DNA of 64,000 nt, from positions 1-64,000 of IMG/VR virus record IMGVR_UViG_3300028654_000010. The stretch is one strand, 5' to 3'. A program made the position numbers and the translations under genes. The notes beneath the pieces are model-generated. The model had not been told where the DNA came from. It searched no databases and worked only from the letters and a program-made list of their open reading frames with translations. The stretch's first letter is position 1, and each line of letters begins with the position of its first letter. Source of the DNA: a virus. Shown here piece after piece: positions 1 through 64,000 of the stretch.

Positions 1-430
1 TATAGTTGTTGTTAGGACCCTGTAGAGGAGTGCACTGGCCGCCGCCGCTGACTGTTGACGCAGTAACGTTGCCACCTCCACCGCCCGAACCTCCACGAAA
101 GGTGGCCAGTGCACCGAAGGTGGTCGATGACCCCACACCTCCATTGTTACCAGCGGCACCCGTTGCCGCGGCACCTGCAGTGCCGCCGGCACCGATCGTC
201 ACTGTGTAGGAAGTGCCCGGGACGACAGCGACGATCACTGTGCTTTGCAGTGACCCACCTCCGCCCCCTCCACCGGCAGCCTGCGTCGCATTGCTGCCTC
301 CAGAACCTCCTCCTCCCCCGCCACCGAAGCCGTAGAGACAAACGAACACTACGTTGGGCGGGCAGACCCAGGTGCCGGTGGCGTTGAAAGTCTGCGTTTT
401 GAGTTGTGGGCGATGACGGTGCAGACCCAC
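1..430 (-). CDS. glycine-rich tail/fibre protein, 3' end beyond window
   Basis: The frame is open from a GTG at 430-428 to the left edge, so the C-terminus is missing. The protein reads VGLHRHRPQLKTQTFNATG, then TWVCPPNVVFVCLYGFGG, then long glycine runs (GGGGGGG, GGGGGNV). The pattern of a TF..GTW.VP....V.V...GGGG strand followed by poly-glycine is typical of the glycine-rich domain at the tips of phage tail fibres and adhesins. It follows the preceding gene's TAA by one base, with no Shine-Dalgarno sequence, so the start is provisional and translation may be coupled. The neighbours are other adhesion-type proteins. The function in host contact is inferred from family and position. Confidence 0.6.
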   Translation of the reverse strand, partial: MGLHRHRPQLKTQTFNATGTWVCPPNVVFVCLYGFGGGGGGGSGGSNATQAAGGGGGGGSLQSTVIVAVVPGTSYTVTIGAGGTAGAAATGAAGNNGGVGSSTTFGALATFRGGSGGGGGNVTASTVSGGGQCTPLQGPNNNY

Positions 431-431
431 T

Positions 432-1145
432 TTAGGTGTACTCGTCCACGTACACGAACTGATTCGAACCTGACGGCGCCATGCAGGCCTGTATTGCGCC
501 CAAGTATTGAGCCGGGACTTGTTCGTAGTAGTCACCGGGTGCCAGATAAAAGCTGTACTTGCCTGCAGTGCTGACGGTGCCACCAAGTGCCATCGGGCCG
601 CTAGAACCCGTCGCCGCCGTGGTGCCCAAGTTGATGAGCCAGTTGACGGTGTTGTTGATGTCGCTAGTGATTGAGAAGCCTCGGCGACTATTATTAGCGG
701 CTAGGATCTGGATGCTGCTAGCGACTGTCCCGCCGTTACCCAAGATCGATGCCGTCAGCGTGGGTGTCACCGACGTAATGGGCTGCGTGAACTGTGAGCC
801 TGTCGCATTGGTGGCATAGCTGATCGCTACGCCGGCCGACGAGCTGACGTTGATGGTCAGTGGCCAGTTGGTCAGGGCGACGGAGCCTGAAACGCCGACC
901 GTCGCAGGCCAATTGGTCAGAGCGACGGAACCTGAGACTGCCTGTGTGCCCTGGATCCAGACGGGCAAGGGGGTGGAAGGAATGTTGAGCGAGACGGTAC
1001 CACTGACGTTTTGGGTCGCCGGGAAGTTGGAGACTTGGACCTGTGAAGCGAGGTTGACAGTGCCGGTCACCGCCAATGGCGACGCAGCCAGACCGATCTG
1101 GTTGCCGTTCTGATCTAGCAGCGCTGTTGCGGGACTGACGGTCAT
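432..1145 (-). CDS. small NFPATQ-repeat fibre-type protein
   Basis: This 237-residue protein has an N-terminal part of short beta-type repeats (VQVSNFPATQNVSGTV, VALTNWPATVGVSGSV) that match the repeats of the 2512-residue protein at 3410-10948. The C-terminal 130 residues are not repetitive and look like a globular cap: SITSDINNTVNWLINLG, then YLAPGDYYEQVPAQYLG. The join between repeat and cap (ALTNWPLTINVSSSAG) is also found at the repeat-to-cap junction of the giant protein, so the two probably share an origin. There are no membrane segments or signal peptide. It is probably a virion fibre or decoration component; the exact location is unknown. Confidence 0.75.
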   Translation of the reverse strand: MTVSPATALLDQNGNQIGLAASPLAVTGTVNLASQVQVSNFPATQNVSGTVSLNIPSTPLPVWIQGTQAVSGSVALTNWPATVGVSGSVALTNWPLTINVSSSAGVAISYATNATGSQFTQPITSVTPTLTASILGNGGTVASSIQILAANNSRRGFSITSDINNTVNWLINLGTTAATGSSGPMALGGTVSTAGKYSFYLAPGDYYEQVPAQYLGAIQACMAPSGSNQFVYVDEYT

Positions 1146-1152
1146 GGCAGCT

Positions 1153-1158
1153 TAACTA
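1153..1158 (-). promoter_or_regulatory. TAGTTA element upstream of 432-1145
   Basis: On the minus strand the sequence reads GACAATAGTTAAGCTGCC then ATG. The core is 7 bases from the start codon. It matches the TABTTA element seen before many units in this window. The short distance would leave almost no leader, so the promoter role here is less certain. Confidence 0.4.
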
Positions 1159-1194
1159 TTGTCCTGGCGCGACACGGTACCACGAACAGTGGTA

Positions 1195-1941
1195 TCATAG
1201 TGTCGAACCGTACCTCGCTTGCACGTAGGCATTGACCAACGCCCGTTCAAATACTGTTGCTAAGTGATCGATGACAATGACTTCATAGAAGTTGCCGAGA
1301 AAAGGCACGTAGCTCGCCAACACCTGGTACCCCGCCGAGCCGCCCGCCTCCGTTGGCATGTTGCTAGCGTGATCGAGTGTGCAGATGTTACCATCGATGT
1401 AGAGGGCAACGTTTGACGTGGTCGAGAGGTCATACTCCAACAGGTGCGATTCACCAACGTTGACCAGTTTATTCGTCTGATTAATCGACAGGGTGACGCC
1501 GTCCGAGTAGATGTATGCCGGGCCCGACACTTGATCCTCAATGTAGAGCGCACAATAGGGCGACGCCAGCTTGAATTCAAACAATCCGCTTGGGTTACCC
1601 GTGCCGACGGTCATCACGATCCACACGGTTCGATCGTGATCTGAGGGCACCACGTTGGTCGTTGATGACAACATGACAGGACCTGCACCACCCACCAAAT
1701 AGGGCAAGTTTTTGAGGCCACCTGAGGGGTTATACGTCGGCCGCAAGGCTGCGGTGGCCTGCGAACAACCATTGCCCATGGGCGATTGGTCAGCCCACGA
1801 GGCAACGAGGCCACTCACTGTCGAGATGCCCAAGTCGGAGCGTAGCCACAACGAGAGGCCCGGTAAGAACTTGTTAGGTAACAGTCCACTATCGCCCGGG
1901 CCGCACCCGGTGCGGCCATAGATCTGTACTAACCCCGGCAT
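1195..1941 (-). CDS. LamG/concanavalin-like tail protein (paralogue 3)
   Basis: This is a 248-residue protein. It opens with LSLWLRSDLGISTVSGLVASWADQS, the usual entry to LamG/concanavalin A-like jelly-roll domains of phage adhesins (a W.(R/D)...G followed by a W.D.SG.GN strand). It closes with FERALVNAYVQARYGSTL, a short helix that ends such domains. It is the third of three consecutive paralogues. Its ATG overlaps the stop of the previous gene (TAATG), so translation is coupled. It is the most divergent copy (WADQS instead of W.DLSGNGF). Carbohydrate binding at the host surface is inferred from fold and context, not shown. Confidence 0.75.
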   Translation of the reverse strand: MPGLVQIYGRTGCGPGDSGLLPNKFLPGLSLWLRSDLGISTVSGLVASWADQSPMGNGCSQATAALRPTYNPSGGLKNLPYLVGGAGPVMLSSTTNVVPSDHDRTVWIVMTVGTGNPSGLFEFKLASPYCALYIEDQVSGPAYIYSDGVTLSINQTNKLVNVGESHLLEYDLSTTSNVALYIDGNICTLDHASNMPTEAGGSAGYQVLASYVPFLGNFYEVIVIDHLATVFERALVNAYVQARYGSTL

Positions 1942-2657
1942 TAGGGCACCGTGATGTTGAAGGCATTGCCAAAGTAGCGGGTCAACACCTGTGCCTCAGC
2001 GGGCAACAACTGTCGATTGTAGGCCAGAATGGCGTAGACGTTGCCTCTGAAGGGTGACCCGGCGTTGCGACCATTGAACAAGCACAGGCCGACAGCGGGC
2101 TGCGTTGTACCCGCTACGGAACCCGTGACTTGAGTGCCGTTGTTCACCGCTAGGTACGATTGACCGCCGCTAAAGCAGTTCTCCCAGATCTGATCGACGT
2201 TAGGAACAATGGCGATGTTGGCACCGTTGCCTTGGCTGTACTGATCAACTTGACTCACGTTAGACTGTACGTAGGTCGCAAAGACCTCCGCATTAAACGT
2301 CGTCTGTAGTTCACACACAATTGCATTGCCCGACCCGGTGACCGGGTTGACGACGAAGAACATGTCGACCGTCGAATGTGCCGGCACTGCGAGGTTCTGT
2401 GCCGAACACGACAGTGCAATCTGTGATCCCGGCGCCGATAGGCCCAAGTAAGGTTGATTGTTGCCACCGCCGCTGCCACTGTAGGTGGGTTGTAGGGTGA
2501 CGTTGGATTGGGTGGCGTGAAAACCGTTGCCGCTGAGATCCGTCCATTGCACGACGGTCGAACCACTGAGGATCACTCCCACTCGTGAATCAAAGTAGAA
2601 CAATAGGCCGCTGATCTGCTGCGGTGTAAAGCCTTGCTGGCGCCCGAAGATCGCCAT
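1941..2657 (-). CDS. LamG/concanavalin-like tail protein (paralogue 2)
   Basis: This is a 238-residue single-domain protein. The N-terminal part reads ISGLLFYFDSRVGVI, then VVQWTDLSGNGFHATQ. The C-terminus is EAQVLTRYFGNAFNITVP, almost the same as that of the next gene upstream (IQQLTRYFGQSFNITVP). It overlaps both neighbours by TAATG junctions. The jelly-roll assignment rests on the W.DLSGNGF strand and on length. It is probably a tail-tip or fibre adhesin produced by gene duplication. Confidence 0.78.
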   Translation of the reverse strand: MAIFGRQQGFTPQQISGLLFYFDSRVGVILSGSTVVQWTDLSGNGFHATQSNVTLQPTYSGSGGGNNQPYLGLSAPGSQIALSCSAQNLAVPAHSTVDMFFVVNPVTGSGNAIVCELQTTFNAEVFATYVQSNVSQVDQYSQGNGANIAIVPNVDQIWENCFSGGQSYLAVNNGTQVTGSVAGTTQPAVGLCLFNGRNAGSPFRGNVYAILAYNRQLLPAEAQVLTRYFGNAFNITVP

Positions 2658-3406
2658 TAGGGCACCGTAATGTTGAACGATTGACCGAAGTAGCGTGTCA
2701 ACTGTTGGATCTCATTGGCGGCCAATTGTCGATTGAAGACAAGGAACGCATACATCAGGCCCGCCCACGCGCCGTCTTGAACGGTGGGACGATTGAACAA
2801 TGTCATGCGGTTGGATGGGAAACTCGCGGCAAGAATGTTGGTGACGGGAGCATTACTCCCATTGAGCGCCATGTAGGAGGCTCCTCCTGAGAACACCACC
2901 TCCATCACCTGCGTGCCTAACAACAAGTTTGATCCGAAAGACGATTGTCCGCCGGCGCCGACACGTAACTTGTTACCCGTCGCATTGCCTTGAAAGAAGT
3001 CGCGCGAGGTCGTGGGGGTCGACGAGTTATTGTCCATCAACATCAAGTACACGAATGTGGAGGGATATGACGCCGTGACTGTCGGATTGATGACACAGAA
3101 GACGTCAACGGGATCGGTCGGAATCAGCGTCGTCGGTAACAACGTCGACAATGAGATTGACGCCGTCACCGGTGAAACGCTGCCCAAGCAGGGTTGATTG
3201 TTGCTGTCAATGCTATATGCCGGACCAAGCGTCCCGGTGATGGGCACCAGATTGAAGCCATTGCCGCTGAGGTCATTCCATTGCGTGACGTTGCCACCAC
3301 TCGTCGCCACACCGAGACGCGAATCGTAGTACATCATCAAACCGCTGATCTGCTGCGGAATGAAGCCGATGCCTCGACCACCTAACTGAGGAAAAGGGCC
3401 CGTCAT
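2657..3406 (-). CDS. LamG/concanavalin-like tail protein (paralogue 1)
   Basis: This is a 249-residue protein, first of the three tandem LamG-like paralogues in transcription order. It contains ISGLMMYYDSRLGVA and VTQWNDLSGNGFNLV, and ends TRYFGQSFNITVP. It starts three bases after the stop of the giant repeat gene, so it is probably co-transcribed with it. The N-terminal 20 residues are glycine-rich and precede the domain (GGRGIGFIPQQISGL). The second paralogue keeps the related FTPQQISGL; this could be a trimerisation or attachment segment. Confidence 0.78.
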   Translation of the reverse strand: MTGPFPQLGGRGIGFIPQQISGLMMYYDSRLGVATSGGNVTQWNDLSGNGFNLVPITGTLGPAYSIDSNNQPCLGSVSPVTASISLSTLLPTTLIPTDPVDVFCVINPTVTASYPSTFVYLMLMDNNSSTPTTSRDFFQGNATGNKLRVGAGGQSSFGSNLLLGTQVMEVVFSGGASYMALNGSNAPVTNILAASFPSNRMTLFNRPTVQDGAWAGLMYAFLVFNRQLAANEIQQLTRYFGQSFNITVP

Positions 3407-3409
3407 CTG

Positions 3410-6400
3410 TTATCTGTACAACACACTGAAGTCGTGATCTGCAGGAGTTGCTGCGGTGTAGGTGGTGTTGCTGGTCGAGATGCCGACGATGACACCGACG
3501 CTGAAGAAGTTACCCCAGGGAGCATAGTCGAGGACGTAGGTACCCAAGGACGGGATTGGGTAAGCGGCAATGGGCACGCCAGACGGGCCGCCCGAGCTAG
3601 TGTTGTGCAGCGTCAGGTATCGCACTTGGCCATTGCGGTTGGTCGCAAAGACACGGTACAAGGTACCCGGCGCCGTCTTGATCTGGCCGGGCAACGATCC
3701 CACCGAACCCGTGAACGTCGGGCTGTAGTAGCTGACGGCGAGTGGCAGGGGTGCCGTCGCAATGACACCATTGAAGTTGTCCTCGGCAACGGGTGCATAC
3801 TGCTCACGGCTAGCGAGGTTACCCTGGTAGTCGCTCTTCAGGGGCAACGCTTGGCCGTTCGACGCGCTGAGCGAGCCCGTGAGCGACAGCGTCCATGGAG
3901 TGACGTTGAGCTGGTTGGATGGGATCGACTGTGCAACGGGGGTCGTCAGGGGTGGTACGCCGTAGTACTGATTGATGCCAAAGCTACCCGTCAAACCCGC
4001 CGATGACGACACGTTGATCGTCAGTGGCCAGTTGGTCAGGGCGACGGAGCCTGAAACGCCGACCATACCCTCCTGCGCCACTAGCCACGGCGTAGTGCCT
4101 TGAGTGACGGCGCCCCCGGCGCCTCCACCACTCGGGTTATTGACGGTGATGGTACCCGTCACCCAGAACGGTGAACCCACCGACGCAGTGACATACAGGG
4201 GCGCGTAGGGTGCATTGCCAACCGCCAAACCTAAGGTGCCCGTCGTTGACGTCGAGGCATTGATCGTCGGCACTGGGTTGAGGGCGACGGAACCCGTCAT
4301 CCACACGGGAGCGTTCTGTGGAGCGGCGACCATCAGGCCCGTGGAGCCGCTGACGGTGACGGTGGTCGAGCCTGTGACGTTGGCGGCCCAAGCGCCCAGC
4401 GTGATGGAGCCCGACACGTTCTGTGTCGCCGGGAAGTTGTAGACGCCGACTTGACCTTGTTGCGAAGTGTTGACAGTACCAGCGATGCTGACAGGGACGG
4501 TACCCACCACGGCGACAAGTAGAGATCCCGTTGAAGTGATGTAAGTGGAACCCGTCACCCCAACGCTGTAGCCACCCACGGTGACAGTGCCTGAGACGTT
4601 CTGCGTGGCCGGGAAGTTGTAGACGCCGACCTGGCCCAGCACCGAGACGGAGCCCGACACGCCCACTGTTGCGGGCCAGTTCGTCAGTGCAACGCTGCCA
4701 GTGACGCCGACTGCACCTTCGCTCCAAACCTGCAATGGACCAGTCGTGGTGACAGTGACAGTACCGCTGACGTTTTGGGTCGCCGGAAAGTTGCTGACTT
4801 GGACTTGAGATGCCAGAGAAACAGGAACGGTGCCCACCACGGCGACCGGGAGAGAGCCCGTCGTGGTAATGTACTGCGCGCCTGAGATGTCAGTCTGCAG
4901 TGCCTTGACATAGACGGGCAGCGAACCAATGTTGCCCGAGCCGAAGTAAACACCACCAGCAACGACGGGAGAGCCCGCGAAGGTCGACCCGGTCAACTGC
5001 GAGCCGCTGATGCCCAATGTCGCTGGCCAATTGCTGAGCGCAACCGAACCCGTCACGTTCTGTGTGGCCGGGAAGTTGTAGACACCGACTTGGTTAGTGA
5101 CGGAGACAGAGCCCGAGACACCCACCGTCGCGGGCCAGTTCGTCAGGGCGACGGAACCGGTGACACCGACTGCACCTTCTGACCACACTTGCAGAGGACC
5201 CGTCGTGGTGACGGTGACAGTCCCCGACACGTTTTGGGTTGCCGGGAAGTTGGAGACTTGGATCTGCCCCTGTTGTGAGGTGTTGACGGTACCCGCAATG
5301 CTGACGGGAACAGTGCCCACGACGGCTACGGGCAGTGACCCGGTCGACGTGATGTAAGTCGAACCCGTGATGCCGACGCCGTAACCACCAACGGTGATCG
5401 ACCCGCTGACGTTCTGCGTTGCCGGGAAGTTGTAGACGCCGATCTGGCCCAGCACCGAGACGGAACCCGAGACCCCGACGTTGCCCTCCGACCACACTTG
5501 AAGGGGAGCAGAGCCGGAAATACCGATCGTCGCCGGCCAATTTGAGAGGGCCACTGACCCCGTTACGCCGACTGCACCTTCGCTCCAAACTTGTAGTGGA
5601 CCCGTCGTGGTGACGGTGACAGTCCCCGACACGTTCTGCGTCGCTGGAAAATTGGAGACTTGAACTTGAGAGGCCAACGACACTGGGACAGTACCCACCA
5701 CGGCGACGGGGAGAGATCCTGTCGAAGTGATGTAGACAGCACCTGAGATGTCAGTTTCGATCGCCTTGACGTAAACCGGAAGAGAGCCGATGTTACCAGA
5801 ACCGAAGTAGACACCACCAGCGACGACGGGAGAACCCGCGAAGGTTGAGCCTGTAAGTTGTGAACCCGACACCCCGATGACGGCGGGCCAATTTGATAGA
5901 GCGACGGTGCCCGACACTGCCTGAGTTGCCGGGAAGTTGCTGACTTGGATCTGCCCTTGCTGCGAAGTGTTGACAGTGCCGGCAATCGAGACTGGGACAG
6001 TGCCGACAACAGCAACTGGGAGCGAACCCGTTGAAGTAATGTAGGTCGACCCGGTGACACCGACAGAGTAACCGCCGACAGTGACGGTACCCGAGACGTT
6101 CTGTGTCGCCGGGAAGTTGTAGACGCCGACCTGGTTTGTGATGGCCACAGAACCCGACACACCGATAGTTGCAGGCCAGTTGGTCAGTGCAACTGATCCC
6201 GTCACCCCCGTCGCGCCCTCACTCCAGACTTGGATCGGGCCAGTCGTGGTGATCGCCACGGTCCCGCTGACGTTCTGTGTCGCCGGGAAGTTGGAGATCT
6301 GCAGTTGAGGCAGTGCTCCAAAAGTGACGGGCAGAGAACCCGATGCAGTGACGTAGACTGCACCCGAGATGTCAGTCTGAATTGCCTTGACGTAGGTCGG

Positions 6401-9400
6401 CAGCGAACCGATGTTGCCCGAGCCGTAATAGGCACCTCCCACGACGACGGGAGAACCCGCAAAAGTCGAGCCAGTTAGCTGCGAACCCGAGACACCCAGC
6501 GTTGCGGGCCAGTTGGTCAGAGCAACCGAACCCGTGACCCCCGTAGCCCCTTCGCTCCAGACCTGCAAGATGGCTGGGAACGTTACTGGTTGAGAATTGA
6601 TGACGAAGACAGAGCCGGTGATCGAGCCAGTGACGTTGGTACCCCACGCACCGACGGTGATCGAACCGCTGACATTCTGCGTCGCTGGGAAATTGGAGAC
6701 TTGAATCTGGCCTTGTTGCGCAACGTTGACAGTCGATGCAATCGACACTGGGAAGGTAGCACCATCACCGGGAGCGACGGCCAAAGAACCTGTCGTGGTG
6801 ATGTAGGTCGAACCGGTGACCCCAACACCGTAACCACCCACCGTGATTGAACCTGAGACGTTCTGAGTGGCAGGGAAGTTGTAGACGCCGACTTGACCCA
6901 ACACCGAGACGGAGCCCGAGACCCCGACGTTGCCCTCGCTCCAGACTTGGATGGGTGCAGATGCTGAGATGCCGAGCGTTGCAGGCCAATTCGTTAGAGC
7001 GACGGAGCCAGTGACGCCTACCGCTCCCTCACTCCAGACTTGAAGTGGGCCAGTCGTGGTGACGGTGACAGTCCCCGACACGTTTTGAGTTGCCGGGAAG
7101 TTGCTGACTTGGATCTGCCCTTGCTGCGAAGTGTTGACGGTTCCCGCAATGGAGACTGGGACTGTACCGACGACAGCAACAGGGAGAGAGCCCGTCGTGG
7201 TGATGTAGGTAGATCCTGTGACACCGACGCCATAGCCACCGACAGTGATCGAACCGCTGACATTCTGCGTTGCCGGGAAGTTGTAGACGCCGATCTGGCC
7301 GAGGACAGAGACGGAGCCTGAGACGCCGACGTTGCCCTCTGACCACACCTGTAGCGGGCCTGTCGTCGTAACAGTGACAGTGCCGCTGACGTTCTGTGTC
7401 GCCGGGAAGTTGCTGACTTGGACTTGCGACGCCAGAGAAACTGGGACAGTGCCGACGACGGCGACTGGAAGAGAGCCCGTCGTGGTAATGTACTGGGCAC
7501 CCGAGATGTCAGTCTGCAACGCTTTGACGTAGACCGGAAGAGAGCCAATGTTGCCAGAACCGAAGTAAACGCCGCCGGCGACGACAGGAGAACCCGCAAA
7601 AGTCGAGCCGGTGAGCTGCGAACCCGACACCCCGATGACAGCCGGCCAGTTCGACAGAGCGACGGTACCGCTGATGGCTTGTGTCGCCGGGAAATTGCTG
7701 ACCTGGATCTGCCCTTGTTGCGAAGTATTGACAGTGCCTGCGATCGAGACAGGAACGGTGCCGACGACAGCGACGGGAAGGGAACCTGTCGTCGTGATGT
7801 ATGTAGACCCGGTGACCCCAACAGAGTAACCGCCGACAGTGACTGTGCCGCTAACGTTCTGTGTCGCTGGAAAGTTGTCGACACCGATCTGGCCGAGGAC
7901 AGAGACGGAGCCTGACACTCCTATTGTCGCTGGCCAGTTGGTCAAAGCAACCGAACCGGTGACGCCTGTGGCCCCTTCACTCCAGACTTGGATTGGGCCA
8001 GTAGTGGTGACGGTGACAGTTCCCGACACGTTCTGCGTCGCCGGGAAGTTGGAGACTTGGACCTGTGATGCCAACGAAACTGGGACAGTACCCACCACAG
8101 CGACGGGAAAAGATCCTGTCGAAGTGATGTAGACTGCACCCGAGATGTCGGTCTGAATTGCTTTGACGTAGGTCGGTAGTGAACCGATGTTGCCCGAGCC
8201 GTAATAGACGCCGCCGGCGACGAGGGGTGACCCCGCAAAGGTCGAGCCCGTGAGCTGTGAACCGCTGACGGCGATCGTCAATGGCCAGTTCGTCAAAGCG
8301 ACGGAACCGGTGATCCCCGTAGCCCCTTCGCTCCAGACTTGCAGCGGGCCCGATGTGGTGACAGTGACAGTACCGCTAACGTTTTGCGTGGCTGGGAAGT
8401 TACTGACCTGAATCTGACCCTGTTGCGAAGTGTTGACGGTACCTGCAATGGAGACTGGAACCGTACCCACCACGGCGACAGGGAGAGAACCCGTCGTCGT
8501 GATGTAGGTGGAACCCGTCACCCCGACAGAATAGCCACCCACAGTGACAGTGCCAGAGACCGCTTGAGTCGCTGGGAAGTTATAGACGCCGACCTGACCC
8601 AATACTGAGACGGAGCCAGAGATCCCGACGTTGCCCTCCGACCACACTTGAATTGGCGCAGAACCTGAGATACCGATCGTCGCCGGCCAGTTACTGAGGG
8701 CCACTGACCCCGTGACGCCGACTGCACCTTCGCTCCAGATCTGAAGCGGACCCGATGTGGTGACGGTGACGGTGCCTGAGACGTTCTGTGTGGCCGGGAA
8801 GTTGCTGACTTGGACTTGAGATGCCAGCGACACCGGGACGGTACCAACGACAGCGACAGGCAGAGAACCCGTCGTAGTGATGTACTGGGCACCCGAGATG
8901 TCAGTCTGTAGCGCCTTGACGTAGACTGGTAGAGAGCCCACGTTGCCCGAGCCAAAGTAGACGCCGCCGGCGACGACAGGAAAGCCCGAGAACGTAGAGC
9001 CACTGAGCTGTGATCCCGACACTCCGATCGTTGCGGGCCAGTTGGTCAGTGCAACCGAACCCGAGACATTCTGCGTTGCTGGGAAGTTGTCAACTCCCAC
9101 TTGCCCAAGGATCGACACCGATCCTGACACGCCGACGTTACCCTCACTCCAGACTTGGATGGGTGCCGACGCAGTGACGCCAATAATGGCTGGCCAGTTA
9201 GAGATCGCGACCGCAGCCCCGATGTTGATCGATGAAGAGACTGACGCGGTGAGGACGAACGCCGCACCCGAGATATTGACCGACCCAGTGATCCACAAAG
9301 GAGCAACTGCAGTGTTCGTGACCGAGAACTGAGCACCGTCGCCGGGCGCGACCGCAAGTGAGCCCGTTGTCGTCACATAGGTAGAGCCGGTGACGCCGAC

Positions 9401-10948
9401 GCCGTAGCCCCCGACGGTGATCGACCCGCTGACGTTTTGGGTCGCCGGGAAGTTGCTGACTTGGACTTGAGAGGCCAGTGACACCGGGACAGTGCCCACC
9501 ACGGCGACTGGCAACGAACCCGTCGTGGTGATGTATTGAGCGCCACTGATGTCGGTCTGCAGTGCCTTGACATAGGTCGGCAGCGAACCGATGTTGCCAG
9601 AACCAAAGTAGACGCCGCCGGCGACGACAGGAGAACCCGCGAAAGTTGAACCCGTGAGCTGCGAACCGCTGACGGCGATCGTCAATGGCCAATTCGTCAG
9701 TGCCACCGCACCCGACACTGCCTGTGTCGCCGGGAAGTTGCTGACTTGGACCTGTGAAGTAAGGCTGACCGGCACTGTCCCAACGACAGTAACGGGGAGA
9801 GAGCCAGTCGTGGTGATGTATGTCGACCCCGTTACGCCGACAGAGTAACCACCCACAGTGACAGTGCCGCTGACGTTCTGGGTGGCTGGGAAGTTGTAGA
9901 CGCCGACCTGACCGAGGATTGAAACAGAACCTGATACCCCGATGTTGCCTGCAGACCAAACCTGCACCGTCCCCGACACATTCTGGGTGGCCGGGAAGTT
10001 GTCAACACCGATCTGACCTTGTTGAGAGACATTGACGGTGCCGGCGACAGAAACAGGAACAGTGCCCACCACGGCGACGGGAAGAGAGCCCGTCGTGGTG
10101 ATGTAGGTCGACCCGGTAACGCCGGTGGCATAACCCCCGACAGTGACGGTACCCGAGACGTTCTGCGTGGCCGGGAAGTTGTAGACGCCGACCTGGCCCA
10201 ACACTGAGACGGAGCCCGAGACCCCCAAGTTGCCCTCTGACCACACTTGGAGGGGTGCAGAGCCGGAAATACCGATCGTCACCGGCCAATTGGTCAGGGC
10301 GACGGAACCACTGACGGCTTGCACCGCCGGGAAATTGTCAACGCCGATCTGCCCTTGTTGGGCAACGTTGATGGTACCAGCGACGGAGACAGGGACTGTA
10401 CCGACGACAGCGACAGGAAGAGAGCCCGTCGTGGTGATGTAGGTCGACCCGGTCACCCCGACTGCATAGCCACCCACGGTGACCGAGCCACTGACGTTCT
10501 GCGTCGCTGGGAAGTTGTCGACGCCGACCTGACCGAGAATTGACACCGAACCGCTGATGCCTACCGCTCCCTCACTCCAGACTTGCAGGGGTTGCGGCAC
10601 CGTGACAGTCGTGGGATTGATGACAAAGACTGACCCGGTGACAGGCAGCGAACTGGTGACGCTGACGTAGATGGGTTGATAGGGTGCATTGCCCACCGCC
10701 AGGCCGGCCGTGCCCGTCGTCGCCGTATTCGCAGTGATGACTGGCGCTGGATTTAGGGAAACAGAACCCGTGACGAAGAGCGGTGCGTAGGGCGCGTTGC
10801 CGACGGCAAGGCCCAAGGTGCCCGTCGTCGCCGTATTCGCAGTGATGATGGGTGCGGGATTGAGAGAGACGGAACCCGTGATCTGCACTGCACCCGACAT
10901 GATCGGGTAGTTGATGCTCACTGTGTCAACGACGACGTTCGCAGTCAC
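3410..10948 (-). CDS. giant NFPATQ-repeat fibre protein, 2512 residues
   Basis: The protein is built of short beta-type repeats. I count about 28 copies of NFPATQ, usually as QVGVYNFPATQNVSGTV or QVQVSNFPATQNVSGTV. They alternate with blocks such as VALTNWPATIGVSGS, PLQVWSEGAVGVTGS, GGYSVGVTGSTYITTTGSLP and a longer FAGSPVVAGGVYFGSGNIG block. The first ~120 residues carry two copies of ITANTATTGTLGLAVGNAPY. The last ~200 residues are non-repetitive and form a probable cap (AEDNFNGVIATAPLPLAV to DHDFSVLYR). There are no cysteines in the repeats and no signal peptide. Such a regular array suggests an elongated beta-structured fibre on the virion. Homologous short repeats occur in other phage structural proteins; the function is unproven. 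It lies between the capsid block and adhesin genes. Confidence 0.85.
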   Translation of the reverse strand: MTANVVVDTVSINYPIMSGAVQITGSVSLNPAPIITANTATTGTLGLAVGNAPYAPLFVTGSVSLNPAPVITANTATTGTAGLAVGNAPYQPIYVSVTSSLPVTGSVFVINPTTVTVPQPLQVWSEGAVGISGSVSILGQVGVDNFPATQNVSGSVTVGGYAVGVTGSTYITTTGSLPVAVVGTVPVSVAGTINVAQQGQIGVDNFPAVQAVSGSVALTNWPVTIGISGSAPLQVWSEGNLGVSGSVSVLGQVGVYNFPATQNVSGTVTVGGYATGVTGSTYITTTGSLPVAVVGTVPVSVAGTVNVSQQGQIGVDNFPATQNVSGTVQVWSAGNIGVSGSVSILGQVGVYNFPATQNVSGTVTVGGYSVGVTGSTYITTTGSLPVTVVGTVPVSLTSQVQVSNFPATQAVSGAVALTNWPLTIAVSGSQLTGSTFAGSPVVAGGVYFGSGNIGSLPTYVKALQTDISGAQYITTTGSLPVAVVGTVPVSLASQVQVSNFPATQNVSGSITVGGYGVGVTGSTYVTTTGSLAVAPGDGAQFSVTNTAVAPLWITGSVNISGAAFVLTASVSSSINIGAAVAISNWPAIIGVTASAPIQVWSEGNVGVSGSVSILGQVGVDNFPATQNVSGSVALTNWPATIGVSGSQLSGSTFSGFPVVAGGVYFGSGNVGSLPVYVKALQTDISGAQYITTTGSLPVAVVGTVPVSLASQVQVSNFPATQNVSGTVTVTTSGPLQIWSEGAVGVTGSVALSNWPATIGISGSAPIQVWSEGNVGISGSVSVLGQVGVYNFPATQAVSGTVTVGGYSVGVTGSTYITTTGSLPVAVVGTVPVSIAGTVNTSQQGQIQVSNFPATQNVSGTVTVTTSGPLQVWSEGATGITGSVALTNWPLTIAVSGSQLTGSTFAGSPLVAGGVYYGSGNIGSLPTYVKAIQTDISGAVYITSTGSFPVAVVGTVPVSLASQVQVSNFPATQNVSGTVTVTTTGPIQVWSEGATGVTGSVALTNWPATIGVSGSVSVLGQIGVDNFPATQNVSGTVTVGGYSVGVTGSTYITTTGSLPVAVVGTVPVSIAGTVNTSQQGQIQVSNFPATQAISGTVALSNWPAVIGVSGSQLTGSTFAGSPVVAGGVYFGSGNIGSLPVYVKALQTDISGAQYITTTGSLPVAVVGTVPVSLASQVQVSNFPATQNVSGTVTVTTTGPLQVWSEGNVGVSGSVSVLGQIGVYNFPATQNVSGSITVGGYGVGVTGSTYITTTGSLPVAVVGTVPVSIAGTVNTSQQGQIQVSNFPATQNVSGTVTVTTTGPLQVWSEGAVGVTGSVALTNWPATLGISASAPIQVWSEGNVGVSGSVSVLGQVGVYNFPATQNVSGSITVGGYGVGVTGSTYITTTGSLAVAPGDGATFPVSIASTVNVAQQGQIQVSNFPATQNVSGSITVGAWGTNVTGSITGSVFVINSQPVTFPAILQVWSEGATGVTGSVALTNWPATLGVSGSQLTGSTFAGSPVVVGGAYYGSGNIGSLPTYVKAIQTDISGAVYVTASGSLPVTFGALPQLQISNFPATQNVSGTVAITTTGPIQVWSEGATGVTGSVALTNWPATIGVSGSVAITNQVGVYNFPATQNVSGTVTVGGYSVGVTGSTYITSTGSLPVAVVGTVPVSIAGTVNTSQQGQIQVSNFPATQAVSGTVALSNWPAVIGVSGSQLTGSTFAGSPVVAGGVYFGSGNIGSLPVYVKAIETDISGAVYITSTGSLPVAVVGTVPVSLASQVQVSNFPATQNVSGTVTVTTTGPLQVWSEGAVGVTGSVALSNWPATIGISGSAPLQVWSEGNVGVSGSVSVLGQIGVYNFPATQNVSGSITVGGYGVGITGSTYITSTGSLPVAVVGTVPVSIAGTVNTSQQGQIQVSNFPATQNVSGTVTVTTTGPLQVWSEGAVGVTGSVALTNWPATVGVSGSVSVTNQVGVYNFPATQNVTGSVALSNWPATLGISGSQLTGSTFAGSPVVAGGVYFGSGNIGSLPVYVKALQTDISGAQYITTTGSLPVAVVGTVPVSLASQVQVSNFPATQNVSGTVTVTTTGPLQVWSEGAVGVTGSVALTNWPATVGVSGSVSVLGQVGVYNFPATQNVSGTVTVGGYSVGVTGSTYITSTGSLLVAVVGTVPVSIAGTVNTSQQGQVGVYNFPATQNVSGSITLGAWAANVTGSTTVTVSGSTGLMVAAPQNAPVWMTGSVALNPVPTINASTSTTGTLGLAVGNAPYAPLYVTASVGSPFWVTGTITVNNPSGGGAGGAVTQGTTPWLVAQEGMVGVSGSVALTNWPLTINVSSSAGLTGSFGINQYYGVPPLTTPVAQSIPSNQLNVTPWTLSLTGSLSASNGQALPLKSDYQGNLASREQYAPVAEDNFNGVIATAPLPLAVSYYSPTFTGSVGSLPGQIKTAPGTLYRVFATNRNGQVRYLTLHNTSSGGPSGVPIAAYPIPSLGTYVLDYAPWGNFFSVGVIVGISTSNTTYTAATPADHDFSVLYR
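4020..10560. repeat. degenerate coding repeats of the giant fibre gene
   Basis: At DNA level the array is seen as repeated variants of gccgggaagttg (NFPA on the minus strand) spaced roughly 90-300 bases apart, with larger composite units of about 400-700 bases. The copies differ at many synonymous sites (gccgggaagtt, gctgggaagtt, gctggaaaatt) while the peptide stays the same. This points to old duplications kept by selection on the protein rather than a recent expansion. Confidence 0.85.
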
Positions 10949-11010
10949 TTAGGTCAAACCTCTGCAGAGTAACTAGGCACGCAGCGCCCGGCAAGACCTG
11001 TCGGGAACAC

Positions 11011-11020
11011 GATAAATAGG
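11011..11020 (-). promoter_or_regulatory. CCTATTTATC late-promoter-like element
   Basis: Minus-strand core TATTTA at 11018-11013, 64 bases before the ATG of the giant fibre gene, in a 123-base non-coding gap. It matches the TABTTA element repeated before other transcription units. Confidence 0.5.
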
Positions 11021-11071
11021 CTCGCTATTGAACTGATCCTAACCTCTACGCCGAACAGCATCGGTGAGGAA

Positions 11072-11338
11072 CTAACCAACCAGCGCACGGCGTACGAAAG
11101 AACGTAGCTGGCCCATGCTGATCCTCGCCACGCCCTCCGGGTAGACAGGTCCGCGCATCGTCGCCATGCCGTCACCCGCGAGTTCTGGGCAGTCATCGCC
11201 CTCGTCGGTCAACAACTCCTCACCGGGCTCGAGCTCATCGTCGGTCTTGCCGGCGACGTTCATCATGCTGCCACGTGATTGTGGAGGAGCACCAAAGGCG
11301 TCTTCAAGCACCCGCCCACGGGTTTGTCTGTGTGTCAT
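11072..11338 (-). CDS. small acidic protein with C-terminal LR-helix motif
   Basis: This is an 88-residue protein of unknown function. The middle is acidic (DDELEPGEELLTDEGDDCPEL). The C-terminus, RISMGQLRSFVRRALVG, resembles the LR..I.EE helix found at the N-terminus of several other small proteins in this window (see findings), but without the cleavage-type glutamate. It has a good Shine-Dalgarno sequence (AGGAGAGG) and a TACTTA element 18 bases upstream of the start. Confidence 0.7.
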   Translation of the reverse strand: MTHRQTRGRVLEDAFGAPPQSRGSMMNVAGKTDDELEPGEELLTDEGDDCPELAGDGMATMRGPVYPEGVARISMGQLRSFVRRALVG

Positions 11339-11353
11339 TGAGCGCCTCTCCTA

Positions 11354-11364
11354 CCATAAGTAGG
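11354..11364 (-). promoter_or_regulatory. CCTACTTATGG late-promoter-like element
   Basis: The core TACTTA occupies 11362-11357 on the minus strand. It is followed by GGTAGGAGAGGCGCTCA and the ATG of 11072-11338. Spacing of 18 bases leaves room for a short leader containing the ribosome site. Confidence 0.55.
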
Positions 11365-11409
11365 CGGCGGTCAGGCGGTCAGACGTGCTTCTTCAACAGC
11401 ATCACCGCT

Positions 11410-12426
11410 TCACGTGATAATGCCTCTTTCAAGCAACTCAACCTTCATCCATAACTGCGAATTCGGATGGGCGTCGTGAAACCACTCCCACTTCGCCTTG
11501 CCAATGTGGCCATTCTTTCTGTTCCACGTGCCTTTGATCTCAACGTACGTGTTAGCAAACTGACCGCTTTTGATAAGCAAGTCAACGTAGTAGATCGATT
11601 GCTTTCCCTTGGGCGTCAAGATGGGCGTTGTAATTGGGATCTGCCAGTCATAATCATACTGATTAGTGTTCAACCACGCAAGTGTCGCCCGTTCATAGCT
11701 ACCACGAGCAACACATAGCTCACCAGTTAACCAATGTGAGATTGACGCTGCACCAAAGCTAGCCGCCATGATCTTCTTGGCTGCGCGCTTTGGATGACTG
11801 GTTCCGCGCATCACATTCGATGGAATTGCCCACCATTCACCATGCTCCACATCAATGAACCTAGCATTGCTATTGACACCGGCGTACGTTGAACTATCAA
11901 GCACAACAACATCACCATGCTTCTCATATACACGCGCCTCAATTGTAGTGATCGGTGTTGTGAGTTTGATGCGCTTGTCACGTTTTGCGCGGTCAGGATG
12001 TTGCTTGTTCTTTGTCAAGACGGAGTGTGGATCAAGCCAACATTCACCGAATTCGCTATCAATGAATCTGGCTTTAGTACCCATGTTCACGTAGGTATCA
12101 TCTAGGCGCAATGAACCTCCATGCGTTGATACGAGACGTTCCTTGACTTCATCAACGTCAGTGTGTCTGCGTTCTTCAGCGGGTCGACTAGCTAGTACCA
12201 ACGAGTTAGCTCTGCACCGTTCAATATTACCTGATCGAGCAGGATGTCTGCTACGCCTGTGAATGACATTCCCAGGTTTAGTCCACCATGACCCATGATC
12301 AACGTCAATGAATTCCGCCTTGGTACCCATGTTAACGTAAGTGTTTTCGATGAGCAAAACAATGCCACCGTGTACGTCTTGAACACGACGTTGCAAATCT
12401 TCAGCAGTGACGTGATGACCTGTCAC
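11410..12426 (-). CDS. Vsr-like PD-(D/E)XK homing endonuclease with three DNA-binding repeats
   Basis: This is a 338-residue protein. Three repeats of about 60 residues fill the N-terminal two thirds. Each has the form HGG.V.L...TYVNMGTKARFID.EHGEWW..P..V, ending near a HP..R. The C-terminal ~110 residues contain IYYVDLLIKSG and TYVEIKGTWNRKNG, the D...E-x-K spacing of a PD-(D/E)XK nuclease, as in Vsr-like homing endonucleases of phages. The repeats resemble the HG.F...P..H units found beside such nucleases and probably read DNA. The GTG start overlaps the methyltransferase stop (GTGA). It is probably a free-standing mobile gene; its target site is unknown. Confidence 0.7.
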   Translation of the reverse strand: MTGHHVTAEDLQRRVQDVHGGIVLLIENTYVNMGTKAEFIDVDHGSWWTKPGNVIHRRSRHPARSGNIERCRANSLVLASRPAEERRHTDVDEVKERLVSTHGGSLRLDDTYVNMGTKARFIDSEFGECWLDPHSVLTKNKQHPDRAKRDKRIKLTTPITTIEARVYEKHGDVVVLDSSTYAGVNSNARFIDVEHGEWWAIPSNVMRGTSHPKRAAKKIMAASFGAASISHWLTGELCVARGSYERATLAWLNTNQYDYDWQIPITTPILTPKGKQSIYYVDLLIKSGQFANTYVEIKGTWNRKNGHIGKAKWEWFHDAHPNSQLWMKVELLERGIIT

Positions 12427-13031
12427 GCATGCTTTCTCATCAACAATACCGCTTCACCCGCAATGGGCTGTGATAGTTGCCAATTAGGATTCATCTCGAT
12501 CCATTCATCAACTGCTACTTTCACGCCATGTTTCTCAGTGTCAACGCGTTGAGTAGCAGTCTTGATGTTCTCATACCCTTCTCGTTCAGCGTAAAAAAGG
12601 TCCCTCTCACTCCAGCGGCCGAATACGTCATCAACTATCACGATCGCATGCGGGTGCGTCAGCGCTTCAAGGTGTGTTAGCTCCTGCGACACCGTGTGAT
12701 AGTTGTGGTCGCCGTCGAGCAACAACACGTCGAACTTCATGCCTTGTTCGACCATCTTGGGCAGCACTTCGAGACTGTTGCCCTCGATGAGGTAGGCCTG
12801 CTGTTGCTCGGCGCGGTCGAGGTGGGCCAGCATCAGCTGCACCTGCTCTTGCACCAACACGTCGACACCGACAGCGATGAACTGTTGGCGAGTGCGGGCC
12901 AAGAAGGTCAGCAACGTCAACCACATCACCCCGCGATCGACACCGACCTCAAGTAAGGCAGGGACGTGTTCCTTGGGAAGACGTTGATGGATGTACTGCT
13001 TGACCAGCGGGATGTAGCCGTGTGCGCTCAT
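12423..13031 (-). CDS. class I SAM-dependent methyltransferase
   Basis: This is a 202-residue protein. LLEVGVDRGVMWLTLL (residues ~26-41) is the glycine-rich SAM-binding motif I. FDVLLLDGDHNYHTVSQEL (~100-118) is the characteristic DGDH motif of the Methyltransf_24/cephalosporin hydroxylase-like group, and AIVIVDDVFGRW follows. The substrate cannot be told; phage enzymes of this group are often linked to sugar or glycan modification. Its stop overlaps the GTG of the downstream homing endonuclease, whose insertion may have followed this gene. Confidence 0.8.
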   Translation of the reverse strand: MSAHGYIPLVKQYIHQRLPKEHVPALLEVGVDRGVMWLTLLTFLARTRQQFIAVGVDVLVQEQVQLMLAHLDRAEQQQAYLIEGNSLEVLPKMVEQGMKFDVLLLDGDHNYHTVSQELTHLEALTHPHAIVIVDDVFGRWSERDLFYAEREGYENIKTATQRVDTEKHGVKVAVDEWIEMNPNWQLSQPIAGEAVLLMRKHA

Positions 13032-13067
13032 CCTTCGATCTTACCACGCGTGGTGCGTGGTGATCGA

Positions 13068-13304
13068 TCAGCGCCCGGCCAACAGCACTTGGACGGCCAG
13101 CTCAACGCGGCGGCGGAGATCCTCAGGCAGCGCGCTCAACAGCACGTAGGTCTCAACGCGGATGGGACCCGAAGGCACCCCCTCGCTGATCGACGTGGTA
13201 TTAGCAACGCCGACGCGGAGTGCTAGCGGTTGAGGGCCTGATCTCGTCGCCATGATGGGTTGGTAGAGGTCAATGCGTTGGGGTGCGTTAGGTGTTGTTG
13301 CCAT
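13068..13304 (-). CDS. hypothetical protein, 78 residues
   Basis: No recognised domain. The sequence is neutral with a hydrophobic helix-like end (LPEDLRRRVELAVQVLLAG). AAGGAG lies seven bases before the ATG, and the start overlaps the stop of the small upstream gene (TGATG), so it belongs to the same operon. Confidence 0.7.
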   Translation of the reverse strand: MATTPNAPQRIDLYQPIMATRSGPQPLALRVGVANTTSISEGVPSGPIRVETYVLLSALPEDLRRRVELAVQVLLAGR

Positions 13305-13477
13305 CAGGTGAGCTCCTTGAGATTGAGTGCTTGTTTCTTGCCGGGAGGCGCCGTTGCCAACAACTGTGCGTATTCAAGTCGTAGCGTTGCCATGTCTGTA
13401 CCGGCGACACGCGCGGCCACAACACGCGACAAAAAGTCAGCGAACTGGGCATCCCACGATTGATCAGGTAGCGTCAC
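13304..13477 (-). CDS. hypothetical protein, 57 residues
   Basis: A short frame starting GTG at 13477-13475: VTLPDQSWDAQFADFLSRV, later YAQLLATAPPGKKQALN, ending LKELT. It fills the space between two genes exactly: it begins just after the TGA of 13480-13677, and its own TGA overlaps the next ATG. The tight packing and amphipathic composition support translation. No function can be assigned. Confidence 0.6.
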   Translation of the reverse strand: MTLPDQSWDAQFADFLSRVVAARVAGTDMATLRLEYAQLLATAPPGKKQALNLKELT

Positions 13478-13479
13478 GC

Positions 13480-13677
13480 TCAACTCTTGAGGATGCGCAG
13501 GCCTTCGTGGAGGTTCTGATTGGCGTGGGTCAATTGGTGTTGCAACTCCAACAGGCGCTTGTTGAGCACGTCGATCGTCGTGTCGGAAGCATCCTTGATG
13601 CCTTCGGCCAAACGTTTGGCGAGCTGCTGTTCAACGGCCTTGATGTCCTCAATGAGGCGTTCGGTCTGTGCTGACAT
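13480..13677 (-). CDS. short coiled-coil protein
   Basis: 65 residues, almost entirely heptad-like: MSAQTERLIEDIKAVEQQLA, then DVLNKRLLELQHQLTHANQN. A single amphipathic helix or coiled coil is likely. It is the first gene of a three-gene set of small proteins (13068-13677). No known function. Confidence 0.65.
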   Translation of the reverse strand: MSAQTERLIEDIKAVEQQLAKRLAEGIKDASDTTIDVLNKRLLELQHQLTHANQNLHEGLRILKS

Positions 13678-13721
13678 GTGACAATTCTACTTGGTACGGG
13701 GCGACTGGTATACTACAGAGT

Positions 13722-13976
13722 TTACCCGGCCCAACTATCAGTGATCAGCCCCTGCACCACGTTGACGACGATGCGGTCGTCGAGGTGATCAACTTCCGAT
13801 GGGCGAGGCACCCCGTCGTGCTTGGCGATCAGCAACTGATAGCCGGCTGCTCGTACGGTGGCGAAGGCCTGTGCAAGCGGCATGCCCTTGACTTCAAGTG
13901 CAACTCGATTGGTCAGGGCGCGCCCATCGAGGCTACTGCCGTTGGCTCGACGCCGATCGGCGATCTTGGTGCTCAT
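13722..13976 (-). CDS. I78-like peptidase-inhibitor family protein
   Basis: 84 residues from the ATG at 13976, chosen because upstream codons run into the tmRNA gene. The body reads VKGMPLAQAFATVRAAGYQL, LIAKHDGVPR and DDRIVVNVVQGLITDSW. This follows the pattern of small I78-type inhibitor-like proteins: G.PL..A...(V/I).AAGY.L.V...DG...........RI.V.V..G.I. It is the first gene downstream of the tmRNA. A protease-inhibiting role is suggested only by family resemblance. Confidence 0.5.
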   Translation of the reverse strand: MSTKIADRRRANGSSLDGRALTNRVALEVKGMPLAQAFATVRAAGYQLLIAKHDGVPRPSEVDHLDDRIVVNVVQGLITDSWAG

Positions 13977-14002
13977 CTGTGTCTTTCTATCGTTGGAATT
14001 CG

Positions 14003-14368
14003 TGGAGATGCCGGGGAATGATCCCGGGTCCACGACGCGTCTTCGGTGCGATTCTACAGGTTTAGCCCATCTACTTGATCGTCCTCGGGCGGGACTAGTG
14101 GGTTAGGACACTTCTTACACGCACCTCACTCACGAGCTTTGGCGTGCTCCCAATCACGTCGGGAGGTAGACGTTTTTGCTGACGACGTGTCAGCGCGCCC
14201 AACATTCTGTTCCTAGGTCGTTGGGAACCCGTTGGTTACGCCACGAGAGCGTAATCAGCGATGCCGTTATCGTTGGCGATCAAACGTGACCACGTGTTTG
14301 TCAGGGCACCTGGTCGCCCCTGGCCTGCTTCGCACCAAGTCTTCGCCGTGTCGAAACCTTTCATCCCC
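14003..14368 (-). ncRNA. ssrA: transfer-messenger RNA (tmRNA)
   Basis: A complete tmRNA on the minus strand. The 5' end GGGGATGAAAGGTTTCGACA is the canonical tmRNA start (compare GGGGCUGAUUCUGGAUUCGACG in E. coli). The acceptor pairs GGGGATG (14368-14362) with CATCTCC (14010-14004), seven pairs with one G-U, followed by discriminator A14003. Helix 2 pairs CACGGCG with CGTCGTG. The T arm is CCGGG-ATCATTC-CCCGG. A GGTGC...GCCAGGGGCGACC segment matches the first pseudoknot region. The resume frame follows GATC and encodes ANDNGIADYALVA then TAA. CCA is not encoded (CGA follows the discriminator), so it must be added enzymatically. tmRNA and SmpB rescue stalled ribosomes and tag the nascent protein for proteolysis. 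Confidence 0.95.
14236..14277 (-). other. tmRNA tag-peptide reading frame
   Basis: The resume codon is GCC at 14277-14275, preceded by TTTGATC. The tag is ANDNGIADYALVA followed by TAA at 14238-14236. It keeps the AND start and a YALVA end that resembles the YALAA end used by ClpXP-type proteases. A longer frame through this point (MKGFDTAK...) is the tmRNA body itself and is not a separate gene. Confidence 0.92.
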
Positions 14369-14374
14369 GTACAT

Positions 14375-14384
14375 CTATAAGTAC
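14375..14384 (-). promoter_or_regulatory. GTACTTATAG element upstream of the tmRNA
   Basis: Core TACTTA at 14383-14378, nine bases before the first base of mature tmRNA. The upstream context TGTGGTACTTATAG also reads as an extended -10 box. The element shares its core with those before late genes. Confidence 0.55.
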
Positions 14385-14407
14385 CACACCTGCGATGATT
14401 GGTACAC

Positions 14408-14764
14408 TCACCGGAAGCATGGGTGAAATGATGGATCGTTTCGATCTTGCGATTTGTCGCTGATCGATTCTTGTGCCTCATCGTCGAGATTGGTGAAGAC
14501 ATTGGAGGTCGCATGACCCTTGACATCGATAGGTTGCCCGATCAGGCCGTCAATCTTGGCCTGTTCACGGGCCAGGAACGCGTCGACCGGATCGGTGCCG
14601 TGGGCCCGCAAGGCGGCGATGATGCACAACCTGATACGCTTCTGTAATTGATGGAGCTGAAAGTCGGGCGACCCCTGATCGGTCTCGATAGCAAGCCGCG
14701 GCCTCGTCGCTTCGAGCAGGTCGTACAGCGCCAACAATTCTTGTGCGTTGAGGGTGAGTTTCAT
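14408..14764 (-). CDS. hypothetical protein, 118 residues
   Basis: The start is at 14764 because AGGAGATC precedes that ATG. The N-terminal half is helical (MKLTLNAQELLALYDLLEAT), followed by LQKRIRLCIIAALRAHG. The C-terminal half is polar and probably unstructured (DDEAQESISDKSQDRNDPSF). No recognised family. It lies directly upstream of the tmRNA promoter. Confidence 0.65.
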   Translation of the reverse strand: MKLTLNAQELLALYDLLEATRPRLAIETDQGSPDFQLHQLQKRIRLCIIAALRAHGTDPVDAFLAREQAKIDGLIGQPIDVKGHATSNVFTNLDDEAQESISDKSQDRNDPSFHPCFR

Positions 14765-14849
14765 GTGATCTCCTGATGTGAAAAGGGCGAGGCCCCCATA
14801 AGGAACCTCGCCCAATCCTACACTATTGTGAACTCGTGTTCACTCGATG

Positions 14850-15140
14850 CTAGTACTTGCCGGTGACGCCGAAGTGCTTCGACAGCGCCAAGAACAACAT
14901 CCGTGCCTGTCGGCCGTTGAGCGTGAGATCGGCGTAGCCACGGTTGTGGCCATCGGCACGACCAGTTGCGTCGATGAAGACGCGCGTCGCGTTGTTGTTC
15001 CAATCGGTCGAAATTGCCACGTCGAGCTCACCCTCATCGCGGCGGCTGGTCTCGGTACGAACCTTGCCAGTCCGATCGGTGCGGCTGATGATGTGCGCGT
15101 TCTTGTTGGTCGCAATGACCTTACGGTTCTTCCTGCTCAT
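14850..15140 (-). CDS. hypothetical basic protein, 96 residues
   Basis: The N-terminus is basic (MSRKNRKVIATNKNAH). A central segment looks beta-rich (GELDVAISTDWNNNATRVFI). The tail is helical (LNGRQARMLFLALSKHFGV). CAGGAGAG precedes the ATG. It could bind nucleic acid given its charge, but nothing specific is recognised. Confidence 0.7.
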   Translation of the reverse strand: MSRKNRKVIATNKNAHIISRTDRTGKVRTETSRRDEGELDVAISTDWNNNATRVFIDATGRADGHNRGYADLTLNGRQARMLFLALSKHFGVTGKY

Positions 15141-15328
15141 GATCTATACTCTCCTGTCGGCCTTGTTCTGTGCCGTCAAACATACACTACACCCGTGAGT
15201 AGGAGTGTACAAGTGTCTGAGACAGACATTCTGCCGAAGAACAAACCATCTGCACAAGACCCAATTAACTGACCCATTGAACTACAACACGCAGATCACG
15301 ATTATTCTGTGGGCGGCCTTAAACGGCA
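15141..15328. other. non-coding gap with hairpins
   Basis: I see no credible gene. On the minus strand there is a hairpin TGTCTG-TCT-CAGACA near 15223-15237 and an inverted repeat TACACT...AGTGTA near 15183-15211, just before the leader of 14850-15140. A segment resembling a tRNA D arm (TAGTTCAATGGG) lacks a matching anticodon and T arm. Confidence 0.5.
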
Positions 15329-15366
15329 CGGCCCGCTTTCCGCGGGCCAACAGTGTGCCGAGAGAA
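15329..15366 (-). terminator. rho-independent-type hairpin after 15376-15903
   Basis: Minus strand: outer stem CGGCAC/GTGCCG enclosing a perfect inner stem GGCCCGC-GGAAA-GCGGGCC, then TTTAAGG. It starts 10 bases after the stop of the upstream gene. The U tract is short. Confidence 0.65.
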
Positions 15367-15375
15367 GGACGTGAA

Positions 15376-15903
15376 TTACGCGTTCAGGATCAGGGTACCC
15401 GACACTGCGCAGACCAGCCAACCCTTGCTGTCCGACCAGAAGCCGACGGTACCACCGGGGGAGACCGTCAACTTGGTGCCGTTGACGCTGACCGCGTTGG
15501 CGAGACCTGCGCCGGTGCCGCCGCCTGACGAACCCGTCAAGCTCGACATCACCGAAATGGAGCCGGTGATGAGGTAGGCGAACTGACCGAGGGTGTCAGT
15601 GATGAGAATTTCGCCGCCTGGGTAGGTCGCCGGAGAGGGCAGTGAACCCGTGAAGCCGCCGGCACCCTTGCCGCTGGGGCCGCCCGAACCAGACACTGGA
15701 ACGGCGAAAAAGCCCGGTGCTGGGATGGCGGTGAGACCGGGTAGGCCACCGGGCGACAGCGCCGGGGCGCCGAAGGAGGCCGAACCGACCAGCGGTTGTG
15801 CCGTCATGTAGCTAATGTTGGTGACCGTCGCGCCGGCGACCGTCAGGTTGCCTTGCCCATCACCCGCTTCGACAACTCCTCTACTATCGACGATTACGCT
15901 CAT
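15376..15903 (-). CDS. glycine-rich virion-type protein, 175 residues
   Basis: The protein is rich in Gly, Ser, Thr and Pro with short beta-like stretches (GNLTVAGATVTNISYMTAQP, PSPATYPGGEILITDTLGQF, GLANAVSVNGTKLTVSPGG). Composition resembles phage head-fibre or decoration proteins, and a TGSISVMSSLTGSS segment recalls the repeats of the giant fibre. It has its own TACTTA promoter-like element, a GGAGAA ribosome site and a terminator, so it is a single-gene unit just downstream of the capsid block and probably strongly expressed. No exact family. Confidence 0.7.
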   Translation of the reverse strand: MSVIVDSRGVVEAGDGQGNLTVAGATVTNISYMTAQPLVGSASFGAPALSPGGLPGLTAIPAPGFFAVPVSGSGGPSGKGAGGFTGSLPSPATYPGGEILITDTLGQFAYLITGSISVMSSLTGSSGGGTGAGLANAVSVNGTKLTVSPGGTVGFWSDSKGWLVCAVSGTLILNA

Positions 15904-15921
15904 GTCAGTTCTCCGTTGTAA

Positions 15922-15930
15922 CTAAGTATG
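15922..15930 (-). promoter_or_regulatory. CATACTTAG late-promoter-like element
   Basis: Core TACTTA at 15928-15923, 19 bases before the ATG at 15903, with the GGAGAA ribosome site between them. The nine-base match is the same as the plus-strand element at 61581-61589. Confidence 0.6.
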
Positions 15931-15954
15931 TAGCCCGTGTGACAAGTAAAGGTG

Positions 15955-16452
15955 TCAGTCAGACTTCTTTGCGACGTTTTTCTTACCCTTCTTGCTTGAG
16001 GCGGCAGCGGGCACATCAGCGGCATCGGGTGCCGCGACGGCTAGCTCGTCAGTGTGCGACGTCTGGCTGTCGGTGCCCAGCGCCACAGCATCGGTCACAG
16101 GAGCCGCGTCGACGCGTAATCCTGCTTCGGTAGCAGTCTCCACAAGCACCGGCGGGGCGGCGGCAGGTTGCTGCTCCACGTCAGTCAAGGATTGATCAGG
16201 GGCGGCGGTGGGGGAAGGAGTGACGGGCTCAAGTACAGTCTCTTTAACCGTGGCGTCGCTGGTCAACGGTGCGACAGTTGCTGTCTCCGGGAACGATCCA
16301 CCAACAGGCTCTGCGACGGGCACCACCTGCAGCGCAAGCTGCGCCGCCTGGTGAGCGGCGTAGGCCTCATTCAATTGGTGCTGCGTATAGGCCTTGGTGT
16401 GGTCAAGGCCCAAGCGTTCCATCTCGTTGCGTAGTGCTCTGGATGCGGGCAT
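15955..16452 (-). CDS. Ala/Pro/Val-rich protein with Lys-rich C-terminus
   Basis: 165 residues from the ATG at 16452. The N-terminal 40 residues are helical (NEMERLGLDHTKAYTQHQLN). A long low-complexity acidic linker rich in Ala, Pro, Val and Thr follows, ending in a lysine-rich tail (ASSKKGKKNVAKKSD). An upstream extension to 16533 is possible but would run through the candidate promoter and terminator of gene 23, so I prefer the internal start. If the promoter element is real, the mRNA is almost leaderless. It may be an internal head protein; no family recognised. Confidence 0.55.
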   Translation of the reverse strand: MPASRALRNEMERLGLDHTKAYTQHQLNEAYAAHQAAQLALQVVPVAEPVGGSFPETATVAPLTSDATVKETVLEPVTPSPTAAPDQSLTDVEQQPAAAPPVLVETATEAGLRVDAAPVTDAVALGTDSQTSHTDELAVAAPDAADVPAAASSKKGKKNVAKKSD

Positions 16453-16455
16453 GTC

Positions 16456-16467
16456 AATAAGTATCCC
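16456..16467 (-). promoter_or_regulatory. GGATACTTATTG late-promoter-like element
   Basis: Core TACTTA at 16463-16458, five bases before the preferred ATG (16452) of the downstream gene. It lies right after the two hairpins that end gene 23. Confidence 0.5.
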
Positions 16468-16500
16468 TCTGGCGAATACCTGTAAAGGCTTAACGGCGAA

Positions 16501-16553
16501 AGGCCACTCTTTCGAGTAGCCTCTCAACCTCATCTACAACCACCTAAGTGGTT
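16501..16553 (-). terminator. double hairpin after the major capsid gene
   Basis: The first hairpin is AACCAC-TTAG-GTGGTT (16553-16538), 14 bases after the gp23 stop. The second is AGGCTACTC-GAAA-GAGTGGCCT (16522-16501) with one G-U pair and a stable GAAA tetraloop, followed by TTTCG. Tandem hairpins after a capsid gene are expected at a strong transcription end. Confidence 0.7.
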
Positions 16554-16566
16554 GATATCATTGAAC

Positions 16567-18516
16567 TTAGATGATGTTCATGTCGAGCACGGTGACGGTG
16601 CCGTAGAAGTCGGTGCGCACCATCTTCTTACCGTACCGCGTCATTACGCCTTTCCTCGGTGTGAAGTCTTCGGGGGCGAAGATGGTCGGCGTCACGATGA
16701 GGGGCACGTACGGAGAGTACACGTACCCGGTCTCAAGGTAGCTGCCGCCCTTGTAGCCGATCAGGATGCGGTTACGGGGGAAGTAGGGATCCTTGTACAC
16801 CGTGAAGCGATTCGACAGGGTGCCAATGGCCTCCGCGCCGATGGTGAAGGGCGATCCGACTTGACCTTCGCCGTCGATCGAGTACTTCGGCTTGTAGAGC
16901 ACCGATGACTCGAAGATGGTCGACACGTCGGGGCTGGTGACCATGAAGTTGGCCGAGCCACGGAGCGTCTTGCGGTGAATGGTGTTGGCGCAGTCGATGC
17001 AGGTCTCGACCAGCGTCTCGTACCACTCGCGAACGGTGCCGGTGAACTGCGGCCCGATCGACAAGTTGGTCGCCAGCGTCGAGTTGATGCCCGTCAGCTT
17101 GTTGACGAACTTGCCCGGTGCACGGCTCCAGTACATGTTGGCGCCGTTGGCTTCGGTGACGAGGTCGTTCAAGATCTCTCGGTCAATTTCGAGAGCGATC
17201 TGCTCCGACAGGATGCTCGTCAACTCAACCTCAGCGTCCATCGAGTGGTACGCATTGAGGTCCTGTGCGAGCTCGGGAGACCAGCGAGCACGGAGCTTGC
17301 GGGTCGTCGCGGTGATGGAGATCGACTCAATCTTGATGTCAATCTCGGGGATGGCGGGCGACGGGTTGACGCCGAAGTCCGACTCGAACGACGGGATGAC
17401 CAGCGTGGCGCCGTCGCCGCTGCGGTCAGTCGTCAGGCCGTCTGCGATCGTCATCGAGAAGCGAACGTTCGACGCTGCATCGAAGCGAAGCAACGCGCCG
17501 TTGGCGGTGGTAGCCGCCGAAGCACCCTGCCACGTGTTACCGAACGCCGGCGTCTGGAGGACGCACTGGACTTGGGTGCCTGCCAGCGGGTTCAGCGTGA
17601 AGCTGGAGCTGGCGAGGTTACCGCGCTTGTTGAGGCGGCGAAGGTTGAGGACGCCGTTACCCGACTGGTACGATTGGCTCCAGGCGGTGAGGCCGTTGTT
17701 GACAACAGTACCGCTGAGCGCGAAGACCGCGACCTGTTCGACGGCCAAGAAGTCACCGTTCGCAACGCTCGACTGCATGTCGGCAACGTTGAGGTACAGG
17801 AAGACGGCGTTGAGCAGGCCCGACTGCATGTCGACATCGAGCTGCGGGTCGAAGTTGCAGAGCTGGCCATTGACGCCCGACATTGCCGAGATGAGGCCAC
17901 CCGGCATGAAGGTACCGTTGAGGTTGTTCCACGCGCCGACCTGGCCGCTAGAACCGGTGTTGTAGGGGCTAGCTGCGCCGCCGATCCACGCCGACTGGTG
18001 CACCTTGCTGAAGCCCACGTTGACGAGGTCGTACATGCCGCCCGTCGCCAGCGATCCTGACTGGACACCCTTGCCGGTTGGGTTGTTATAGATCGACTGT
18101 CCGGAAGCGTAGGTCGCCGCCGTCGACGTGCCCTCGCCACCGACGTTGGTGCCGTAAGTGTAGTCGAGGTAGAAGATCAGGCCGGACGGCAGGCTCATCG
18201 GCTGGATCGACACCAGCTCATTGGCGACGAGGCCACCGAAGACGCGGCGGACGATCGGGAAGGCGATGTTGGTGAAGCCGGAGATCTGTCCCGAGTTGGA
18301 CATGTTACCGCCACCCGTCGAGATCGAGTTACCGACCTCGCGGAGGACCTGCGCTGCCTGGTTCTCCAGGAGCTGCGCCATCATCTCTCGGCGCTGGCCA
18401 TCGAGGCCACGAAGCAGGCCGGTGCGGCTCCACTTCTCTACCAGTCGGGCGCGCTCGGCGCCGACGTGCCGGTCTTTAATACCGGCGGCAAGCTGTTCCA
18501 TGCTGAAGAACTTCAT
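16567..18516 (-). CDS. 23: major capsid protein, T4 gp23-like
   Basis: 649 residues, somewhat longer than T4 gp23 (521). The N-terminus shows the gp23 prosequence pattern: RARLVEKWSRTGLLRGLDG and MMAQLLENQAAQVLREVGNS. Then come TNIAFPIVRRVFGGLVANEL and IQPMSLPSGLIFYLDYTYG, and further on a conserved C-terminal end (GRYGKKMVRTDFYGTVTVLDMNII-type). L58-R59-E60 fits the (I/L)-x-E site cut by T4 prohead protease (E65 in T4), so maturation to ~590 residues is likely. It builds the capsid hexamers. CAGGAGA precedes the ATG. It is the last gene of the head block and is followed by a double terminator. Confidence 0.95.
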   Translation of the reverse strand: MKFFSMEQLAAGIKDRHVGAERARLVEKWSRTGLLRGLDGQRREMMAQLLENQAAQVLREVGNSISTGGGNMSNSGQISGFTNIAFPIVRRVFGGLVANELVSIQPMSLPSGLIFYLDYTYGTNVGGEGTSTAATYASGQSIYNNPTGKGVQSGSLATGGMYDLVNVGFSKVHQSAWIGGAASPYNTGSSGQVGAWNNLNGTFMPGGLISAMSGVNGQLCNFDPQLDVDMQSGLLNAVFLYLNVADMQSSVANGDFLAVEQVAVFALSGTVVNNGLTAWSQSYQSGNGVLNLRRLNKRGNLASSSFTLNPLAGTQVQCVLQTPAFGNTWQGASAATTANGALLRFDAASNVRFSMTIADGLTTDRSGDGATLVIPSFESDFGVNPSPAIPEIDIKIESISITATTRKLRARWSPELAQDLNAYHSMDAEVELTSILSEQIALEIDREILNDLVTEANGANMYWSRAPGKFVNKLTGINSTLATNLSIGPQFTGTVREWYETLVETCIDCANTIHRKTLRGSANFMVTSPDVSTIFESSVLYKPKYSIDGEGQVGSPFTIGAEAIGTLSNRFTVYKDPYFPRNRILIGYKGGSYLETGYVYSPYVPLIVTPTIFAPEDFTPRKGVMTRYGKKMVRTDFYGTVTVLDMNII

Positions 18517-18537
18517 CTGATTGTCTCCTGTGATCTG

Positions 18538-18543
18538 TAACTA
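18538..18543 (-). promoter_or_regulatory. 23: TAGTTA element upstream of gene 23
   Basis: Minus strand AACTAGTTACAG, 21 bases before the gp23 ATG, with AGGAGA between. It fits the TABTTA consensus, though the site is also a partial palindrome (AACTAGTT). Confidence 0.45.
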
Positions 18544-18579
18544 GTTGGTTCGAGTCGTGTTGTTCTGCGACGCTGTCAC

Positions 18580-20670
18580 TTACCTCTTGGTAATGCCGGC
18601 CAGCGTAGCCCATCGCTCGGTCTCGACGCCCTCATTGAGGGTCGGCGTAGATGCCGGGCGAGTCACCCTACCTGCGGAACCCAACACCTGACGGTCTTGG
18701 CCTTCGCTGAGCGACTTCGTTGAACCCGCCAAGGTCTTGGCAAGGCTCGTGTAGATGAGCTTGGCCTCTCGCACCGTCGCTGCCTCGTCGAGCTGCTTGA
18801 TGACTTGCGCCTTTTGGCGGGTCGTCAGCTGGTCGTTCTGCAGGAGCTTGTTGGTGAAGAGAAGCTTCGCGTTGAACAGATTCGTTTCTGCCAACTTGTT
18901 ACGGAGGATCACTTCGGCCTTGCTCTCCGTGGGCCGGGCGGCTGCGCTATTCGAGCGACGAGCCTCTTGAAGCTTCTTGGTGGCCATGGCCGCCAGCTTC
19001 GACATCTTGGTGCTACGGGCGAGCGATTCGTTGAACCGCTTGGCAACCGTTGCATACTCCTGGCGCACTTCGGCGAGGCGCTTGTTGTTGCGGGCCGACT
19101 TGGCACGTGCGGCTTCCTTCTTGAGGGCCGAAGCACGTGACTGAGCGCGTTCCTGCAGCTTCTTCTCGAAGTTGAGGCGGCGGAGCGCTTCGTGGCGACG
19201 CTTGTCCCACGTGGCCGTCGCATGACCGTCCTGCACGTCGGCGCCGTACTCGTCTTCCTTGCGGCGATTCTGCAGTTGATCGAGGTCATCGCTCTCATCG
19301 ACAGACATGTCATGGTTATCGGGCTCGTAAGTTGCCTCGTCCATCTGATCATCGGACTCGTCCATCTGATCATCGGACTCGTCCATCTGATCATCGGACT
19401 CGTCCATCTGGTCCTGACCCTCGTCCATGTCCTGATCGTCCTGCTCGGTCTTCAGGTTGCGATTGTGGTTGGCGGGCGGGTTATCACCCTTCGGGCGAGA
19501 GCCCTTGGCCGGGGACAGGTCAACGATGTCCTGATCGAGAGGATCACCCTCATCCTTGCCTCCACCGAAGTTCTTGAGGATTTTGGCGTCGCCGGAGCCA
19601 TCGCCCCACGAAGCCGGTTTCGTCTCCTCACGGAGCGAGCGCATCCGAGCGATCTCGCGGCGGAGCATGTTTTCATCGATCTCGACGATCGTGTCGTCGC
19701 TCAACCTGCGATTCTCCATCTGATTGTCCTCACCCTCTTGTGATCCTTGTCCGCCGTCTAGGTCGAGGTCGCCCAGATCGTCAGTTTCGCCGCCTTCGAG
19801 GCCTTCTGCGCCCTCTTCACCGTCTTCTTCACCGGTGATGAGATCGACGCCCACGCTATCAAGATTGTCCTCGACATCGTCGGGCAGACCAGTCAGTTTC
19901 AGCGTAAGATCCGCTTCGTTCATCTGACCCTTGTGTTGTGCCTTTTTCGACATTGTCGTTGACTCCTGAAGTTTGGTGAGCGTACTGAATGTAGTCTCGA
20001 GCGTAGTTTCGTATGCGTTTTTGCTTGTAGCGTCGGTGACCGACTCTTGCACGTAGTCATACATATCTTCCACGTGTGAAATCATCTGGGCGATTTGAAC
20101 GCCGTATGAATTAGTGGCCTTGACCTTACCGCTGGCCTTGCCCAACAATTGCACGTGCTCGACGACGCGACCGATGATGGCCGACACATCCTTGGGTTGC
20201 ATGATGCTGCGCCCCGTGCGTGCGGCCTTGATCAAGGGTTGCAGTGCATTGAGTGATTCTAGGCTGATCTCATACTCTTCAGTCGGTTCAATCACCGGCT
20301 CTCCGAACATGGGAGGAGGCACCACCGCGCCGGGGCCCGTTGATGCAAGGTCGCCACCACTGCAGATGGCATCAAGGTCAAGCGTGACCTTGCCTTCGGC
20401 ATCGGGCGGGGTGATTGCCGCGGTGATTTCGCCGGGAGGAGCTCCCTTGGGGGCTTCAAACTCAAACGACTCATCACCACCATCATCGAGAATTTCAAGG
20501 TTCGAACCGGGCATGCCCGGCATCGCCTCTTCGCGCAACAGCGCCTGATCGATGAAGTCACGGATCCGAGGAGTGACAGCATCGAGGATCGCGCGCTTAG
20601 CACTGTCTTCGGCCACTTGTTTGACCTGCTTGACATCTGCCAGTGCTTCTTCGAACAATTGCTTGCTCAT
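18580..20670 (-). CDS. acidic prohead core/scaffold-type protein (gp22 position)
   Basis: 696 residues, located between gp21 and gp23 where T4 has scaffold gene 22. The N-terminus is helical (MSKQLFEEALADVKQVKQVA). A long acidic central part (residues ~265-450) includes DDQMDES repeats. The C-terminal third is a basic coiled coil (RRHEALRRLNFEKKLQERAQ; TKMSKLAAMATKKLQEARRS). Scaffolds of this family are acidic and helical, and are degraded by the prohead protease; many (L/I)-x-E sites are visible. It is far longer than T4 gp22 (269), so it may combine several core proteins. The scaffold role is inferred mainly from position and composition. Confidence 0.65.
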   Translation of the reverse strand: MSKQLFEEALADVKQVKQVAEDSAKRAILDAVTPRIRDFIDQALLREEAMPGMPGSNLEILDDGGDESFEFEAPKGAPPGEITAAITPPDAEGKVTLDLDAICSGGDLASTGPGAVVPPPMFGEPVIEPTEEYEISLESLNALQPLIKAARTGRSIMQPKDVSAIIGRVVEHVQLLGKASGKVKATNSYGVQIAQMISHVEDMYDYVQESVTDATSKNAYETTLETTFSTLTKLQESTTMSKKAQHKGQMNEADLTLKLTGLPDDVEDNLDSVGVDLITGEEDGEEGAEGLEGGETDDLGDLDLDGGQGSQEGEDNQMENRRLSDDTIVEIDENMLRREIARMRSLREETKPASWGDGSGDAKILKNFGGGKDEGDPLDQDIVDLSPAKGSRPKGDNPPANHNRNLKTEQDDQDMDEGQDQMDESDDQMDESDDQMDESDDQMDEATYEPDNHDMSVDESDDLDQLQNRRKEDEYGADVQDGHATATWDKRRHEALRRLNFEKKLQERAQSRASALKKEAARAKSARNNKRLAEVRQEYATVAKRFNESLARSTKMSKLAAMATKKLQEARRSNSAAARPTESKAEVILRNKLAETNLFNAKLLFTNKLLQNDQLTTRQKAQVIKQLDEAATVREAKLIYTSLAKTLAGSTKSLSEGQDRQVLGSAGRVTRPASTPTLNEGVETERWATLAGITKR
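19337..19411 (-). repeat. 21-bp tandem repeat in the scaffold gene
   Basis: Three perfect 21-base units and a partial fourth, encoding the heptapeptide DDQMDES in tandem. The exact DNA identity, unlike the diverged repeats of the giant fibre, indicates a recent slippage expansion. Copy number may vary between isolates. Confidence 0.9.
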
Positions 20671-20690
20671 GCTTTCTCCACGAACCTTGA

Positions 20691-20703
20691 GAGTAAGTAT
20701 CGG
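20691..20703 (-). promoter_or_regulatory. CGATACTTACTC late-promoter-like element
   Basis: Core TACTTA at 20699-20694, 23 bases before the scaffold ATG (20670), with GGAGAAAG as ribosome site between. Confidence 0.55.
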
Positions 20704-20726
20704 ACGATCAGCACAAATTCACAAGA

Positions 20727-21269
20727 TCAGACGTTGCCGCCCGAATCACCGAGTTTCTGTGGCACGCCAATGGTGTTGTTCTGTGAAACTGCCGGGCCAT
20801 CGGTCGTCGGATCACGGACATCAGCAACGCTGGGTGCAGGATTGATGTCAGCCGCTGCAATCTTGGGATCGACGTCTTTGTCAACGCCGTCTGTGCGACC
20901 CGGCCCAGGCGAAGTGATGTCAGGGGTGTACGGGTTGGCGGGGTCGCCGGCCTTCGTCCACTTGACGGTGCTGACGTCGGGTGAAGAGTTGGGAGGATTG
21001 CCGATGTTGTAGTTGAACGACAAGTCAACGCCCGACGGGAACATGCCGAGGTCACCGGCCTGCACGCCACCGGTGGGTTGAAGACCCCCAACGCCGTTGG
21101 TAACCTTGGCCGTCGCCGAGGCCTGTGCTAGCGCTTGCGCGCCCTTCTCATCACCGTTGGCAACCTGCGTGGCGAGGGGCCCACCAGGAAACAACTTAGA
21201 GAGCAGCGCGTGTGCAACCGTGGCTGCACCGCCGCCAACGTAACTCGTGTACCTTCCTAACACACCCAT
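20727..21269 (-). CDS. hypothetical head-block protein, 180 residues
   Basis: The N-terminal 70 residues are alanine- and glycine-rich and helical (GGGAATVAHALLSKLFPGG; EKGAQALAQASATAKVTNG). The rest is proline/asparagine-rich and probably extended (SFNYNIGNPPNSSPDVSTVK). No known domain. Its place between gene 21 and the scaffold suggests an internal head or decoration protein. Confidence 0.65.
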   Translation of the reverse strand: MGVLGRYTSYVGGGAATVAHALLSKLFPGGPLATQVANGDEKGAQALAQASATAKVTNGVGGLQPTGGVQAGDLGMFPSGVDLSFNYNIGNPPNSSPDVSTVKWTKAGDPANPYTPDITSPGPGRTDGVDKDVDPKIAAADINPAPSVADVRDPTTDGPAVSQNNTIGVPQKLGDSGGNV

Positions 21270-21289
21270 GACATCACCCTCTTCTCAGA

Positions 21290-21562
21290 TCAGACCCGAG
21301 CAATGAGAGCTTTTTGCGCGCGCTTGCGGGCTTCTTGCACTCGTGCCAGTCGCTTGACCAAGCGCCCTTCTTCAATCTTGAGCGCCTTCATGAAGTCAAT
21401 GTGCTTGTCGAGAGAATCGGCAAACTCATCTGCGTCGGTCTCTTTGGTGTCGTCAGCTTTCTTCTCGACATCCTCCGGAGGACCGAATTTGCCGACTTCC
21501 TCCTCAATGATTCGCTTGAGCAGGGCAGGGGTCAATTTGACCGACTTAACGTTCGTCTTCAT
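21290..21562 (-). CDS. small helical head-block protein with LR-helix propeptide
   Basis: 90 residues from the ATG at 21562 (GGAAAGGTG ribosome site); a GTG three codons upstream is less likely. The N-terminus is KSVKLTPALLKRIIEEEVGK, one of several copies of a short helix with an I-x-E site. The remainder is a charged helix (DSLDKHIDFMKALKIEEGRL; VKRLARVQEARKRAQKALIA). It sits in the T4 gp67/gp68-like region and may be a prohead core protein. Confidence 0.65.
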   Translation of the reverse strand: MKTNVKSVKLTPALLKRIIEEEVGKFGPPEDVEKKADDTKETDADEFADSLDKHIDFMKALKIEEGRLVKRLARVQEARKRAQKALIARV

Positions 21563-21588
21563 TGCTAGCACCTTTCCGTGGTATGCAG

Positions 21589-21600
21589 CTAAATATGCCC
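21589..21600 (-). promoter_or_regulatory. GGGCATATTTAG late-promoter-like element
   Basis: Core TATTTA at 21595-21590, 27 bases before the ATG at 21562. Confidence 0.55.
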
Positions 21601-21610
21601 ATCGATGATT

Positions 21611-22072
21611 TTACGCTGGCTTCTTGACGACGGCGAAGGCCAAGTTGGCCCAACGACCCGCCGTCTCCTCACCAAAGACGTCTTCAGGGTTACCATTGAA
21701 CTGTTCTTGCAACATCGGTGCCGAGCCCGCGGACGCTCCGGTGTCACCGTGCGCCTGCATCGTCGGCAGCGTCGTCATCGCGGTGTCCTTAAAGATGTCA
21801 GCCATGATCGGATTACCCCCCGACTCTCGTTTGATCGTCTCCTGCATTGTCGCTGACACTTGCGGAGCCCGACCACGTAGGGGAGTATCAAGGCGCGGAT
21901 CAAAAGCACGCTTGACGTTGGTTGGAGCCACACGACGGCGAGCTTCACCGATGGGCGATGCTGCCGCACGAGGACCCGGTGCAATCGATTGCACATTACC
22001 CAAGCCCTCGCTGAGGATCTCAACCAACAGTTCTTTGATGACCGACTTCAATTCACTCCTAGATAGCGCCAT
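21611..22072 (-). CDS. hypothetical head-block protein with LR-helix propeptide
   Basis: 153 residues from the ATG at 22072. A start at 22093 would overlap the deformylase gene by 14 bases and lacks a ribosome site. It begins MALSRSELKSVIKELLVEIL, another copy of the short N-terminal helix with an I-x-E site. The rest has RGRAPQVSATMQETIKRESG and a conserved-looking end (EDVFGEETAGRWANLAF). Homologous endings (RWANLAF-type) are shared with 18580-20670 (RWATLAGITKR). Confidence 0.65.
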   Translation of the reverse strand: MALSRSELKSVIKELLVEILSEGLGNVQSIAPGPRAAASPIGEARRRVAPTNVKRAFDPRLDTPLRGRAPQVSATMQETIKRESGGNPIMADIFKDTAMTTLPTMQAHGDTGASAGSAPMLQEQFNGNPEDVFGEETAGRWANLAFAVVKKPA

Positions 22073-22079
22073 GTTCAAT

Positions 22080-22574
22080 TCACCTGTTCCCACGTAGGAT
22101 CTTAAGGGCCATGGTCCGTGCTAACGGCTGGACCCGGTCTAACACCGTAATGCCATTGATGTGATCGACCTCGTGCTGCACAATCTGTGACGGCAGGCCC
22201 GCAAACCGCACGTTCTTTGCAGCACCTGCCAAATCAAAGTACTCAACATCGATGGCACGTGCTCGCATGACCTTCAGGCGCACACCAGGCAACGACAGAC
22301 AACCTTCTTCTACCATCTCTACTTCAGGCGACCGCCAGGTGACCCTTGGATTGATCAGCACCTGCAATTGGTTGGTTGCATCACCCGCTGATGGATCAAT
22401 TAACGTGATGCACTCGGTGACACCAACTTGGGGTGCTGCTAGCCCCACTCCATGAAAGGTGTACATCGCCTCGGTCATCTGTTCGACGAACGCGATCAAC
22501 GCGGCATCGAATTGGGTGACCGAACGACAAGCTTGTGCGAGCGCAGAATTTGGGTACTTGACGATGTCAAGCAT
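22080..22574 (-). CDS. def: peptide deformylase
   Basis: 164 residues from MLDIVKYP at 22574; this ATG overlaps the TAA of the preceding gene (TAATG). All three metal-site motifs are present: GVGLAAPQVG (motif 1, ~42-51), EEGCLSLPG (motif 2 with the metal-binding Cys) and QHEVDHINGI (motif 3, HExxH). It should therefore be active in removing N-formyl groups from nascent proteins. Phage deformylases are known from cyanophages and vibriophages, but here the gene lies in the head-assembly operon between gp21 and the scaffold, which suggests a link to virion protein synthesis at late times. Confidence 0.93.
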   Translation of the reverse strand: MLDIVKYPNSALAQACRSVTQFDAALIAFVEQMTEAMYTFHGVGLAAPQVGVTECITLIDPSAGDATNQLQVLINPRVTWRSPEVEMVEEGCLSLPGVRLKVMRARAIDVEYFDLAGAAKNVRFAGLPSQIVQHEVDHINGITVLDRVQPLARTMALKILRGNR

Positions 22575-22954
22575 TAGCCCACGCCGGACCACCCGGCGCT
22601 ACCTGACAACGACGGCATGCTGTTGGCGGGGATCGTCGTCAGACCGGCGGCAATGCTGTACTGTAGAGAACCCGACGCCTCAGCCCTGATCCACACGCTG
22701 GCCACGCGGTACTCCAGATTGACGTAGGTGTTGCCGGGGATGAGGATCTTGTTGTTACCATTGCTGCCATTGAGACTGAAGGCCAACGACAGCGAGCTAG
22801 TCGACGAGTTGGTGATGGCAATGAACCGGGTGATGAACGGAAAGTCAATCTCTGCCGAACCACTCGTCGCGAGCGATGACGTCACCCACGGTAAAGCCGC
22901 CGACTGGTACTCGGGCGAGAAACTAAATCCGGCAGGGGGAGTTCCTAGGGGCAC
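22574..22954 (-). CDS. small beta-rich virion-type protein
   Basis: 126 residues with a GTG start three bases after the gp21 stop. The sequence is Ser/Asn/Gly-rich with alternating hydrophobics (AEIDFPFITRFIAITNSSTS; KILIPGNTYVNLEYRVASVW), pointing to a beta-sandwich. Its place next to gene 21 and its composition suggest a capsid decoration or fibre protein. No named family. Confidence 0.65.
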   Translation of the reverse strand: MPLGTPPAGFSFSPEYQSAALPWVTSSLATSGSAEIDFPFITRFIAITNSSTSSLSLAFSLNGSNGNNKILIPGNTYVNLEYRVASVWIRAEASGSLQYSIAAGLTTIPANSMPSLSGSAGWSGVG

Positions 22955-22957
22955 TGA

Positions 22958-23632
22958 TCACCTCACATCCTTGGTTGGCACGCCACGCAACAAAATCTCG
23001 TTCAAGACGCGGTCAATCCGATCTGACTTGCTGAAGAGCTGCTTCAATTCGGCAGACGTGATCTCTTTTCCTTCGGGAATCATGAATGCTTGAGGCGTTG
23101 ACGGTTCGCTCACAACGTCCCAGCAGATCAGCTGAAAATCGTCCTGGACGACTTGGTACTCGCCCTGCTTCCGCGTTGAACCCACGCCGCGGCTGGAGAT
23201 GCCGATCTTGACGCCTGAATCCACCAACCCTTTGAGAATGGCGCCCGACGGCGTTTTGTCAAGGACTTCAATGGTGCCCAAGACAGTGCCGTTCTCGATG
23301 TAGGCCTCGCGCACGATGTGCGAAACGTTCTTCAAGTTGATGACGGAGCTGTCGGGGTGATCGAGCTCACCGGTGGCACGGTTCTCGAGAATGAACTTCT
23401 GATAGTTGCGGCACTCACGATCGAGAATCGCGAGCGGGTAAATCCTGCCGTTCTGGTTGAGAGTGTCTGCCTTCTGCAGGATACCCTTCATCATGATCTT
23501 CTTGGTCGCCGGCACTTCGACCTTGTTGCCCTTGGTGTCCTCAGTGATCCGAGCCGGTACGTCTTCAGTGACTACTTTATAGTCAAAGACGTCGTAACTC
23601 TCAAGGCGCCTCAAGTTGGCTGTATTAGTCAT
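22958..23632 (-). CDS. 21: prohead core protease, T4 gp21-like
   Basis: 224 residues (T4 gp21 is 212). Key motifs of the S77/U9 family: NGRIYPLAIL, GELDHPDSSV (catalytic His) and GISSRGVGS (catalytic Ser), followed by WDVVSEPSTPQAFMIPE. It cleaves scaffold and capsid proteins after (I/L)-x-E during prohead maturation. ATGA overlap with the upstream gene and GGAGGGA ribosome site. All expected catalytic residues are present. Confidence 0.93.
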   Translation of the reverse strand: MTNTANLRRLESYDVFDYKVVTEDVPARITEDTKGNKVEVPATKKIMMKGILQKADTLNQNGRIYPLAILDRECRNYQKFILENRATGELDHPDSSVINLKNVSHIVREAYIENGTVLGTIEVLDKTPSGAILKGLVDSGVKIGISSRGVGSTRKQGEYQVVQDDFQLICWDVVSEPSTPQAFMIPEGKEITSAELKQLFSKSDRIDRVLNEILLRGVPTKDVR

Positions 23633-24495
23633 GTTCCCTCCGAAGTGAGTTCAGTGCTGAGCTTGGTGTACAGCATGAACCGCGTCACCGCATCATCATC
23701 AACCACGTCGAACGTCTCACCCGCGAGGTGATTGTAGACTTCTTCGAGCTTCTTGTTGATGTGAACGTCGTCTGGATTATTGCGTTGATAGAGCTCAATC
23801 TCCATGACCAGTCCCTGGCGGACTTCCTGAAGTTTGAGCTTGATTGAGGCAGGATCGTCGTTGGCCGTCGAGAAGGCGTAGGCACGGAGCAGTTGCTTTT
23901 GAGTATCGCTGAGCGCGTGAGCGTACTTCTCATTGAGGCGCTTCATCATCATCTTCATCAACAATCGACTGTGCCCGGGACTGTCATCTGAGACCACGGT
24001 GTCGACGGGCGTTGCCTTCTCAGTCACCAACCACTTCAACAATTGATCCTCATACTGAGCGACCCTACCTAGGTCACTGTCGGCAACACGCCAGTCGTTC
24101 AACAGCGTCTGTACCGTTGCATACATCTTGTACTCATTGACCTGGTGATCGTAGAAGTCGCTATCGTTGATCGCGCGATTGATGGTGTTGATCAATACGG
24201 ACTTTTCACGATCGAGCTTTGCAACATCGTGCGAACGAGCTGCAAGCTTGGCTTCTTGAATGATCGACGCGGCAATGGCCTCGCTCGACACCGTCGTCCT
24301 GAGCAGAGAGTTGATGAGACGAAATTCTCGGTACAGCTCACAGCCCGGCTTAAAGTGCCGACGAATCACCTTGAGTGCCACGTTCGAGCGTTTGGTGTTG
24401 TTCTCAACCAACGCACGCGAGATGCTGTAGACCAAAAACTCGTAGAGGAGCCCGGTATTTCGGCGTTTGTTGTGTGAATTTGACCTAGGCTTCAT
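23629..24495 (-). CDS. conserved head-block protein between gp20 and gp21
   Basis: 288 residues, helical throughout. It starts MKPRSNSHNKRRNTGLLYEF, followed by LVYSISRALVENN and VIRRHFKPGCELYREFRLIN. I recognise this arrangement (RRNTGLLYEFLV...HFKPG.ELY.EFRL) as a conserved unknown of T4-like environmental phages, always beside gp20/gp21. ATGA overlaps on both sides show strict co-translation with the portal and protease. A role in prohead core or portal assembly is inferred from position. Confidence 0.75.
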   Translation of the reverse strand: MKPRSNSHNKRRNTGLLYEFLVYSISRALVENNTKRSNVALKVIRRHFKPGCELYREFRLINSLLRTTVSSEAIAASIIQEAKLAARSHDVAKLDREKSVLINTINRAINDSDFYDHQVNEYKMYATVQTLLNDWRVADSDLGRVAQYEDQLLKWLVTEKATPVDTVVSDDSPGHSRLLMKMMMKRLNEKYAHALSDTQKQLLRAYAFSTANDDPASIKLKLQEVRQGLVMEIELYQRNNPDDVHINKKLEEVYNHLAGETFDVVDDDAVTRFMLYTKLSTELTSEGT

Positions 24496-27400
24496 TCGTC
24501 GTCCTCCCCGGTGGGATCACCAATAAGTACTGCGCTCTCGTTGAGCTGACCGCGACTCGGCGTAACGTCAGCATCAATGTCAAGATCGAACATGGATTGA
24601 CCTCCTCCATCGATCTCATCCTGCACATCACGGCCCTCATTCAACGTAGCTCGAGTAACCTCACCATCGGCAGTGAACTTAGCTGTCATTCTCCTCATTG
24701 TTGACATAATGTCAGCAGACAGTCTCGTCCGGCGCCCGATGGGAGGCGAACTACCCTCAGCGAATGGATTCGTCACGACTGACTTCAACCAATCATTGTC
24801 GTAGGGATCTTCCATCGCGGGATTGTCATTCGACGTCATCTTCTGAAAGTCAGGCATGTGCGTCTTGCTGGCACCGTGGTTGCGGTGGCGACTGTTGTTA
24901 TAGAGGGCCTTTTGGAGCTGCGACTTGGGCTTGATGGGTTTGCTATCATCGCTGTCACCCAACTTCAATGCGAATGACTCATTGTCATTGTCGTCGCCGC
25001 TGGTCAACAATTGAGCGCCGGGCTCAACCTCTTCTTCGGGTTCTTCACCCGCATTCTCTTCAGGTGGAGCCTTCTCTTCGCCACCACCTGCTTCTTCGGC
25101 GCCGCCACCTTCATCGCCACCACCAGCGCCGGCGTCTCCAAAGAGGTCATCGTCACCCCCGCCTCCACCTGCACCCCCGCCTCCACCGTCGTCAGCACCC
25201 TCACCTGCCTCGATGGCATCATCGATCTTCTTTTCAGCCAACCGTTCCTCGTCGATGGCCTCCATCTGCTCGTCGTTCAATCCCCAGATCTCCTTGCGAA
25301 TGAACTTCTTGCTGGCCATACCCTCGGGGGCCGAACCCGCAATTTCAAACTTGGCGCGCCACAGCTCCAACTTCTGCTGTTGAGCGACGGTCGACGGATT
25401 GCTGAGGCGTAGGGTGAAGTTCTGCAGGTCCTCATTGTCAAAGCCATGAGCGTACAGGTGAATGATGGCCAACTTATTGAGCTCGGCCATCATCGTCTTC
25501 TGAATGACGGAGATGGTGCGGGAGAACCGAATGTCCTCCTGTGCCAGCGTCGCCTTGCTGCTCAACATCTCATCGTAGCCCAAGTAGGCCCGCGGGATCT
25601 TCAGTGCAGCGAACAGCTTCTTCTGAATGTAGGCGACGTCCTCAACTGCGGCAGTGTTGACACCACCCGCCAACGTGTCGATCTTAGTGCCGCTCTCGCC
25701 ACCACGCACCGGGATGAAAAAGTCCTCCTCAACGGACATCGGATTATAGCGTAGGTCGACGCGGCCAGTTTGGTTGTCAACGACCGGCGTCGTCCTCATC
25801 TGTTGACGTTGCTGTTCGATGTAATTGTTGACTTCAGTCGCGGGCACGTTGGCCACGTCAATGTAGAAAACGCGGCGCTCGGGGGCACGCACGACGCGGT
25901 AGACCAACATGGCGTCCTCGATCAGGATGAGCTGGCGCCAGATGCGGCGCGCGGGCTCAATGATCGACGAGCCATATGGGAGGAACATGTCATTGCCCAA
26001 CAAGCGGAAGTGGGTCACCTCCCAATTTTCGAGCGTCCTGTTGCCCAACGTCACCCAACGATAACGGACGGCGAAGGGATCTTCACGGTCATAGTTCTCT
26101 TCGCGCTCGACCTCGTTGACCGGGATCGGGAAAGCGTTGACGACGCCGTACTCGGGCGACACGTCATTGTAGAGGAAGAAGTCGCCGTACTTGCAGAGGT
26201 TACGAGCCCACGAGCGCAAGTTGAATTCAATGTTGAGGACGTTGTAGAAGAGGTCCTCGAGCAGCTCCTTGATCTTCTCATTGTCGGAGTAGACGTGGAG
26301 GCACATGCCCTTCTCATCTGCGGCGACGGTCTCATCGGCATAGATGTCCATCGCGGCAGCGATCTCAGGGGTGTTGTGTGAGATGACGCTGTCGGTTGCA
26401 AAGTTCTTGTAACCATCGACTGTGAGGTCATAGAGGGGAATGATGCCGACGTACTCGACAGAAACGACCTTGCAGTTCTGGTAAGATGCGCCGAACTCAC
26501 TAAACTTCTTGAAGCCGTTCTGCGCAAGGCGAGAGATAATCGTATTCTTGTTGACACCTAGCTTTTCAGTCAGACGTGGCAAGGTGAGGCCTGGTTCGAA
26601 AGCATCACAGATCTGTTTGAACGTGAGATCGCTGCCGTTTGAACCCTTGGGACGACCTCCTTGACGAATTTGTTTGTAGGTAGTCAACCCACATTCCTTC
26701 CTCACATCATTCCACGTTCGATTAATGCGCCGATTGAGGAACTTATCGAGGACATTGACGGTACAACCTAACTTCACCGCCATCGAACGTTTGGTGTCTG
26801 CCTCAACAATCAAGTGTTTGATCGTGTCAAGCGACAGTTCACGCGTTAGCTTTGAGGCCTGATGAATGACAACCTCAGGTATACCGTGACCATATGCCGC
26901 TGTAAACGCTTCGAACGTAGGAAACCCATTGGCAGTGAGCCGCTCATGAACCAAGAACGTAGTGACATTAAGGGCCCTGGACACTTTGGTGATGTCGAAG
27001 CCAACCTTCTCAGCGATCTGAATGATTCTAGAGAACGTGACATCGTTGCGGCGCGATGGTGCATTGTTACGCATCCACTCTGCGTGCTGTTTTTTGAACC
27101 TTTCGATCCATTCTTGATTCTCTGGCGCCCACTTCACCCCATTGTTGAGCGCTGCATGGTACGAGCTGTGGTCGCTCTTCGTCATGATACGCAAGTTCTC
27201 AGGCCTGTTGTCGGTCTTGACGAAGTTGATGTGGTGAACGCACTCATCCTCAGTCAACTCTCGTCCGGCCACCCACTCAGATACCAGCTGGTGTTCCTTC
27301 GTCCACCCGCGAAAACGTCCATCCATCGTGTAGACCCACGAGTACCCCTTAGTGCCCTCTTCTGCGTTCGCAAACAGATCCTTGCGGTAGAATGGCATCA

Positions 27401-27935
27401 TCGCATCGCCAGGCTGTAAGTCCTCAGTCTTGCGATACGTACCATCGCGCAACATCAAGCGGTGTTCGGGGCTCAACGTCAGCGACTTGCCGTTATCGAA
27501 CGTCACCTTCCACGCATGGTCAACACACGTTTGGCGCGCCTGCTTACCCCATGCAGGTACAATGCGCTTCTGCTCATGGTCATAAGAGTAAACGATGAAC
27601 GTCTTGTTGGGATCTGCTTCACACTCCGCAGCCAACTCGGCGATTGTCTTGAACCCATCAGGTTGGGCAATCAAGGTCGCACCGTCAACACTATATTCCA
27701 TCTCTTGAAAATCTTGATACCTCATTAATCGTTCCGAGAGATTGTATGCGTTGCTCGTGATCGTCGCATACGTGGGAGACAACGACTTCTGAAAGAGCAG
27801 GGTACCCGAGCTCTTCGTCTTATCGGCGACAGCAATGCTCGTGTCGAGGGCACGTATCTTCCTCTTCACGACTGGGCCACTCTTGAAAAGTCGACTTAAC
27901 CTTCTAAAGAGGCTTCTAGGTTCGCGTTTCGCCAT
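24492..27935 (-). CDS. 20: portal vertex protein, T4 gp20-like, interrupted by an intein
   Basis: 1147 residues as translated; ~707 after splicing. Exteins: MAKREPRSLF at the start, NLSERLMRYQDFQEMEY (to residue 81), then TPEIAAAMDIYADETVAADE (from 522) and the gp20 body (RAPERRVFYIDVANVPATEV; GYDEMLSSKATLAQEDIRFS). The C-terminal ~200 residues are an acidic, Gly-rich extension absent from T4 (GGGGGAGGGGGDDDLFGD). The dodecameric portal is the DNA entry channel of the head and the terminase dock. The intein sits exactly inside the highly conserved MEYTPEIA motif. AGAGGGG ribosome site before the ATG. Confidence 0.93.
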   Translation of the reverse strand: MAKREPRSLFRRLSRLFKSGPVVKRKIRALDTSIAVADKTKSSGTLLFQKSLSPTYATITSNAYNLSERLMRYQDFQEMEYSVDGATLIAQPDGFKTIAELAAECEADPNKTFIVYSYDHEQKRIVPAWGKQARQTCVDHAWKVTFDNGKSLTLSPEHRLMLRDGTYRKTEDLQPGDAMMPFYRKDLFANAEEGTKGYSWVYTMDGRFRGWTKEHQLVSEWVAGRELTEDECVHHINFVKTDNRPENLRIMTKSDHSSYHAALNNGVKWAPENQEWIERFKKQHAEWMRNNAPSRRNDVTFSRIIQIAEKVGFDITKVSRALNVTTFLVHERLTANGFPTFEAFTAAYGHGIPEVVIHQASKLTRELSLDTIKHLIVEADTKRSMAVKLGCTVNVLDKFLNRRINRTWNDVRKECGLTTYKQIRQGGRPKGSNGSDLTFKQICDAFEPGLTLPRLTEKLGVNKNTIISRLAQNGFKKFSEFGASYQNCKVVSVEYVGIIPLYDLTVDGYKNFATDSVISHNTPEIAAAMDIYADETVAADEKGMCLHVYSDNEKIKELLEDLFYNVLNIEFNLRSWARNLCKYGDFFLYNDVSPEYGVVNAFPIPVNEVEREENYDREDPFAVRYRWVTLGNRTLENWEVTHFRLLGNDMFLPYGSSIIEPARRIWRQLILIEDAMLVYRVVRAPERRVFYIDVANVPATEVNNYIEQQRQQMRTTPVVDNQTGRVDLRYNPMSVEEDFFIPVRGGESGTKIDTLAGGVNTAAVEDVAYIQKKLFAALKIPRAYLGYDEMLSSKATLAQEDIRFSRTISVIQKTMMAELNKLAIIHLYAHGFDNEDLQNFTLRLSNPSTVAQQQKLELWRAKFEIAGSAPEGMASKKFIRKEIWGLNDEQMEAIDEERLAEKKIDDAIEAGEGADDGGGGGAGGGGGDDDLFGDAGAGGGDEGGGAEEAGGGEEKAPPEENAGEEPEEEVEPGAQLLTSGDDNDNESFALKLGDSDDSKPIKPKSQLQKALYNNSRHRNHGASKTHMPDFQKMTSNDNPAMEDPYDNDWLKSVVTNPFAEGSSPPIGRRTRLSADIMSTMRRMTAKFTADGEVTRATLNEGRDVQDEIDGGGQSMFDLDIDADVTPSRGQLNESAVLIGDPTGEDDE
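26373..27692 (-). mobile_element. portal-gene intein with HNH endonuclease
   Basis: 440 residues, Ser82 to Asn521 of the precursor. Block A begins SVDGATLIAQPDG (Ser at position 1 instead of Cys). Block B is LTLSPEHRLMLRDG. Block F is VVSVEYVGIIPLYDLTVDG, and block G is SVISHN followed by extein Thr522. The insert contains an HNH-type endonuclease (CVHHINFVKTDNRPENLRIM) and two or more helix-turn-helix repeats likely to read the target (LTLPRLTEKLGVNKNTIISR). All residues needed for splicing appear present, so it should be removed from the protein. Confidence 0.92.
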
Positions 27936-27994
27936 TCTTCTGTGCCCCTCTAGTCAAGAGAGAGCTCCCTTCGTTCGATCCTACATCACAAACG

Positions 27995-28300
27995 TCACGC
28001 CTGCGGCCACCAAAACATCTTCTTCTCAGGATCCCAGACCTCGTGTTCATAGGCATCCTTCATGTGAAGTTGACCCGTACCGTCAATGAAGAAGTAGGAG
28101 TCACAGGCGTCCATGTAGTGCTGCAGATGTTTGGGTGTCTTGATGTCACGACCATTGAGGTCCTGCATGTCACCATTCAACAGGTACTTGTATGCGTCAG
28201 GAAACTGCTGCTTCACCTGTGCCAGCGTCATAATCTTAGGGTGATCCTCAATCTCTTCCTTGATCAATCGCCTCAACCGCTCAACGCTGACACGAATCAC
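27995..28300 (-). CDS. small protein with LR-helix propeptide
   Basis: 101 residues, GTG start overlapping the upstream stop. The N-terminus MIRVSVERLRRLIKEEIEDH is the clearest copy of the recurring short helix and contains L-I-K-E. The body (FPDAYKYLLNGDMQDLNGRD; SYFFIDGTGQLHMKDAYEHE) has no recognised domain. It lies between terminase and portal, where T4 has the tail sheath and tube genes. Confidence 0.7.
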   Translation of the reverse strand: MIRVSVERLRRLIKEEIEDHPKIMTLAQVKQQFPDAYKYLLNGDMQDLNGRDIKTPKHLQHYMDACDSYFFIDGTGQLHMKDAYEHEVWDPEKKMFWWPQA

Positions 28301-28932
28301 GGCACCACCTCGCCGAGCCCATCATATTGATCCGTCTCCTTCACGTACAGCGCATCCGCACTTGAACCCACCGCATAGCCCCCGTCGTGGTGGTAAGCCG
28401 TCCACTCGAAGCCATCCTTGACGTCGACGAACTTCAGGTCAACCTGCGTCGGATCCTCGTTGTCGGTGTGCTCGCCGTTCTTGTCGACCCAACCCACGAA
28501 GTTGCTCTGCGTGCGGTCTCGACCCGCCTTGACGAGGTAGGTGTTGCCCACTTCGAGGTGCTGCCAGTTCTGCTCCGTTACCTTCTCGAGCTTGCCGTCG
28601 CCGCCCGTGGCCTCCTTCAAGGCACCTTCCTTCTTCACGGCCTTTAGCGACACCTTCTTGGGCTCCACCTTGACCCTGGCGACGTAGGAGCCCGGGGTAT
28701 TGACCATGTCCTCCAGCACCTTCTCAATGTTGCCCAAGTGCGGCGTCAGCGCATTGACGGCGGCAGGCGACGCCTTCTCCTTGAACTTCTCGATCGCCTT
28801 CAACAGGTTCGAGGCACCGCCGACGATGGCCGCGGCGCTGGCGTGGTCGACGGCTTCAGTGACCTGCGAGGTCTCTTCGTTGATCAGGTGCCGCAGTCTC
28901 AGTAGGCCGATCTTGGGAGTTTGGGTCGTCAT
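28297..28932 (-). CDS. protein with LR-helix propeptide, 211 residues
   Basis: The start at 28932 is chosen from AGAAGG six bases upstream. N-terminal MTTQTPKIGLLRLRHLINEE carries the short helix with an I-N-E site. A helical segment (ASNLLKAIEKFKEKASPAAV) and a beta-like C-terminal half follow (NTYLVKAGRDRTQSNFVGWV; DLKFVDVKDGFEWTAYHHDG). Unknown function. A weak TACCTA version of the promoter element lies upstream (AATACCTATG). Confidence 0.7.
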   Translation of the reverse strand: MTTQTPKIGLLRLRHLINEETSQVTEAVDHASAAAIVGGASNLLKAIEKFKEKASPAAVNALTPHLGNIEKVLEDMVNTPGSYVARVKVEPKKVSLKAVKKEGALKEATGGDGKLEKVTEQNWQHLEVGNTYLVKAGRDRTQSNFVGWVDKNGEHTDNEDPTQVDLKFVDVKDGFEWTAYHHDGGYAVGSSADALYVKETDQYDGLGEVVP

Positions 28933-28969
28933 GGGCATCCTTCTGCAATCATAGGTATTCGCCACCCGT

Positions 28970-31810
28970 TCATCTAGTCAACCAGCGAAAGTCACTGACG
29001 TCTCTTTGGTACGGATTACGTGGTGCCACCTGCGACGCGTCGCGTGGTCGATAGACACTCTGTGCATTCATGCCCTTGATGTTGGGATTGACCAAAGGCT
29101 GTGCCTCGTTGACGCCGCCGGGCATCTGATTGATGTCCCGAACGTGGACGCGGGTCGCATTGAGGATAGCGTACGACATGGCGACGGCCTGTTCACTGAG
29201 GCCATTGCTGCCCTCGACCAACCAACAACCAATGGCGAGGCTCATGATCAAGTCATCGAAGCTGTCCTTGCCGGCCATGGGCTTGTTGCCGTTCCACACG
29301 AAGGCCTGCAATTGATCATAGAGGCGCTGTGAGTACGTCTTCAACGTCTTGTTGCGAATCATCTCCTCCAGCTTGGCCAGGATCTGCACCCGTGACTTCT
29401 GGTTAGTCGGGAAACCCGGCAGCTCCTCAGAGTTGGTGGGCACGTAATTGAAGGGGTCGCCGCCGTTGCTGGTGTAGTACAGCTTCTTGTAGCCCAGCGC
29501 ATCGCGGAGTTTGACGTTGACGAAGTAGCCAAAGGTGTTGTTCTCGGGCACCAATAGGGCATCGTTGTACTTGCGGCCCCACTCGTTCAACATGTCGGCC
29601 AGTTTCTCGGGCGGCACCTTGCCCATGTACTCGGCGGCCACTTCGCAGTCACCCGCATCGATGATGTGAAAGGCCGAATAATCACGTGCATCGCCCCTCG
29701 ACACGTCGGCGCTGATGACGTAGGTGTGACCAGCAATGGGTGGGCTCCAGACCCAGATGTTGCGATCAAAGCCCTCCTTCGACGCAGGTTGCATGATCTG
29801 CAACTTTAGGTCATCGAGGTCACCGGGTTGTAGGAAGGTGTCACCCGACGTGATGAAGTCGCAATTGTGAAGAACTGCAGATTGAGCAACAAATGAATTG
29901 TCATCGGCCACACTGATATCATAGACGGTGTAACCCCCATCGACATCACGAAGGTGCGATATATCCTTCAATGAGTGCTGACCAACAAAGTACTCACCAA
30001 TGAGACGCGTCCTTGATCCGGGCTTGTACAATTGTCCGCGTTCGAGCAATTCACGGTACGTCGTCCCACCTGCCTGAAACTCGAGATACCACATATCATG
30101 GTGCTTTGGGTTCTTTTTACTACGTTCAACACGCCCGATCCGAGGATACAGACCAAACATGGTGTTGAGGGTACGTAATTGATACACCAACTTCGACGAA
30201 GTACTGAACGTGGATGTCTTCGTAGTGTGCTCGTGATTACCATCTCCCGCGTGATGCCCATACAATAGACCTTTGATAAACTCACGGCCACATGATAGAA
30301 CCCTATCAAGATCAAGATGTTTAATAGGAGCCGTTTGACCCATGACAAACGATCTGACAAGCGCACCAACATGTTTATTGTGTGTCCACAGACGACAACC
30401 ATTTGCAATCTCTGATGGAGACAACGTCGTTCGACAACCCAACTTCTCGAGAAAATCAACGCACCAACGAGCGTGTGTCTCCATCTCATCAATGTGAAAC
30501 CCCATGTCAAGCCCACCCCGTGCATTACACCCCTCAGCCAAGTACAATCCTACAAACATGCCTAAGTCAAAGTCAACAGGCACATGACGTTTAGTACTAC
30601 CCCATTGCTTCACATAGCGGCACGTGTCAGGCGTTACATCGACTGATGGGTAAAGCGTCGACAAATCAATCGACGTCAAGCGTTCAGTGGGTTCATCAGG
30701 CCTAAACACTGGTACTAGCGCGTTGAGAATTCGATCCGTGGTCTTACGAGTACCGGCAATTGTCGTAGCCTCAATCCACGATGGCTCACACGCATTCTGT
30801 TCAATCCATTGAAGTGACGTGATCTGATTGGCACGAAAACGGTATGACAACATGGGATGATTGCCAGTCAAGACGAACTTACACTGACGACTACCTGGTG
30901 AACTGACCTCATACAGTTCCTCGCCGTCTTTTACAAGCCTACTATTTACCCGGGTGACAGGACGAAACCTACCAACGTGCGTCATGACCAAGTCGCCGAT
31001 GTGCAACTCTTCTGCCATCTTGTACCCATCAGGCGTCACAATCTTGGTATCACCGCCCACGCACAAGAACTCCTGAGCGACCTTACGCCTCGACAGCGAT
31101 CTGCTCTCCTTCACAAACCACGCCTGATCGTGTTCCGGGTGCACATCCCACATCAGCCTAATGGGATTGAAGTCATTGAGGCCCGCCTCGGCCTCGACCC
31201 ACAGGCGGTAGTACTGGCCACCGACACCATTGGGCGTCGACAAGATGATGGCACTACCTCCCGTCGAGAAGGTGGGTGCCAGTCCTGTCCAGATCTCCTC
31301 AAAGTCACGGATGAAGGCAGCCTCATCAACGATCAGCAGTGACAAGGCCTCCGATCGCCCGGCATCGTCGGACGTCGGAATGGCGGTGATCGTCGAGCCA
31401 TTGCTGAAGGCGATGGCCTGCTTGGTGGGCTCAAACTTGGGTAGCAACAGCCATGGGGGCAGGCTCTGCAACATGACCCTGATCTTCTTGATGAAGTTCA
31501 TGGCCGTGGGTAGCTTGGTCGCAATGACGAGGACATTCTTGTCCTTGTGAAAGATCGCCAGCCACAGCGAGTATGCCGCGCTGATCGTCGATAGTCCCAA
31601 CTGCCGTGACTTCAGGACGATGTTGAGGCGGTGTTCTTTGAAGTCATTGATGCAGTCGTCCTGAAACGGGTAGGTCTCAAACGGGATCGTCCCCCTCTTC
31701 GGGTGCTGAATTTTGACGTAGGTCTTGATGAAGTAGATGGGATCCTTACCACACTTCAGGATCTCTTGCACCTGTTGAGGCTTCGACAGGCCTAGATGAG
31801 GTTCACTCAT
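28970..31810 (-). CDS. 17: terminase large subunit, T4 gp17-like, interrupted by an intein
   Basis: 946 residues from the ATG at 31810 (a GTG one codon earlier is possible); ~546 after splicing. Walker A is SRQLGLST (~68-75). Walker B is LLIVDEAAF (~158-166). The nuclease domain is TYVISADVSRGDARDYSAFH with the catalytic Asp, then VPENNTFGYFV. The N-terminal adenine-binding region is FETYPFQDDCINDF. gp17 pumps DNA into the prohead and cuts concatemers. The intein splits VAQEFL from CDFITSGDTFLQPG, close to the ATPase-nuclease junction. The start overlaps the previous stop (TGATG). Confidence 0.95.
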   Translation of the reverse strand: MSEPHLGLSKPQQVQEILKCGKDPIYFIKTYVKIQHPKRGTIPFETYPFQDDCINDFKEHRLNIVLKSRQLGLSTISAAYSLWLAIFHKDKNVLVIATKLPTAMNFIKKIRVMLQSLPPWLLLPKFEPTKQAIAFSNGSTITAIPTSDDAGRSEALSLLIVDEAAFIRDFEEIWTGLAPTFSTGGSAIILSTPNGVGGQYYRLWVEAEAGLNDFNPIRLMWDVHPEHDQAWFVKESRSLSRRKVAQEFLCVGGDTKIVTPDGYKMAEELHIGDLVMTHVGRFRPVTRVNSRLVKDGEELYEVSSPGSRQCKFVLTGNHPMLSYRFRANQITSLQWIEQNACEPSWIEATTIAGTRKTTDRILNALVPVFRPDEPTERLTSIDLSTLYPSVDVTPDTCRYVKQWGSTKRHVPVDFDLGMFVGLYLAEGCNARGGLDMGFHIDEMETHARWCVDFLEKLGCRTTLSPSEIANGCRLWTHNKHVGALVRSFVMGQTAPIKHLDLDRVLSCGREFIKGLLYGHHAGDGNHEHTTKTSTFSTSSKLVYQLRTLNTMFGLYPRIGRVERSKKNPKHHDMWYLEFQAGGTTYRELLERGQLYKPGSRTRLIGEYFVGQHSLKDISHLRDVDGGYTVYDISVADDNSFVAQSAVLHNCDFITSGDTFLQPGDLDDLKLQIMQPASKEGFDRNIWVWSPPIAGHTYVISADVSRGDARDYSAFHIIDAGDCEVAAEYMGKVPPEKLADMLNEWGRKYNDALLVPENNTFGYFVNVKLRDALGYKKLYYTSNGGDPFNYVPTNSEELPGFPTNQKSRVQILAKLEEMIRNKTLKTYSQRLYDQLQAFVWNGNKPMAGKDSFDDLIMSLAIGCWLVEGSNGLSEQAVAMSYAILNATRVHVRDINQMPGGVNEAQPLVNPNIKGMNAQSVYRPRDASQVAPRNPYQRDVSDFRWLTR
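29864..31063 (-). mobile_element. terminase-gene intein with LAGLIDADG endonuclease
   Basis: 400 residues beginning CVGGDTKIVTPDGYKMAEEL and ending YDISVADDNSFVAQSAVLHN, with extein Cys next. Block B is FVLTGNHPMLSY. Two LAGLIDADG-type helices are visible: LGMFVGLYLAEGCNARGG and FIKGLLYGHHAGDGNH. All canonical splice residues (Cys1, His-Asn, Cys+1) are intact. It is a different class from the portal intein (HNH), so the two arrived independently. Confidence 0.93.
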
Positions 31811-32190
31811 CACCCGATCTCGTACACCGTCTTGCGCCTGTAATAGGCACTTCGGCGGGGGTTATGAACGTTGTAGTTGGTGATCTCAAGGCTGTCTTCG
31901 CTCGACAACTCTTTGGTCGACAGTGACGCATCGGCCAATTCCTTGTAATTGGCCTTGACCACCTTCAAGACCTCGCTGGTCACCGCCTTTGATTCCTCGG
32001 CATAGCGCCGTTTCATCTCAAGTGATTCCCTCTCGGTACCAAAATTGACGATAGCGGCGTACGATGTCATCAGCCGATCAGGTCCCAACAGCGTCACCTT
32101 GACAGAGTATCCTGCCGTCTTGGGTGTCGATGAACGGCCCCACGTCGTGTCGAACGACTGTTGAAGAGCTGCGTAATCAATGTCTGCCAT
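31810..32190 (-). CDS. conserved hypothetical protein before terminase, 126 residues
   Basis: MADIDYAALQQSFDTTWGRS, then YSVKVTLLGPDRLMTSYAAI, then long helices (SEVLKVVKANYKELADASLS), and a basic C-terminus (NPRRSAYYRRKTVYEIG). It sits where T4 has the small terminase gene 16, but the sequence is not clearly gp16-like; helices plus a basic tail would be compatible with it. Good GAGGAG ribosome site. Confidence 0.65.
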   Translation of the reverse strand: MADIDYAALQQSFDTTWGRSSTPKTAGYSVKVTLLGPDRLMTSYAAIVNFGTERESLEMKRRYAEESKAVTSEVLKVVKANYKELADASLSTKELSSEDSLEITNYNVHNPRRSAYYRRKTVYEIG

Positions 32191-32210
32191 GAGAAGGTTG
32201 CTCCTCGGCC

Positions 32211-32220
32211 TAAATATGGC
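32211..32220 (-). promoter_or_regulatory. GCCATATTTA late-promoter-like element
   Basis: Core TATTTA at 32216-32211, flanked as CCATATTTAGG, 20 bases before the ATG at 32190. It is placed to drive the terminase-portal-protease operon. Confidence 0.6.
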
Positions 32221-32232
32221 CGTTGCACAGGA

Positions 32233-32535
32233 CTAACGCAGTTCAAGGACAAGTGATAGCGGTGGGCGATCAACTTCAACCCCTTGCACCTGTTCTGCTG
32301 ATGGTCGCCAACCGTCACGCCAGGCCTGTCGACGTGGATGAGCCCACATCATGGCACAGCGCTCACAGCACCCAAATTCACGGTACGCACGATCATCATC
32401 CTGCGACCGCATCAGGTGATCACAGATCGGACACGCCAGCGGCGTCACGGGTGAGGCATCGACCGGCACGATGACGACAAAGTCACCGGGTCGATCGTCG
32501 ATCAGTCTGTCTCGGAGGTACGGTCGCCATGCCAC
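32233..32535 (-). CDS. small zinc-ribbon protein
   Basis: 100 residues. ACPICDHLMRSQDD and EFGCCERCAMMWAHPR give a CxxC...CxxC zinc ribbon. The C-terminal end is hydrophobic (DRPPLSLVLELR). It overlaps the end of the gp46-like gene by 34 bases. Ribbons of this type occur in many T4-like phages with unknown role; nucleic acid or protein contact is likely. Confidence 0.75.
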   Translation of the reverse strand: MAWRPYLRDRLIDDRPGDFVVIVPVDASPVTPLACPICDHLMRSQDDDRAYREFGCCERCAMMWAHPRRQAWRDGWRPSAEQVQGVEVDRPPLSLVLELR

Positions 32536-35123
32536 GATTCATTGTACATCACGCAGCTATCTTTTTCGACCTTGTTGATCTCAATGATGTGATCGGCCGC
32601 GTCCTTGACACCGTCGACGTGGGTGATGACGACGATGGTCTTGAAGTAGCGCTTGAGTGACATCAACAGGCGGTTACAGGCCTCAACGCTAGCGGGATCC
32701 ATGGGGCCAAAGGCCTCATCGATGATGAACATGTCGGTCTTGGGCAACGATGATACGTTGATCAGCGCCACGCGGATGGCCAACGAGGCGATCATCTTCT
32801 CCATGCCGCTAGCCAGCTCGATGGGCCGGCGACTGTCGCCGTAGTCAATGTAGACCTCCATGGAATCATTGACGTCGTCGACCTCAAGCTCAATGTTGAA
32901 GTCAACGATGCCGTGAAGAATCTCGGCAATCTCGGCGTTGATGACGGGGAGCTGTGACGTGGTGATCAACGCCGGGATGCCCTTCCTCGAGAAGGCCTGT
33001 GCAATCAGTTCGTGAGCCTTCATCAACTGCAACAGGTTGTGGCGGTGGGTCGCATCAATTGCCAACTTATCGAGGTCAGACTGCATGCGACCCACCTCTG
33101 ATGCCGCTGTCAACTTTTCAGAATCGTGCCTGCGCGCTGCCTTCTGGAGCTCATCGATCTGGCGACGCAGCGTCACGACCTCCACATTTCCTTCATTCTT
33201 CAACGCTTCTTCGAGTTCCGCTAACCGGCGTGCGGTGGGCTCCAGTGTGCCATTGATGTCATCTAGCGCACCCTCCAACTTGACAAGTTGAACCTGCTTT
33301 GCAGCAATGTCAACGCGGAGCTTGGCCTGTGCGCTGATCAGTTGTTCAACTTTGGTGACCTTATTGTGAAGGTCCTCTTGTTGCAGCGCTTGCAACGCCA
33401 GCTCCGCCTTCTGCAACTTGTCGAGAGAGCGTTCTACCTTGTCACGCTGTGGCTCTACGCGTTCCTTGTTCTTGTGGGCATCCTTGATGAAGCGACACGT
33501 CGGATAGTCATCACCGCACGGCACGTCGTCAAGTATTTTCAGCGACCGCTGCTGTTGCTTCAACAGGTCAGCATCCTTCTCGTGTGCGTGACGGAGCACC
33601 TCGAATGATGATTCTAGGACGCGATAGGCCTCTTGGCGCTGCTTCAATGCGCCTAGGTCATAGTCAACTAGCACTGCATCGATCGACGTCACTTTCTTCA
33701 GCATCAGCCCAATGTCAGCGTGCAATTCATCGATCTTTTGAGTCGTGGCCCGGGCCTTGGTCGTCAGTGAATCAACGTGATTACGTTGTGATTCAACCTG
33801 CGTCTGTGTCACGGGAATGAAGTCCTTGAACGAGGCCAACTGTTGGCGCAGTTCATCGAGTTGCTGGCTGGCGTCGTGGAGCAGGTGATCCTTCTCATCG
33901 ATGGTTGTACGAGCAGCATCGAGCCTCTCGTTCAACGAGCGTTGTTGTTCCTGCCAGTCGCGTTCGGGCAATTGGCGGAGCGCCGCTTTGTTGACATTGA
34001 CGTCATCGGTGGCCAACCTGAACATCCTGTCGAAGATGTCGAGATCTAAGAACCGCGACAGGATCTGCCGCCGCTTCGTCGACCCATGGTTGATGTACTG
34101 CTTGATCTCATCCTGCGATGCCACGCTGGTCAGCAGGCAATCGTCACCGGTGCCGATCAACTTGCGAATCACCTTCTCGGTGTCCTTCCGCTCTTCACCC
34201 GCCAGGTCAACGGCCTCACCCGTATCATTGATCCTGAAGACGTTGAGGTTGGTGTTGGCATTGACAGCGCCGTGCTTGTTCTCGTGCTTGACGGTCTGGC
34301 GCTCGATGACGTAGCCCGTACCATTGACGTCGATGATGGCCTTAGTGTAGCAGTGGTCGTGCCTGACGTTGACGACATGGAGGTTCTTGACGTTGCCCCG
34401 GTCGGTGGTGTTGAACAACGAGTACATGACGGTGCCGACGATCGACGACTTGCCAGCGCGATTGGGACCAAAGATGCCGACGATGCCCGGCAACTTGTCA
34501 AAGTTGATGACATTGCCTGCACCGTACGCAAACATGTTGTCGAAGGCCAGGTGTCGCAGTGACCACTTGGTATTACGGACGACGTCATCACTGTCGAGAG
34601 CACGGGTCAAGTAGCTGCCGATCTGCTCACGGACGGCCGACCACTCATCGTCGGTGACGCCGTCGGGGTGATAGTCCTTCACCAATTTCAACAACACATC
34701 GGGGTTACGGAGGTCTTCCTTGGCCAGTATGGCGGCACCGGCCTGCAGCACATCGCGATTGACCTGATGGTCATTCTTGAAGGTCACCTCCGACGCCTTG
34801 AGCTCCTCCTGCAGGGCCTGCGTCAGCAGCGTCACCTCCTTCTGTGCCAGCACGTCCTTGCTCCTGATCCTGAAGCGGCCGCCTGACGCACAGATTTTCT
34901 TGGCCCTGTTGACCAGGGCACCGATCGACCCAGTCCATTCTAGCGTCACGTAGGGTTGCGGATTGGGCAACTCACAGAACTTGACGTCAAAGTTAGACTT
35001 GTCGGCGATGTCCCACAGCAAGTAACCATGTGTCAGCGATTCTCCATAGTTCTGCTGCACAGGAGAAGATGGGTAACCCACCCACGGTCGCTTGACGCGG
35101 ATCTTGATCTTACCGGCGCTCAC
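32502..35123 (-). CDS. 46: Rad50/gp46-like ATPase with the C-terminal part of gp47/Mre11 at its N-terminus
   Basis: 873 residues from a GTG at 35123 that overlaps the gp47-like stop (GTGA, with GAGGTG upstream). Residues ~1-170 look like the end of gp47: PWVGYPSSPVQQNYGESLTH, GYLLWDIADKSNF, then GRFRIRSKDVLAQKEVTLL. From ~190 the SMC-type ATPase starts: HLAFDNMFAYGAG, Walker A GIFGPNRAGKSSI, a long coiled coil with the zinc hook CGDDYPTCRF, signature IELASGMEKMIASLAIR, and Walker B DMFIIDEAFGPMD. With gp47 it forms the recombination nuclease that resects DNA ends. The domain border is unusual; a sequencing frameshift cannot be excluded, but both frames are intact and coupled. Confidence 0.88.
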   Translation of the reverse strand: MSAGKIKIRVKRPWVGYPSSPVQQNYGESLTHGYLLWDIADKSNFDVKFCELPNPQPYVTLEWTGSIGALVNRAKKICASGGRFRIRSKDVLAQKEVTLLTQALQEELKASEVTFKNDHQVNRDVLQAGAAILAKEDLRNPDVLLKLVKDYHPDGVTDDEWSAVREQIGSYLTRALDSDDVVRNTKWSLRHLAFDNMFAYGAGNVINFDKLPGIVGIFGPNRAGKSSIVGTVMYSLFNTTDRGNVKNLHVVNVRHDHCYTKAIIDVNGTGYVIERQTVKHENKHGAVNANTNLNVFRINDTGEAVDLAGEERKDTEKVIRKLIGTGDDCLLTSVASQDEIKQYINHGSTKRRQILSRFLDLDIFDRMFRLATDDVNVNKAALRQLPERDWQEQQRSLNERLDAARTTIDEKDHLLHDASQQLDELRQQLASFKDFIPVTQTQVESQRNHVDSLTTKARATTQKIDELHADIGLMLKKVTSIDAVLVDYDLGALKQRQEAYRVLESSFEVLRHAHEKDADLLKQQQRSLKILDDVPCGDDYPTCRFIKDAHKNKERVEPQRDKVERSLDKLQKAELALQALQQEDLHNKVTKVEQLISAQAKLRVDIAAKQVQLVKLEGALDDINGTLEPTARRLAELEEALKNEGNVEVVTLRRQIDELQKAARRHDSEKLTAASEVGRMQSDLDKLAIDATHRHNLLQLMKAHELIAQAFSRKGIPALITTSQLPVINAEIAEILHGIVDFNIELEVDDVNDSMEVYIDYGDSRRPIELASGMEKMIASLAIRVALINVSSLPKTDMFIIDEAFGPMDPASVEACNRLLMSLKRYFKTIVVITHVDGVKDAADHIIEINKVEKDSCVMYNESWHGDRTSETD

Positions 35124-35767
35124 CCGATCACCTCGGCTTCCGGGTAGTTGCCAATGTCGGCGGCATCGATCTCCAGCTCCACGTCGCGGCCTGCTAAGAA
35201 TTGGTGAGTGTGGATGTCCCCCAACATTGCAAAGTCCCAACCCTTGAAGAATTCAACCGTGGTGCCTTCCTCAATCAACCAGTTGGTGTCGGTCGTCGCT
35301 CCCCAGATCGGGCCGTGGTAACAGGCGATGTTGACCTTACCCGGTATGGGCTTGACCTTGTCCCAATTCTCCTCGTCAAACAGGCTAAAGACACCCCACA
35401 CATAACCAGGGGCAAACTCGTAGGTGCCACTGTGCTTGTAGAGGTGCACGCGTGGATTGTTGAGTGCGGCAATGATGGGAGAGATGGCGTCTTGGCGCGA
35501 ACGGTTGCTGCAGTTGAGGTCGTGGTTACCGAGCATCACGTGGACGGGAGCAACTTCAGCCAACGCACTGAACCACCAGCACATGAACTCAATGCACTCA
35601 GGCGACATACCAGAAGTCTTAGTGTGAAAACTATCGCCCCCAATGAAGATGTGATCGACCTTCTGTTCCCTACACCGCTCGATGAAGGTAGTAAAGATCT
35701 GCTTATACTCTGCGTGGCGACTTAAATTACGGACGTGGACATCAGCCGTGTGGGCAATCCTTAGCAT
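35120..35767 (-). CDS. 47: gp47/Mre11-like nuclease, catalytic part only
   Basis: 215 residues against 339 in T4 gp47. The five phosphodiesterase motifs can be followed: HTADVHV (metal), FIGGDSFH, LGNHDLNCSN, ACYHGPIW and MLGDIHTHQF. The protein then stops at PEAEVIG. The strand and capping region that normally follow (SPVQQNYGE...) are found at the start of the downstream gp46-like protein in another frame. It should assemble with that protein as the SbcCD/Mre11-Rad50-type complex. No independent promoter is obvious downstream; GTGA coupling implies equal synthesis. Confidence 0.88.
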   Translation of the reverse strand: MLRIAHTADVHVRNLSRHAEYKQIFTTFIERCREQKVDHIFIGGDSFHTKTSGMSPECIEFMCWWFSALAEVAPVHVMLGNHDLNCSNRSRQDAISPIIAALNNPRVHLYKHSGTYEFAPGYVWGVFSLFDEENWDKVKPIPGKVNIACYHGPIWGATTDTNWLIEEGTTVEFFKGWDFAMLGDIHTHQFLAGRDVELEIDAADIGNYPEAEVIG

Positions 35768-35837
35768 GCAGGCACTCTCTATAGATCAGTACAGCACCGC
35801 AAAGGATCTGTACAATGGATGTTGGCGGCGGGCACCC

Positions 35838-36824
35838 TCACAACCTGATCTGTGCCGCTACGTCTAACCGATCCATGAAAGCATCGTCCCAACTAAAGGG
35901 CCGCGCTGTCACCAACGCCTGCCTGAAGTCACGCTTGGCCATGTCACCCGGGTCGGTCGGCACCGTGACGATCCTCACCGGCACGTCGAACTCCGCCAGC
36001 TTGCGGGCCAACTTCGGCGTCTTCTTCACCCGCATGTCGGCGTCGAGGGCCAAGGCGACGGGCGTCTTGTTGACGATGATGGCATTGAACAGCGCGCTGG
36101 TCTCATTGAGGTCACTGCCCAATAAGGGCACTGCGTTGTCAGGGCACTTCATCAGGTCGAACGGGCCCTCGCACAGCACCAGCTCCTGTGACCAGTCGAT
36201 GTTGAGCTCATTGAAGATGATCTGGAGCTTGTACCCAGGCGGCACATCGGGGCCGTCATACTTGGGCTTGCGAAACTTGTCGACGGCGCGGCCCACGAAG
36301 TAGTTGAGGGCACCGCGCGCATCGAATGATGGCACTAAGACGCGGCGCTTCCACCTGAAGTCTGAGCTGTAGCCCAACTTGAAGTACCACATGTCACGTT
36401 GGGTGATGCCGCGTTGGGTCAAGTACCTGCGCAGCGCCAGCACATCGGTGTCTCGGGACGTCGACGTCGCCAGCAACCTGAAGTCATCAGGAAGTTCTAC
36501 GCCTGAGGGCTCATCGACGATGACAATGTCAAGGCACCGGTGATCCCGCTTGTCGGCAGGCATGAACCGATCGCGATACTCGAGCAATTGGTCACGGGTA
36601 CCGTACTTCCTGACCAACGACCACAGGCTGTGACCGCGCGCGCCGCACGTCCAACAGTGCCACTGATCATCCTCTAATAGGATGGCCAGCTTCTTCTTCG
36701 ACACGTCCTTGGGTGCACAGACCGGGCAGCGCACGTCGAAATTGCGGCCATTGCGTGCCAGGCGCCCGAGACCGAAGACGCTTTCGATGAACTTGACGCG
36801 ATCGGTCACGGAGACGACGGGCAC
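35838..36824 (-). CDS. 61: DNA primase, DnaG/gp61-like
   Basis: 328 residues, GTG start. N-terminal CHC2-type zinc finger: DVRCPVCAPKDVS and DDQWHCWTCGARGHS. The catalytic core reads WYFKLGYSSDFRWKRRVLVP, and a TOPRIM domain follows with VLCEGPFDLMKC (Glu) and ALALDADMRVKK (DxD). It makes RNA primers for lagging-strand synthesis with the phage helicase. Size agrees with T4 gp61 (342). It is grouped with recombination genes (gp46/47, resolvase). Confidence 0.93.
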   Translation of the reverse strand: MPVVSVTDRVKFIESVFGLGRLARNGRNFDVRCPVCAPKDVSKKKLAILLEDDQWHCWTCGARGHSLWSLVRKYGTRDQLLEYRDRFMPADKRDHRCLDIVIVDEPSGVELPDDFRLLATSTSRDTDVLALRRYLTQRGITQRDMWYFKLGYSSDFRWKRRVLVPSFDARGALNYFVGRAVDKFRKPKYDGPDVPPGYKLQIIFNELNIDWSQELVLCEGPFDLMKCPDNAVPLLGSDLNETSALFNAIIVNKTPVALALDADMRVKKTPKLARKLAEFDVPVRIVTVPTDPGDMAKRDFRQALVTARPFSWDDAFMDRLDVAAQIRL

Positions 36825-36856
36825 GAGCCGATCGTAACCCAGATCAGGTCAATGGT

Positions 36857-37546
36857 TCAAGCCGGGAAGGGTTGGTGCTTGCGGCACATCGTCAGGCCCT
36901 TCATGGGCTTGCCCGGACACCCAGGCTCGCACGGGTAGGCACACCCGCCCGGGGGTTTTGGCACCTTCTTGGGCTTCTTGGTCACCACGATGGGCCCACA
37001 GATTGCCGCTGCTCGAGCGATGACGTAGGCGTCGGTCGCGTCGCGGCTCCAGAGTACCTGCTTGCCAGTCTTGGTCACGGGCCACTTGACGTCATGGAGG
37101 TCGTGCTCACTCATGTACGAGAAAACTTGCTCCTTTTGGGGCCCGCCGATCGCCGTCTTCTGGAGCTTGACGCCACATAATTTGCGGGCGTGGGCGGCAC
37201 CGATGTACTCGGGATCGACACCAAAGACATCACGGGCGATGTACGACGTGATGCCATTGAACCGCATCAGCGTCGAGATCGTCTGCGCCGACGACATTCC
37301 CGCGCGAAAGCCCATCAATGGCTCTTCGACGACGACACGGTCAATGCAGATGTGATATTGAGCAGACAATTCGGCACTGATGACTTTGAATGCACGCTGC
37401 ACCACATCTGTTTTCTCCCACAGCGTCTTACATTTCTTAAACTCAATTCGATCGAGCATGTAGTGGTCACCCGCCGACGCGCCACTCTCTATGACACAAA
37501 ATCCTGTGCAGCTGGTGCTTACATCAAGTCCCAAGATCACGCTCAT
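36857..37546 (-). CDS. RuvC-like Holliday junction resolvase
   Basis: 229 residues. The RNase H-fold acidic residues fit: LGLDVSTSCTGFCVIES (first Asp), VVVEEPLMGFRAGMSS (Glu-Glu) and WSRDATDAYVIARAA (final Asp pair). After residue ~195 there is a cysteine-rich tail (CAYPCEPGCPG, TMCRKH) likely to bind zinc. T4 itself uses the unrelated endonuclease VII (gp49), so this phage has a different resolvase type. It resolves branched DNA before packaging; function inferred from fold. Confidence 0.82.
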   Translation of the reverse strand: MSVILGLDVSTSCTGFCVIESGASAGDHYMLDRIEFKKCKTLWEKTDVVQRAFKVISAELSAQYHICIDRVVVEEPLMGFRAGMSSAQTISTLMRFNGITSYIARDVFGVDPEYIGAAHARKLCGVKLQKTAIGGPQKEQVFSYMSEHDLHDVKWPVTKTGKQVLWSRDATDAYVIARAAAICGPIVVTKKPKKVPKPPGGCAYPCEPGCPGKPMKGLTMCRKHQPFPA

Positions 37547-37581
37547 GGCTGATCATGGTCTTCACGCGACGCCTGTAAAGG

Positions 37582-38202
37582 TCACCCTCCCGTGTCGAGC
37601 AACACCAACCTGCCCTTGTCATCGAGACCCCAGTTGTCATCATGAAGTTCCATGGGATTAATCTTGCAGGCCTTGACGGTGTCGTACAGTGCCCGGTACC
37701 ACTCATTAGTGTGATACAGGCGTTCATGGGCACGAAGAGCTTCGGCGTCATCAATCCCGAGTTCATACCCCTCCGCTTGATGAATGCTCGTCTCAATGAT
37801 GAACATTAGGTCACTAGTGTCAGACATGCCGACGGTCGCCTTCAGGGCGCGCCCGAGGGAAGCACCCACCACGGGCTTGACCTTGTTGGAGATGACCCAC
37901 TGGTAGTTGGGCGCCTTCACCAACACGTGGACGATGGGAGCATTAGGCGCTGCACACTTGCGTCGAGAGGCCTCGTCCCTGTTCTGCTCAATGCCATTGG
38001 CGTTGTACGCCCACTTGATGACCCACCCACGGCCCACGTCGTAGACCGTCCTGCCCGCGCCCGACCCCAGCACCTTGGCGTGAAAGTCGAGGTATTCCAC
38101 AGCGTCGTCCTCGGTCAATCCTCGGAAGACCTTGAGATCGAACGGCTGACGCGCTTCGACGAGCAAGTTGACATAGTCACGTAGGAGATTGCTCACCCCC
38201 AT
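37582..38202 (-). CDS. protein-kinase-like fold protein with propeptide-type N-terminus
   Basis: 206 residues from the ATG at 38202 (GGGTGGG ribosome site). The kinase pattern is visible: glycine loop LGSGAGRTVYDVG, strand-3 lysine WVIKWAYN, NRDEAS as possible helix C, hinge-like LMFIIETSI, catalytic loop NPMELHDDNWGL, and LVLLDTGG in place of DFG. The usual HRD is replaced by LHDDN. The N-terminus (MGVSNLLRDYVNLLVEARQP) resembles the recurring propeptide helix with L-V-E. It may be an active small kinase or a pseudokinase; the substrate is unknown. Confidence 0.62.
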   Translation of the reverse strand: MGVSNLLRDYVNLLVEARQPFDLKVFRGLTEDDAVEYLDFHAKVLGSGAGRTVYDVGRGWVIKWAYNANGIEQNRDEASRRKCAAPNAPIVHVLVKAPNYQWVISNKVKPVVGASLGRALKATVGMSDTSDLMFIIETSIHQAEGYELGIDDAEALRAHERLYHTNEWYRALYDTVKACKINPMELHDDNWGLDDKGRLVLLDTGG

Positions 38203-38232
38203 ACTTATCCCACCCAATGGCCCGAGACTTCA

Positions 38233-38634
38233 CTACTTCAATAGGCCAAGTTGCTTCAATTCAACCTCGGTGATGACGACCAGTGCGACGCCGTGGGCCC
38301 GAGCCCAGTCACCCGCCGCCAACAACTTCTTGGCCACCTTGACCTGGTGCACCCGTCTAGCGGGTTTCACCTCGACGAGTTCGATGTGGCCGTCGGCGTA
38401 GGTGACGAGGAAGTCGGGGTGATAGTTGCGCAGCTTGCCCGTCTTCTTGTTGCTGACGTACGGGATGACGATCGACTCATAGGCCCAGGTGATGACGTCG
38501 GGCGACGCGTCGAGGTACTGCATGTACGAACTTTCCCAACCCGAGCGGTATTTACACGTCAGGCCCGTCTTGGGAGACGCGTGAACGCCGGTATGGTAGT
38601 GGCCCTTACGCTTACGCTTACGCTTTTTTGCCAC
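38233..38634 (-). CDS. TnsA-like nuclease, probable gp4-type head completion protein
   Basis: 133 residues from a GTG at 38634; an ATG at 38700 would give 155 residues but overlaps the upstream gene by 83 bases. The N-terminus is very basic (KKRKRKRKGHYHTG). Core: CKYRSGWESSYMQYLDASPD, VITWAYESIVIPYVSN, RNYHPDFLVTYADGHIELVE and VKP. The E...PD...E-x-K set is that of PD-(D/E)XK nucleases (TnsA-like). I recall the same YRS.WE...M.Y.D..P.V..W..E...IPY pattern in gp4 head-completion proteins of T4-like phages. Likely acts at the packaged head; start uncertain. Confidence 0.68.
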   Translation of the reverse strand: MAKKRKRKRKGHYHTGVHASPKTGLTCKYRSGWESSYMQYLDASPDVITWAYESIVIPYVSNKKTGKLRNYHPDFLVTYADGHIELVEVKPARRVHQVKVAKKLLAAGDWARAHGVALVVITEVELKQLGLLK

Positions 38635-38857
38635 GGATGGGCCTGAACCTTTCACAGGTGCAGTCTTCACCCGTCGCACCTGCAATGCCGGTATCATCAT
38701 TGAAACACGGGTGTGGCGCGTCGCCGGCGTGGACGGCCAACGGGTGACCGCAGGTGCAGAGGCGCTCGAAGTTGGCCTCGTAGGAATACTGGCCCGTGCG
38801 CCGGTTGCGGTTGGCCTCGCCGATCAGTCGCTTGAGCTCGCCGAACCTAATACGCAT
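38618..38857 (-). CDS. cysteine-rich protein with LR-helix propeptide
   Basis: 79 residues. MRIRFGELKRLIGEANRNRR is the recurring N-terminal helix with L-I-G-E. The rest is a zinc-site pattern: LCTCGHPLAVHAG, PHPCFNDD and GEDCTCERFRP. C-x-C-G-H...H...C...C-x-C is similar to small RNA/ubiquitin-type ribbons, but no family is certain. A TATTTA element lies only four bases before the ATG, so the message may be leaderless. Confidence 0.7.
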   Translation of the reverse strand: MRIRFGELKRLIGEANRNRRTGQYSYEANFERLCTCGHPLAVHAGDAPHPCFNDDTGIAGATGEDCTCERFRPIRGKKA

Positions 38858-38860
38858 GAG

Positions 38861-38870
38861 GTAAATAGGT
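38861..38870 (-). promoter_or_regulatory. ACCTATTTAC late-promoter-like element
   Basis: Core TATTTA at 38867-38862, immediately before the ATG at 38857 and after the stop of the membrane protein gene. Confidence 0.5.
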
Positions 38871-38893
38871 CCGACGAGCTGCGATGGGGATGG

Positions 38894-39046
38894 TTAGACG
38901 CCGCGGCCTTGCAACAGGCGGACGATGACCAACACGACGATGACGAGCAACAGCAGGTGAATGAACCCGCCGGCGATGGGGAAGAACACAAAGCCCAATA
39001 GCCACATCACGAAGATAATGCAGCACAGAATCCAGAGAATGTTCAT
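38894..39046 (-). CDS. miniature membrane protein, lmo0937-like
   Basis: 50 residues: MNILWILCCIIFVMWLLGFV, then FFPIAGGFIHLLLLVIVVLV, ending IVRLLQGRGV. Two hydrophobic helices are separated by a GG turn and closed by a short basic end. This is the pattern of lmo0937/DUF5670 mini membrane proteins (W..LGL.....GG.IH.LLVIA....I.RL..G). It would sit in the host inner membrane. Role unknown in bacteria and phages. A TAGTTA element is 27 bases upstream. Confidence 0.75.
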   Translation of the reverse strand: MNILWILCCIIFVMWLLGFVFFPIAGGFIHLLLLVIVVLVIVRLLQGRGV

Positions 39047-39073
39047 GAGATCAACCAACTTTCTTGTCGATCT

Positions 39074-39079
39074 TAACTA
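39074..39079 (-). promoter_or_regulatory. TAGTTA element upstream of the mini membrane gene
   Basis: Minus strand ACCATAGTTAAGA, 27 bases before the ATG at 39046, in a 108-base intergenic gap. Confidence 0.45.
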
Positions 39080-39154
39080 TGGTCGTCGATGAAGATCATG
39101 ATCGAATTAACGTGAATGTAGTCAACTCACTTAAAAGTCAATGATATCAACAAC

Positions 39155-41704
39155 TTAGAAGTCGTACTTGATCTTAAAGAGGACTTTATCCCCCGGCCTT
39201 TTCGCGATGGGTTGAGCGAGTGCCGTCTTCATCACCACATTTAAGTCACGGTCGTGGAAGTACAGGTTGGTGATGTAGACGAAGTTGTCCTCGGGGTCAT
39301 TCGGATAGCCCGTCGGAGGCACCGACGCGTAGTTGGGATTGCTCGAGCTGTTCAATTGATTGCTCGGCGCAAAGGCATCAAGCTTCATGACGTGCACGTG
39401 CTGCTCACCCCTGAAGTTGGTGCCGAATTGATTGAGGCCATAGAAGTACAGGTGAGGGCTCTTGAGCAGCACCAGACCCTCGTCGTAATACACATTGCCC
39501 ACCGAGTTCCACGTTGCCTGTGGCGTCAAGCAATCTGCCCGGTACACGTTGCCACGCCCATCATCGGCCAAGTTAATCGAGATGGGCCCACGCGTGTTGG
39601 GTTGCGTAATATCATGCTGCGAGCCCAACAGGCTCGATCGCATCAGATCGGGTTCACTGAATGTCAGCGTACCCGGGCTGATCCTGAAACCGTAGTACAG
39701 GTTGCTGATGTCAAAGACGACGACTTCATTCGACGACGGATCCTGCGTGCGTTGAAAGACCGTCAGCGGCGCACCGAACTCGACGTCACTGCCCGACTGT
39801 GCAGTGTTGATGTAGTTCAACGTTGCCGGGCCCGCCGCGGTGAAAGGCGTCTCAGGCGTCGCGCCCAGCTGGATGTTGGCAAAGGCATTGACCTGCACAT
39901 CGGGCTGCGTGCCGTCGTCGAAGGCCCCCGCGCCGAACATCAGCGTCGCCGTCGAGATCATGTTGTCGAGGTTGATGAAGCTGAGCTCATCGAGGCCCAG
40001 GTCATCGACGGCGCGGGCCAATCCCTCCGACACCAGCAATTGAAAGCTGGGAACGAAATTGCCGTCGTCGCAAGGTAGGATCGTCAGGTTGCGCTTGGCA
40101 ACGAAGGGTTGCGAGTACAGGAAGTCATTACACGTCTCCGCACTAGTCGACGTCTGAATGGCAACGCCTGTCAGGTGATGTAGCAACGGAAAGACCTGTG
40201 AACCCAAGTCCTTACCAAAGTTCTCAAGGTTGATGTAGTGACCCGCGACGCCGAACGACAGTGCGACGCTGAAGGGTGTCGTTGAGGCACCGTCGATCTC
40301 TTCAAAGGGGGTGATGAGGAGGCCGCCATGGTCACCCACAAACTGGCGATATGGCGATTGCTCGACGAAGAAGGGCGGCACATAGAATGAGAAAGTGTTG
40401 TCAAGGAAGGTGGGCCCGATGCTGGCGCTGAAGGCAATGTCAGTGTCTGACATGTAGCAGCGACGGATGGCGACGTCGTGAAGCTCGGCATTGAGCGGGT
40501 GCCTAAAGAAGTAACTCGGAGGTGCAGCGACGCCGTATTCGGCGTACATCACCTGCAGGCCGTCGCGGTTGGCGGGATCGAACGCAAAGAAGGCACCCAT
40601 CGGGTTGCCGTTGGTGTTGGGCCCCTCGTAGAAGTTGCCCAGGCACATGACGTCAGGGTTGGCCAGGCTGCTGGTTTGTGAGAACGTCGACGCTGCAGGT
40701 GAAATCGTCGATGATGGAACTGTGAAGGTGCCGACGTCGAGGCCATCGACATTGAAAGTGCCGACGCCGTTGTTGATCTGGTTGGTGCCCCACCTGACGA
40801 CGACATGGTGCCAGTGGTTCCACTGCAGGCTATTGTCGTTGGACAGGAAGATGAGGTCTGACGGGTACGGGCCCGGCACCGCCGTCGACGGTGCAATGTC
40901 AGCCGACTGGCTCAACTGTAGCTGCAGGCGAAAGCCCACGCTACGGCCAGTGTAGTCGACGCCTGAACCCGTGACCAGCGATAGGGCAAAGGTCGATGAT
41001 AAGTGGAGGATGGTGCCCGCCTTGAAGGGCTTGTTGGGCGCGTCCTGTTGGTACCGCGGATTGATGTAGAAGTCAAAGCTGAAGGAGCCACTCGGCGTGT
41101 AGGTGCCGCTGGCATGGCCCTTGTTGACGACGAGGCCTCCGTTGCCCCCACCGATGTTCGGGTACAGCAACACCGACGACGTGGGCACCATCGACGCGGT
41201 GAAGAAGTTGAGGGTGTTGTAGTTGGTGTAGGCCCAGTGTGCCGTCGGGTAGGTGGGTCGATAGAACGTGTTGAGTTGGTCCTTGATGATCAACTTGCGT
41301 AGGGTGTTGCTGTTGAACGCGGGAGGAGGAGAAAACCTGACGATGTCAAGCTTGACCTTCAGGCGCTCGGCTTGCCCCTGTGTGGCGCAGCCTGCCATGT
41401 ACTGCGTCAGCAGGCTGGTGAGGCTGCCACTGACCAAGGCACCGGCGTGGGTGATGGCATTGGCACTGACTTTGGCTGACATCTGCACTTGGTGCAGCAA
41501 CGACGACAGATCGGCATCATCGTGGGCCGCCTCGGTGAACGAAGAATCGGGCTGAATGTCCTTCTGGATCAACGAGTGACGCGGATAGACGTAGATCGAA
41601 CCTGTGGAGCCCTGCGTCGAACTCGACGTGTACGTGCGCACCGGGTTGGTGACGACGGTGAACGTTTCAAGGTCAGTGGGATCGAACGGATAGATCGAGG
41701 GCAT
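39155..41704 (-). CDS. large virion protein with LamG-like domain
   Basis: 849 residues. The region ~180-390 reads as a concanavalin/LamG jelly roll: SGSFSFDFYINPRYQQDAPN, AGTILHLSSTFALSLVTGSG, NSLQWNHWHHVVVRWGTNQI and FNVDGLDVGTFTVP. The C-terminal part (FVYITNLYFHDRDLNVVMKT; ending PGDKVLFKIKYDF) resembles the end of the next upstream protein (SRPVQKNSERDLTLRLRLDF), so both likely share a C-terminal assembly module. Probably a tail or neck component. It has its own TAGTTA element and an isolated transcription position. Confidence 0.75.
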   Translation of the reverse strand: MPSIYPFDPTDLETFTVVTNPVRTYTSSSTQGSTGSIYVYPRHSLIQKDIQPDSSFTEAAHDDADLSSLLHQVQMSAKVSANAITHAGALVSGSLTSLLTQYMAGCATQGQAERLKVKLDIVRFSPPPAFNSNTLRKLIIKDQLNTFYRPTYPTAHWAYTNYNTLNFFTASMVPTSSVLLYPNIGGGNGGLVVNKGHASGTYTPSGSFSFDFYINPRYQQDAPNKPFKAGTILHLSSTFALSLVTGSGVDYTGRSVGFRLQLQLSQSADIAPSTAVPGPYPSDLIFLSNDNSLQWNHWHHVVVRWGTNQINNGVGTFNVDGLDVGTFTVPSSTISPAASTFSQTSSLANPDVMCLGNFYEGPNTNGNPMGAFFAFDPANRDGLQVMYAEYGVAAPPSYFFRHPLNAELHDVAIRRCYMSDTDIAFSASIGPTFLDNTFSFYVPPFFVEQSPYRQFVGDHGGLLITPFEEIDGASTTPFSVALSFGVAGHYINLENFGKDLGSQVFPLLHHLTGVAIQTSTSAETCNDFLYSQPFVAKRNLTILPCDDGNFVPSFQLLVSEGLARAVDDLGLDELSFINLDNMISTATLMFGAGAFDDGTQPDVQVNAFANIQLGATPETPFTAAGPATLNYINTAQSGSDVEFGAPLTVFQRTQDPSSNEVVVFDISNLYYGFRISPGTLTFSEPDLMRSSLLGSQHDITQPNTRGPISINLADDGRGNVYRADCLTPQATWNSVGNVYYDEGLVLLKSPHLYFYGLNQFGTNFRGEQHVHVMKLDAFAPSNQLNSSSNPNYASVPPTGYPNDPEDNFVYITNLYFHDRDLNVVMKTALAQPIAKRPGDKVLFKIKYDF

Positions 41705-41720
41705 CGGTCGCTGTACTCTC

Positions 41721-41726
41721 TAACTA
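41721..41726 (-). promoter_or_regulatory. TAGTTA element upstream of 39155-41704
   Basis: Minus strand GTAGGGTAGTTAGAGAG, 16 bases before the ATG at 41704. Confidence 0.4.
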
Positions 41727-41778
41727 CCCTACACCACGATTCCCCAAACATGAAGAACCGACCAAAGGCGCGCGAGGA

Positions 41779-42984
41779 TCAGAAGTCGAGGCGGAGGCGT
41801 AGCGTCAGATCTCGTTCACTGTTCTTCTGCACCGGGCGACTGAGTTTGGCGACGGCGAGGAGATTGTCGTTGGCGTCATAGAGGCCAACGCTCGTGATGT
41901 AGGTGAAGCTCTGCTGCGTGTCTTCCTGACCCACGTCAATTACCACGATCCGGTTGGAGGTGTCTGTGTATGTTGGGTTCGACGAGTAATTGAACTCGTC
42001 TGCGCCCGCCCGACAGAAGATCAGGCTCGAATTGATGTTGGTGATGTTCTGGAAGGTGATGGCGGTGTTGCTGCCTGAGCCCATCCTGCAACCGGCGACG
42101 TGGTCGATGATGTTATCAATCGACGCACTGACGACGAAGTCAGGGATGAACGCTGACTTCCACTTGGTCTCCGTCCCCTTGGCACCCAACGTCTGGTTGC
42201 CCAGCGCTGCCATGGCGTCGATGGTGCCCGACACGAACTGGCTGCCGCTGGTCACCTTGGCCATGTCAAGGACGAGGATGCCGCGATCATAGAACATCAG
42301 GCCCACGTTACGGGTGGTGTTGGCGCTGTCGACAATGTTGCCGACCTGGCCCCCGAACGTCGACAGCTTATTGGTCGCGGCGCCGATGTCGGTGTAAATC
42401 GCCGAGCCGACGGTCGAATTGACGTTGAGGTTGGTGATCCATCCGACGTCGCCGACCGGGCCTGCAGTCGGGGGCTCATTCTGTCCCGATGGGCCGACGG
42501 CCGACGCCGTCTGAAAGAACCGCATCGCAAACGTCTCGCGCTTGATGCTGTCACGTGCGAACAACCGCTTGAAGGCGATGAACAGCGCCACGTCGATGTT
42601 GTCCGATGGATTGCTGCTGTTGAGCGGCGAGGTGAAAGTGGTCGTTGCATTGCCTAATAGCGACTGCGCGAACTGGCGGTAGACGTCCATCTTCTCGCGT
42701 ACCATCAGGCTGGAGCTGGGGAATAGTTCCTTGCCCGCGGCGTCGACGCCCGTCTGGCTCGTCAGCTCCGTAGTGCCGCCGGGGCCTAGGCCCACCGTCA
42801 TGTCGAAGATGGCGTTGGCGGTCTGGAGCGTGAAGTCCGAGTCATAGACGGTTTGAAAGAGAGAGCTCGTCACACCAGGTCCGATGCCCCCAGTGACGAA
42901 GACTTGGTACTTGCGGCGAGACACCGACCCGCTGATGTCCTGTTGCAGGACGTCGATGAGCTGGTTCAGAAACGAACGAGCCAC
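41779..42984 (-). CDS. conserved virion protein, 5' end overlapped by a homing endonuclease
   Basis: 401 residues from a GTG at 42984 that has no ribosome site. The frame remains open upstream to about 43085 and reads NDWRGNPIATFKEVLPSDIK before VARSFLNQLIDVLQQDISGS, which looks like real protein rather than noise. The true start may therefore lie inside the endonuclease gene at a non-ATG codon after GGAGGGG, or the original 5' end was lost when the endonuclease inserted. The C-terminus is VASVGLYDANDNLLAVAKLS... then LTLRLRLDF, a type I associate with structural proteins of T4-like phages. Exact role unknown. Confidence 0.72.
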   Translation of the reverse strand: MARSFLNQLIDVLQQDISGSVSRRKYQVFVTGGIGPGVTSSLFQTVYDSDFTLQTANAIFDMTVGLGPGGTTELTSQTGVDAAGKELFPSSSLMVREKMDVYRQFAQSLLGNATTTFTSPLNSSNPSDNIDVALFIAFKRLFARDSIKRETFAMRFFQTASAVGPSGQNEPPTAGPVGDVGWITNLNVNSTVGSAIYTDIGAATNKLSTFGGQVGNIVDSANTTRNVGLMFYDRGILVLDMAKVTSGSQFVSGTIDAMAALGNQTLGAKGTETKWKSAFIPDFVVSASIDNIIDHVAGCRMGSGSNTAITFQNITNINSSLIFCRAGADEFNYSSNPTYTDTSNRIVVIDVGQEDTQQSFTYITSVGLYDANDNLLAVAKLSRPVQKNSERDLTLRLRLDF

Positions 42985-43027
42985 CTTGATGTCTGACGGG
43001 AGGACTTCTTTGAAGGTTGCGATGGGA

Positions 43028-43930
43028 TTACCCCTCCAATCGTTGGAGAACTGTTGACCAGTCGTTGAGTTTATTGCACATGATCAGTTCCTTGTCGGTT
43101 ATCCTAACTAATCTGCGTCCATGTGTTCTGAACCATTCATCTTGCGCCCGGTCGGCATCATAAGCCCTCTTACTGGTCGGGTGTAGATCTTCGTAGGGTT
43201 TATCGAGACCATGCCAGAACTCACCATCAAGCTGCACATATGTGTCAATGCTGCATACGTACGCATCAATCAACCAGCATTTACGTGTCCCGTGTTCAAC
43301 GAGAGCTTGTTGTTCAACGTTACCATACCTCATTCGCAGAAACTCAACTAATGCTTGCTCAGGCTTTGACACAATCCATCCGTTCTCTTGTCTCGCTGTA
43401 GATCGATACCCTTTTTGACCTGCAACTCTCAATTCTTCACTTGATAATCTGAACGGTGATCCCGCACTGAACGGGCTATCAACACCGTACCTCTCGCGGT
43501 ACGTCTCTAACTTCTTCGCCTTGACGCCAATGGCATTCGACGGGTGATCGGCACCGTGCCTCTCCATCATCGTCTGCTTGAACTTGACATTCGATGATGA
43601 TGTAGGATCTGACGGCGCAAGTGCCCCAGTTCTCTCAACCCTCGTCACAATCATCTTTTCTGTCGCACCGGGTACTTGCGACGAGTATTCAACGCCGTAC
43701 CGCTCAACCCTAACATCCACACACTTCTGCGCTAACTTTCCACTTGATCTCGAACGCTTACTGCAATCACGCGAACAGAACGTCAATGCAGCGCTAGTAG
43801 CATGCGCTGCCCTGTGAGATGTCATGTGCTCTGCGCCACACTCATCACATGCATACACGTCAATGTGGCGGGCTCGAGGGTGACCCCAGCGTTTATCAAT
43901 GAACAGTTCTTCAATCGTCTTGACGTACAC
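43028..43930 (-). CDS. free-standing homing endonuclease, Vsr/DUF559-like
   Basis: 300 residues, GTG start. N-terminal cysteine motif VYACDECGAEHMTS plus TFCSRDCSKRSRSS suggests a zinc finger. Two repeats follow: ERYGVEYSSQVPG, ERHGADHPSNAIG and ERYGVDSPFSAGS, of the kind seen in phage endonuclease DNA-binding regions. The C-terminal nuclease resembles Vsr: KPEQALVEFLRMRYGNVEQQ, CWLIDAYVCSIDTYVQLDGE, FWHGL, and RTHGRRLVRITDKEL. AT-richer than its neighbours. It lies between two structural genes and its 3' end overlaps coding potential of the next. Confidence 0.75.
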   Translation of the reverse strand: MYVKTIEELFIDKRWGHPRARHIDVYACDECGAEHMTSHRAAHATSAALTFCSRDCSKRSRSSGKLAQKCVDVRVERYGVEYSSQVPGATEKMIVTRVERTGALAPSDPTSSSNVKFKQTMMERHGADHPSNAIGVKAKKLETYRERYGVDSPFSAGSPFRLSSEELRVAGQKGYRSTARQENGWIVSKPEQALVEFLRMRYGNVEQQALVEHGTRKCWLIDAYVCSIDTYVQLDGEFWHGLDKPYEDLHPTSKRAYDADRAQDEWFRTHGRRLVRITDKELIMCNKLNDWSTVLQRLEG

Positions 43931-43967
43931 AACTGATCATACCACTTAAGGGTACGATCTACACCTC

Positions 43968-44684
43968 TTAGAGGTTTTGATTGATGACAATTCCTATCTC
44001 TTGAACCGCGCCGCTCTGAACACCCGTCACCTTCATGAACGCCTTGATCAAGGTCTTGTCGGCCGTCGTCCCGTAGACCTGAAACAACGCATTGGTCAAG
44101 CTCTTGACTGACATCGTGAATTGCACTGACGAACCACCGTAGGAGTTCTCCGCCGGCGACCTGGTCAGGACATATGTCGCCCGCTGGTTGCCGTCGATGT
44201 TCTCAGGAGTGTTCTTCAGGATCTGCACGAAGAGGTTGGGCACGTCGAGCAGGAACGTCTGGTCGCGTAGTTCCACGTCGATCGTCGTCTCATTCTGAAT
44301 AGTCTGCTGCACGGTGACAGCCGCCGTCTGCTGCGTGTTGAGGCCCAGCGTCACCAGCTCGTTGAGGCCGTCAACGTTGGCATCACCCGTCAGGGACAAT
44401 AGGGGCATGTACAGCAGGTTGGGATTGGAGACGGAGATCAACCTATACTTCTGGGCGATGGCTTGGTTGGTCAGCGCCTCGAAGATGGGGGTGTTCTTTT
44501 CGATCTTTTCGGCTCCCACAGTTCGGCCGTATTTCGTGATGATACCGTAGTTGACTTCGTCATCGCCGAGCGCGTACTTGTGCACCGCGAAGGAGCCATC
44601 GTTGCGAGCGAGGAATTGACGGCCCACGTCAGTGAGACAAGCATCAAGAATCAAGTTATTCGTCGAATTGTCGAGCCAGCCCAT
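43968..44684 (-). CDS. conserved T4-like virion protein (LDNSTNN family)
   Basis: 238 residues. It starts MGWLDNSTNNLILDACLTDV, then GRQFLARNDGSFAVHKYALG, DDEVNYGIITKYGRTVG and EKNTPIFEALTNQAIA. I recognise this strongly conserved opening from structural proteins of T4-like environmental phages, always near large tail-type proteins; their function is undefined. The C-terminal half is beta-rich. The GIY-YIG gene upstream overlaps it by 29 bases. Confidence 0.75.
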   Translation of the reverse strand: MGWLDNSTNNLILDACLTDVGRQFLARNDGSFAVHKYALGDDEVNYGIITKYGRTVGAEKIEKNTPIFEALTNQAIAQKYRLISVSNPNLLYMPLLSLTGDANVDGLNELVTLGLNTQQTAAVTVQQTIQNETTIDVELRDQTFLLDVPNLFVQILKNTPENIDGNQRATYVLTRSPAENSYGGSSVQFTMSVKSLTNALFQVYGTTADKTLIKAFMKVTGVQSGAVQEIGIVINQNL

Positions 44685-45390
44685 GGGGTCTACCTTCTTC
44701 TTTCAGTTCAGCGATCGTCAACTTGCTACGACGGTAAGTAATCCCGTCCACGTACTTGAGTTTGTACTTCTTTCGATTGCCTGTCAATGTACGATAACTC
44801 AATCCCGTCGCTTCGACAGCATCATCTATCGACAAGTAAGCAATCACACACTCTCCAATTTCATTGTAACCAAACACGGGCTTTTTACGTGGGTGTCTGA
44901 TGACCATATTTTTCAATCGTGTCTCATCACTCCACGGTTTATCCTTGTTGGGACCATCGTGTGTAGCGTAATACGCGCGAACCCCAGTGGTAATTAAAAC
45001 ATTCTGTTCAAGTGAATTCTTCTTACCACGACGACTTAAGGAAAGTTTCTCTCTTGTTGATTGTTTGACAACATAACCCTTCACCCAACCACCCCCAACA
45101 CGACCACCAGGTGTCATGTTATAACCGTTCTTACCAAAAGTGTCGAGATCTTTAACCCACCGTCTTTCGGCGACGTCAAGATCTACAAGTGATGCACTCT
45201 CACTCAACGTTTCAATGATCGACAATTCAAAGGCGTCAACACCCCACTTACGAATGGCACAGTGAAACGCCAACTTACTGCCACATCGGGCATCACTCAA
45301 ATGTTCTTTCCATCGCCATTCAAGCGTATACTTCGTCACCCCCACGTAGCCCTTCCCATTCAGGCGATTGCGGACCAAGTAGACGATCAT
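44656..45390 (-). CDS. GIY-YIG homing endonuclease
   Basis: 244 residues. MIVYLVRNRLNGKGYVGVTK gives the GIY/YVG signature. Then come YTLEWRWKEHLSDARCG (Arg and His positions) and DLDVAERRWVKDLDTFGKNG YN-type, with the catalytic Glu. The C-terminal half contains NUMOD-like DNA-binding elements (VFGYNEIGECVIAYLSIDDA; VEATGLSYRTLTGNRKKYKL). Similar to T4 Seg enzymes. It is AT-rich relative to its neighbours, starts in an ATGA overlap with the zinc-ribbon gene, and ends inside the start of the next structural gene, as expected for an inserted mobile gene. Confidence 0.88.
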   Translation of the reverse strand: MIVYLVRNRLNGKGYVGVTKYTLEWRWKEHLSDARCGSKLAFHCAIRKWGVDAFELSIIETLSESASLVDLDVAERRWVKDLDTFGKNGYNMTPGGRVGGGWVKGYVVKQSTREKLSLSRRGKKNSLEQNVLITTGVRAYYATHDGPNKDKPWSDETRLKNMVIRHPRKKPVFGYNEIGECVIAYLSIDDAVEATGLSYRTLTGNRKKYKLKYVDGITYRRSKLTIAELKEEGRPHGLARQFDE

Positions 45391-45563
45391 GGCTTGTTAT
45401 TTGGCGCGCCGACGTGCATCTTGAATTGAGGCTGTATAGCAATTGGTTTGCACACTTCTTCAAACAATTCACCGCATAAACAGCACTCGAACTTTTTCCC
45501 AGGTCGATCAGGATGATCATTTGCCAAAGGCTTGCAACGATGGTCGCACTCTACGTTAGTCAT
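45387..45563 (-). CDS. small zinc-ribbon protein, 58 residues
   Basis: MTNVECDHRCKPLANDHPDR, then FECCLCGELFEEVCKPIAIQ. The C/H pattern (C-x2-H-x2-C ... C-C-x2-C) suggests one zinc site. ATAGGG upstream of the ATG, and the stop overlaps the start of the GIY-YIG gene. It has the size and packing of a genuine phage gene. Confidence 0.7.
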   Translation of the reverse strand: MTNVECDHRCKPLANDHPDRPGKKFECCLCGELFEEVCKPIAIQPQFKMHVGAPNNKP

Positions 45564-45592
45564 ATCCTAATCTTACCCTATCCTCACACACT

Positions 45593-47572
45593 TTACGGCG
45601 CACTGTTGGCCAGTGCCCTATTCCGTCGCTTGGGCCCGAGGCTGACTTGTGTCGTCGCCAGCGGTTGCAAATTGGTGCTCATCTGGTCGTTGATCGCAAT
45701 GTCGATGTCCTGCGCCTTGCCATTATCGATGTTGATGAACTGCAACTTGTAACTGCCTCCCCGCTGCTGCGTCGCCAGTGTCGGCGTCAACCTGTTCTGA
45801 TCGTCGTACAAGTAGTAGTACTCCGGGTTGAAGTACAGCTTCATCCGTTTGCTGTGGGGCCCAGCCACCTTGATGGTATTGACGAAGACGTCACCGTCGA
45901 GGTACAAGTTCGGATAGGGCTTGGGAGCACCGAGGTGACTGACGTGTTCGAGCTGCAGCTTATTCTTGAATTGATCGAACCACACGCGGTACTGCGCCGA
46001 CAGCGGGCTCGACAGGCCGTGAGCATCGATACAGGACACAGCATAGATGAAACCCTTGTCACGTGAAGAATTGACCTTGGGATCGAAGTCATCGTCGATA
46101 TAGAACTGGCAGGGTGACGTCAGGTACTCCACCAACACGGGATCGGGGTTCTCGGGATCGGGAAATTTGATGTCGGAATCGTCGAAGTTATACGACTTCT
46201 GCAACTGAAACGGGTGGTCGACCGTCGTGCGCCTGAAGACCTGAAACTGCTTGATGTCCTGCTGTGACCAGACCGGAAAAGCCCACGACACTAGCAGGCT
46301 CTGGGCCTCATAGTTCCACGTAAAGTCAATGTCACCGGGAGGAGGAGGAGCGTCGAACTTGCTGGTGCTGACGTAGACGCGGTTCGACGGCTTGCTGCTG
46401 ACCAACACCTTGACAGTCGCGATGTCCTCGTTGTTTTCATCGATCGCCGGCAGCGTCAGTAGGGCGATCGTCCTGATGTTGTAGCAGTAGTTAGCATTGA
46501 ACTTGACGCGGAAGTCGGCCGTCGTGGCCGCATGGGGACTATCCACGACGATGGGTGGGTGAACGACGGTGGTACCATCGGGCAGCACTTCGACCTTGTC
46601 AATGACAAAGCCCACCAGTTCGGCACCGTACTTGTCGTGGTGCATCGCCGTGTTCTGCTTGTGAACGCTGATGTATGGCACGTACGTCTTGTAGTCGCTC
46701 TCCGACACTGCGGGCGTCGCGCGTTGGTTCGTTGCCTGCTTTGCTGACCGGGCATATGAGTGCATGTTGGTGACATCGCCGGCCATCGACGTCGTGGGAT
46801 CGCTGATCGTCCGCTCGAGCATGTCCTGCAACAACTTAGCGTTGACCTGCACGTTGACCGACACGTTCTTCAATCCCTCGTAGTAGCCGTTGACGAACCG
46901 CTGCAGCGTCGTTGAGGTCGATGAGGGTTGAGCATAACCTCCCGTGGCCGCACGAGTCGTCGTGTCGCCGGCAGGCACGTAAAATTGTCCACCGTATGCA
47001 TTGTTGGGTTGCGTCAAGGCGCGGAAGACAAAGTGAGGCTTGATGTCATTGGGCAGCACCGTCGATAGCTTTGCGGATGCCTTGTAGTGACTAGTACTGT
47101 CGGGATGCGTTGATTGCAGCGTCTGCACTGCCAAAGTACCCGTCACCAATGAATGAATCTTGTCATCGATCTTGCCGTCGTGAAAACTGATGGCAACAAA
47201 GCCATTGGCGGCGAAGAAGTCCTCATTGACAATTTTGTCGACATTGTCTAGGATCAGCGATCCGTATTGAGCACCCGTCGTCCTGTTAGCGTTGCTACGT
47301 TGGGCCTGAGCGCTGACGGCATTGCCCACGTCGGCCATCTTGGGCAGCGAAAAGTTGAAGGTGACCTCGCGGGGCACCCGAGTGAGCGACCACTGAATGA
47401 AGTTGGTGTCAATGTTACCCCCGGGGCGCGACAGTGCACGAGCGGGTACGCCGCCCGAATCATTGACGCACTCATCGGGCGTAAAAAAGTTGTACTTGAA
47501 CGCGGCGTTGAAGTCAGTGACTTCAGGCACGTCGATCGAATAGACCAACTTAGAGGGTTGTGAAATTGTCAT
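45593..47572 (-). CDS. large virion protein with fibronectin-like domain
   Basis: 659 residues from MTISQPSKL at 47572; an upstream start would overlap the previous gene. A fibronectin III-like domain occurs near residue 400: DIDFTWNYEAQSLLVSWAFP, IKQFQVFRRTTVDHPFQL, GFIYAVSCIDAHGLSSPLSA. The N-terminal part (YSIDVPEVTDFNAAFKYNFF) and SLILDNVDKIVNEDFFAANG suggest a conserved core. Part of a run of four giant structural genes; probably baseplate, neck or tail-fibre attachment. Confidence 0.72.
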   Translation of the reverse strand: MTISQPSKLVYSIDVPEVTDFNAAFKYNFFTPDECVNDSGGVPARALSRPGGNIDTNFIQWSLTRVPREVTFNFSLPKMADVGNAVSAQAQRSNANRTTGAQYGSLILDNVDKIVNEDFFAANGFVAISFHDGKIDDKIHSLVTGTLAVQTLQSTHPDSTSHYKASAKLSTVLPNDIKPHFVFRALTQPNNAYGGQFYVPAGDTTTRAATGGYAQPSSTSTTLQRFVNGYYEGLKNVSVNVQVNAKLLQDMLERTISDPTTSMAGDVTNMHSYARSAKQATNQRATPAVSESDYKTYVPYISVHKQNTAMHHDKYGAELVGFVIDKVEVLPDGTTVVHPPIVVDSPHAATTADFRVKFNANYCYNIRTIALLTLPAIDENNEDIATVKVLVSSKPSNRVYVSTSKFDAPPPPGDIDFTWNYEAQSLLVSWAFPVWSQQDIKQFQVFRRTTVDHPFQLQKSYNFDDSDIKFPDPENPDPVLVEYLTSPCQFYIDDDFDPKVNSSRDKGFIYAVSCIDAHGLSSPLSAQYRVWFDQFKNKLQLEHVSHLGAPKPYPNLYLDGDVFVNTIKVAGPHSKRMKLYFNPEYYYLYDDQNRLTPTLATQQRGGSYKLQFINIDNGKAQDIDIAINDQMSTNLQPLATTQVSLGPKRRNRALANSAP

Positions 47573-47576
47573 GTGT

Positions 47577-50500
47577 TTACGTGCCCTCGTCGAGAGTCTC
47601 AATGGTGACGAAGTACTTGTCGGTGATCAGGTCGCCGTTGTTGCGATCACGCGGGCGATATTGGTAGTTGTTGACGTTGGGCGCGGGCCGACCGCGGCCG
47701 AAGCTTCGAGAACCGGGGGTGGTGGCTCGCACGGCCGTCGCTAGCACCTGAAATGCAGCCTGATCACTTTCGGTTGCCGTGACGATCTCGCCATTGGCGA
47801 TCATCAGCCCTAACGCGTCCTTGCCATAGGGACTAGCGATCGTCGCTGTCACATCAATCTCAAAGTCATTGGGATCAACAATGATGTTGAAGACGCGGTC
47901 AAACGTCCGCGGAGCCACCACCCGTTGGGCCAGTGAAGTGGGATCCGATGCCGTCGTCAAAGTGTTGGAAAAACCGTTGATCGTCCTGAGCTGTTCATAC
48001 ACAACGGAGGTATTACGTGCAGAAATGGTGCTGAGGTTAGCATCAAGGTTACCGACGACGGCCTGTTGTTCTAGCGATTGAATGGGCGCTGAAGCGGGTT
48101 GAATTTGACCATTCACTGTTGATGTTGTCACTGACCCACCGACGCCGGCCGCGTTGGCATACGTAGGCTGCGAGATTGAAGCAGGTGCCGCCAACGATTG
48201 AATGCCGGGTGGAGACCCCACGACTGTCGTTGAAAACATGACGCCACCCGAGGGGGCAGTAGAACCCTTTCCCGGAGGCTGTGTTGCTTTCCTTGTCACT
48301 TGGTCAGCGACAGACGACACCATGTGTTCTGTGAGCGTTTGCACGAAGCTAGCTTCAGCTGGTGGCGCTGCGGGTGCCATGCTGAAATTTGACTCAGCTA
48401 CGTCCATGCCGATCATCAACTTAATGTACGACTCGAGCAACTGACTGGCGACGTGGTTCTGCAACAATTCCGCCTTTTGATTGGCCGTCAAGAATGAATA
48501 CGAATCATCGTCGAGAGCAACGCGAACATTCTTGAGGCCATCATTACCGGCGATGACTGACGACGCGTATTCAAAGCCATTAGTGATCGCCGCGGCAGTA
48601 CCAGCGTTCGGATCTTGGCTAAAATTCAACGTTGGAATTGAGTTGATAACGTCGGCAGCGGTGGGTTGTTGGGGCAATGGCAACCATTGGGCCGTCGTCA
48701 ACCGTGCAGGAAACCGCGACATTTCAAACATGAAACGTTGGGGTTTATAGATGATGTCGCTATTGACCAGGTCAATCTTATAGACACAGACATTGACAAT
48801 GTCATTACGACGATTTTGGAATGATGCACGCTGTTGTTGTTGAATGTTGACTTTCTGCTTGAGGCGTTGGGTGAATCCCAATGGAACTCCCACCGTTAAG
48901 ATCCGCTTATTGGTGCCTTTGACGGTTGCAAATTGATCGGTCCCGAAATAACCAAACAGCGCCGCTCGAAGGGCCGGTGAGATTTGTGATTCATCGAGCA
49001 CCTGCACCTTCTTGGGGGTACCTGATATGCCTTGACTAGCCTTGGCCTTAGACGTAGGTTGCGTGGGTGCTGACGCCGCTAGCAAATTTTGAACCGACGC
49101 AGCCAACATCATGATCTGTTGTTCGGAAAACAGCATGCCCAACAGCTGTTGATCATGGTTCAAGATGGTCGCAATGTCCTGCAAGTGTTGAATTGCAGGA
49201 GGAGACTTGAGGTAGTTGCTGATCAACTTCAATGAAGCATTCAATGCCTTCATTCCGCCGATGATGGCGAGGATCATCTGTTGCACTCGAGCATCTTCAC
49301 CATCGGCACGTTCCGACAACTCGCGGATGGAATCAGCGTTGCCAGTGCCGCTACGCGCGATGGTATAGTTGGTCAAGCCTGCCGTGATCGTCGTTTGATC
49401 TGACGTCGTGCCGACGATGCTAGTGTTGCCATAACGGGCAACCATCGCAATGATCAGATCAAACGCCACCATCAACACCGTCGTGTCGATGTAACCATTG
49501 AAACGGGTATAACCCTTGTTGATTGCCGTCGTGGTGACACGAAATTGGATGAGGATTTGGCTCATCAATTGTTGAATGTACGTCGTCAATTCAGTGCCTG
49601 ACTTGAGCGCCGTCGCGATGGCTTCTGGCGTCAGTGCAGTGGTGACGACATTGTTCAATCCTTCATCATTGATGAATTGGATCGTCGTGCGAGACGTCGG
49701 TACCGACGCCGCCAGCGATTGATTGACCAACTCAACCAAATAGTCAACGAGCGGAGTGTTATCAGCCGTCGGTGACGAGGCAAAGCCCGGCACATTGATG
49801 CCATAACTCCGGGAGATCTTGCTGATTATGTAGAGAAACAACGTCGACTTAACGTTGTTGTCGTTCCTGGCATAGGCAAAGACGGCGGCCAACTTGTCGT
49901 TCTGGAGCATCTGAGATGTGGTACCCGACGCATCCACTAATTTGGTCTTGATAGCATCTAGCAACGCGGATGTGTTATTTAGGATGACGCCATCGCGGCC
50001 GTAATCGGCCATCAGCTTGAGTCCATCTACCACGATGCTAAAAGCATCGTGTGACCGCTCAAGTACGAGAGCGAGAGCATCAATGTTCGTCGTGTTGAAC
50101 TTCGTCCCATCGGTCTGCAGGATCTGATCGAAGTAATAATCACCTCCGGGCGTCGTAGTGCCCGTGTCACCTTCAACGTACTTGGTCTCGAACGTCAGGA
50201 CGCCGGTGTCGCCCGAAATCTGTTGTGCAATCGACGTCAGGACATTGGTCGCCTGTGATGGGAAATCGGTGATGTTGTTGCCAAATTTGCCGATGATTGA
50301 GTCAAAGAGCGATGAATTGCCACCCTGATCAGAGACGGTGAAGCCATAAAAATCACGGAGTATTCGGCGGGTCGAGTCGTTGGTTAGGCCCTGTGAATAT
50401 CGGTACTCCGACGTCAATAGGTGAGCAAGAGCCGCAATGCGTGCTTCTTCATCCTTAAACAACACATTCTGATAGATGAGGTTGTACGCAGGCCTAATCG

Positions 50501-51713
50501 TCCCCAGCGTGTCCTGTGCTTGTGCAACCTGCAGGTTACTAAGCTCGTCAAGGTTGGCGAGGTTGGGTAGCGACAACGCCAGGCTAAACCGATTAGCCTG
50601 AGGCAATAAAATCGTCGATGGGTTGGTGTCATTTCGCTGACTCGACGGATCGATGTCCAAGAATTGTAGGGTGTGATACTTGAGAGCATACGACAGCTCC
50701 ACCAAGACCTGCATCCAAATTTTAGACGAGGCATAGACTTTCGCGACGGTGTCCTGCTTGTAACCCAATTCGACCAACACGTCAACAAAGTCATACTTGG
50801 GCTTGAGTCGCTGTGCCAACTTCGCAAAATTTGAGGTTGGTGCCCTTGAACCCCCAACCTGTGCATTAGTACTGACCTGTTGCTGAGCAAAGTTCGTGCT
50901 GTTCAAGCTGCCAACTTGAGTGGGATCGATGAGATAGATGTCGTGCCTGAGATCAAGCTGCGCCTTCTGTGATTCAATGATCCTGACCAAGTTCAACAAG
51001 AATGATGCATCAACGTTGAGTGCACTTAAGGCCGACGAAAATGCGGCTTCACGATCGTTGAACTGCTTAGCGATGTTGGCATAACGTGCCTTCAATTGTG
51101 TGATCAATGACTGTGTGTTGAACGATCGGAGGTTACGAATGTTGATCTGAGCGTCGAGGTACTTACCAGCGTCAGTCATATAAGAATTGATGCCACCGGC
51201 CTCAATGAGACCAATGAAGTTAGGAGAAGCACCGACAGCATCGTGGTCAAACAGGGGCAAAAAATGCGACAACATGACGACTTCAGGCCGCTCTTGAGAG
51301 ATGCCTGTCAATTGTTCGTAGGGTTGAAAATTGGTCGCCGTCTCGATAAATCCCAACGTCAAGCGTGGATCGTTCTGCTTGCCGGCATTGAGGGCCAAGT
51401 TGAACGTGGGCATGATCGTATTGACGCCATTCGTCAATGGAATGACCATGCGAGGTGCCGTCATCTGCTTGACAACGTCGGCGACGGAGACGGACAAGTC
51501 ATTCTTGAGAGTAATGGCTCCCTTCACGATAATGATGGGCAAACCCACTGGGGCTTGATATGCCGGTAGCGGGTGCGAAGAGATCGCGGTCACGGGCGTG
51601 GTCAATTGCTTGTTGGCCTGTGCTCCCGGCGTCGTCGTCACCGGTTGAATCGCCACATTGCCCAAGTTAGCCGTCGTGGCATTGTTCACGCGCAGCGAAG
51701 CTATCATTGCCAT
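47577..51713 (-). CDS. very large virion protein, 1378 residues
   Basis: Mostly helical and Gln/Asn/Ala-rich with several segments typical of long structural proteins: PLTNGVNTIMPTFNLALNAG, PEVVMLSHFLPLFDHDAVGA, and near the end VFNIIVDPNDFEIDVTATIA. There are no enzyme motifs or transmembrane helices. It overlaps the upstream gene by 10 bases (CCATGGCAATGA junction), so synthesis is coupled. The size and genomic place suit a tape-measure-like or baseplate protein, but the sequence does not show the uniform coiled coil of tape measures. Function open. Confidence 0.65.
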   Translation of the reverse strand: MAMIASLRVNNATTANLGNVAIQPVTTTPGAQANKQLTTPVTAISSHPLPAYQAPVGLPIIIVKGAITLKNDLSVSVADVVKQMTAPRMVIPLTNGVNTIMPTFNLALNAGKQNDPRLTLGFIETATNFQPYEQLTGISQERPEVVMLSHFLPLFDHDAVGASPNFIGLIEAGGINSYMTDAGKYLDAQINIRNLRSFNTQSLITQLKARYANIAKQFNDREAAFSSALSALNVDASFLLNLVRIIESQKAQLDLRHDIYLIDPTQVGSLNSTNFAQQQVSTNAQVGGSRAPTSNFAKLAQRLKPKYDFVDVLVELGYKQDTVAKVYASSKIWMQVLVELSYALKYHTLQFLDIDPSSQRNDTNPSTILLPQANRFSLALSLPNLANLDELSNLQVAQAQDTLGTIRPAYNLIYQNVLFKDEEARIAALAHLLTSEYRYSQGLTNDSTRRILRDFYGFTVSDQGGNSSLFDSIIGKFGNNITDFPSQATNVLTSIAQQISGDTGVLTFETKYVEGDTGTTTPGGDYYFDQILQTDGTKFNTTNIDALALVLERSHDAFSIVVDGLKLMADYGRDGVILNNTSALLDAIKTKLVDASGTTSQMLQNDKLAAVFAYARNDNNVKSTLFLYIISKISRSYGINVPGFASSPTADNTPLVDYLVELVNQSLAASVPTSRTTIQFINDEGLNNVVTTALTPEAIATALKSGTELTTYIQQLMSQILIQFRVTTTAINKGYTRFNGYIDTTVLMVAFDLIIAMVARYGNTSIVGTTSDQTTITAGLTNYTIARSGTGNADSIRELSERADGEDARVQQMILAIIGGMKALNASLKLISNYLKSPPAIQHLQDIATILNHDQQLLGMLFSEQQIMMLAASVQNLLAASAPTQPTSKAKASQGISGTPKKVQVLDESQISPALRAALFGYFGTDQFATVKGTNKRILTVGVPLGFTQRLKQKVNIQQQQRASFQNRRNDIVNVCVYKIDLVNSDIIYKPQRFMFEMSRFPARLTTAQWLPLPQQPTAADVINSIPTLNFSQDPNAGTAAAITNGFEYASSVIAGNDGLKNVRVALDDDSYSFLTANQKAELLQNHVASQLLESYIKLMIGMDVAESNFSMAPAAPPAEASFVQTLTEHMVSSVADQVTRKATQPPGKGSTAPSGGVMFSTTVVGSPPGIQSLAAPASISQPTYANAAGVGGSVTTSTVNGQIQPASAPIQSLEQQAVVGNLDANLSTISARNTSVVYEQLRTINGFSNTLTTASDPTSLAQRVVAPRTFDRVFNIIVDPNDFEIDVTATIASPYGKDALGLMIANGEIVTATESDQAAFQVLATAVRATTPGSRSFGRGRPAPNVNNYQYRPRDRNNGDLITDKYFVTIETLDEGT

Positions 51714-54181
51714 GGCACGTCCACGATCACTGAATTTGTCAATGCGGGAGTCCCCACGGCATAACTGTTCATCACGGGCACGATGACATAACTAATTGCT
51801 CCCACGTCGTGTGACGTCAGCACATGAAAGTATTGACATGCACCTTGCGCAAATTGGGTGTGGGCTTTTCCCAACAACGTTCGAACGCCATTGACCTGCT
51901 TCATGATGAGAAAATTGTCAACTTGTTCAATGTCACCCTGTACTTGCCACGCAATTATGTTGAGCGATCGATTGAAACGTGACGCAGTCTGGTTCACAAT
52001 TTTTGCCGTGTCACGGTCGAACGATGCTTCAATTGTCGCCACATCACCGACCGCTCCGAATGACATGGGATCCTTGGCATAGCGCTGAGAAGCGCCTTGC
52101 GGAGTGATGATGACACCCCTCGTCAACGTCAATGGATGCAAGAACTGTGATGGTGAAAACTGGTATGGCTTCTTTGTCGTCGGATCTATCGCATTCTGTT
52201 GCAGTGCTTCGAACATCGTCGTGGAGGCCCTAAGCAACGGATAGATCTCATAACGATACACGTGGCCATATTGTAGAGGATTGATCGCGCGATTCTTCCG
52301 TAGGACTGAATCAACGAAGTTTGACACCGTCACTGTACCAAAATCTTCACGAATCCCAGTAGTAAGATCGACACGCTGCACGTTGTGTGCAATTAGCTGT
52401 TGTAGTTGATCACGTTGAGTTTGCAGGTCACCTTGAAAGAATTGCTGCAGGTCTTGGTTGCCCAACATCTGTTTGATTGCGTCTAGATCAGTGTTCGCAG
52501 TAATGGTGTTGATGTTGAACGACACGTCAGGGGTTGAATCGTGATTGACAATGATGTTGTCGATCACCGTGTTCACCTTGCCAGGCGCGGGTTGCAAGAA
52601 CTCTATCGTCACATCGCCCGCGTCAACCGTCACTCCATTTTCATAGATCAGGCGACCGACGTAACGGTAGACGTTATTAGCATGCACATCGCCGTCAACG
52701 GTTGTGATCAGATCGGCGGTTCGAGAAGCAGCATCAATGAATCCTACATCACCATTGACAGTGACATATGAACTATCGTGCGTCGTCATGTTCCACCGCA
52801 AAAACTGTATCGCAACGCACTTTGTCGGAAGATTACGCACTTCGAGACGTATTCCTTGATCGACTTGCGTACCCGTCAATGCAATCGAACGAGTCGGTGT
52901 GAATCGAGGAGGCTTGATCACGGTGCTAGCAAACTCAAACCCCTGAATGTTCTGCGGACCCACAGGAATGACGCGGTAAACAATTACCGACGAGATGGGC
53001 ATGTCGACCTGCACGTGAAGCGAATTTTGTCGCTTAGACGTCTGATACGTTCCGATCAAGGCATAAGTGTCAAGATCAGGCGTTGCAGCGTAGATGGTCT
53101 TCTTGAAGACTTGTACTGCCGTGGCTGTAGAATCAACTTGTTGAATCTGCAACGTTGCCCGACTTGCAAAGGGGGAAACAGATGTTTTCAGCGTGGGTGA
53201 CAACTTGGGCGTATTGTACACACGTAGTTCCTTTGGTACATTAAGCGTTTTGATGACAGTGTCAATGGGTTCACCAGAGTCGGAATCCAACAGGTCAAAT
53301 TGAACGAAAAAGTTGGTTGCTGCCCCTTCTGAACGTAGCAGTGCACGTGAAAGTACCATGGTTACAGGAATTTCAACGGTTTGGTCAGTAACCGTCGTCA
53401 TCACCTGCACTAGTTCATCATCAGTGACATCATCAGTGGTAGTCGGTGGTACGGTAGACGTTGAAGGAAAGAGGTGATAATTGGCCAACTGTGTGGCAGG
53501 ATCAGTAGATAATTCAACCGCCATCGAAGGATTGCTCAATCCTCCCCGAGTTGTGTCCTCGGACTGTGCTCTGGCCGCCAACTGCATGATGTACGAAGGA
53601 TCAAGGCCTTGGCGGGTGATCATGTCCTGCATCAACTTCTGAGGCAGCGTCAAAAAGGACGCCGACAACGCGAGTTGAATGTTGGGGACCGCCATAGAGT
53701 TGGCGACACGATGTAGCAACGGTTGTGGATCATTGTTTTGTTTCGTATCACCCGCTGTCACTAACTTGAGTTGAGGGGTGTTGAGTTGTGGGATATTCTC
53801 CGCGGCAACATTTGCCCGCACCATCTGCAAGATTTCATCATTGACGTATGAAAGGATGTTGCTACGCTTGGATGCGACCACAAATTTATCCTGACGAAGC
53901 AATGCCGTCTTTGCATTAGGCATCAGTGATCTGATGTTATTGACCATCGAAGTGGTATCAACTGTGCCTCGTTGTGTGTTACCCAAGACGGTGACGGGTT
54001 GTAAATACCGACTGATGACGCTGACGTTGACGACACTAGCGCCGTGATTGATCGCCGATGCTGGATTGACAGTGTAACTGAATTGAAACTTGAAGTCACC
54101 CGAGGGCAATATTTCGATCAATTCAGCATATGCATCATCAACAGTGATGAGATTGGCGACTTGTTGGAACCTAAAGAACAT
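51704..54181 (-). CDS. large virion protein with fibronectin-like repeats
   Basis: 825 residues. MFFRFQQVANLITVDDAYAE at the start; two or more Fn3-like units in the middle and C-terminal parts (STATAVQVFKKTIYAATPDL; MPISSVIVYRVIPVGPQNIQ; SLNIIAWQVQGDIEQVDNFL; DVGAISYVIVPVMNSYAVGT). The alternation of beta sandwich motifs indicates an elongated multidomain structural protein. Co-transcribed with the two genes downstream. Confidence 0.7.
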   Translation of the reverse strand: MFFRFQQVANLITVDDAYAELIEILPSGDFKFQFSYTVNPASAINHGASVVNVSVISRYLQPVTVLGNTQRGTVDTTSMVNNIRSLMPNAKTALLRQDKFVVASKRSNILSYVNDEILQMVRANVAAENIPQLNTPQLKLVTAGDTKQNNDPQPLLHRVANSMAVPNIQLALSASFLTLPQKLMQDMITRQGLDPSYIMQLAARAQSEDTTRGGLSNPSMAVELSTDPATQLANYHLFPSTSTVPPTTTDDVTDDELVQVMTTVTDQTVEIPVTMVLSRALLRSEGAATNFFVQFDLLDSDSGEPIDTVIKTLNVPKELRVYNTPKLSPTLKTSVSPFASRATLQIQQVDSTATAVQVFKKTIYAATPDLDTYALIGTYQTSKRQNSLHVQVDMPISSVIVYRVIPVGPQNIQGFEFASTVIKPPRFTPTRSIALTGTQVDQGIRLEVRNLPTKCVAIQFLRWNMTTHDSSYVTVNGDVGFIDAASRTADLITTVDGDVHANNVYRYVGRLIYENGVTVDAGDVTIEFLQPAPGKVNTVIDNIIVNHDSTPDVSFNINTITANTDLDAIKQMLGNQDLQQFFQGDLQTQRDQLQQLIAHNVQRVDLTTGIREDFGTVTVSNFVDSVLRKNRAINPLQYGHVYRYEIYPLLRASTTMFEALQQNAIDPTTKKPYQFSPSQFLHPLTLTRGVIITPQGASQRYAKDPMSFGAVGDVATIEASFDRDTAKIVNQTASRFNRSLNIIAWQVQGDIEQVDNFLIMKQVNGVRTLLGKAHTQFAQGACQYFHVLTSHDVGAISYVIVPVMNSYAVGTPALTNSVIVDVPWQ

Positions 54182-54189
54182 CGTTCAAC

Positions 54190-55197
54190 TCACTCAAAGA
54201 CCAGCGTAAACAGGTGAAGAAATGTGTCAGTGCCCTTCTCATCTACCTGAACTTTGCCCACAAAAAAGATGTGGGCCGTCGGAGCGGCCGGACTACCGGT
54301 GCGGTGACGACCATAATCAACAACGTCAAGCTTTCGAAGCGTGTCAAAGTTCTTCTCAAAGAATTGACCGACCAGCGTGTTTTGAATTGAGGTGGGATCA
54401 AAGTTGAACGTTCTCATGTAACCCAACAGTTCATAGTACTGCAACTCGTGCATCACCTGTGCATACGACAATCCAAAGGCTTGCGTACGCCCCCAAGGAG
54501 CATAGGAAGCGAGTTGTATTTGGCTCGTGGCTTGGTGATCGGTCAGATCAAGGGCAGCATTTGACACCTTGTTGGTGGGTGGCAAGTACTTGAAATTGGG
54601 CAAATTACTGAACCTAGGATCGCTGAAGATGCTATCCAGCGCACTGACGTGAGTGGCATATTGGTTCGCATCGCTGATTGGTTTGTTGTTGGTAATGGTG
54701 AATGTCACCTGTTCTGGGCCCAAGCCAAATGCACCGTCCTCAAAATACTGGTTTTGAGTGGAGATGACCCGCAACCGCTGAAAATTGTCGGCCGATGAAG
54801 CAAGCAGTTCATCAACATGCCCCGAAAATGATTGACCCCGTGAGGCCGACGTATTCTGTGATGCAGTGTCAGTGATCAACGTGCTACTGACACCGGTGTA
54901 AGTGTACGACAAAATTTTACCGGGCGATTGTGGAATACCGTCGGCATTCCCGAACGGCAACACATTACCCGAATCATCAGCGCGGAAAGTGATCTGATCC
55001 TGAGGCAACTGACACGATTCGAAGAAAATTCTCTGTGTAGCGTCTTGACTTCCACTGGCTACGTCCGCCTTGTAGAAAGTAGCACCGTCGGTAAATGACA
55101 AGTACGCGATGTCAAGTCCACCTTGCGACAACTGACGGCGACCCTCGAGGGTCACAATCGTGTCTAAGACGCGAGACTTGTTGTCAAGAATGCCCAT
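54190..55197 (-). CDS. conserved T4-like virion protein (ILDNKSRVLDT family)
   Basis: 335 residues from MGILDNKSRVLDTIVTLEGR at 55197; upstream codons are not protein-like. Next come GGLDIAYLSFTDGATFYKAD and ATQRIFFESCQLPQDQITFR. This opening is conserved in T4-like environmental phages together with the LDNSTNN-type protein at 43968-44684, and both share the style LDN.....LD...T..GR. They are probably related parts of the same tail or neck structure. First gene of the structural run after the homing endonuclease. Confidence 0.72.
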   Translation of the reverse strand: MGILDNKSRVLDTIVTLEGRRQLSQGGLDIAYLSFTDGATFYKADVASGSQDATQRIFFESCQLPQDQITFRADDSGNVLPFGNADGIPQSPGKILSYTYTGVSSTLITDTASQNTSASRGQSFSGHVDELLASSADNFQRLRVISTQNQYFEDGAFGLGPEQVTFTITNNKPISDANQYATHVSALDSIFSDPRFSNLPNFKYLPPTNKVSNAALDLTDHQATSQIQLASYAPWGRTQAFGLSYAQVMHELQYYELLGYMRTFNFDPTSIQNTLVGQFFEKNFDTLRKLDVVDYGRHRTGSPAAPTAHIFFVGKVQVDEKGTDTFLHLFTLVFE

Positions 55198-55271
55198 GCC
55201 TAAGACAAATATACACCGACGAACCAACCCAGACCAGTGCTGGACTGTCGATCAGAGAATCTGCGAGCGCA

Positions 55272-56018
55272 TCACACCTTGCGCCGTTTTCCAGTTTTCT
55301 TTCCCTTATTCCACGGAGCAACGCCCATGTGGCCTTCCGATATATTTTTACATGCTTGTTCTGAGAACTCACGAGGTATTTCCCTAGGACCAAACTTTTT
55401 TCCTTTATTCCACGGTGATTTTCCCTTGCGAAGTTCAGATAATTTTTGTTTCGTTTCTTCTGATACGGGATGACTTCTGCCCGTGTTCGCTTTACTTTTT
55501 TTGAGACGTGTTTCTTCCGAATCCTTTCGTCCAATATTTTTCGCTACAATTTTGGCTATTGTTTCAGGTTTTTGCTTCTTCCCAAACATTCCATTTTTCT
55601 CGCCCGCTGTAGAAATCTTGTTTGATTCACTATTTTTACGTTTAGATTCTTCAGAAGGTATCCAACCTGCTACGCCGCCTCCACCTCTTGTGAAGTTGCA
55701 CCCGATATCATTCGGATCATCATGTGAATGGTTTATCGAGAACGTGTTCTCCTTAACAACCCATTCAACCTCCCAAGAATTTGCTTCTTCGTTAGCATGA
55801 CACTTTTCTCCTAAGTCGTGCACATGGTTGCCACACTTAAAACCAACGATAATCTCAACACGAAGACCATAACGCTTCACAATCCCGTGCCACTTGTGAT
55901 TACGAGCTAAGCTCTCAGGCCGACCTTTACGACCTCTTCCAACGTTGAAACAACGTGGTTGATCTTCAAGCGTCCAGTGTTTATAACCATAGAACACCTC
56001 AGTCATCACTTGTGTCAT
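55272..56018 (-). CDS. GIY-YIG-type homing endonuclease with NUMOD3 repeats
   Basis: 248 residues. The N-terminal half fits a degenerate GIY-YIG domain (CFNVGRGRKGRPESLARNHK; RYGLRVEIIVGF; NSWEVEWVVKENTFS). Three or more NUMOD3-type helices follow: MFGKKQKPETIAKIV, GRKDSEETRLKKSKANTG and SEETKQKLSELRKGKSPWNK, ending GVAPWNKGKKTGKRRKV. The gene is strikingly AT-rich compared with its surroundings, a sign of separate origin. It lies between the PhoH gene and the structural run. Confidence 0.78.
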   Translation of the reverse strand: MTQVMTEVFYGYKHWTLEDQPRCFNVGRGRKGRPESLARNHKWHGIVKRYGLRVEIIVGFKCGNHVHDLGEKCHANEEANSWEVEWVVKENTFSINHSHDDPNDIGCNFTRGGGGVAGWIPSEESKRKNSESNKISTAGEKNGMFGKKQKPETIAKIVAKNIGRKDSEETRLKKSKANTGRSHPVSEETKQKLSELRKGKSPWNKGKKFGPREIPREFSEQACKNISEGHMGVAPWNKGKKTGKRRKV

Positions 56019-56022
56019 GACA

Positions 56023-56028
56023 TAACTA
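56023..56028 (-). promoter_or_regulatory. TAGTTA element before the homing endonuclease
   Basis: Minus strand AACATAGTTATGTC within the 29-base gap after the PhoH stop, four bases before the first ATG of the endonuclease. Confidence 0.35.
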
Positions 56029-56047
56029 TGTTGCCAGTGTTGCTAAC

Positions 56048-57496
56048 TCACAATATTCTACTGGCTAGTGTCGCCAATTCTGAGCGCTCGCCCTTGATGA
56101 AGGCTACATGGCCGGCAATTGCATGATCCTTGAATTTTTCGATGGCACACGTCAGACCATTGGTATACATGTCGACGTGAGAATTGTCGATCTGTTCAAT
56201 GTCGCCCGTCAGGATGATCTTGGTGTTATCACCCACCCGTGTGATGATCGTCTTCAGCTCATGCATTGACAAATTTTGTGCCTCATCAATGATGATGAAG
56301 GCATTTGGGATCGACCGCCCTCTGATGAACGTGATCGCCTCAATCTCAATCAAGCCGCGCTCCTGCATCAGTTTTAGGTACATGTTGTCATCGCCGGTGG
56401 GCTTCTCGTCGGTCGGCCGTTTTCGTCGGGGTCGACTCCTTCGACTGTCCATCAAAAAATTCAGGTTGTCACGGATGGGCGCGATCCATGGTTCCATCTT
56501 CTCTTCGAGCGTACCAGGCAAAAAACCGATGTCTTTACCGACCGGTTGAACTGGTCGAGTGACGATCAATTTATCGTAGCGCGCGGTGTGTGGAGATCCC
56601 AAACCTTTCAACTGTTCAAGACCTGCAGCTAGCGCCAATAACGTCTTTCCGCAACCAGATGGTCCAATGAGCGTCAATAGACGTATGTTGTCATCAAACA
56701 ACAAATCTAGTGAAAATGTCTGCTCTTTGTTTCGAGGTTTGAGACCAAAGGCCTGCTCGATCTTAGCAATAGGAACCAATGGCTTCAGAGGATCGACACA
56801 CTTGGTTAGCGCTGACTTGATTGTTTGACCGTCACAGACGTTCTTGATGACGATGATCTGGTTGGGATATAGCTTGCGACCCTTCAACACGTGTGGTGGT
56901 AGATCCAATTCACCGGTCCGATAGAAACGATCGATGAGTTCTTCATCAAGCTCAATGACGTCAACGCCCTTATAGAACTTTTCTGGATTATCCGTGACCC
57001 TCATCTTGAGGTAGTCTTCACACTTGATGCTCAGCGCATCGCACTTGAGCCTGACATTAATGTCCTTCGACACCAAAATTGCTCGTTCACCGTTCTTCTG
57101 TAGTTGAAGCATGAAGGCGATGATCAGGTTGTCGACCTTCTGCTCTTTGAGTTCCACTGGCATATTCTGAAAGACAGACGTACCAATCGACATAATCCTC
57201 AACCTTCCACCTGAATGGAGGTCAATGCCATCGACCAAATTTCCTTGTGCACGTAGATCATCAAGCGTCCGACTGACGTGCCGAGCATTACGGCCCACTT
57301 CATCTTGGCGACTCTTATGTTGATCTAACTCCTCAAGCACTGCCATGGGAATGATTAGATCGTGTTCATCGAACGAATAAATTGAATTGGAATCGCTGAG
57401 CAATACATTTGTGTCTAGCACATAGATTTTTTTGTGACCTTGTTCTGGGATTGCAGTATCAAGTGCCGGCGTCCCGTGATCAGTTGAAATTGTCAT
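56048..57496 (-). CDS. phoH: PhoH-like ATPase with N-terminal PIN domain
   Basis: 482 residues. PIN nuclease part: KIYVLDTNVLLSDSNSIYSF, VLEELDQHKSRQDEVGRNAR and VSKDINVRLKCDAL (the acidic residues D...E...D). PhoH ATPase part: LIGPSGCGKTLLALAAGLEQ (Walker A), VTRPVQPVGKDIGFLPGTLE, FIIIDEAQNLSMHELKTIIT (Walker B) and IILTGDIEQID. This PhoH2 architecture is linked to RNA unwinding and cleavage in bacteria. PhoH-type genes are frequent in marine phages. It has a sigma70-like TATAAT rather than the late element, so early expression is likely. Confidence 0.92.
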   Translation of the reverse strand: MTISTDHGTPALDTAIPEQGHKKIYVLDTNVLLSDSNSIYSFDEHDLIIPMAVLEELDQHKSRQDEVGRNARHVSRTLDDLRAQGNLVDGIDLHSGGRLRIMSIGTSVFQNMPVELKEQKVDNLIIAFMLQLQKNGERAILVSKDINVRLKCDALSIKCEDYLKMRVTDNPEKFYKGVDVIELDEELIDRFYRTGELDLPPHVLKGRKLYPNQIIVIKNVCDGQTIKSALTKCVDPLKPLVPIAKIEQAFGLKPRNKEQTFSLDLLFDDNIRLLTLIGPSGCGKTLLALAAGLEQLKGLGSPHTARYDKLIVTRPVQPVGKDIGFLPGTLEEKMEPWIAPIRDNLNFLMDSRRSRPRRKRPTDEKPTGDDNMYLKLMQERGLIEIEAITFIRGRSIPNAFIIIDEAQNLSMHELKTIITRVGDNTKIILTGDIEQIDNSHVDMYTNGLTCAIEKFKDHAIAGHVAFIKGERSELATLASRIL

Positions 57497-57535
57497 TTCA
57501 CCTTGAATCTCTTGTACACGAGGGTTCTATGTTGC

Positions 57536-57541
57536 ATTATA
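57536..57541 (-). promoter_or_regulatory. TATAAT -10 box of the PhoH gene
   Basis: Minus strand TAATATAATGCAACATAG, about 40 bases before the PhoH ATG. TTGCAT lies 19 bases upstream as a possible -35. It faces away from the plus-strand gene at 57561, giving a compact divergent control region. Confidence 0.55.
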
Positions 57542-57560
57542 TTAGGTAGGTCACCCCACC

Positions 57561-57839
57561 ATGCAAGAAAATAAGAAACACTTGAAGGTCGTTCAAAATG
57601 AACATAAAGTCGTTGACGGTACCACCTGTTTTGCGGTGCATGCAAAGGCAGACGTAGATTGTCAACGAAGCAGATGTCCTCACTGGATTTCATATGCTAA
57701 AGGCCATAATTGTGTACACATTGCTGCACAAGATGGACCACACACGCTACAACACATTGGTCAAATCTATGGCCTAACCAGGATGAGAATTTGTCAAATC
57801 GAAAAAAGCATTTTTGAAAAGATTCGAAACAATAGTTGA
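57561..57839 (+). CDS. sigma region 4-like DNA-binding regulator
   Basis: 92 residues on the plus strand. The C-terminus GPHTLQHIGQIYGLTRMRIC followed by QIEKSIFEKIRNN is a near-perfect sigma70 region 4 helix-turn-helix (TL.EIG...G.TR.R..QIE...L.KLR). Before it stand C-x7-C-x4-C and H residues (ADVDCQRSRCPHW, NCVHIAA) that may bind zinc. Small proteins with this layout occur in phages and delta-proteobacteria. It lacks region 2, so it is not a full sigma factor; it may bind -35-like DNA or RNA polymerase. AGGTAGG ribosome site. Divergent from PhoH and convergent with the histone-like gene. Confidence 0.82.
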   Translation: MQENKKHLKVVQNEHKVVDGTTCFAVHAKADVDCQRSRCPHWISYAKGHNCVHIAAQDGPHTLQHIGQIYGLTRMRICQIEKSIFEKIRNNS

Positions 57840-57857
57840 TCATGTTTCTTAAACGAC

Positions 57858-57881
57858 AAAACCTCGATCATGCCGAGGTTT
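57858..57881. terminator. bidirectional terminator between convergent genes
   Basis: AAACCTCG-ATCATGC-CGAGGTTT is an inverted repeat with A/T runs on both sides, located between the plus-strand regulator (stop at 57839) and the minus-strand histone-like gene (stop at 57899). It can end transcription from both directions. Confidence 0.75.
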
Positions 57882-57898
57882 CATCAACGAAATTAAGC

Positions 57899-58111
57899 CT
57901 ATTCCGTGGGTTGTGATTTCTTACCCTTGTCAAGTTCAATCGTCAACTTGACCAGCGCGGCCGCCTTGTTTCGCACCTCACGCAAGCATTTTCGAACACG
58001 AAGACCAGCTGCTGCCGTACCACGTGCATTCTTGGCAACGTCGAGTTCGTGCGATGCCATCAATTCTTTGATTTCATTCCACTTTGCGATCACTTGATTG
58101 TCAGTTTCCAT
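57899..58111 (-). CDS. histone H1/Hc1-like small protein
   Basis: 70 residues from METDNQVIAKW at 58111, chosen for GGAGGATC eight bases upstream. A helix (WNEIKELMASHELDVAKNAR) is followed by GTAAAGLRVRKCLREVRNKA and a Lys-rich end (ELDKGKKSQPTE). The pattern of L...L......D..K..KGN.AAG.RVRK.L...R is that of chlamydial Hc1-like and related bacterial histone H1-type proteins. It could organise phage DNA or act on the host nucleoid; this is inference. Confidence 0.68.
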   Translation of the reverse strand: METDNQVIAKWNEIKELMASHELDVAKNARGTAAAGLRVRKCLREVRNKAAALVKLTIELDKGKKSQPTE

Positions 58112-58192
58112 TATGTAAGATCCTCCACCGACAATGATACCACTCTGGTGTAGTCTGTAAAACAGACATGGCTCTTGAGTCACACTGAATGG

Positions 58193-59872
58193 TTATGATA
58201 ATGCAAGTAAAAATTCCGGAGGAAACATTGCTGCATTGGTTCGATAAAAGCGAAGCCAGTCTGCGTCGAGAATGTATGACGTGGCATGATCAGCCTCGTT
58301 GCGGATAGATCGACCCAAAGCTTGAATGATTGTACGTGCCGTCTGGCATGCATACCAACTTGAATTCCTGGCTTTTCGAAGTTGAATAACCTTGTCACCT
58401 AGGTATGGGAAAGGTACTTTGCATAGGATCTGAAACCTGCTGGCGTCGTCAGCTAAGTCAACACCTTCAGTCATTGAAGGACTAACTAGAACTGTTGGAT
58501 TGGGACTCTGCAGGTGCAAGTGAATTGTTTCTTCGCGATTCTCGCTATTATGCAGCAACAAACGTGTCGATTTGACGTGATCAATGAGGTACTGCGCCGT
58601 CTTATATGTCCCGGCATGGATGATGCCCTTGTCGGTCTTGTGTAACTCAAGCAAGTCCTTGACTGTCGCTGCGAGCTTGGGCAATGTCTGGTCAATGCAA
58701 TTCATTGACATGCTACCCACACCCAAGTAATGGATAGGACGATTTTCAACAGGAAATGGCGATGGTAATTTGAGGTAGGCCACATCGGAAGGAACCACGC
58801 CTATCGACTTGCAAAAGGTGTCCTTGTCAACGATTGATGCTGACATCATGATGACACGACTACCAAATCGATAGAGGTGTTCATGACCAAATCCTGACAC
58901 ATCAACGGGTTTAAACTCAAACTTGCGCCCGCCACGGGCTTCATTTGCCGGCGTCTTGACAGGATTCATAATCCAATTGGTAGGATCATAAGTTTCGATG
59001 AAGCGATTGACCTTACACAAGTGCTTGTCGAGCATCTCAAATTTCTTGCTAACGTCACCCAATCCAGCGGTCGCAACGTTATCAAAGTGTACGGACAACT
59101 TTTTGCCCAGCTCATTCATTGACTTGGTCACGGCCTTCTTGTAAGGCCCGCTGATCCACGTAATGACATCCTCAGGAGTGTTCAGCTTGGGTACCTTACA
59201 TCCCAGTTGCTTAGCAAACCTCTCCGAGAAGGTTACTTCAACGAATTTTCCCAACTCTGACTCGATGTTATGTGCCTCGTCAATTATCATTAGTGATCTT
59301 GGTTGCAACTGCTTGGCATACATCGTCTCAGCCATGAAATACGAAAAGTTGGTGATGCCAACCGGAAATTCAATGAACTCCTGCTTGTCAATCATGTATG
59401 GACAACTACCCCTGCAACACTTGTGAAATTCTGTACCCTCGAGTTGCTTTCCCAACTGTTTCAACAATCGTCGTGACTCTGCACACGTTTGATCACTGTA
59501 GAACCTGCACTCATAGTTGTTGGCTGATTTCAACGACCTCATCAGGTTGCGACCCGACGATGGACCGAAGTCAGTCATGTATTGTTGTTGCAGGATCTTC
59601 TGCGTCGTCAGGACGTAAGCTCCCGTCGTCTCAATGTCATCGCCGTCCTCAAACCCCAGTATCGGGGGCGCAACTGTCTTTCCACCGTGCTCAGCAAGAT
59701 AGCGCGCGAGCGTCACGCCGATGGCAGATTTACCTCCGCCTGTGCCGATCTCTAGTATACAAAAACGCTTGTTTTTAACCAGGAATGCATCAAGTACAAA
59801 TTCAATCGCGGCACGTTGTTCATCTCGAATTGACGCAAATGGAAAATATTGCTGATAATCAGGCTGTACCAT
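58193..59872 (-). CDS. DinG/XPD-like DNA helicase
   Basis: 559 residues. Motifs: RDEQRAAIEFVLDAF (Q-like), EIGTGGGKSAIGVTLAR (Walker A), four cysteines CRFYSDQTC ... KCCRGSCPY (possible Fe-S cluster), SLMIIDEAHNIES (DEAH), VLVSPSMTEGVDLADDASRF and QALGRSIRNEADHAT (motif VI). This is superfamily 2 XPD/DinG type with 5'-3' polarity in the family. T4 itself uses Dda/UvsW, so this is a different helicase. Likely in replication restart or recombination. Confidence 0.9.
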   Translation of the reverse strand: MVQPDYQQYFPFASIRDEQRAAIEFVLDAFLVKNKRFCILEIGTGGGKSAIGVTLARYLAEHGGKTVAPPILGFEDGDDIETTGAYVLTTQKILQQQYMTDFGPSSGRNLMRSLKSANNYECRFYSDQTCAESRRLLKQLGKQLEGTEFHKCCRGSCPYMIDKQEFIEFPVGITNFSYFMAETMYAKQLQPRSLMIIDEAHNIESELGKFVEVTFSERFAKQLGCKVPKLNTPEDVITWISGPYKKAVTKSMNELGKKLSVHFDNVATAGLGDVSKKFEMLDKHLCKVNRFIETYDPTNWIMNPVKTPANEARGGRKFEFKPVDVSGFGHEHLYRFGSRVIMMSASIVDKDTFCKSIGVVPSDVAYLKLPSPFPVENRPIHYLGVGSMSMNCIDQTLPKLAATVKDLLELHKTDKGIIHAGTYKTAQYLIDHVKSTRLLLHNSENREETIHLHLQSPNPTVLVSPSMTEGVDLADDASRFQILCKVPFPYLGDKVIQLRKARNSSWYACQTARTIIQALGRSIRNEADHATSYILDADWLRFYRTNAAMFPPEFLLALS

Positions 59873-59912
59873 GTCAGCCTACCATACCCCACCACGTTAG
59901 AGATTTACACCA

Positions 59913-60518
59913 TCACTCTGCGCCGATTATCCTGTCAATTATCCCCATTTTGAGCGCCTGTTTCGGGGTGACAAAGTAGTCTAGCTTCGGATCCATGATC
60001 GCCGCAACTTGTTCTTTGGTCATCTTTGTCTCTCGTGCCATGGCAGTCACCGTTAGCTCATGAACTCGTTTCATTTCAACGGCATGATTCTCAACTTCAA
60101 AAACATTGCCCATGGCACCCCCTGATAAGGAGTGCATCATGATACGAGACGATGCACCCATCAAACGCTTACCCTTGACACCTGAGGCCAAGATCAAAAC
60201 TCCCGCGCTCATGACTTTGCCGAGAGCAACTGTCTGCACAGGACACGGTAGAAATCTGATTAGATCATAGAGACTGAACATCTCATCGACTGAACCACCG
60301 TACGTGGACACTAGCAAGTGAATTGGATTGTTATTGATGTTGGCCAAGAACAGCATCTGTGCTGTAACGTTAGAAATCGAGTGTTCAGTGACATCTCCAT
60401 GGAGAAAAACGATCCTTGAATTCTGTGCTGCCATCGCCATGGCCTGTTCAGGTTCCATGTCAACTGACTCTGAATGAGTACGACCATGCGCACTATTTTC
60501 AACCGTCGATCGTCCCAT
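59913..60518 (-). CDS. clpP: ClpP-like serine protease
   Basis: 201 residues from MGRSTVENS at 60518 (GGGAGGT ribosome site). The triad is complete: Ser in LGKVMSAGVLILASG, His in RIMMHSLSGGAMGN, and Asp in IMDPKLDYFVTPKQALKMG. Handle region VEMKRVHELTVTAMARETK. ClpP makes a tetradecamer that degrades proteins delivered by ClpX/ClpA. Phage ClpP may replace host protease or serve virion maturation. No Clp ATPase is present in this window, so it would need host partners. Together with the tmRNA it forms a possible tag-and-degrade pair. Confidence 0.9.
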   Translation of the reverse strand: MGRSTVENSAHGRTHSESVDMEPEQAMAMAAQNSRIVFLHGDVTEHSISNVTAQMLFLANINNNPIHLLVSTYGGSVDEMFSLYDLIRFLPCPVQTVALGKVMSAGVLILASGVKGKRLMGASSRIMMHSLSGGAMGNVFEVENHAVEMKRVHELTVTAMARETKMTKEQVAAIMDPKLDYFVTPKQALKMGIIDRIIGAE

Positions 60519-60768
60519 GAGTACCTCCCATTTCAACATCAACTAGGGGTTTGCCAATCAGGAATAAATCATCGCCTCCCAACTCTCGAACTAAACGAGT
60601 GAGAGCTTTCATGTGCTCTCCATTCTCGAGTTCAGTCGCCATCAAGTACATCACGAATAATGCCTGTCGCTGACTGATTCCTAAGTTTGCAACTTCTCGA
60701 ACGATCTGACGGCAAACTTCATTCTCCGCCGCCAACTTTTCCGCCTGCGACTGTCCATAGGTCACCAC
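60499..60768 (-). CDS. conserved small helical protein before ClpP
   Basis: 89 residues: MVTYGQSQAEKLAAENEVCR, QIVREVANLGISQRQALFVM and YLMATELENGEHMKALTRLV. Helical throughout, ending in an acidic stretch. Overlaps ClpP by 20 bases, so translation is coupled and a functional link to the protease (adaptor or substrate) is possible. No named family. Confidence 0.68.
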   Translation of the reverse strand: MVTYGQSQAEKLAAENEVCRQIVREVANLGISQRQALFVMYLMATELENGEHMKALTRLVRELGGDDLFLIGKPLVDVEMGGTHGTIDG

Positions 60769-60772
60769 GTTA

Positions 60773-61240
60773 TTACCTCACCACTTCCTCTCGAGTGAAA
60801 GTTTCAACCTTGAACATATTCTGACCTAAAATTCGAACGTATTTTCCCTGCTTGAGACCGTCTTCTTCATCGGTCGACAAGACGATAAAACTACCCCATT
60901 GTTCATTGACAATTGCATACTGAACCGCCTCCCAAGTAGGTAGATCAGCATTATTTTGCTCGAGTAGTGCCGACAAATTGGGTGACAGATTCAATTTGAT
61001 GTCATCAATGTCAGCAATTGACTTCATGTCTTCTCGGCCGGCCACAATTACCGATCGATTGACTTCAATTACTTTGTGAATGATTCCACAATTATTACAC
61101 TGCACGAACTTAGGTTGAACAGCATCATTATCATCTAGGATCGAAAACACGACAAATTGATGTTGCGGTGGATTTTCACGCCGCTTGAATTGGGGCAACA
61201 CACAGCGGCAAGTGATCAAGTGTTTTAGCCCGGTCGCCAT
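60773..61240 (-). CDS. conserved hypothetical protein with zinc motif
   Basis: 155 residues. TCRCVLPQFKRRENPPQHQF is followed by FVQCNNCGIIHKVIEVNRS: a CxC...CxxC set that may form a zinc ribbon. The rest is LNLSPNLSALLEQNNADLPT and a beta-rich end (EDGLKQGKYVRILGQNMFKV). Found in the same operon as ClpP. Function unknown. Confidence 0.7.
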   Translation of the reverse strand: MATGLKHLITCRCVLPQFKRRENPPQHQFVVFSILDDNDAVQPKFVQCNNCGIIHKVIEVNRSVIVAGREDMKSIADIDDIKLNLSPNLSALLEQNNADLPTWEAVQYAIVNEQWGSFIVLSTDEEDGLKQGKYVRILGQNMFKVETFTREEVVR

Positions 61241-61275
61241 TCATTCACCCTTCGGCGTCGTAGTCACCTTTAGCG

Positions 61276-61554
61276 TTATGACTTCTTCTTTGTCAGTGCG
61301 GGCATTGTCGCATCGGTGACGGCCTCGGTGAGTGCAGTATTGACTACGTGAGAAAAGAAACGAAATCCTCTCTGGTATCCCTCCTCAACTGAGGCATTGA
61401 CGATCAACAACAGCGTTGAAAGTTGTTCTGGTTTGACATCCACTTTTGAGGTACGAACCGCAGTCATGATGTTCGTGGTCACCGCGTCCTTAGCCGCGTT
61501 CATCAAGTTCATGGACGCGAGGTTAATTTGTTCTGCCGGGCTCTTCTTGTTCAT
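61276..61554 (-). CDS. hypothetical helical protein, 92 residues
   Basis: Starts MNKKSPAEQINLASMNLMNA at 61554 (AGGTGAAG ribosome site). Mostly amphipathic helix (LSTLLLIVNASVEEGYQRGF; FRFFSHVVNTALTEAVTDAT). First gene of the minus-strand ClpP operon and divergent from 61617-62597. No known domain. Confidence 0.68.
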   Translation of the reverse strand: MNKKSPAEQINLASMNLMNAAKDAVTTNIMTAVRTSKVDVKPEQLSTLLLIVNASVEEGYQRGFRFFSHVVNTALTEAVTDATMPALTKKKS

Positions 61555-61579
61555 GCTCTTCACCTAGTCGAATCTAACC

Positions 61580-61589
61580 GCATACTTAG
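61580..61589 (+). promoter_or_regulatory. GCATACTTAG late-promoter-like element, plus strand
   Basis: Core TACTTA at 61583-61588, 28 bases before the ATG at 61617. It is the only such element assigned to a plus-strand gene and it is in the right orientation, which strongly supports the promoter idea. Confidence 0.65.
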
Positions 61590-61616
61590 CTACAGTAAAC
61601 AACGAAGGAACTCGCA

Positions 61617-62597
61617 ATGGCCAAATCACTCAAAGAGCGGCGCACCGAACGAAAATATCAGTCGCTCAACGAACGATTGCAAAGGATCGATGAACAGCTC
61701 ATGCGTGAACACCGCGTAGCCAACCTGTTGATTGAGGCAATGAATGAAGACGACCTCAACAAGGTCACCGCCATCATCCAAAAACTCTCTACCGTCAAAA
61801 ATCCCCAACTTCCCGTCTTATCAAAGGCAATCGAGCAAGCACAGGCTGAAATCAACAAGTACACCGTGGGTGGCCCACTCACCAAAGCCTGGAGCAAAAT
61901 CAAGGGATTGGTCGGCGTTGATAACCCCATCGTCAAGGTGACGACTTTCGCTAGTGCGCTTGAGAAGGGATTCTCACAGGTCCCGACCATCCTCAATAAC
62001 AACGGCGTCGATCTCCAAGGAGCCGACACTACTAAGAGTTTGTTGACGATCGTGGGCACGGGTAATGACGCTGAAAAGAAACTCAAATCAATCACGGCCC
62101 AACTTCGTAAAGCCCTGTCACCGGGCGGCATCTATGGAACGTTCAAGAAAGTCCCGTATGTTGATGGGCAAGCGTTGGCACAAGAACTGATCAAGGTTCC
62201 CGTCAACGTCTTCTCTCAAATCGCCAAAAAAATTCAAACGGGTGCAAAGGCGGCTGATGTAGCCCCTGATCTAAAAACACAGATCACCGGCCAAGGCGAC
62301 GTACAGACCAAGAGTGGTAACACGACAGAACCCACAGTGCCATCGGCTCAAACACAACCGGGCGAACCACCCAAGCAGACCACTGTGACAACAAAGACCA
62401 CACCAACCGGCGAACACCCGGCGCAACCTCCGGGCACGAAAAGGGGCGGTGGAGGAGCGGTCACCGATCACAAGCAGAAGGCGTTCAATCGCTTGAAAGA
62501 CAGCGATGTCTTCAAAAAGGTTGGCCTCAATGATGCTAGCGCGCAGGCACTGTTGGACGCTCTTGATGACATTGGGGCACTCAAGAATCCTGAGTGA
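61617..62597 (+). CDS. plus-strand virion-type protein, 326 residues
   Basis: The N-terminus is helical: RRTERKYQSLNERLQRIDEQ, then EHRVANLLIEAMNEDDLNKV. The LLIEA segment fits a prohead protease site. Then comes QAQAEINKYTVGGPLTKAWS, which I associate with conserved structural proteins of T4-like phages. The middle is helical, residues ~225-285 are a Pro/Thr linker (PSAQTQPGEPPKQTTVTTKT), and the end is a small helical domain (NRLKDSDVFKKVGLNDASAQ). GGAACTCGCA upstream. Its 3' end overlaps the convergent GroEL-like gene by 17 bases. Confidence 0.7.
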   Translation: MAKSLKERRTERKYQSLNERLQRIDEQLMREHRVANLLIEAMNEDDLNKVTAIIQKLSTVKNPQLPVLSKAIEQAQAEINKYTVGGPLTKAWSKIKGLVGVDNPIVKVTTFASALEKGFSQVPTILNNNGVDLQGADTTKSLLTIVGTGNDAEKKLKSITAQLRKALSPGGIYGTFKKVPYVDGQALAQELIKVPVNVFSQIAKKIQTGAKAADVAPDLKTQITGQGDVQTKSGNTTEPTVPSAQTQPGEPPKQTTVTTKTTPTGEHPAQPPGTKRGGGGAVTDHKQKAFNRLKDSDVFKKVGLNDASAQALLDALDDIGALKNPE

Positions 62598-63801
62598 CGG
62601 CGTCCCCTATTTCTCGTAATACACCCACGCAACGGCTCGCATACGCCCGTGATGCGGCCTCAGTCGCCGCGAGGCCGCCGGCGCCGAAGGTGCCATGACC
62701 GATCAGTGATCCGGTCGCGCGCAGGGCATAATCAATGGCTTGTGAATTGACGACAAAGTCCTTATCATCGGGCAACCTAATGACAACGTGATTCGGCGAC
62801 AGTGATCGAATCCGTTTGTCGAATAGGCCGGCCTTGTCATCGATCGCTTCGCCTTCTCGTCTGGCACGGAGCTCAGCGACATGTGCCGCAACGCGCCGGC
62901 GGGTGACCAGGTTTGTGACAACCACCTGATCCTTGAAAGTGATCACTTGGTCAACTCTGGGCGCTTCCTGAAACTTGATTGCACTGATGAGGTCACCCTT
63001 CAAGCTCGACACTAGGTCACAACCAGCGACCATCGACAGATCGATCAGAGTATTCATGCCCTCGAGGTCAAACCTAACGCCAATGGGTATTACACGAAGG
63101 CTGCCTCGATCATAATTGACCTTGAGAGTGTGCTTGACGTCATCAGCTAACCCCCGAACGAACATGATGCATGGTTCCTTAGCATCAGCCGCAGCCTCGA
63201 GCAAGTGATGTATTTCCGCCACTTCTTCAAGGTATCCGTCAATGCAAAAAACGCGAGGCTTGACGATGTTGACGTCAATGGGCAATAATTTCTGCAGGTT
63301 GAAAGTGTAACCATTGACAAGTTCAACGGACGGCGTCAACGCTAGCGTTTTTTCAATGATGATTCGCCCGGCAAATCCAGCAAGGCCCAAAGCCTCACGG
63401 ATCATGGCCTTAGTCCCGGGATAAATGGCCATGGCGGCATGTGTTAACACGACTCGATCGACATCAATTGACGTCGGATGCTTGGGTTCAATCGTTTCAT
63501 GAAGGCGGGATGGACTGACGTCGGGACTCGACGCTAACTCATCCATCAACAACACAAGGCACCGATCAAAACCACCTGGGCTCAATTTTTCAGCCGCAAG
63601 TGCATGGGCCATGATAATCTCGTACAGCGCTTGCTCGAGCACGCTCGCAAACTTTAGAGCAAAGGCAGCCTGCATCCGAGTGTGAACATTTAGGTGTTCT
63701 TTGCCCCGCGCTAAAAAACGTCGACCGCTGAGATCTTCAAGTAACGTGCAGACACGCTGCAATGCGGTGGCCACACTAACGCTGGGATGAACGACCTTCA
63801 C
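62581..63801 (-). CDS. divergent GroEL-like (Cpn60-fold) protein lacking the ATP-binding N-terminal half
   Basis: 406 residues against ~548 for GroEL. The region 150-290 aligns with the GroEL apical domain: LVNGYTFNL in place of VEGMQFDRGY, VFCIDGYLEEVAEIHHLLEA for [20 protein letters not shown], then EPCIMFVRGLADDVKHTLKV and GSLRVIPIGVRFDLEGMNTL for VKVAAVKAPGFGDRRKAML. The C-terminal part (RSLSPNHVVIRL; AIDYALRATGSLIGHGTFGA) matches the intermediate/equatorial return (KLAGGVAVIKVG; DALHATRAAVEEGVVAGGG). The N-terminal DGTTT ATP motif is not found. It may bind capsid proteins without ATP turnover. Confidence 0.68.
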   Translation of the reverse strand: MKVVHPSVSVATALQRVCTLLEDLSGRRFLARGKEHLNVHTRMQAAFALKFASVLEQALYEIIMAHALAAEKLSPGGFDRCLVLLMDELASSPDVSPSRLHETIEPKHPTSIDVDRVVLTHAAMAIYPGTKAMIREALGLAGFAGRIIIEKTLALTPSVELVNGYTFNLQKLLPIDVNIVKPRVFCIDGYLEEVAEIHHLLEAAADAKEPCIMFVRGLADDVKHTLKVNYDRGSLRVIPIGVRFDLEGMNTLIDLSMVAGCDLVSSLKGDLISAIKFQEAPRVDQVITFKDQVVVTNLVTRRRVAAHVAELRARREGEAIDDKAGLFDKRIRSLSPNHVVIRLPDDKDFVVNSQAIDYALRATGSLIGHGTFGAGGLAATEAASRAYASRCVGVLREIGDAVTQDS

Positions 63802-63816
63802 CCGTTGATAGTACTC

Positions 63817-63900
63817 TTAATTGTGGCGTTGGCTCAAGATCCGTAACATCAGCAAGATCTGCGCATATACGTGCCTGAGTTGTAGCGCTTCGGCTGTCAT
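63817..63900 (-). CDS. tiny hypothetical protein, 27 residues
   Basis: MTAEALQLRHVYAQILLMLR followed by ILSQRHN. GAAGGAGAG lies eight bases before the ATG, and the gene fits between two others. A single helix is likely. It may be a real microprotein or only a leader for the GroEL-like gene. Confidence 0.4.
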   Translation of the reverse strand: MTAEALQLRHVYAQILLMLRILSQRHN

Positions 63901-63934
63901 TCGACGCTCTCCTTCGTGACGTGATGAGGATAAT

Positions 63935-64000
63935 TCATCGCTTGTCTTCCTCGCGTTGCATGCGATCGACCCATATCTTAAGGGTCGTTGCGATCGTAGC
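63935..64000 (-). CDS. C-terminal end of a gene extending past the right edge
   Basis: Open frame from the window end: ATIATTLKIWVDRMQREEDK and R, then TGA. The amphipathic, charged sequence looks like a true C-terminus. The product cannot be identified. Confidence 0.5.
   Translation of the reverse strand, partial: ATIATTLKIWVDRMQREEDKR

Follow-up and report, generated by a model that had tools for sequence, protein, structure and literature searches.

In an uncultured T4-like phage, a short helix at the N-termini of otherwise unrelated proteins is probably a T4-like capsid-targeting propeptide whose form is specific to the phage's clade. What the sequences establish is a statistically supported motif with a recurrent site pattern, modular and associated with S77 phages; core binding, packaging, cleavage and injection would be its functions. 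This reading had been put forward in an earlier note on the same DNA, and it is supported by the S77 protease in the head gene cluster, by a motif spacing that is that of T4, by the 61 unrelated sequence clusters that carry the tag and by its near-absence from control phages. The conservation of a glutamate and of an [ILV]-x-E site, compensated downstream where it is missing, and the existence of untagged homologues that begin where the tag ends point the same way.

The window analysed here is the stretch of bases 1-64000 of the 141,862-bp virus record IMGVR_UViG_3300028654_000010, with genes called by our own heuristic. Its T4-type head genes, recognized with Pfam, form one cluster, all on the minus strand. 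The terminase (28970-31813) and the gp20 portal (24492-27935) both carry intein-type domains, and an S77/gp21-type prohead protease (22958..23632; Pfam PF03420, Peptidase_S77, E 9.2e-24; PHROG 207, head maturation protease, E 1.9e-44) is the presumed processing enzyme. The gp22-like scaffold of 696 amino acids (18580-20670) was assigned from its position and conserved ends; a Pfam search with it gave no match. The gp23-type major capsid protein (MCP; 16567-18516; Pfam Gp23, E 1.7e-75) has a predicted 60-residue propeptide (18337..18516) with the site V-L-R-E before V-G-N, and V-L-[KR]-E recurs at about residue 60 in every clade MCP among those listed from 58 relatives. T4 gp23 loses a propeptide of 65 residues (PMC9026906).

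All seven helices quoted by the earlier note were found in the sequence, all on the minus strand, and six of them contain (I/L/V)-x-E, as claimed. A position-specific scoring matrix (PSSM) was made from columns 2-16 of an alignment (A2) of 34 N-termini from other phages and run over all called genes of the record, with at least 11 bits required for an N-terminal match. Seven N-termini matched, where shuffled N-termini would give 0.06, and 463 interior windows produced two matches. Five of the seven are N-terminal helices of the earlier note, recovered at 19-34 bits by a matrix built from other phages only; an HMM built on the same 34-sequence alignment gave five matches in the record. The search of the genome for more copies, which the note had proposed, thus yielded two further N-terminal copies, both beyond the window: a (p)ppGpp/(p)ppApp-hydrolase-like protein (129908-130411 in record coordinates) and a hypothetical protein (131814-132113).

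The five tagged proteins recovered inside the window are all encoded on the minus strand. A 90-aa core protein (21290-21562) begins with MKTNVKSVKLTPALLKRIIEE (21500..21562; 34.5 bits), with cleavage predicted after residue 21, and has a tagged orthologue in 8 of 8 clade genomes. The neighbouring 153-aa core protein (21611-22072) begins with MALSRSELKSVIKE (22031..22072; 18.8 bits), and its orthologues are present in the protease loci of relatives. Between terminase and portal lies the gene of a 211-aa protein (28297-28932) with the tag MTTQTPKIGLLRLRHLINE (28876..28932; 20.8 bits) and tagged relatives in other loci. The tag MIRVSVERLRRLIKE (28256..28300; 32.8 bits) opens a 101-aa protein with a GTG start (27995-28300), and MRIRFGELKRLIGE (38816..38857; 20.7 bits) opens a 79-aa Cys/His-rich protein (38618-38857) with a possible zinc site, the rest of which has no Pfam match. 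The tagged proteins beside the head genes (21290, 21611 and possibly 28297) probably belong to the core, as gp67 and gp68 do in T4, and the Cys-rich protein, like the alarmone hydrolase discussed below, is probably cargo injected with the DNA.

Two of the quoted helices depart from this form. The 206-aa kinase-like protein (37582-38202, minus strand) has the variant N-terminal tag MGVSNLLRDYVNLLVE (38155..38202); its helix NLLRDYVNLLVEAR stayed below the PSSM threshold and gave no match in the scan. We treat it as a variant class because homologues in the relatives L075, L078 and G011, which start KLLKSYVRSMLLEM, KLLKRYVRSILLEM and TLLREYLDLMLEK and are only about 25% identical over the remainder, have an N-terminal LL[RK]xY[VL]xx[LM]LxE in common; this pattern also occurs at a few further N-termini in the clade. 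The structure model of the protein is of low confidence (mean pLDDT 59.5), kinases and aminoglycoside phosphotransferases are best among the fold matches listed, but with E values of at least 1.3e-3, and a comparison with PDB sequences gave no match. The protein is probably injected cargo, as the note had proposed, with a case weakened by the poor model and the variant tag. The other helix is the C-terminal copy RISMGQLRSFVRRALVG (11075..11125, minus strand; 16.2 bits) of a small acidic protein (11072-11266), which lies outside the range 20727-38857 in which the note had placed its set. This helix, MGQLRSFVRRALVG, is real and is kept, 17-18 residues before the end, in small proteins of two other genomes (G003 96587 and G006 22441), one a BLAST match and one a syntenic counterpart. 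It lacks (I/L/V)-x-E and may be an uncleaved targeting helix.

The motif is not confined to this record. A search with the protease led to 80 viral contigs, and the motif recurs on several families per contig. Seven further large contigs of relatives (G002, G003, G004, G006, G008, G011 and G013) have 6-21 tagged proteins per genome against 0.06-0.30 expected from shuffles; some of the 34 seeds came from these contigs, and seeds matching the scanned genome were left out. Together with the record, these eight clade genomes hold 100 tagged proteins among 1772 genes (108, or about 6%, at 9 bits), and the 100 fall into 61 unrelated sequence clusters once their first 24 residues are removed. The clade consensus is MKITxxxLRxIIxEE; in 60 of the 100 proteins, counting from the closest Met upstream places the conserved Leu at residue 8.

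Outside the clade the tag is nearly absent. At E <= 1 the HMM found no match in SPO1, N4, phiKZ, crAss001, HK97 or six lambdoid contigs, and in phage K it found a single match, inside an 823-aa frame. The control set with HK97-type proteases consisted of redundant lambdoid phages and was therefore deduplicated; 2 of its 1060 genes reach 11 bits, against 0.52 expected. The clade HMM also found no match in T4, KVP40, S-PM2, HTVC008M or DSL-LC02, and we therefore regard the tag as a clade form. A more generic pattern, h-x-x-h-[ILV]-x-E within the first 24 residues, was scored as z against shuffles. The scores are 4.6-9.5 for the eight clade genomes, 6.4 for Flavobacterium phage immuto, 3.3 for T4, 2.2 for Mel-JY01, 1.0 for S-PM2, 0.5 for SPO1, -1.3 for N4 and -2.0 for the lambdoids. 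E. coli phage 4MG reaches 2.8, but its interior rate alone would account for 7.6 of its 13 matches. The cyanophage S-PM2 has a T4-like head and no N-terminal enrichment, and a rule universal for S77 phages is therefore rejected. Our search found no cultured member of this environmental clade.

The tagged hydrolase (129908-130411) illustrates the modularity of the tag. The protein matches PF13328 (HD_4; E 3e-13), its best PDB match is the (p)ppApp hydrolase 7smg (E 9.4e-22), and the alignment retains the conserved His, His-Asp and downstream Asp motifs. Homology to solved structures starts at residue 19, directly after the tag, an untagged Heliusvirales homologue begins at the equivalent of residue 20, and homologues in L252-L255 begin MKRGEMLDKA in place of the tag. 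A search for S77 proteases in the records of the untagged homologues, several of which are fragments, detected none. Judged by its sequence, the tagged hydrolase should degrade (p)ppGpp, the alarm signal of bacteria. Its gene and the other tagged gene beyond the window sit in an array of 26 predicted tRNA genes. Pfam searches of the cargo recovered few domains.

Some cargo of the relatives appears to bear a second signal. The scaffold of the record (gene 18580-20670) ends in the tail RWATLAGITKR (18583..18615, minus strand), clade scaffolds in general end [ED]RWxxLAG[IL]xK, and similar ends are found in immuto and Mel-JY01. Seven non-scaffold proteins in G002, G008 and G013 bear this tail as well, at 9-11 residues from the C-terminus, and every one of them is also tagged at the N-terminus, compared with about 6% of genes overall; these are not seven independent events, since they may represent two families (HAD-like and DGHHRW-containing). 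A further protein of G013 (196257-197189) has no N-terminal tag and carries the tail motif 64 residues before its C-terminus. In the window, the tagged core protein 21611-22072 ends in GRWANLAFAVVKKPA, a variant of the scaffold tail. A general two-signal delivery system may operate in this large uncultured clade, with a cleavable N-terminal helix, a scaffold-copied C-terminal tail on some cargo and as many as some 20 different proteins loaded per head, among them an alarmone hydrolase that removes host (p)ppGpp at infection; we consider this full picture about evenly balanced between right and wrong.

The motif is short and many of its carriers are small, and it could be a product of chance or composition if short amphipathic N-terminal helices were common among small phage proteins. 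The near-zero counts in shuffles, interior windows, lambdoid genes and cultured control phages leave this explanation hardly any credence, and we reject it. The pattern at the predicted cleavage site bears on another alternative, that the helix targets proteins to the prohead but stays uncut, with the Glu serving helix chemistry. An uncut helix would fit the tags without the Glu, which are in the minority, and the C-terminal copies, in which no cleavage site is clear. Even so, Glu occupies the P1 column in 94 of 131 non-redundant tags, although the matrix ignored that column, and Asp in 5; V is used at P3 besides I and L. Among the 37 tags (about 28%) without a Glu in the canonical column, 28 have an [ILVM]-x-E whose Glu falls no more than ten columns further downstream. 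Shuffling the downstream stretch gave a mean of 13.3 and a maximum of 22 in 2000 trials; because these shuffles do not keep helix periodicity, amphipathic-helix structure could account for some of the [ILV]-x-E signal. The MCP propeptide site shows the same specificity. We infer, from site conservation only, that the S77 protease removes the propeptide, and we give the uncut helix little chance, slightly less than the alternative that follows.

The helix could instead be a core-binding or self-assembly element and all of its carriers parts of the scaffolding, degraded or expelled at maturation and never delivered. In most loci several tagged families are indeed encoded among the portal, protease and scaffold genes, and the tail held in common with the scaffold shows core association. 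Against this, many of the 61 clusters lie far from head genes, including the alarmone hydrolase-family enzyme and HAD-like proteins, and in T4 this device serves injected proteins (PMC12373910). A role confined to scaffolding therefore appears improbable to us, and a capsid-targeting propeptide remains the preferred reading.

In such a propeptide, with roughly the form M-K-[IL]-[ST]-x3-L-[RK]-x-[IL]-[IV]-x-E-[EA], binding of the hydrophobic face to the prohead core (scaffold) would cause the tagged protein to be enclosed when the shell is assembled. Cleavage by the S77 protease, after the Glu of [ILV]-x-E, would follow and leave the mature protein free inside the head. On some of the relatives' cargo, the scaffold tail would provide a second signal for binding to core or shell.

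Proteins injected with phage DNA act before phage gene expression and include counter-defence factors such as T4 Ip1-3; they are hard to find because they have no common fold. A readable address tag would turn the genome sequences of an environmental phage group into a list of candidate injected proteins. Here it points to a specific cargo, the tagged alarmone hydrolase, and to a scaffold-derived second signal, and it may offer a peptide with which chosen proteins could be loaded into phage heads. Internal proteins of T-even phages were previously found via their signal sequence (PMC12373910), and this kind of signal is therefore already known. In the literature searched, we found no description of the clade-specific sequence, of so broad a range of carriers or of the second tail, and a text search for the motif strings gave no match. 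Nor did we find virion proteomics or N-terminal sequencing for any clade member, or a virion proteome for immuto.

The T4 capsid-targeting sequence (CTS) is found on the internal proteins IPI-III and Alt and is cleaved by gp21. The clade tag resembles it in being a short N-terminal propeptide on unrelated proteins, head core and small accessory proteins among them, with h-x-x-h-[IL]-x-E spacing, an S77/gp21-type protease and a cut expected after Glu. The same spacing occurs in T4 IPII and IPIII (YQEFIAE, at the start MKTYQEFIAEA), gp24 (INELLRE, at the start MAKINELLRES) and gp23 (FGSFLTE, within FGSFLTEA). T4 gp21 cleaves after L/I-x-E, and in IPIII residues 4 and 7 serve mainly in targeting, with residues 8 and 10 needed for processing; when residue 10 is Asp, targeting persists and processing is inhibited (PMC9026906). 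L-x-x-[IL]-[IV]-x-E of the tag places these targeting and processing positions at equal spacing. The two tagged genes within the tRNA array also recall T4 ipI, which lies beside the T4 tRNA cluster. The clade consensus, however, is longer and basic (MKITxxxLRxIIxEE vs T4 MKTYQEFIAE), some genomes have many more carriers (as many as 21 at 11 bits), and some carriers also bear the scaffold C-terminal tail. The clade tag model found no match in T4, and sequence similarity to the T4 CTS, which function would not require, is not recognizable. Only the spacing pattern is common to both, and the tag is therefore classed as a variant that would work like the T4 CTS.

In phiKZ and SPN3US, head proteins are likewise cut after x-x-E by a gp21-related protease, and a targeting role has been proposed for their propeptides (PMC5694885). 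Several of those propeptides, in contrast, exceed 100 residues, with no single short common helix and a specificity of A-x-E or S/A/G-x-E (PMC5694885), and phiKZ has no match to the clade motif. The most similar cultured example that we found is Flavobacterium phage immuto, whose host is Flavobacterium sp. LMO8 and whose candidate tagged proteins include gp072, gp076, gp077, gp080, gp084, gp092 and gp095. Its MCP is only 44% identical over the aligned parts, and its tags often follow a sub-consensus of their own, MENFDLKKFLVEN, with few copies of the clade form. It nevertheless has an S77 protease, 24 N-terminal h-x-x-h-[ILV]-x-E matches against 7.7 in shuffles, two matches to the clade tag model and a scaffold that ends in the tail RWQKLAGIIK.

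The C-terminal tail of the gp22-like scaffold (18583-18615, consensus ERWxxLAGIxK) is common to the scaffold and seven other proteins in related phages (contigs G002, G008 and G013). All seven of these non-scaffold proteins also carry the N-tag, the short N-terminal helix with an [ILV]-x-E site read as a capsid-targeting propeptide. The scaffold tail is likely a second signal, one that binds the core or the shell.

Two proteins of related phages bear the tag twice, the extra copy being internal: one is in G003 (102739-103371; 2739-3371 of its stretch L097) and one in G013 (192339-193265; 12339-13265 of its stretch L119). Each looks as if two tagged proteins had been fused, and cutting might separate the halves.

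Beyond the window, an array of 26 predicted tRNA genes (1338-12541 of stretch L005; about 121.8-133.0 kb of the record) encloses two tagged genes, for the alarmone hydrolase (129908-130411) and a second protein (131814-132113).

Within the head cluster, the portal gene (24492-27935) harbours an HNH-domain intein, the terminase gene (28970-31813) contains a Hint-type domain, and 22080-22574 encodes a peptide deformylase (PF01327, E 2.2e-44). The window also holds a phage-encoded tmRNA gene (14002-14368; predicted tag peptide ALTNTWSRLIANDNGIADYALVA) and a TnsA/endonuclease I-like protein (38233-38634) that is kept in all eight genomes examined.
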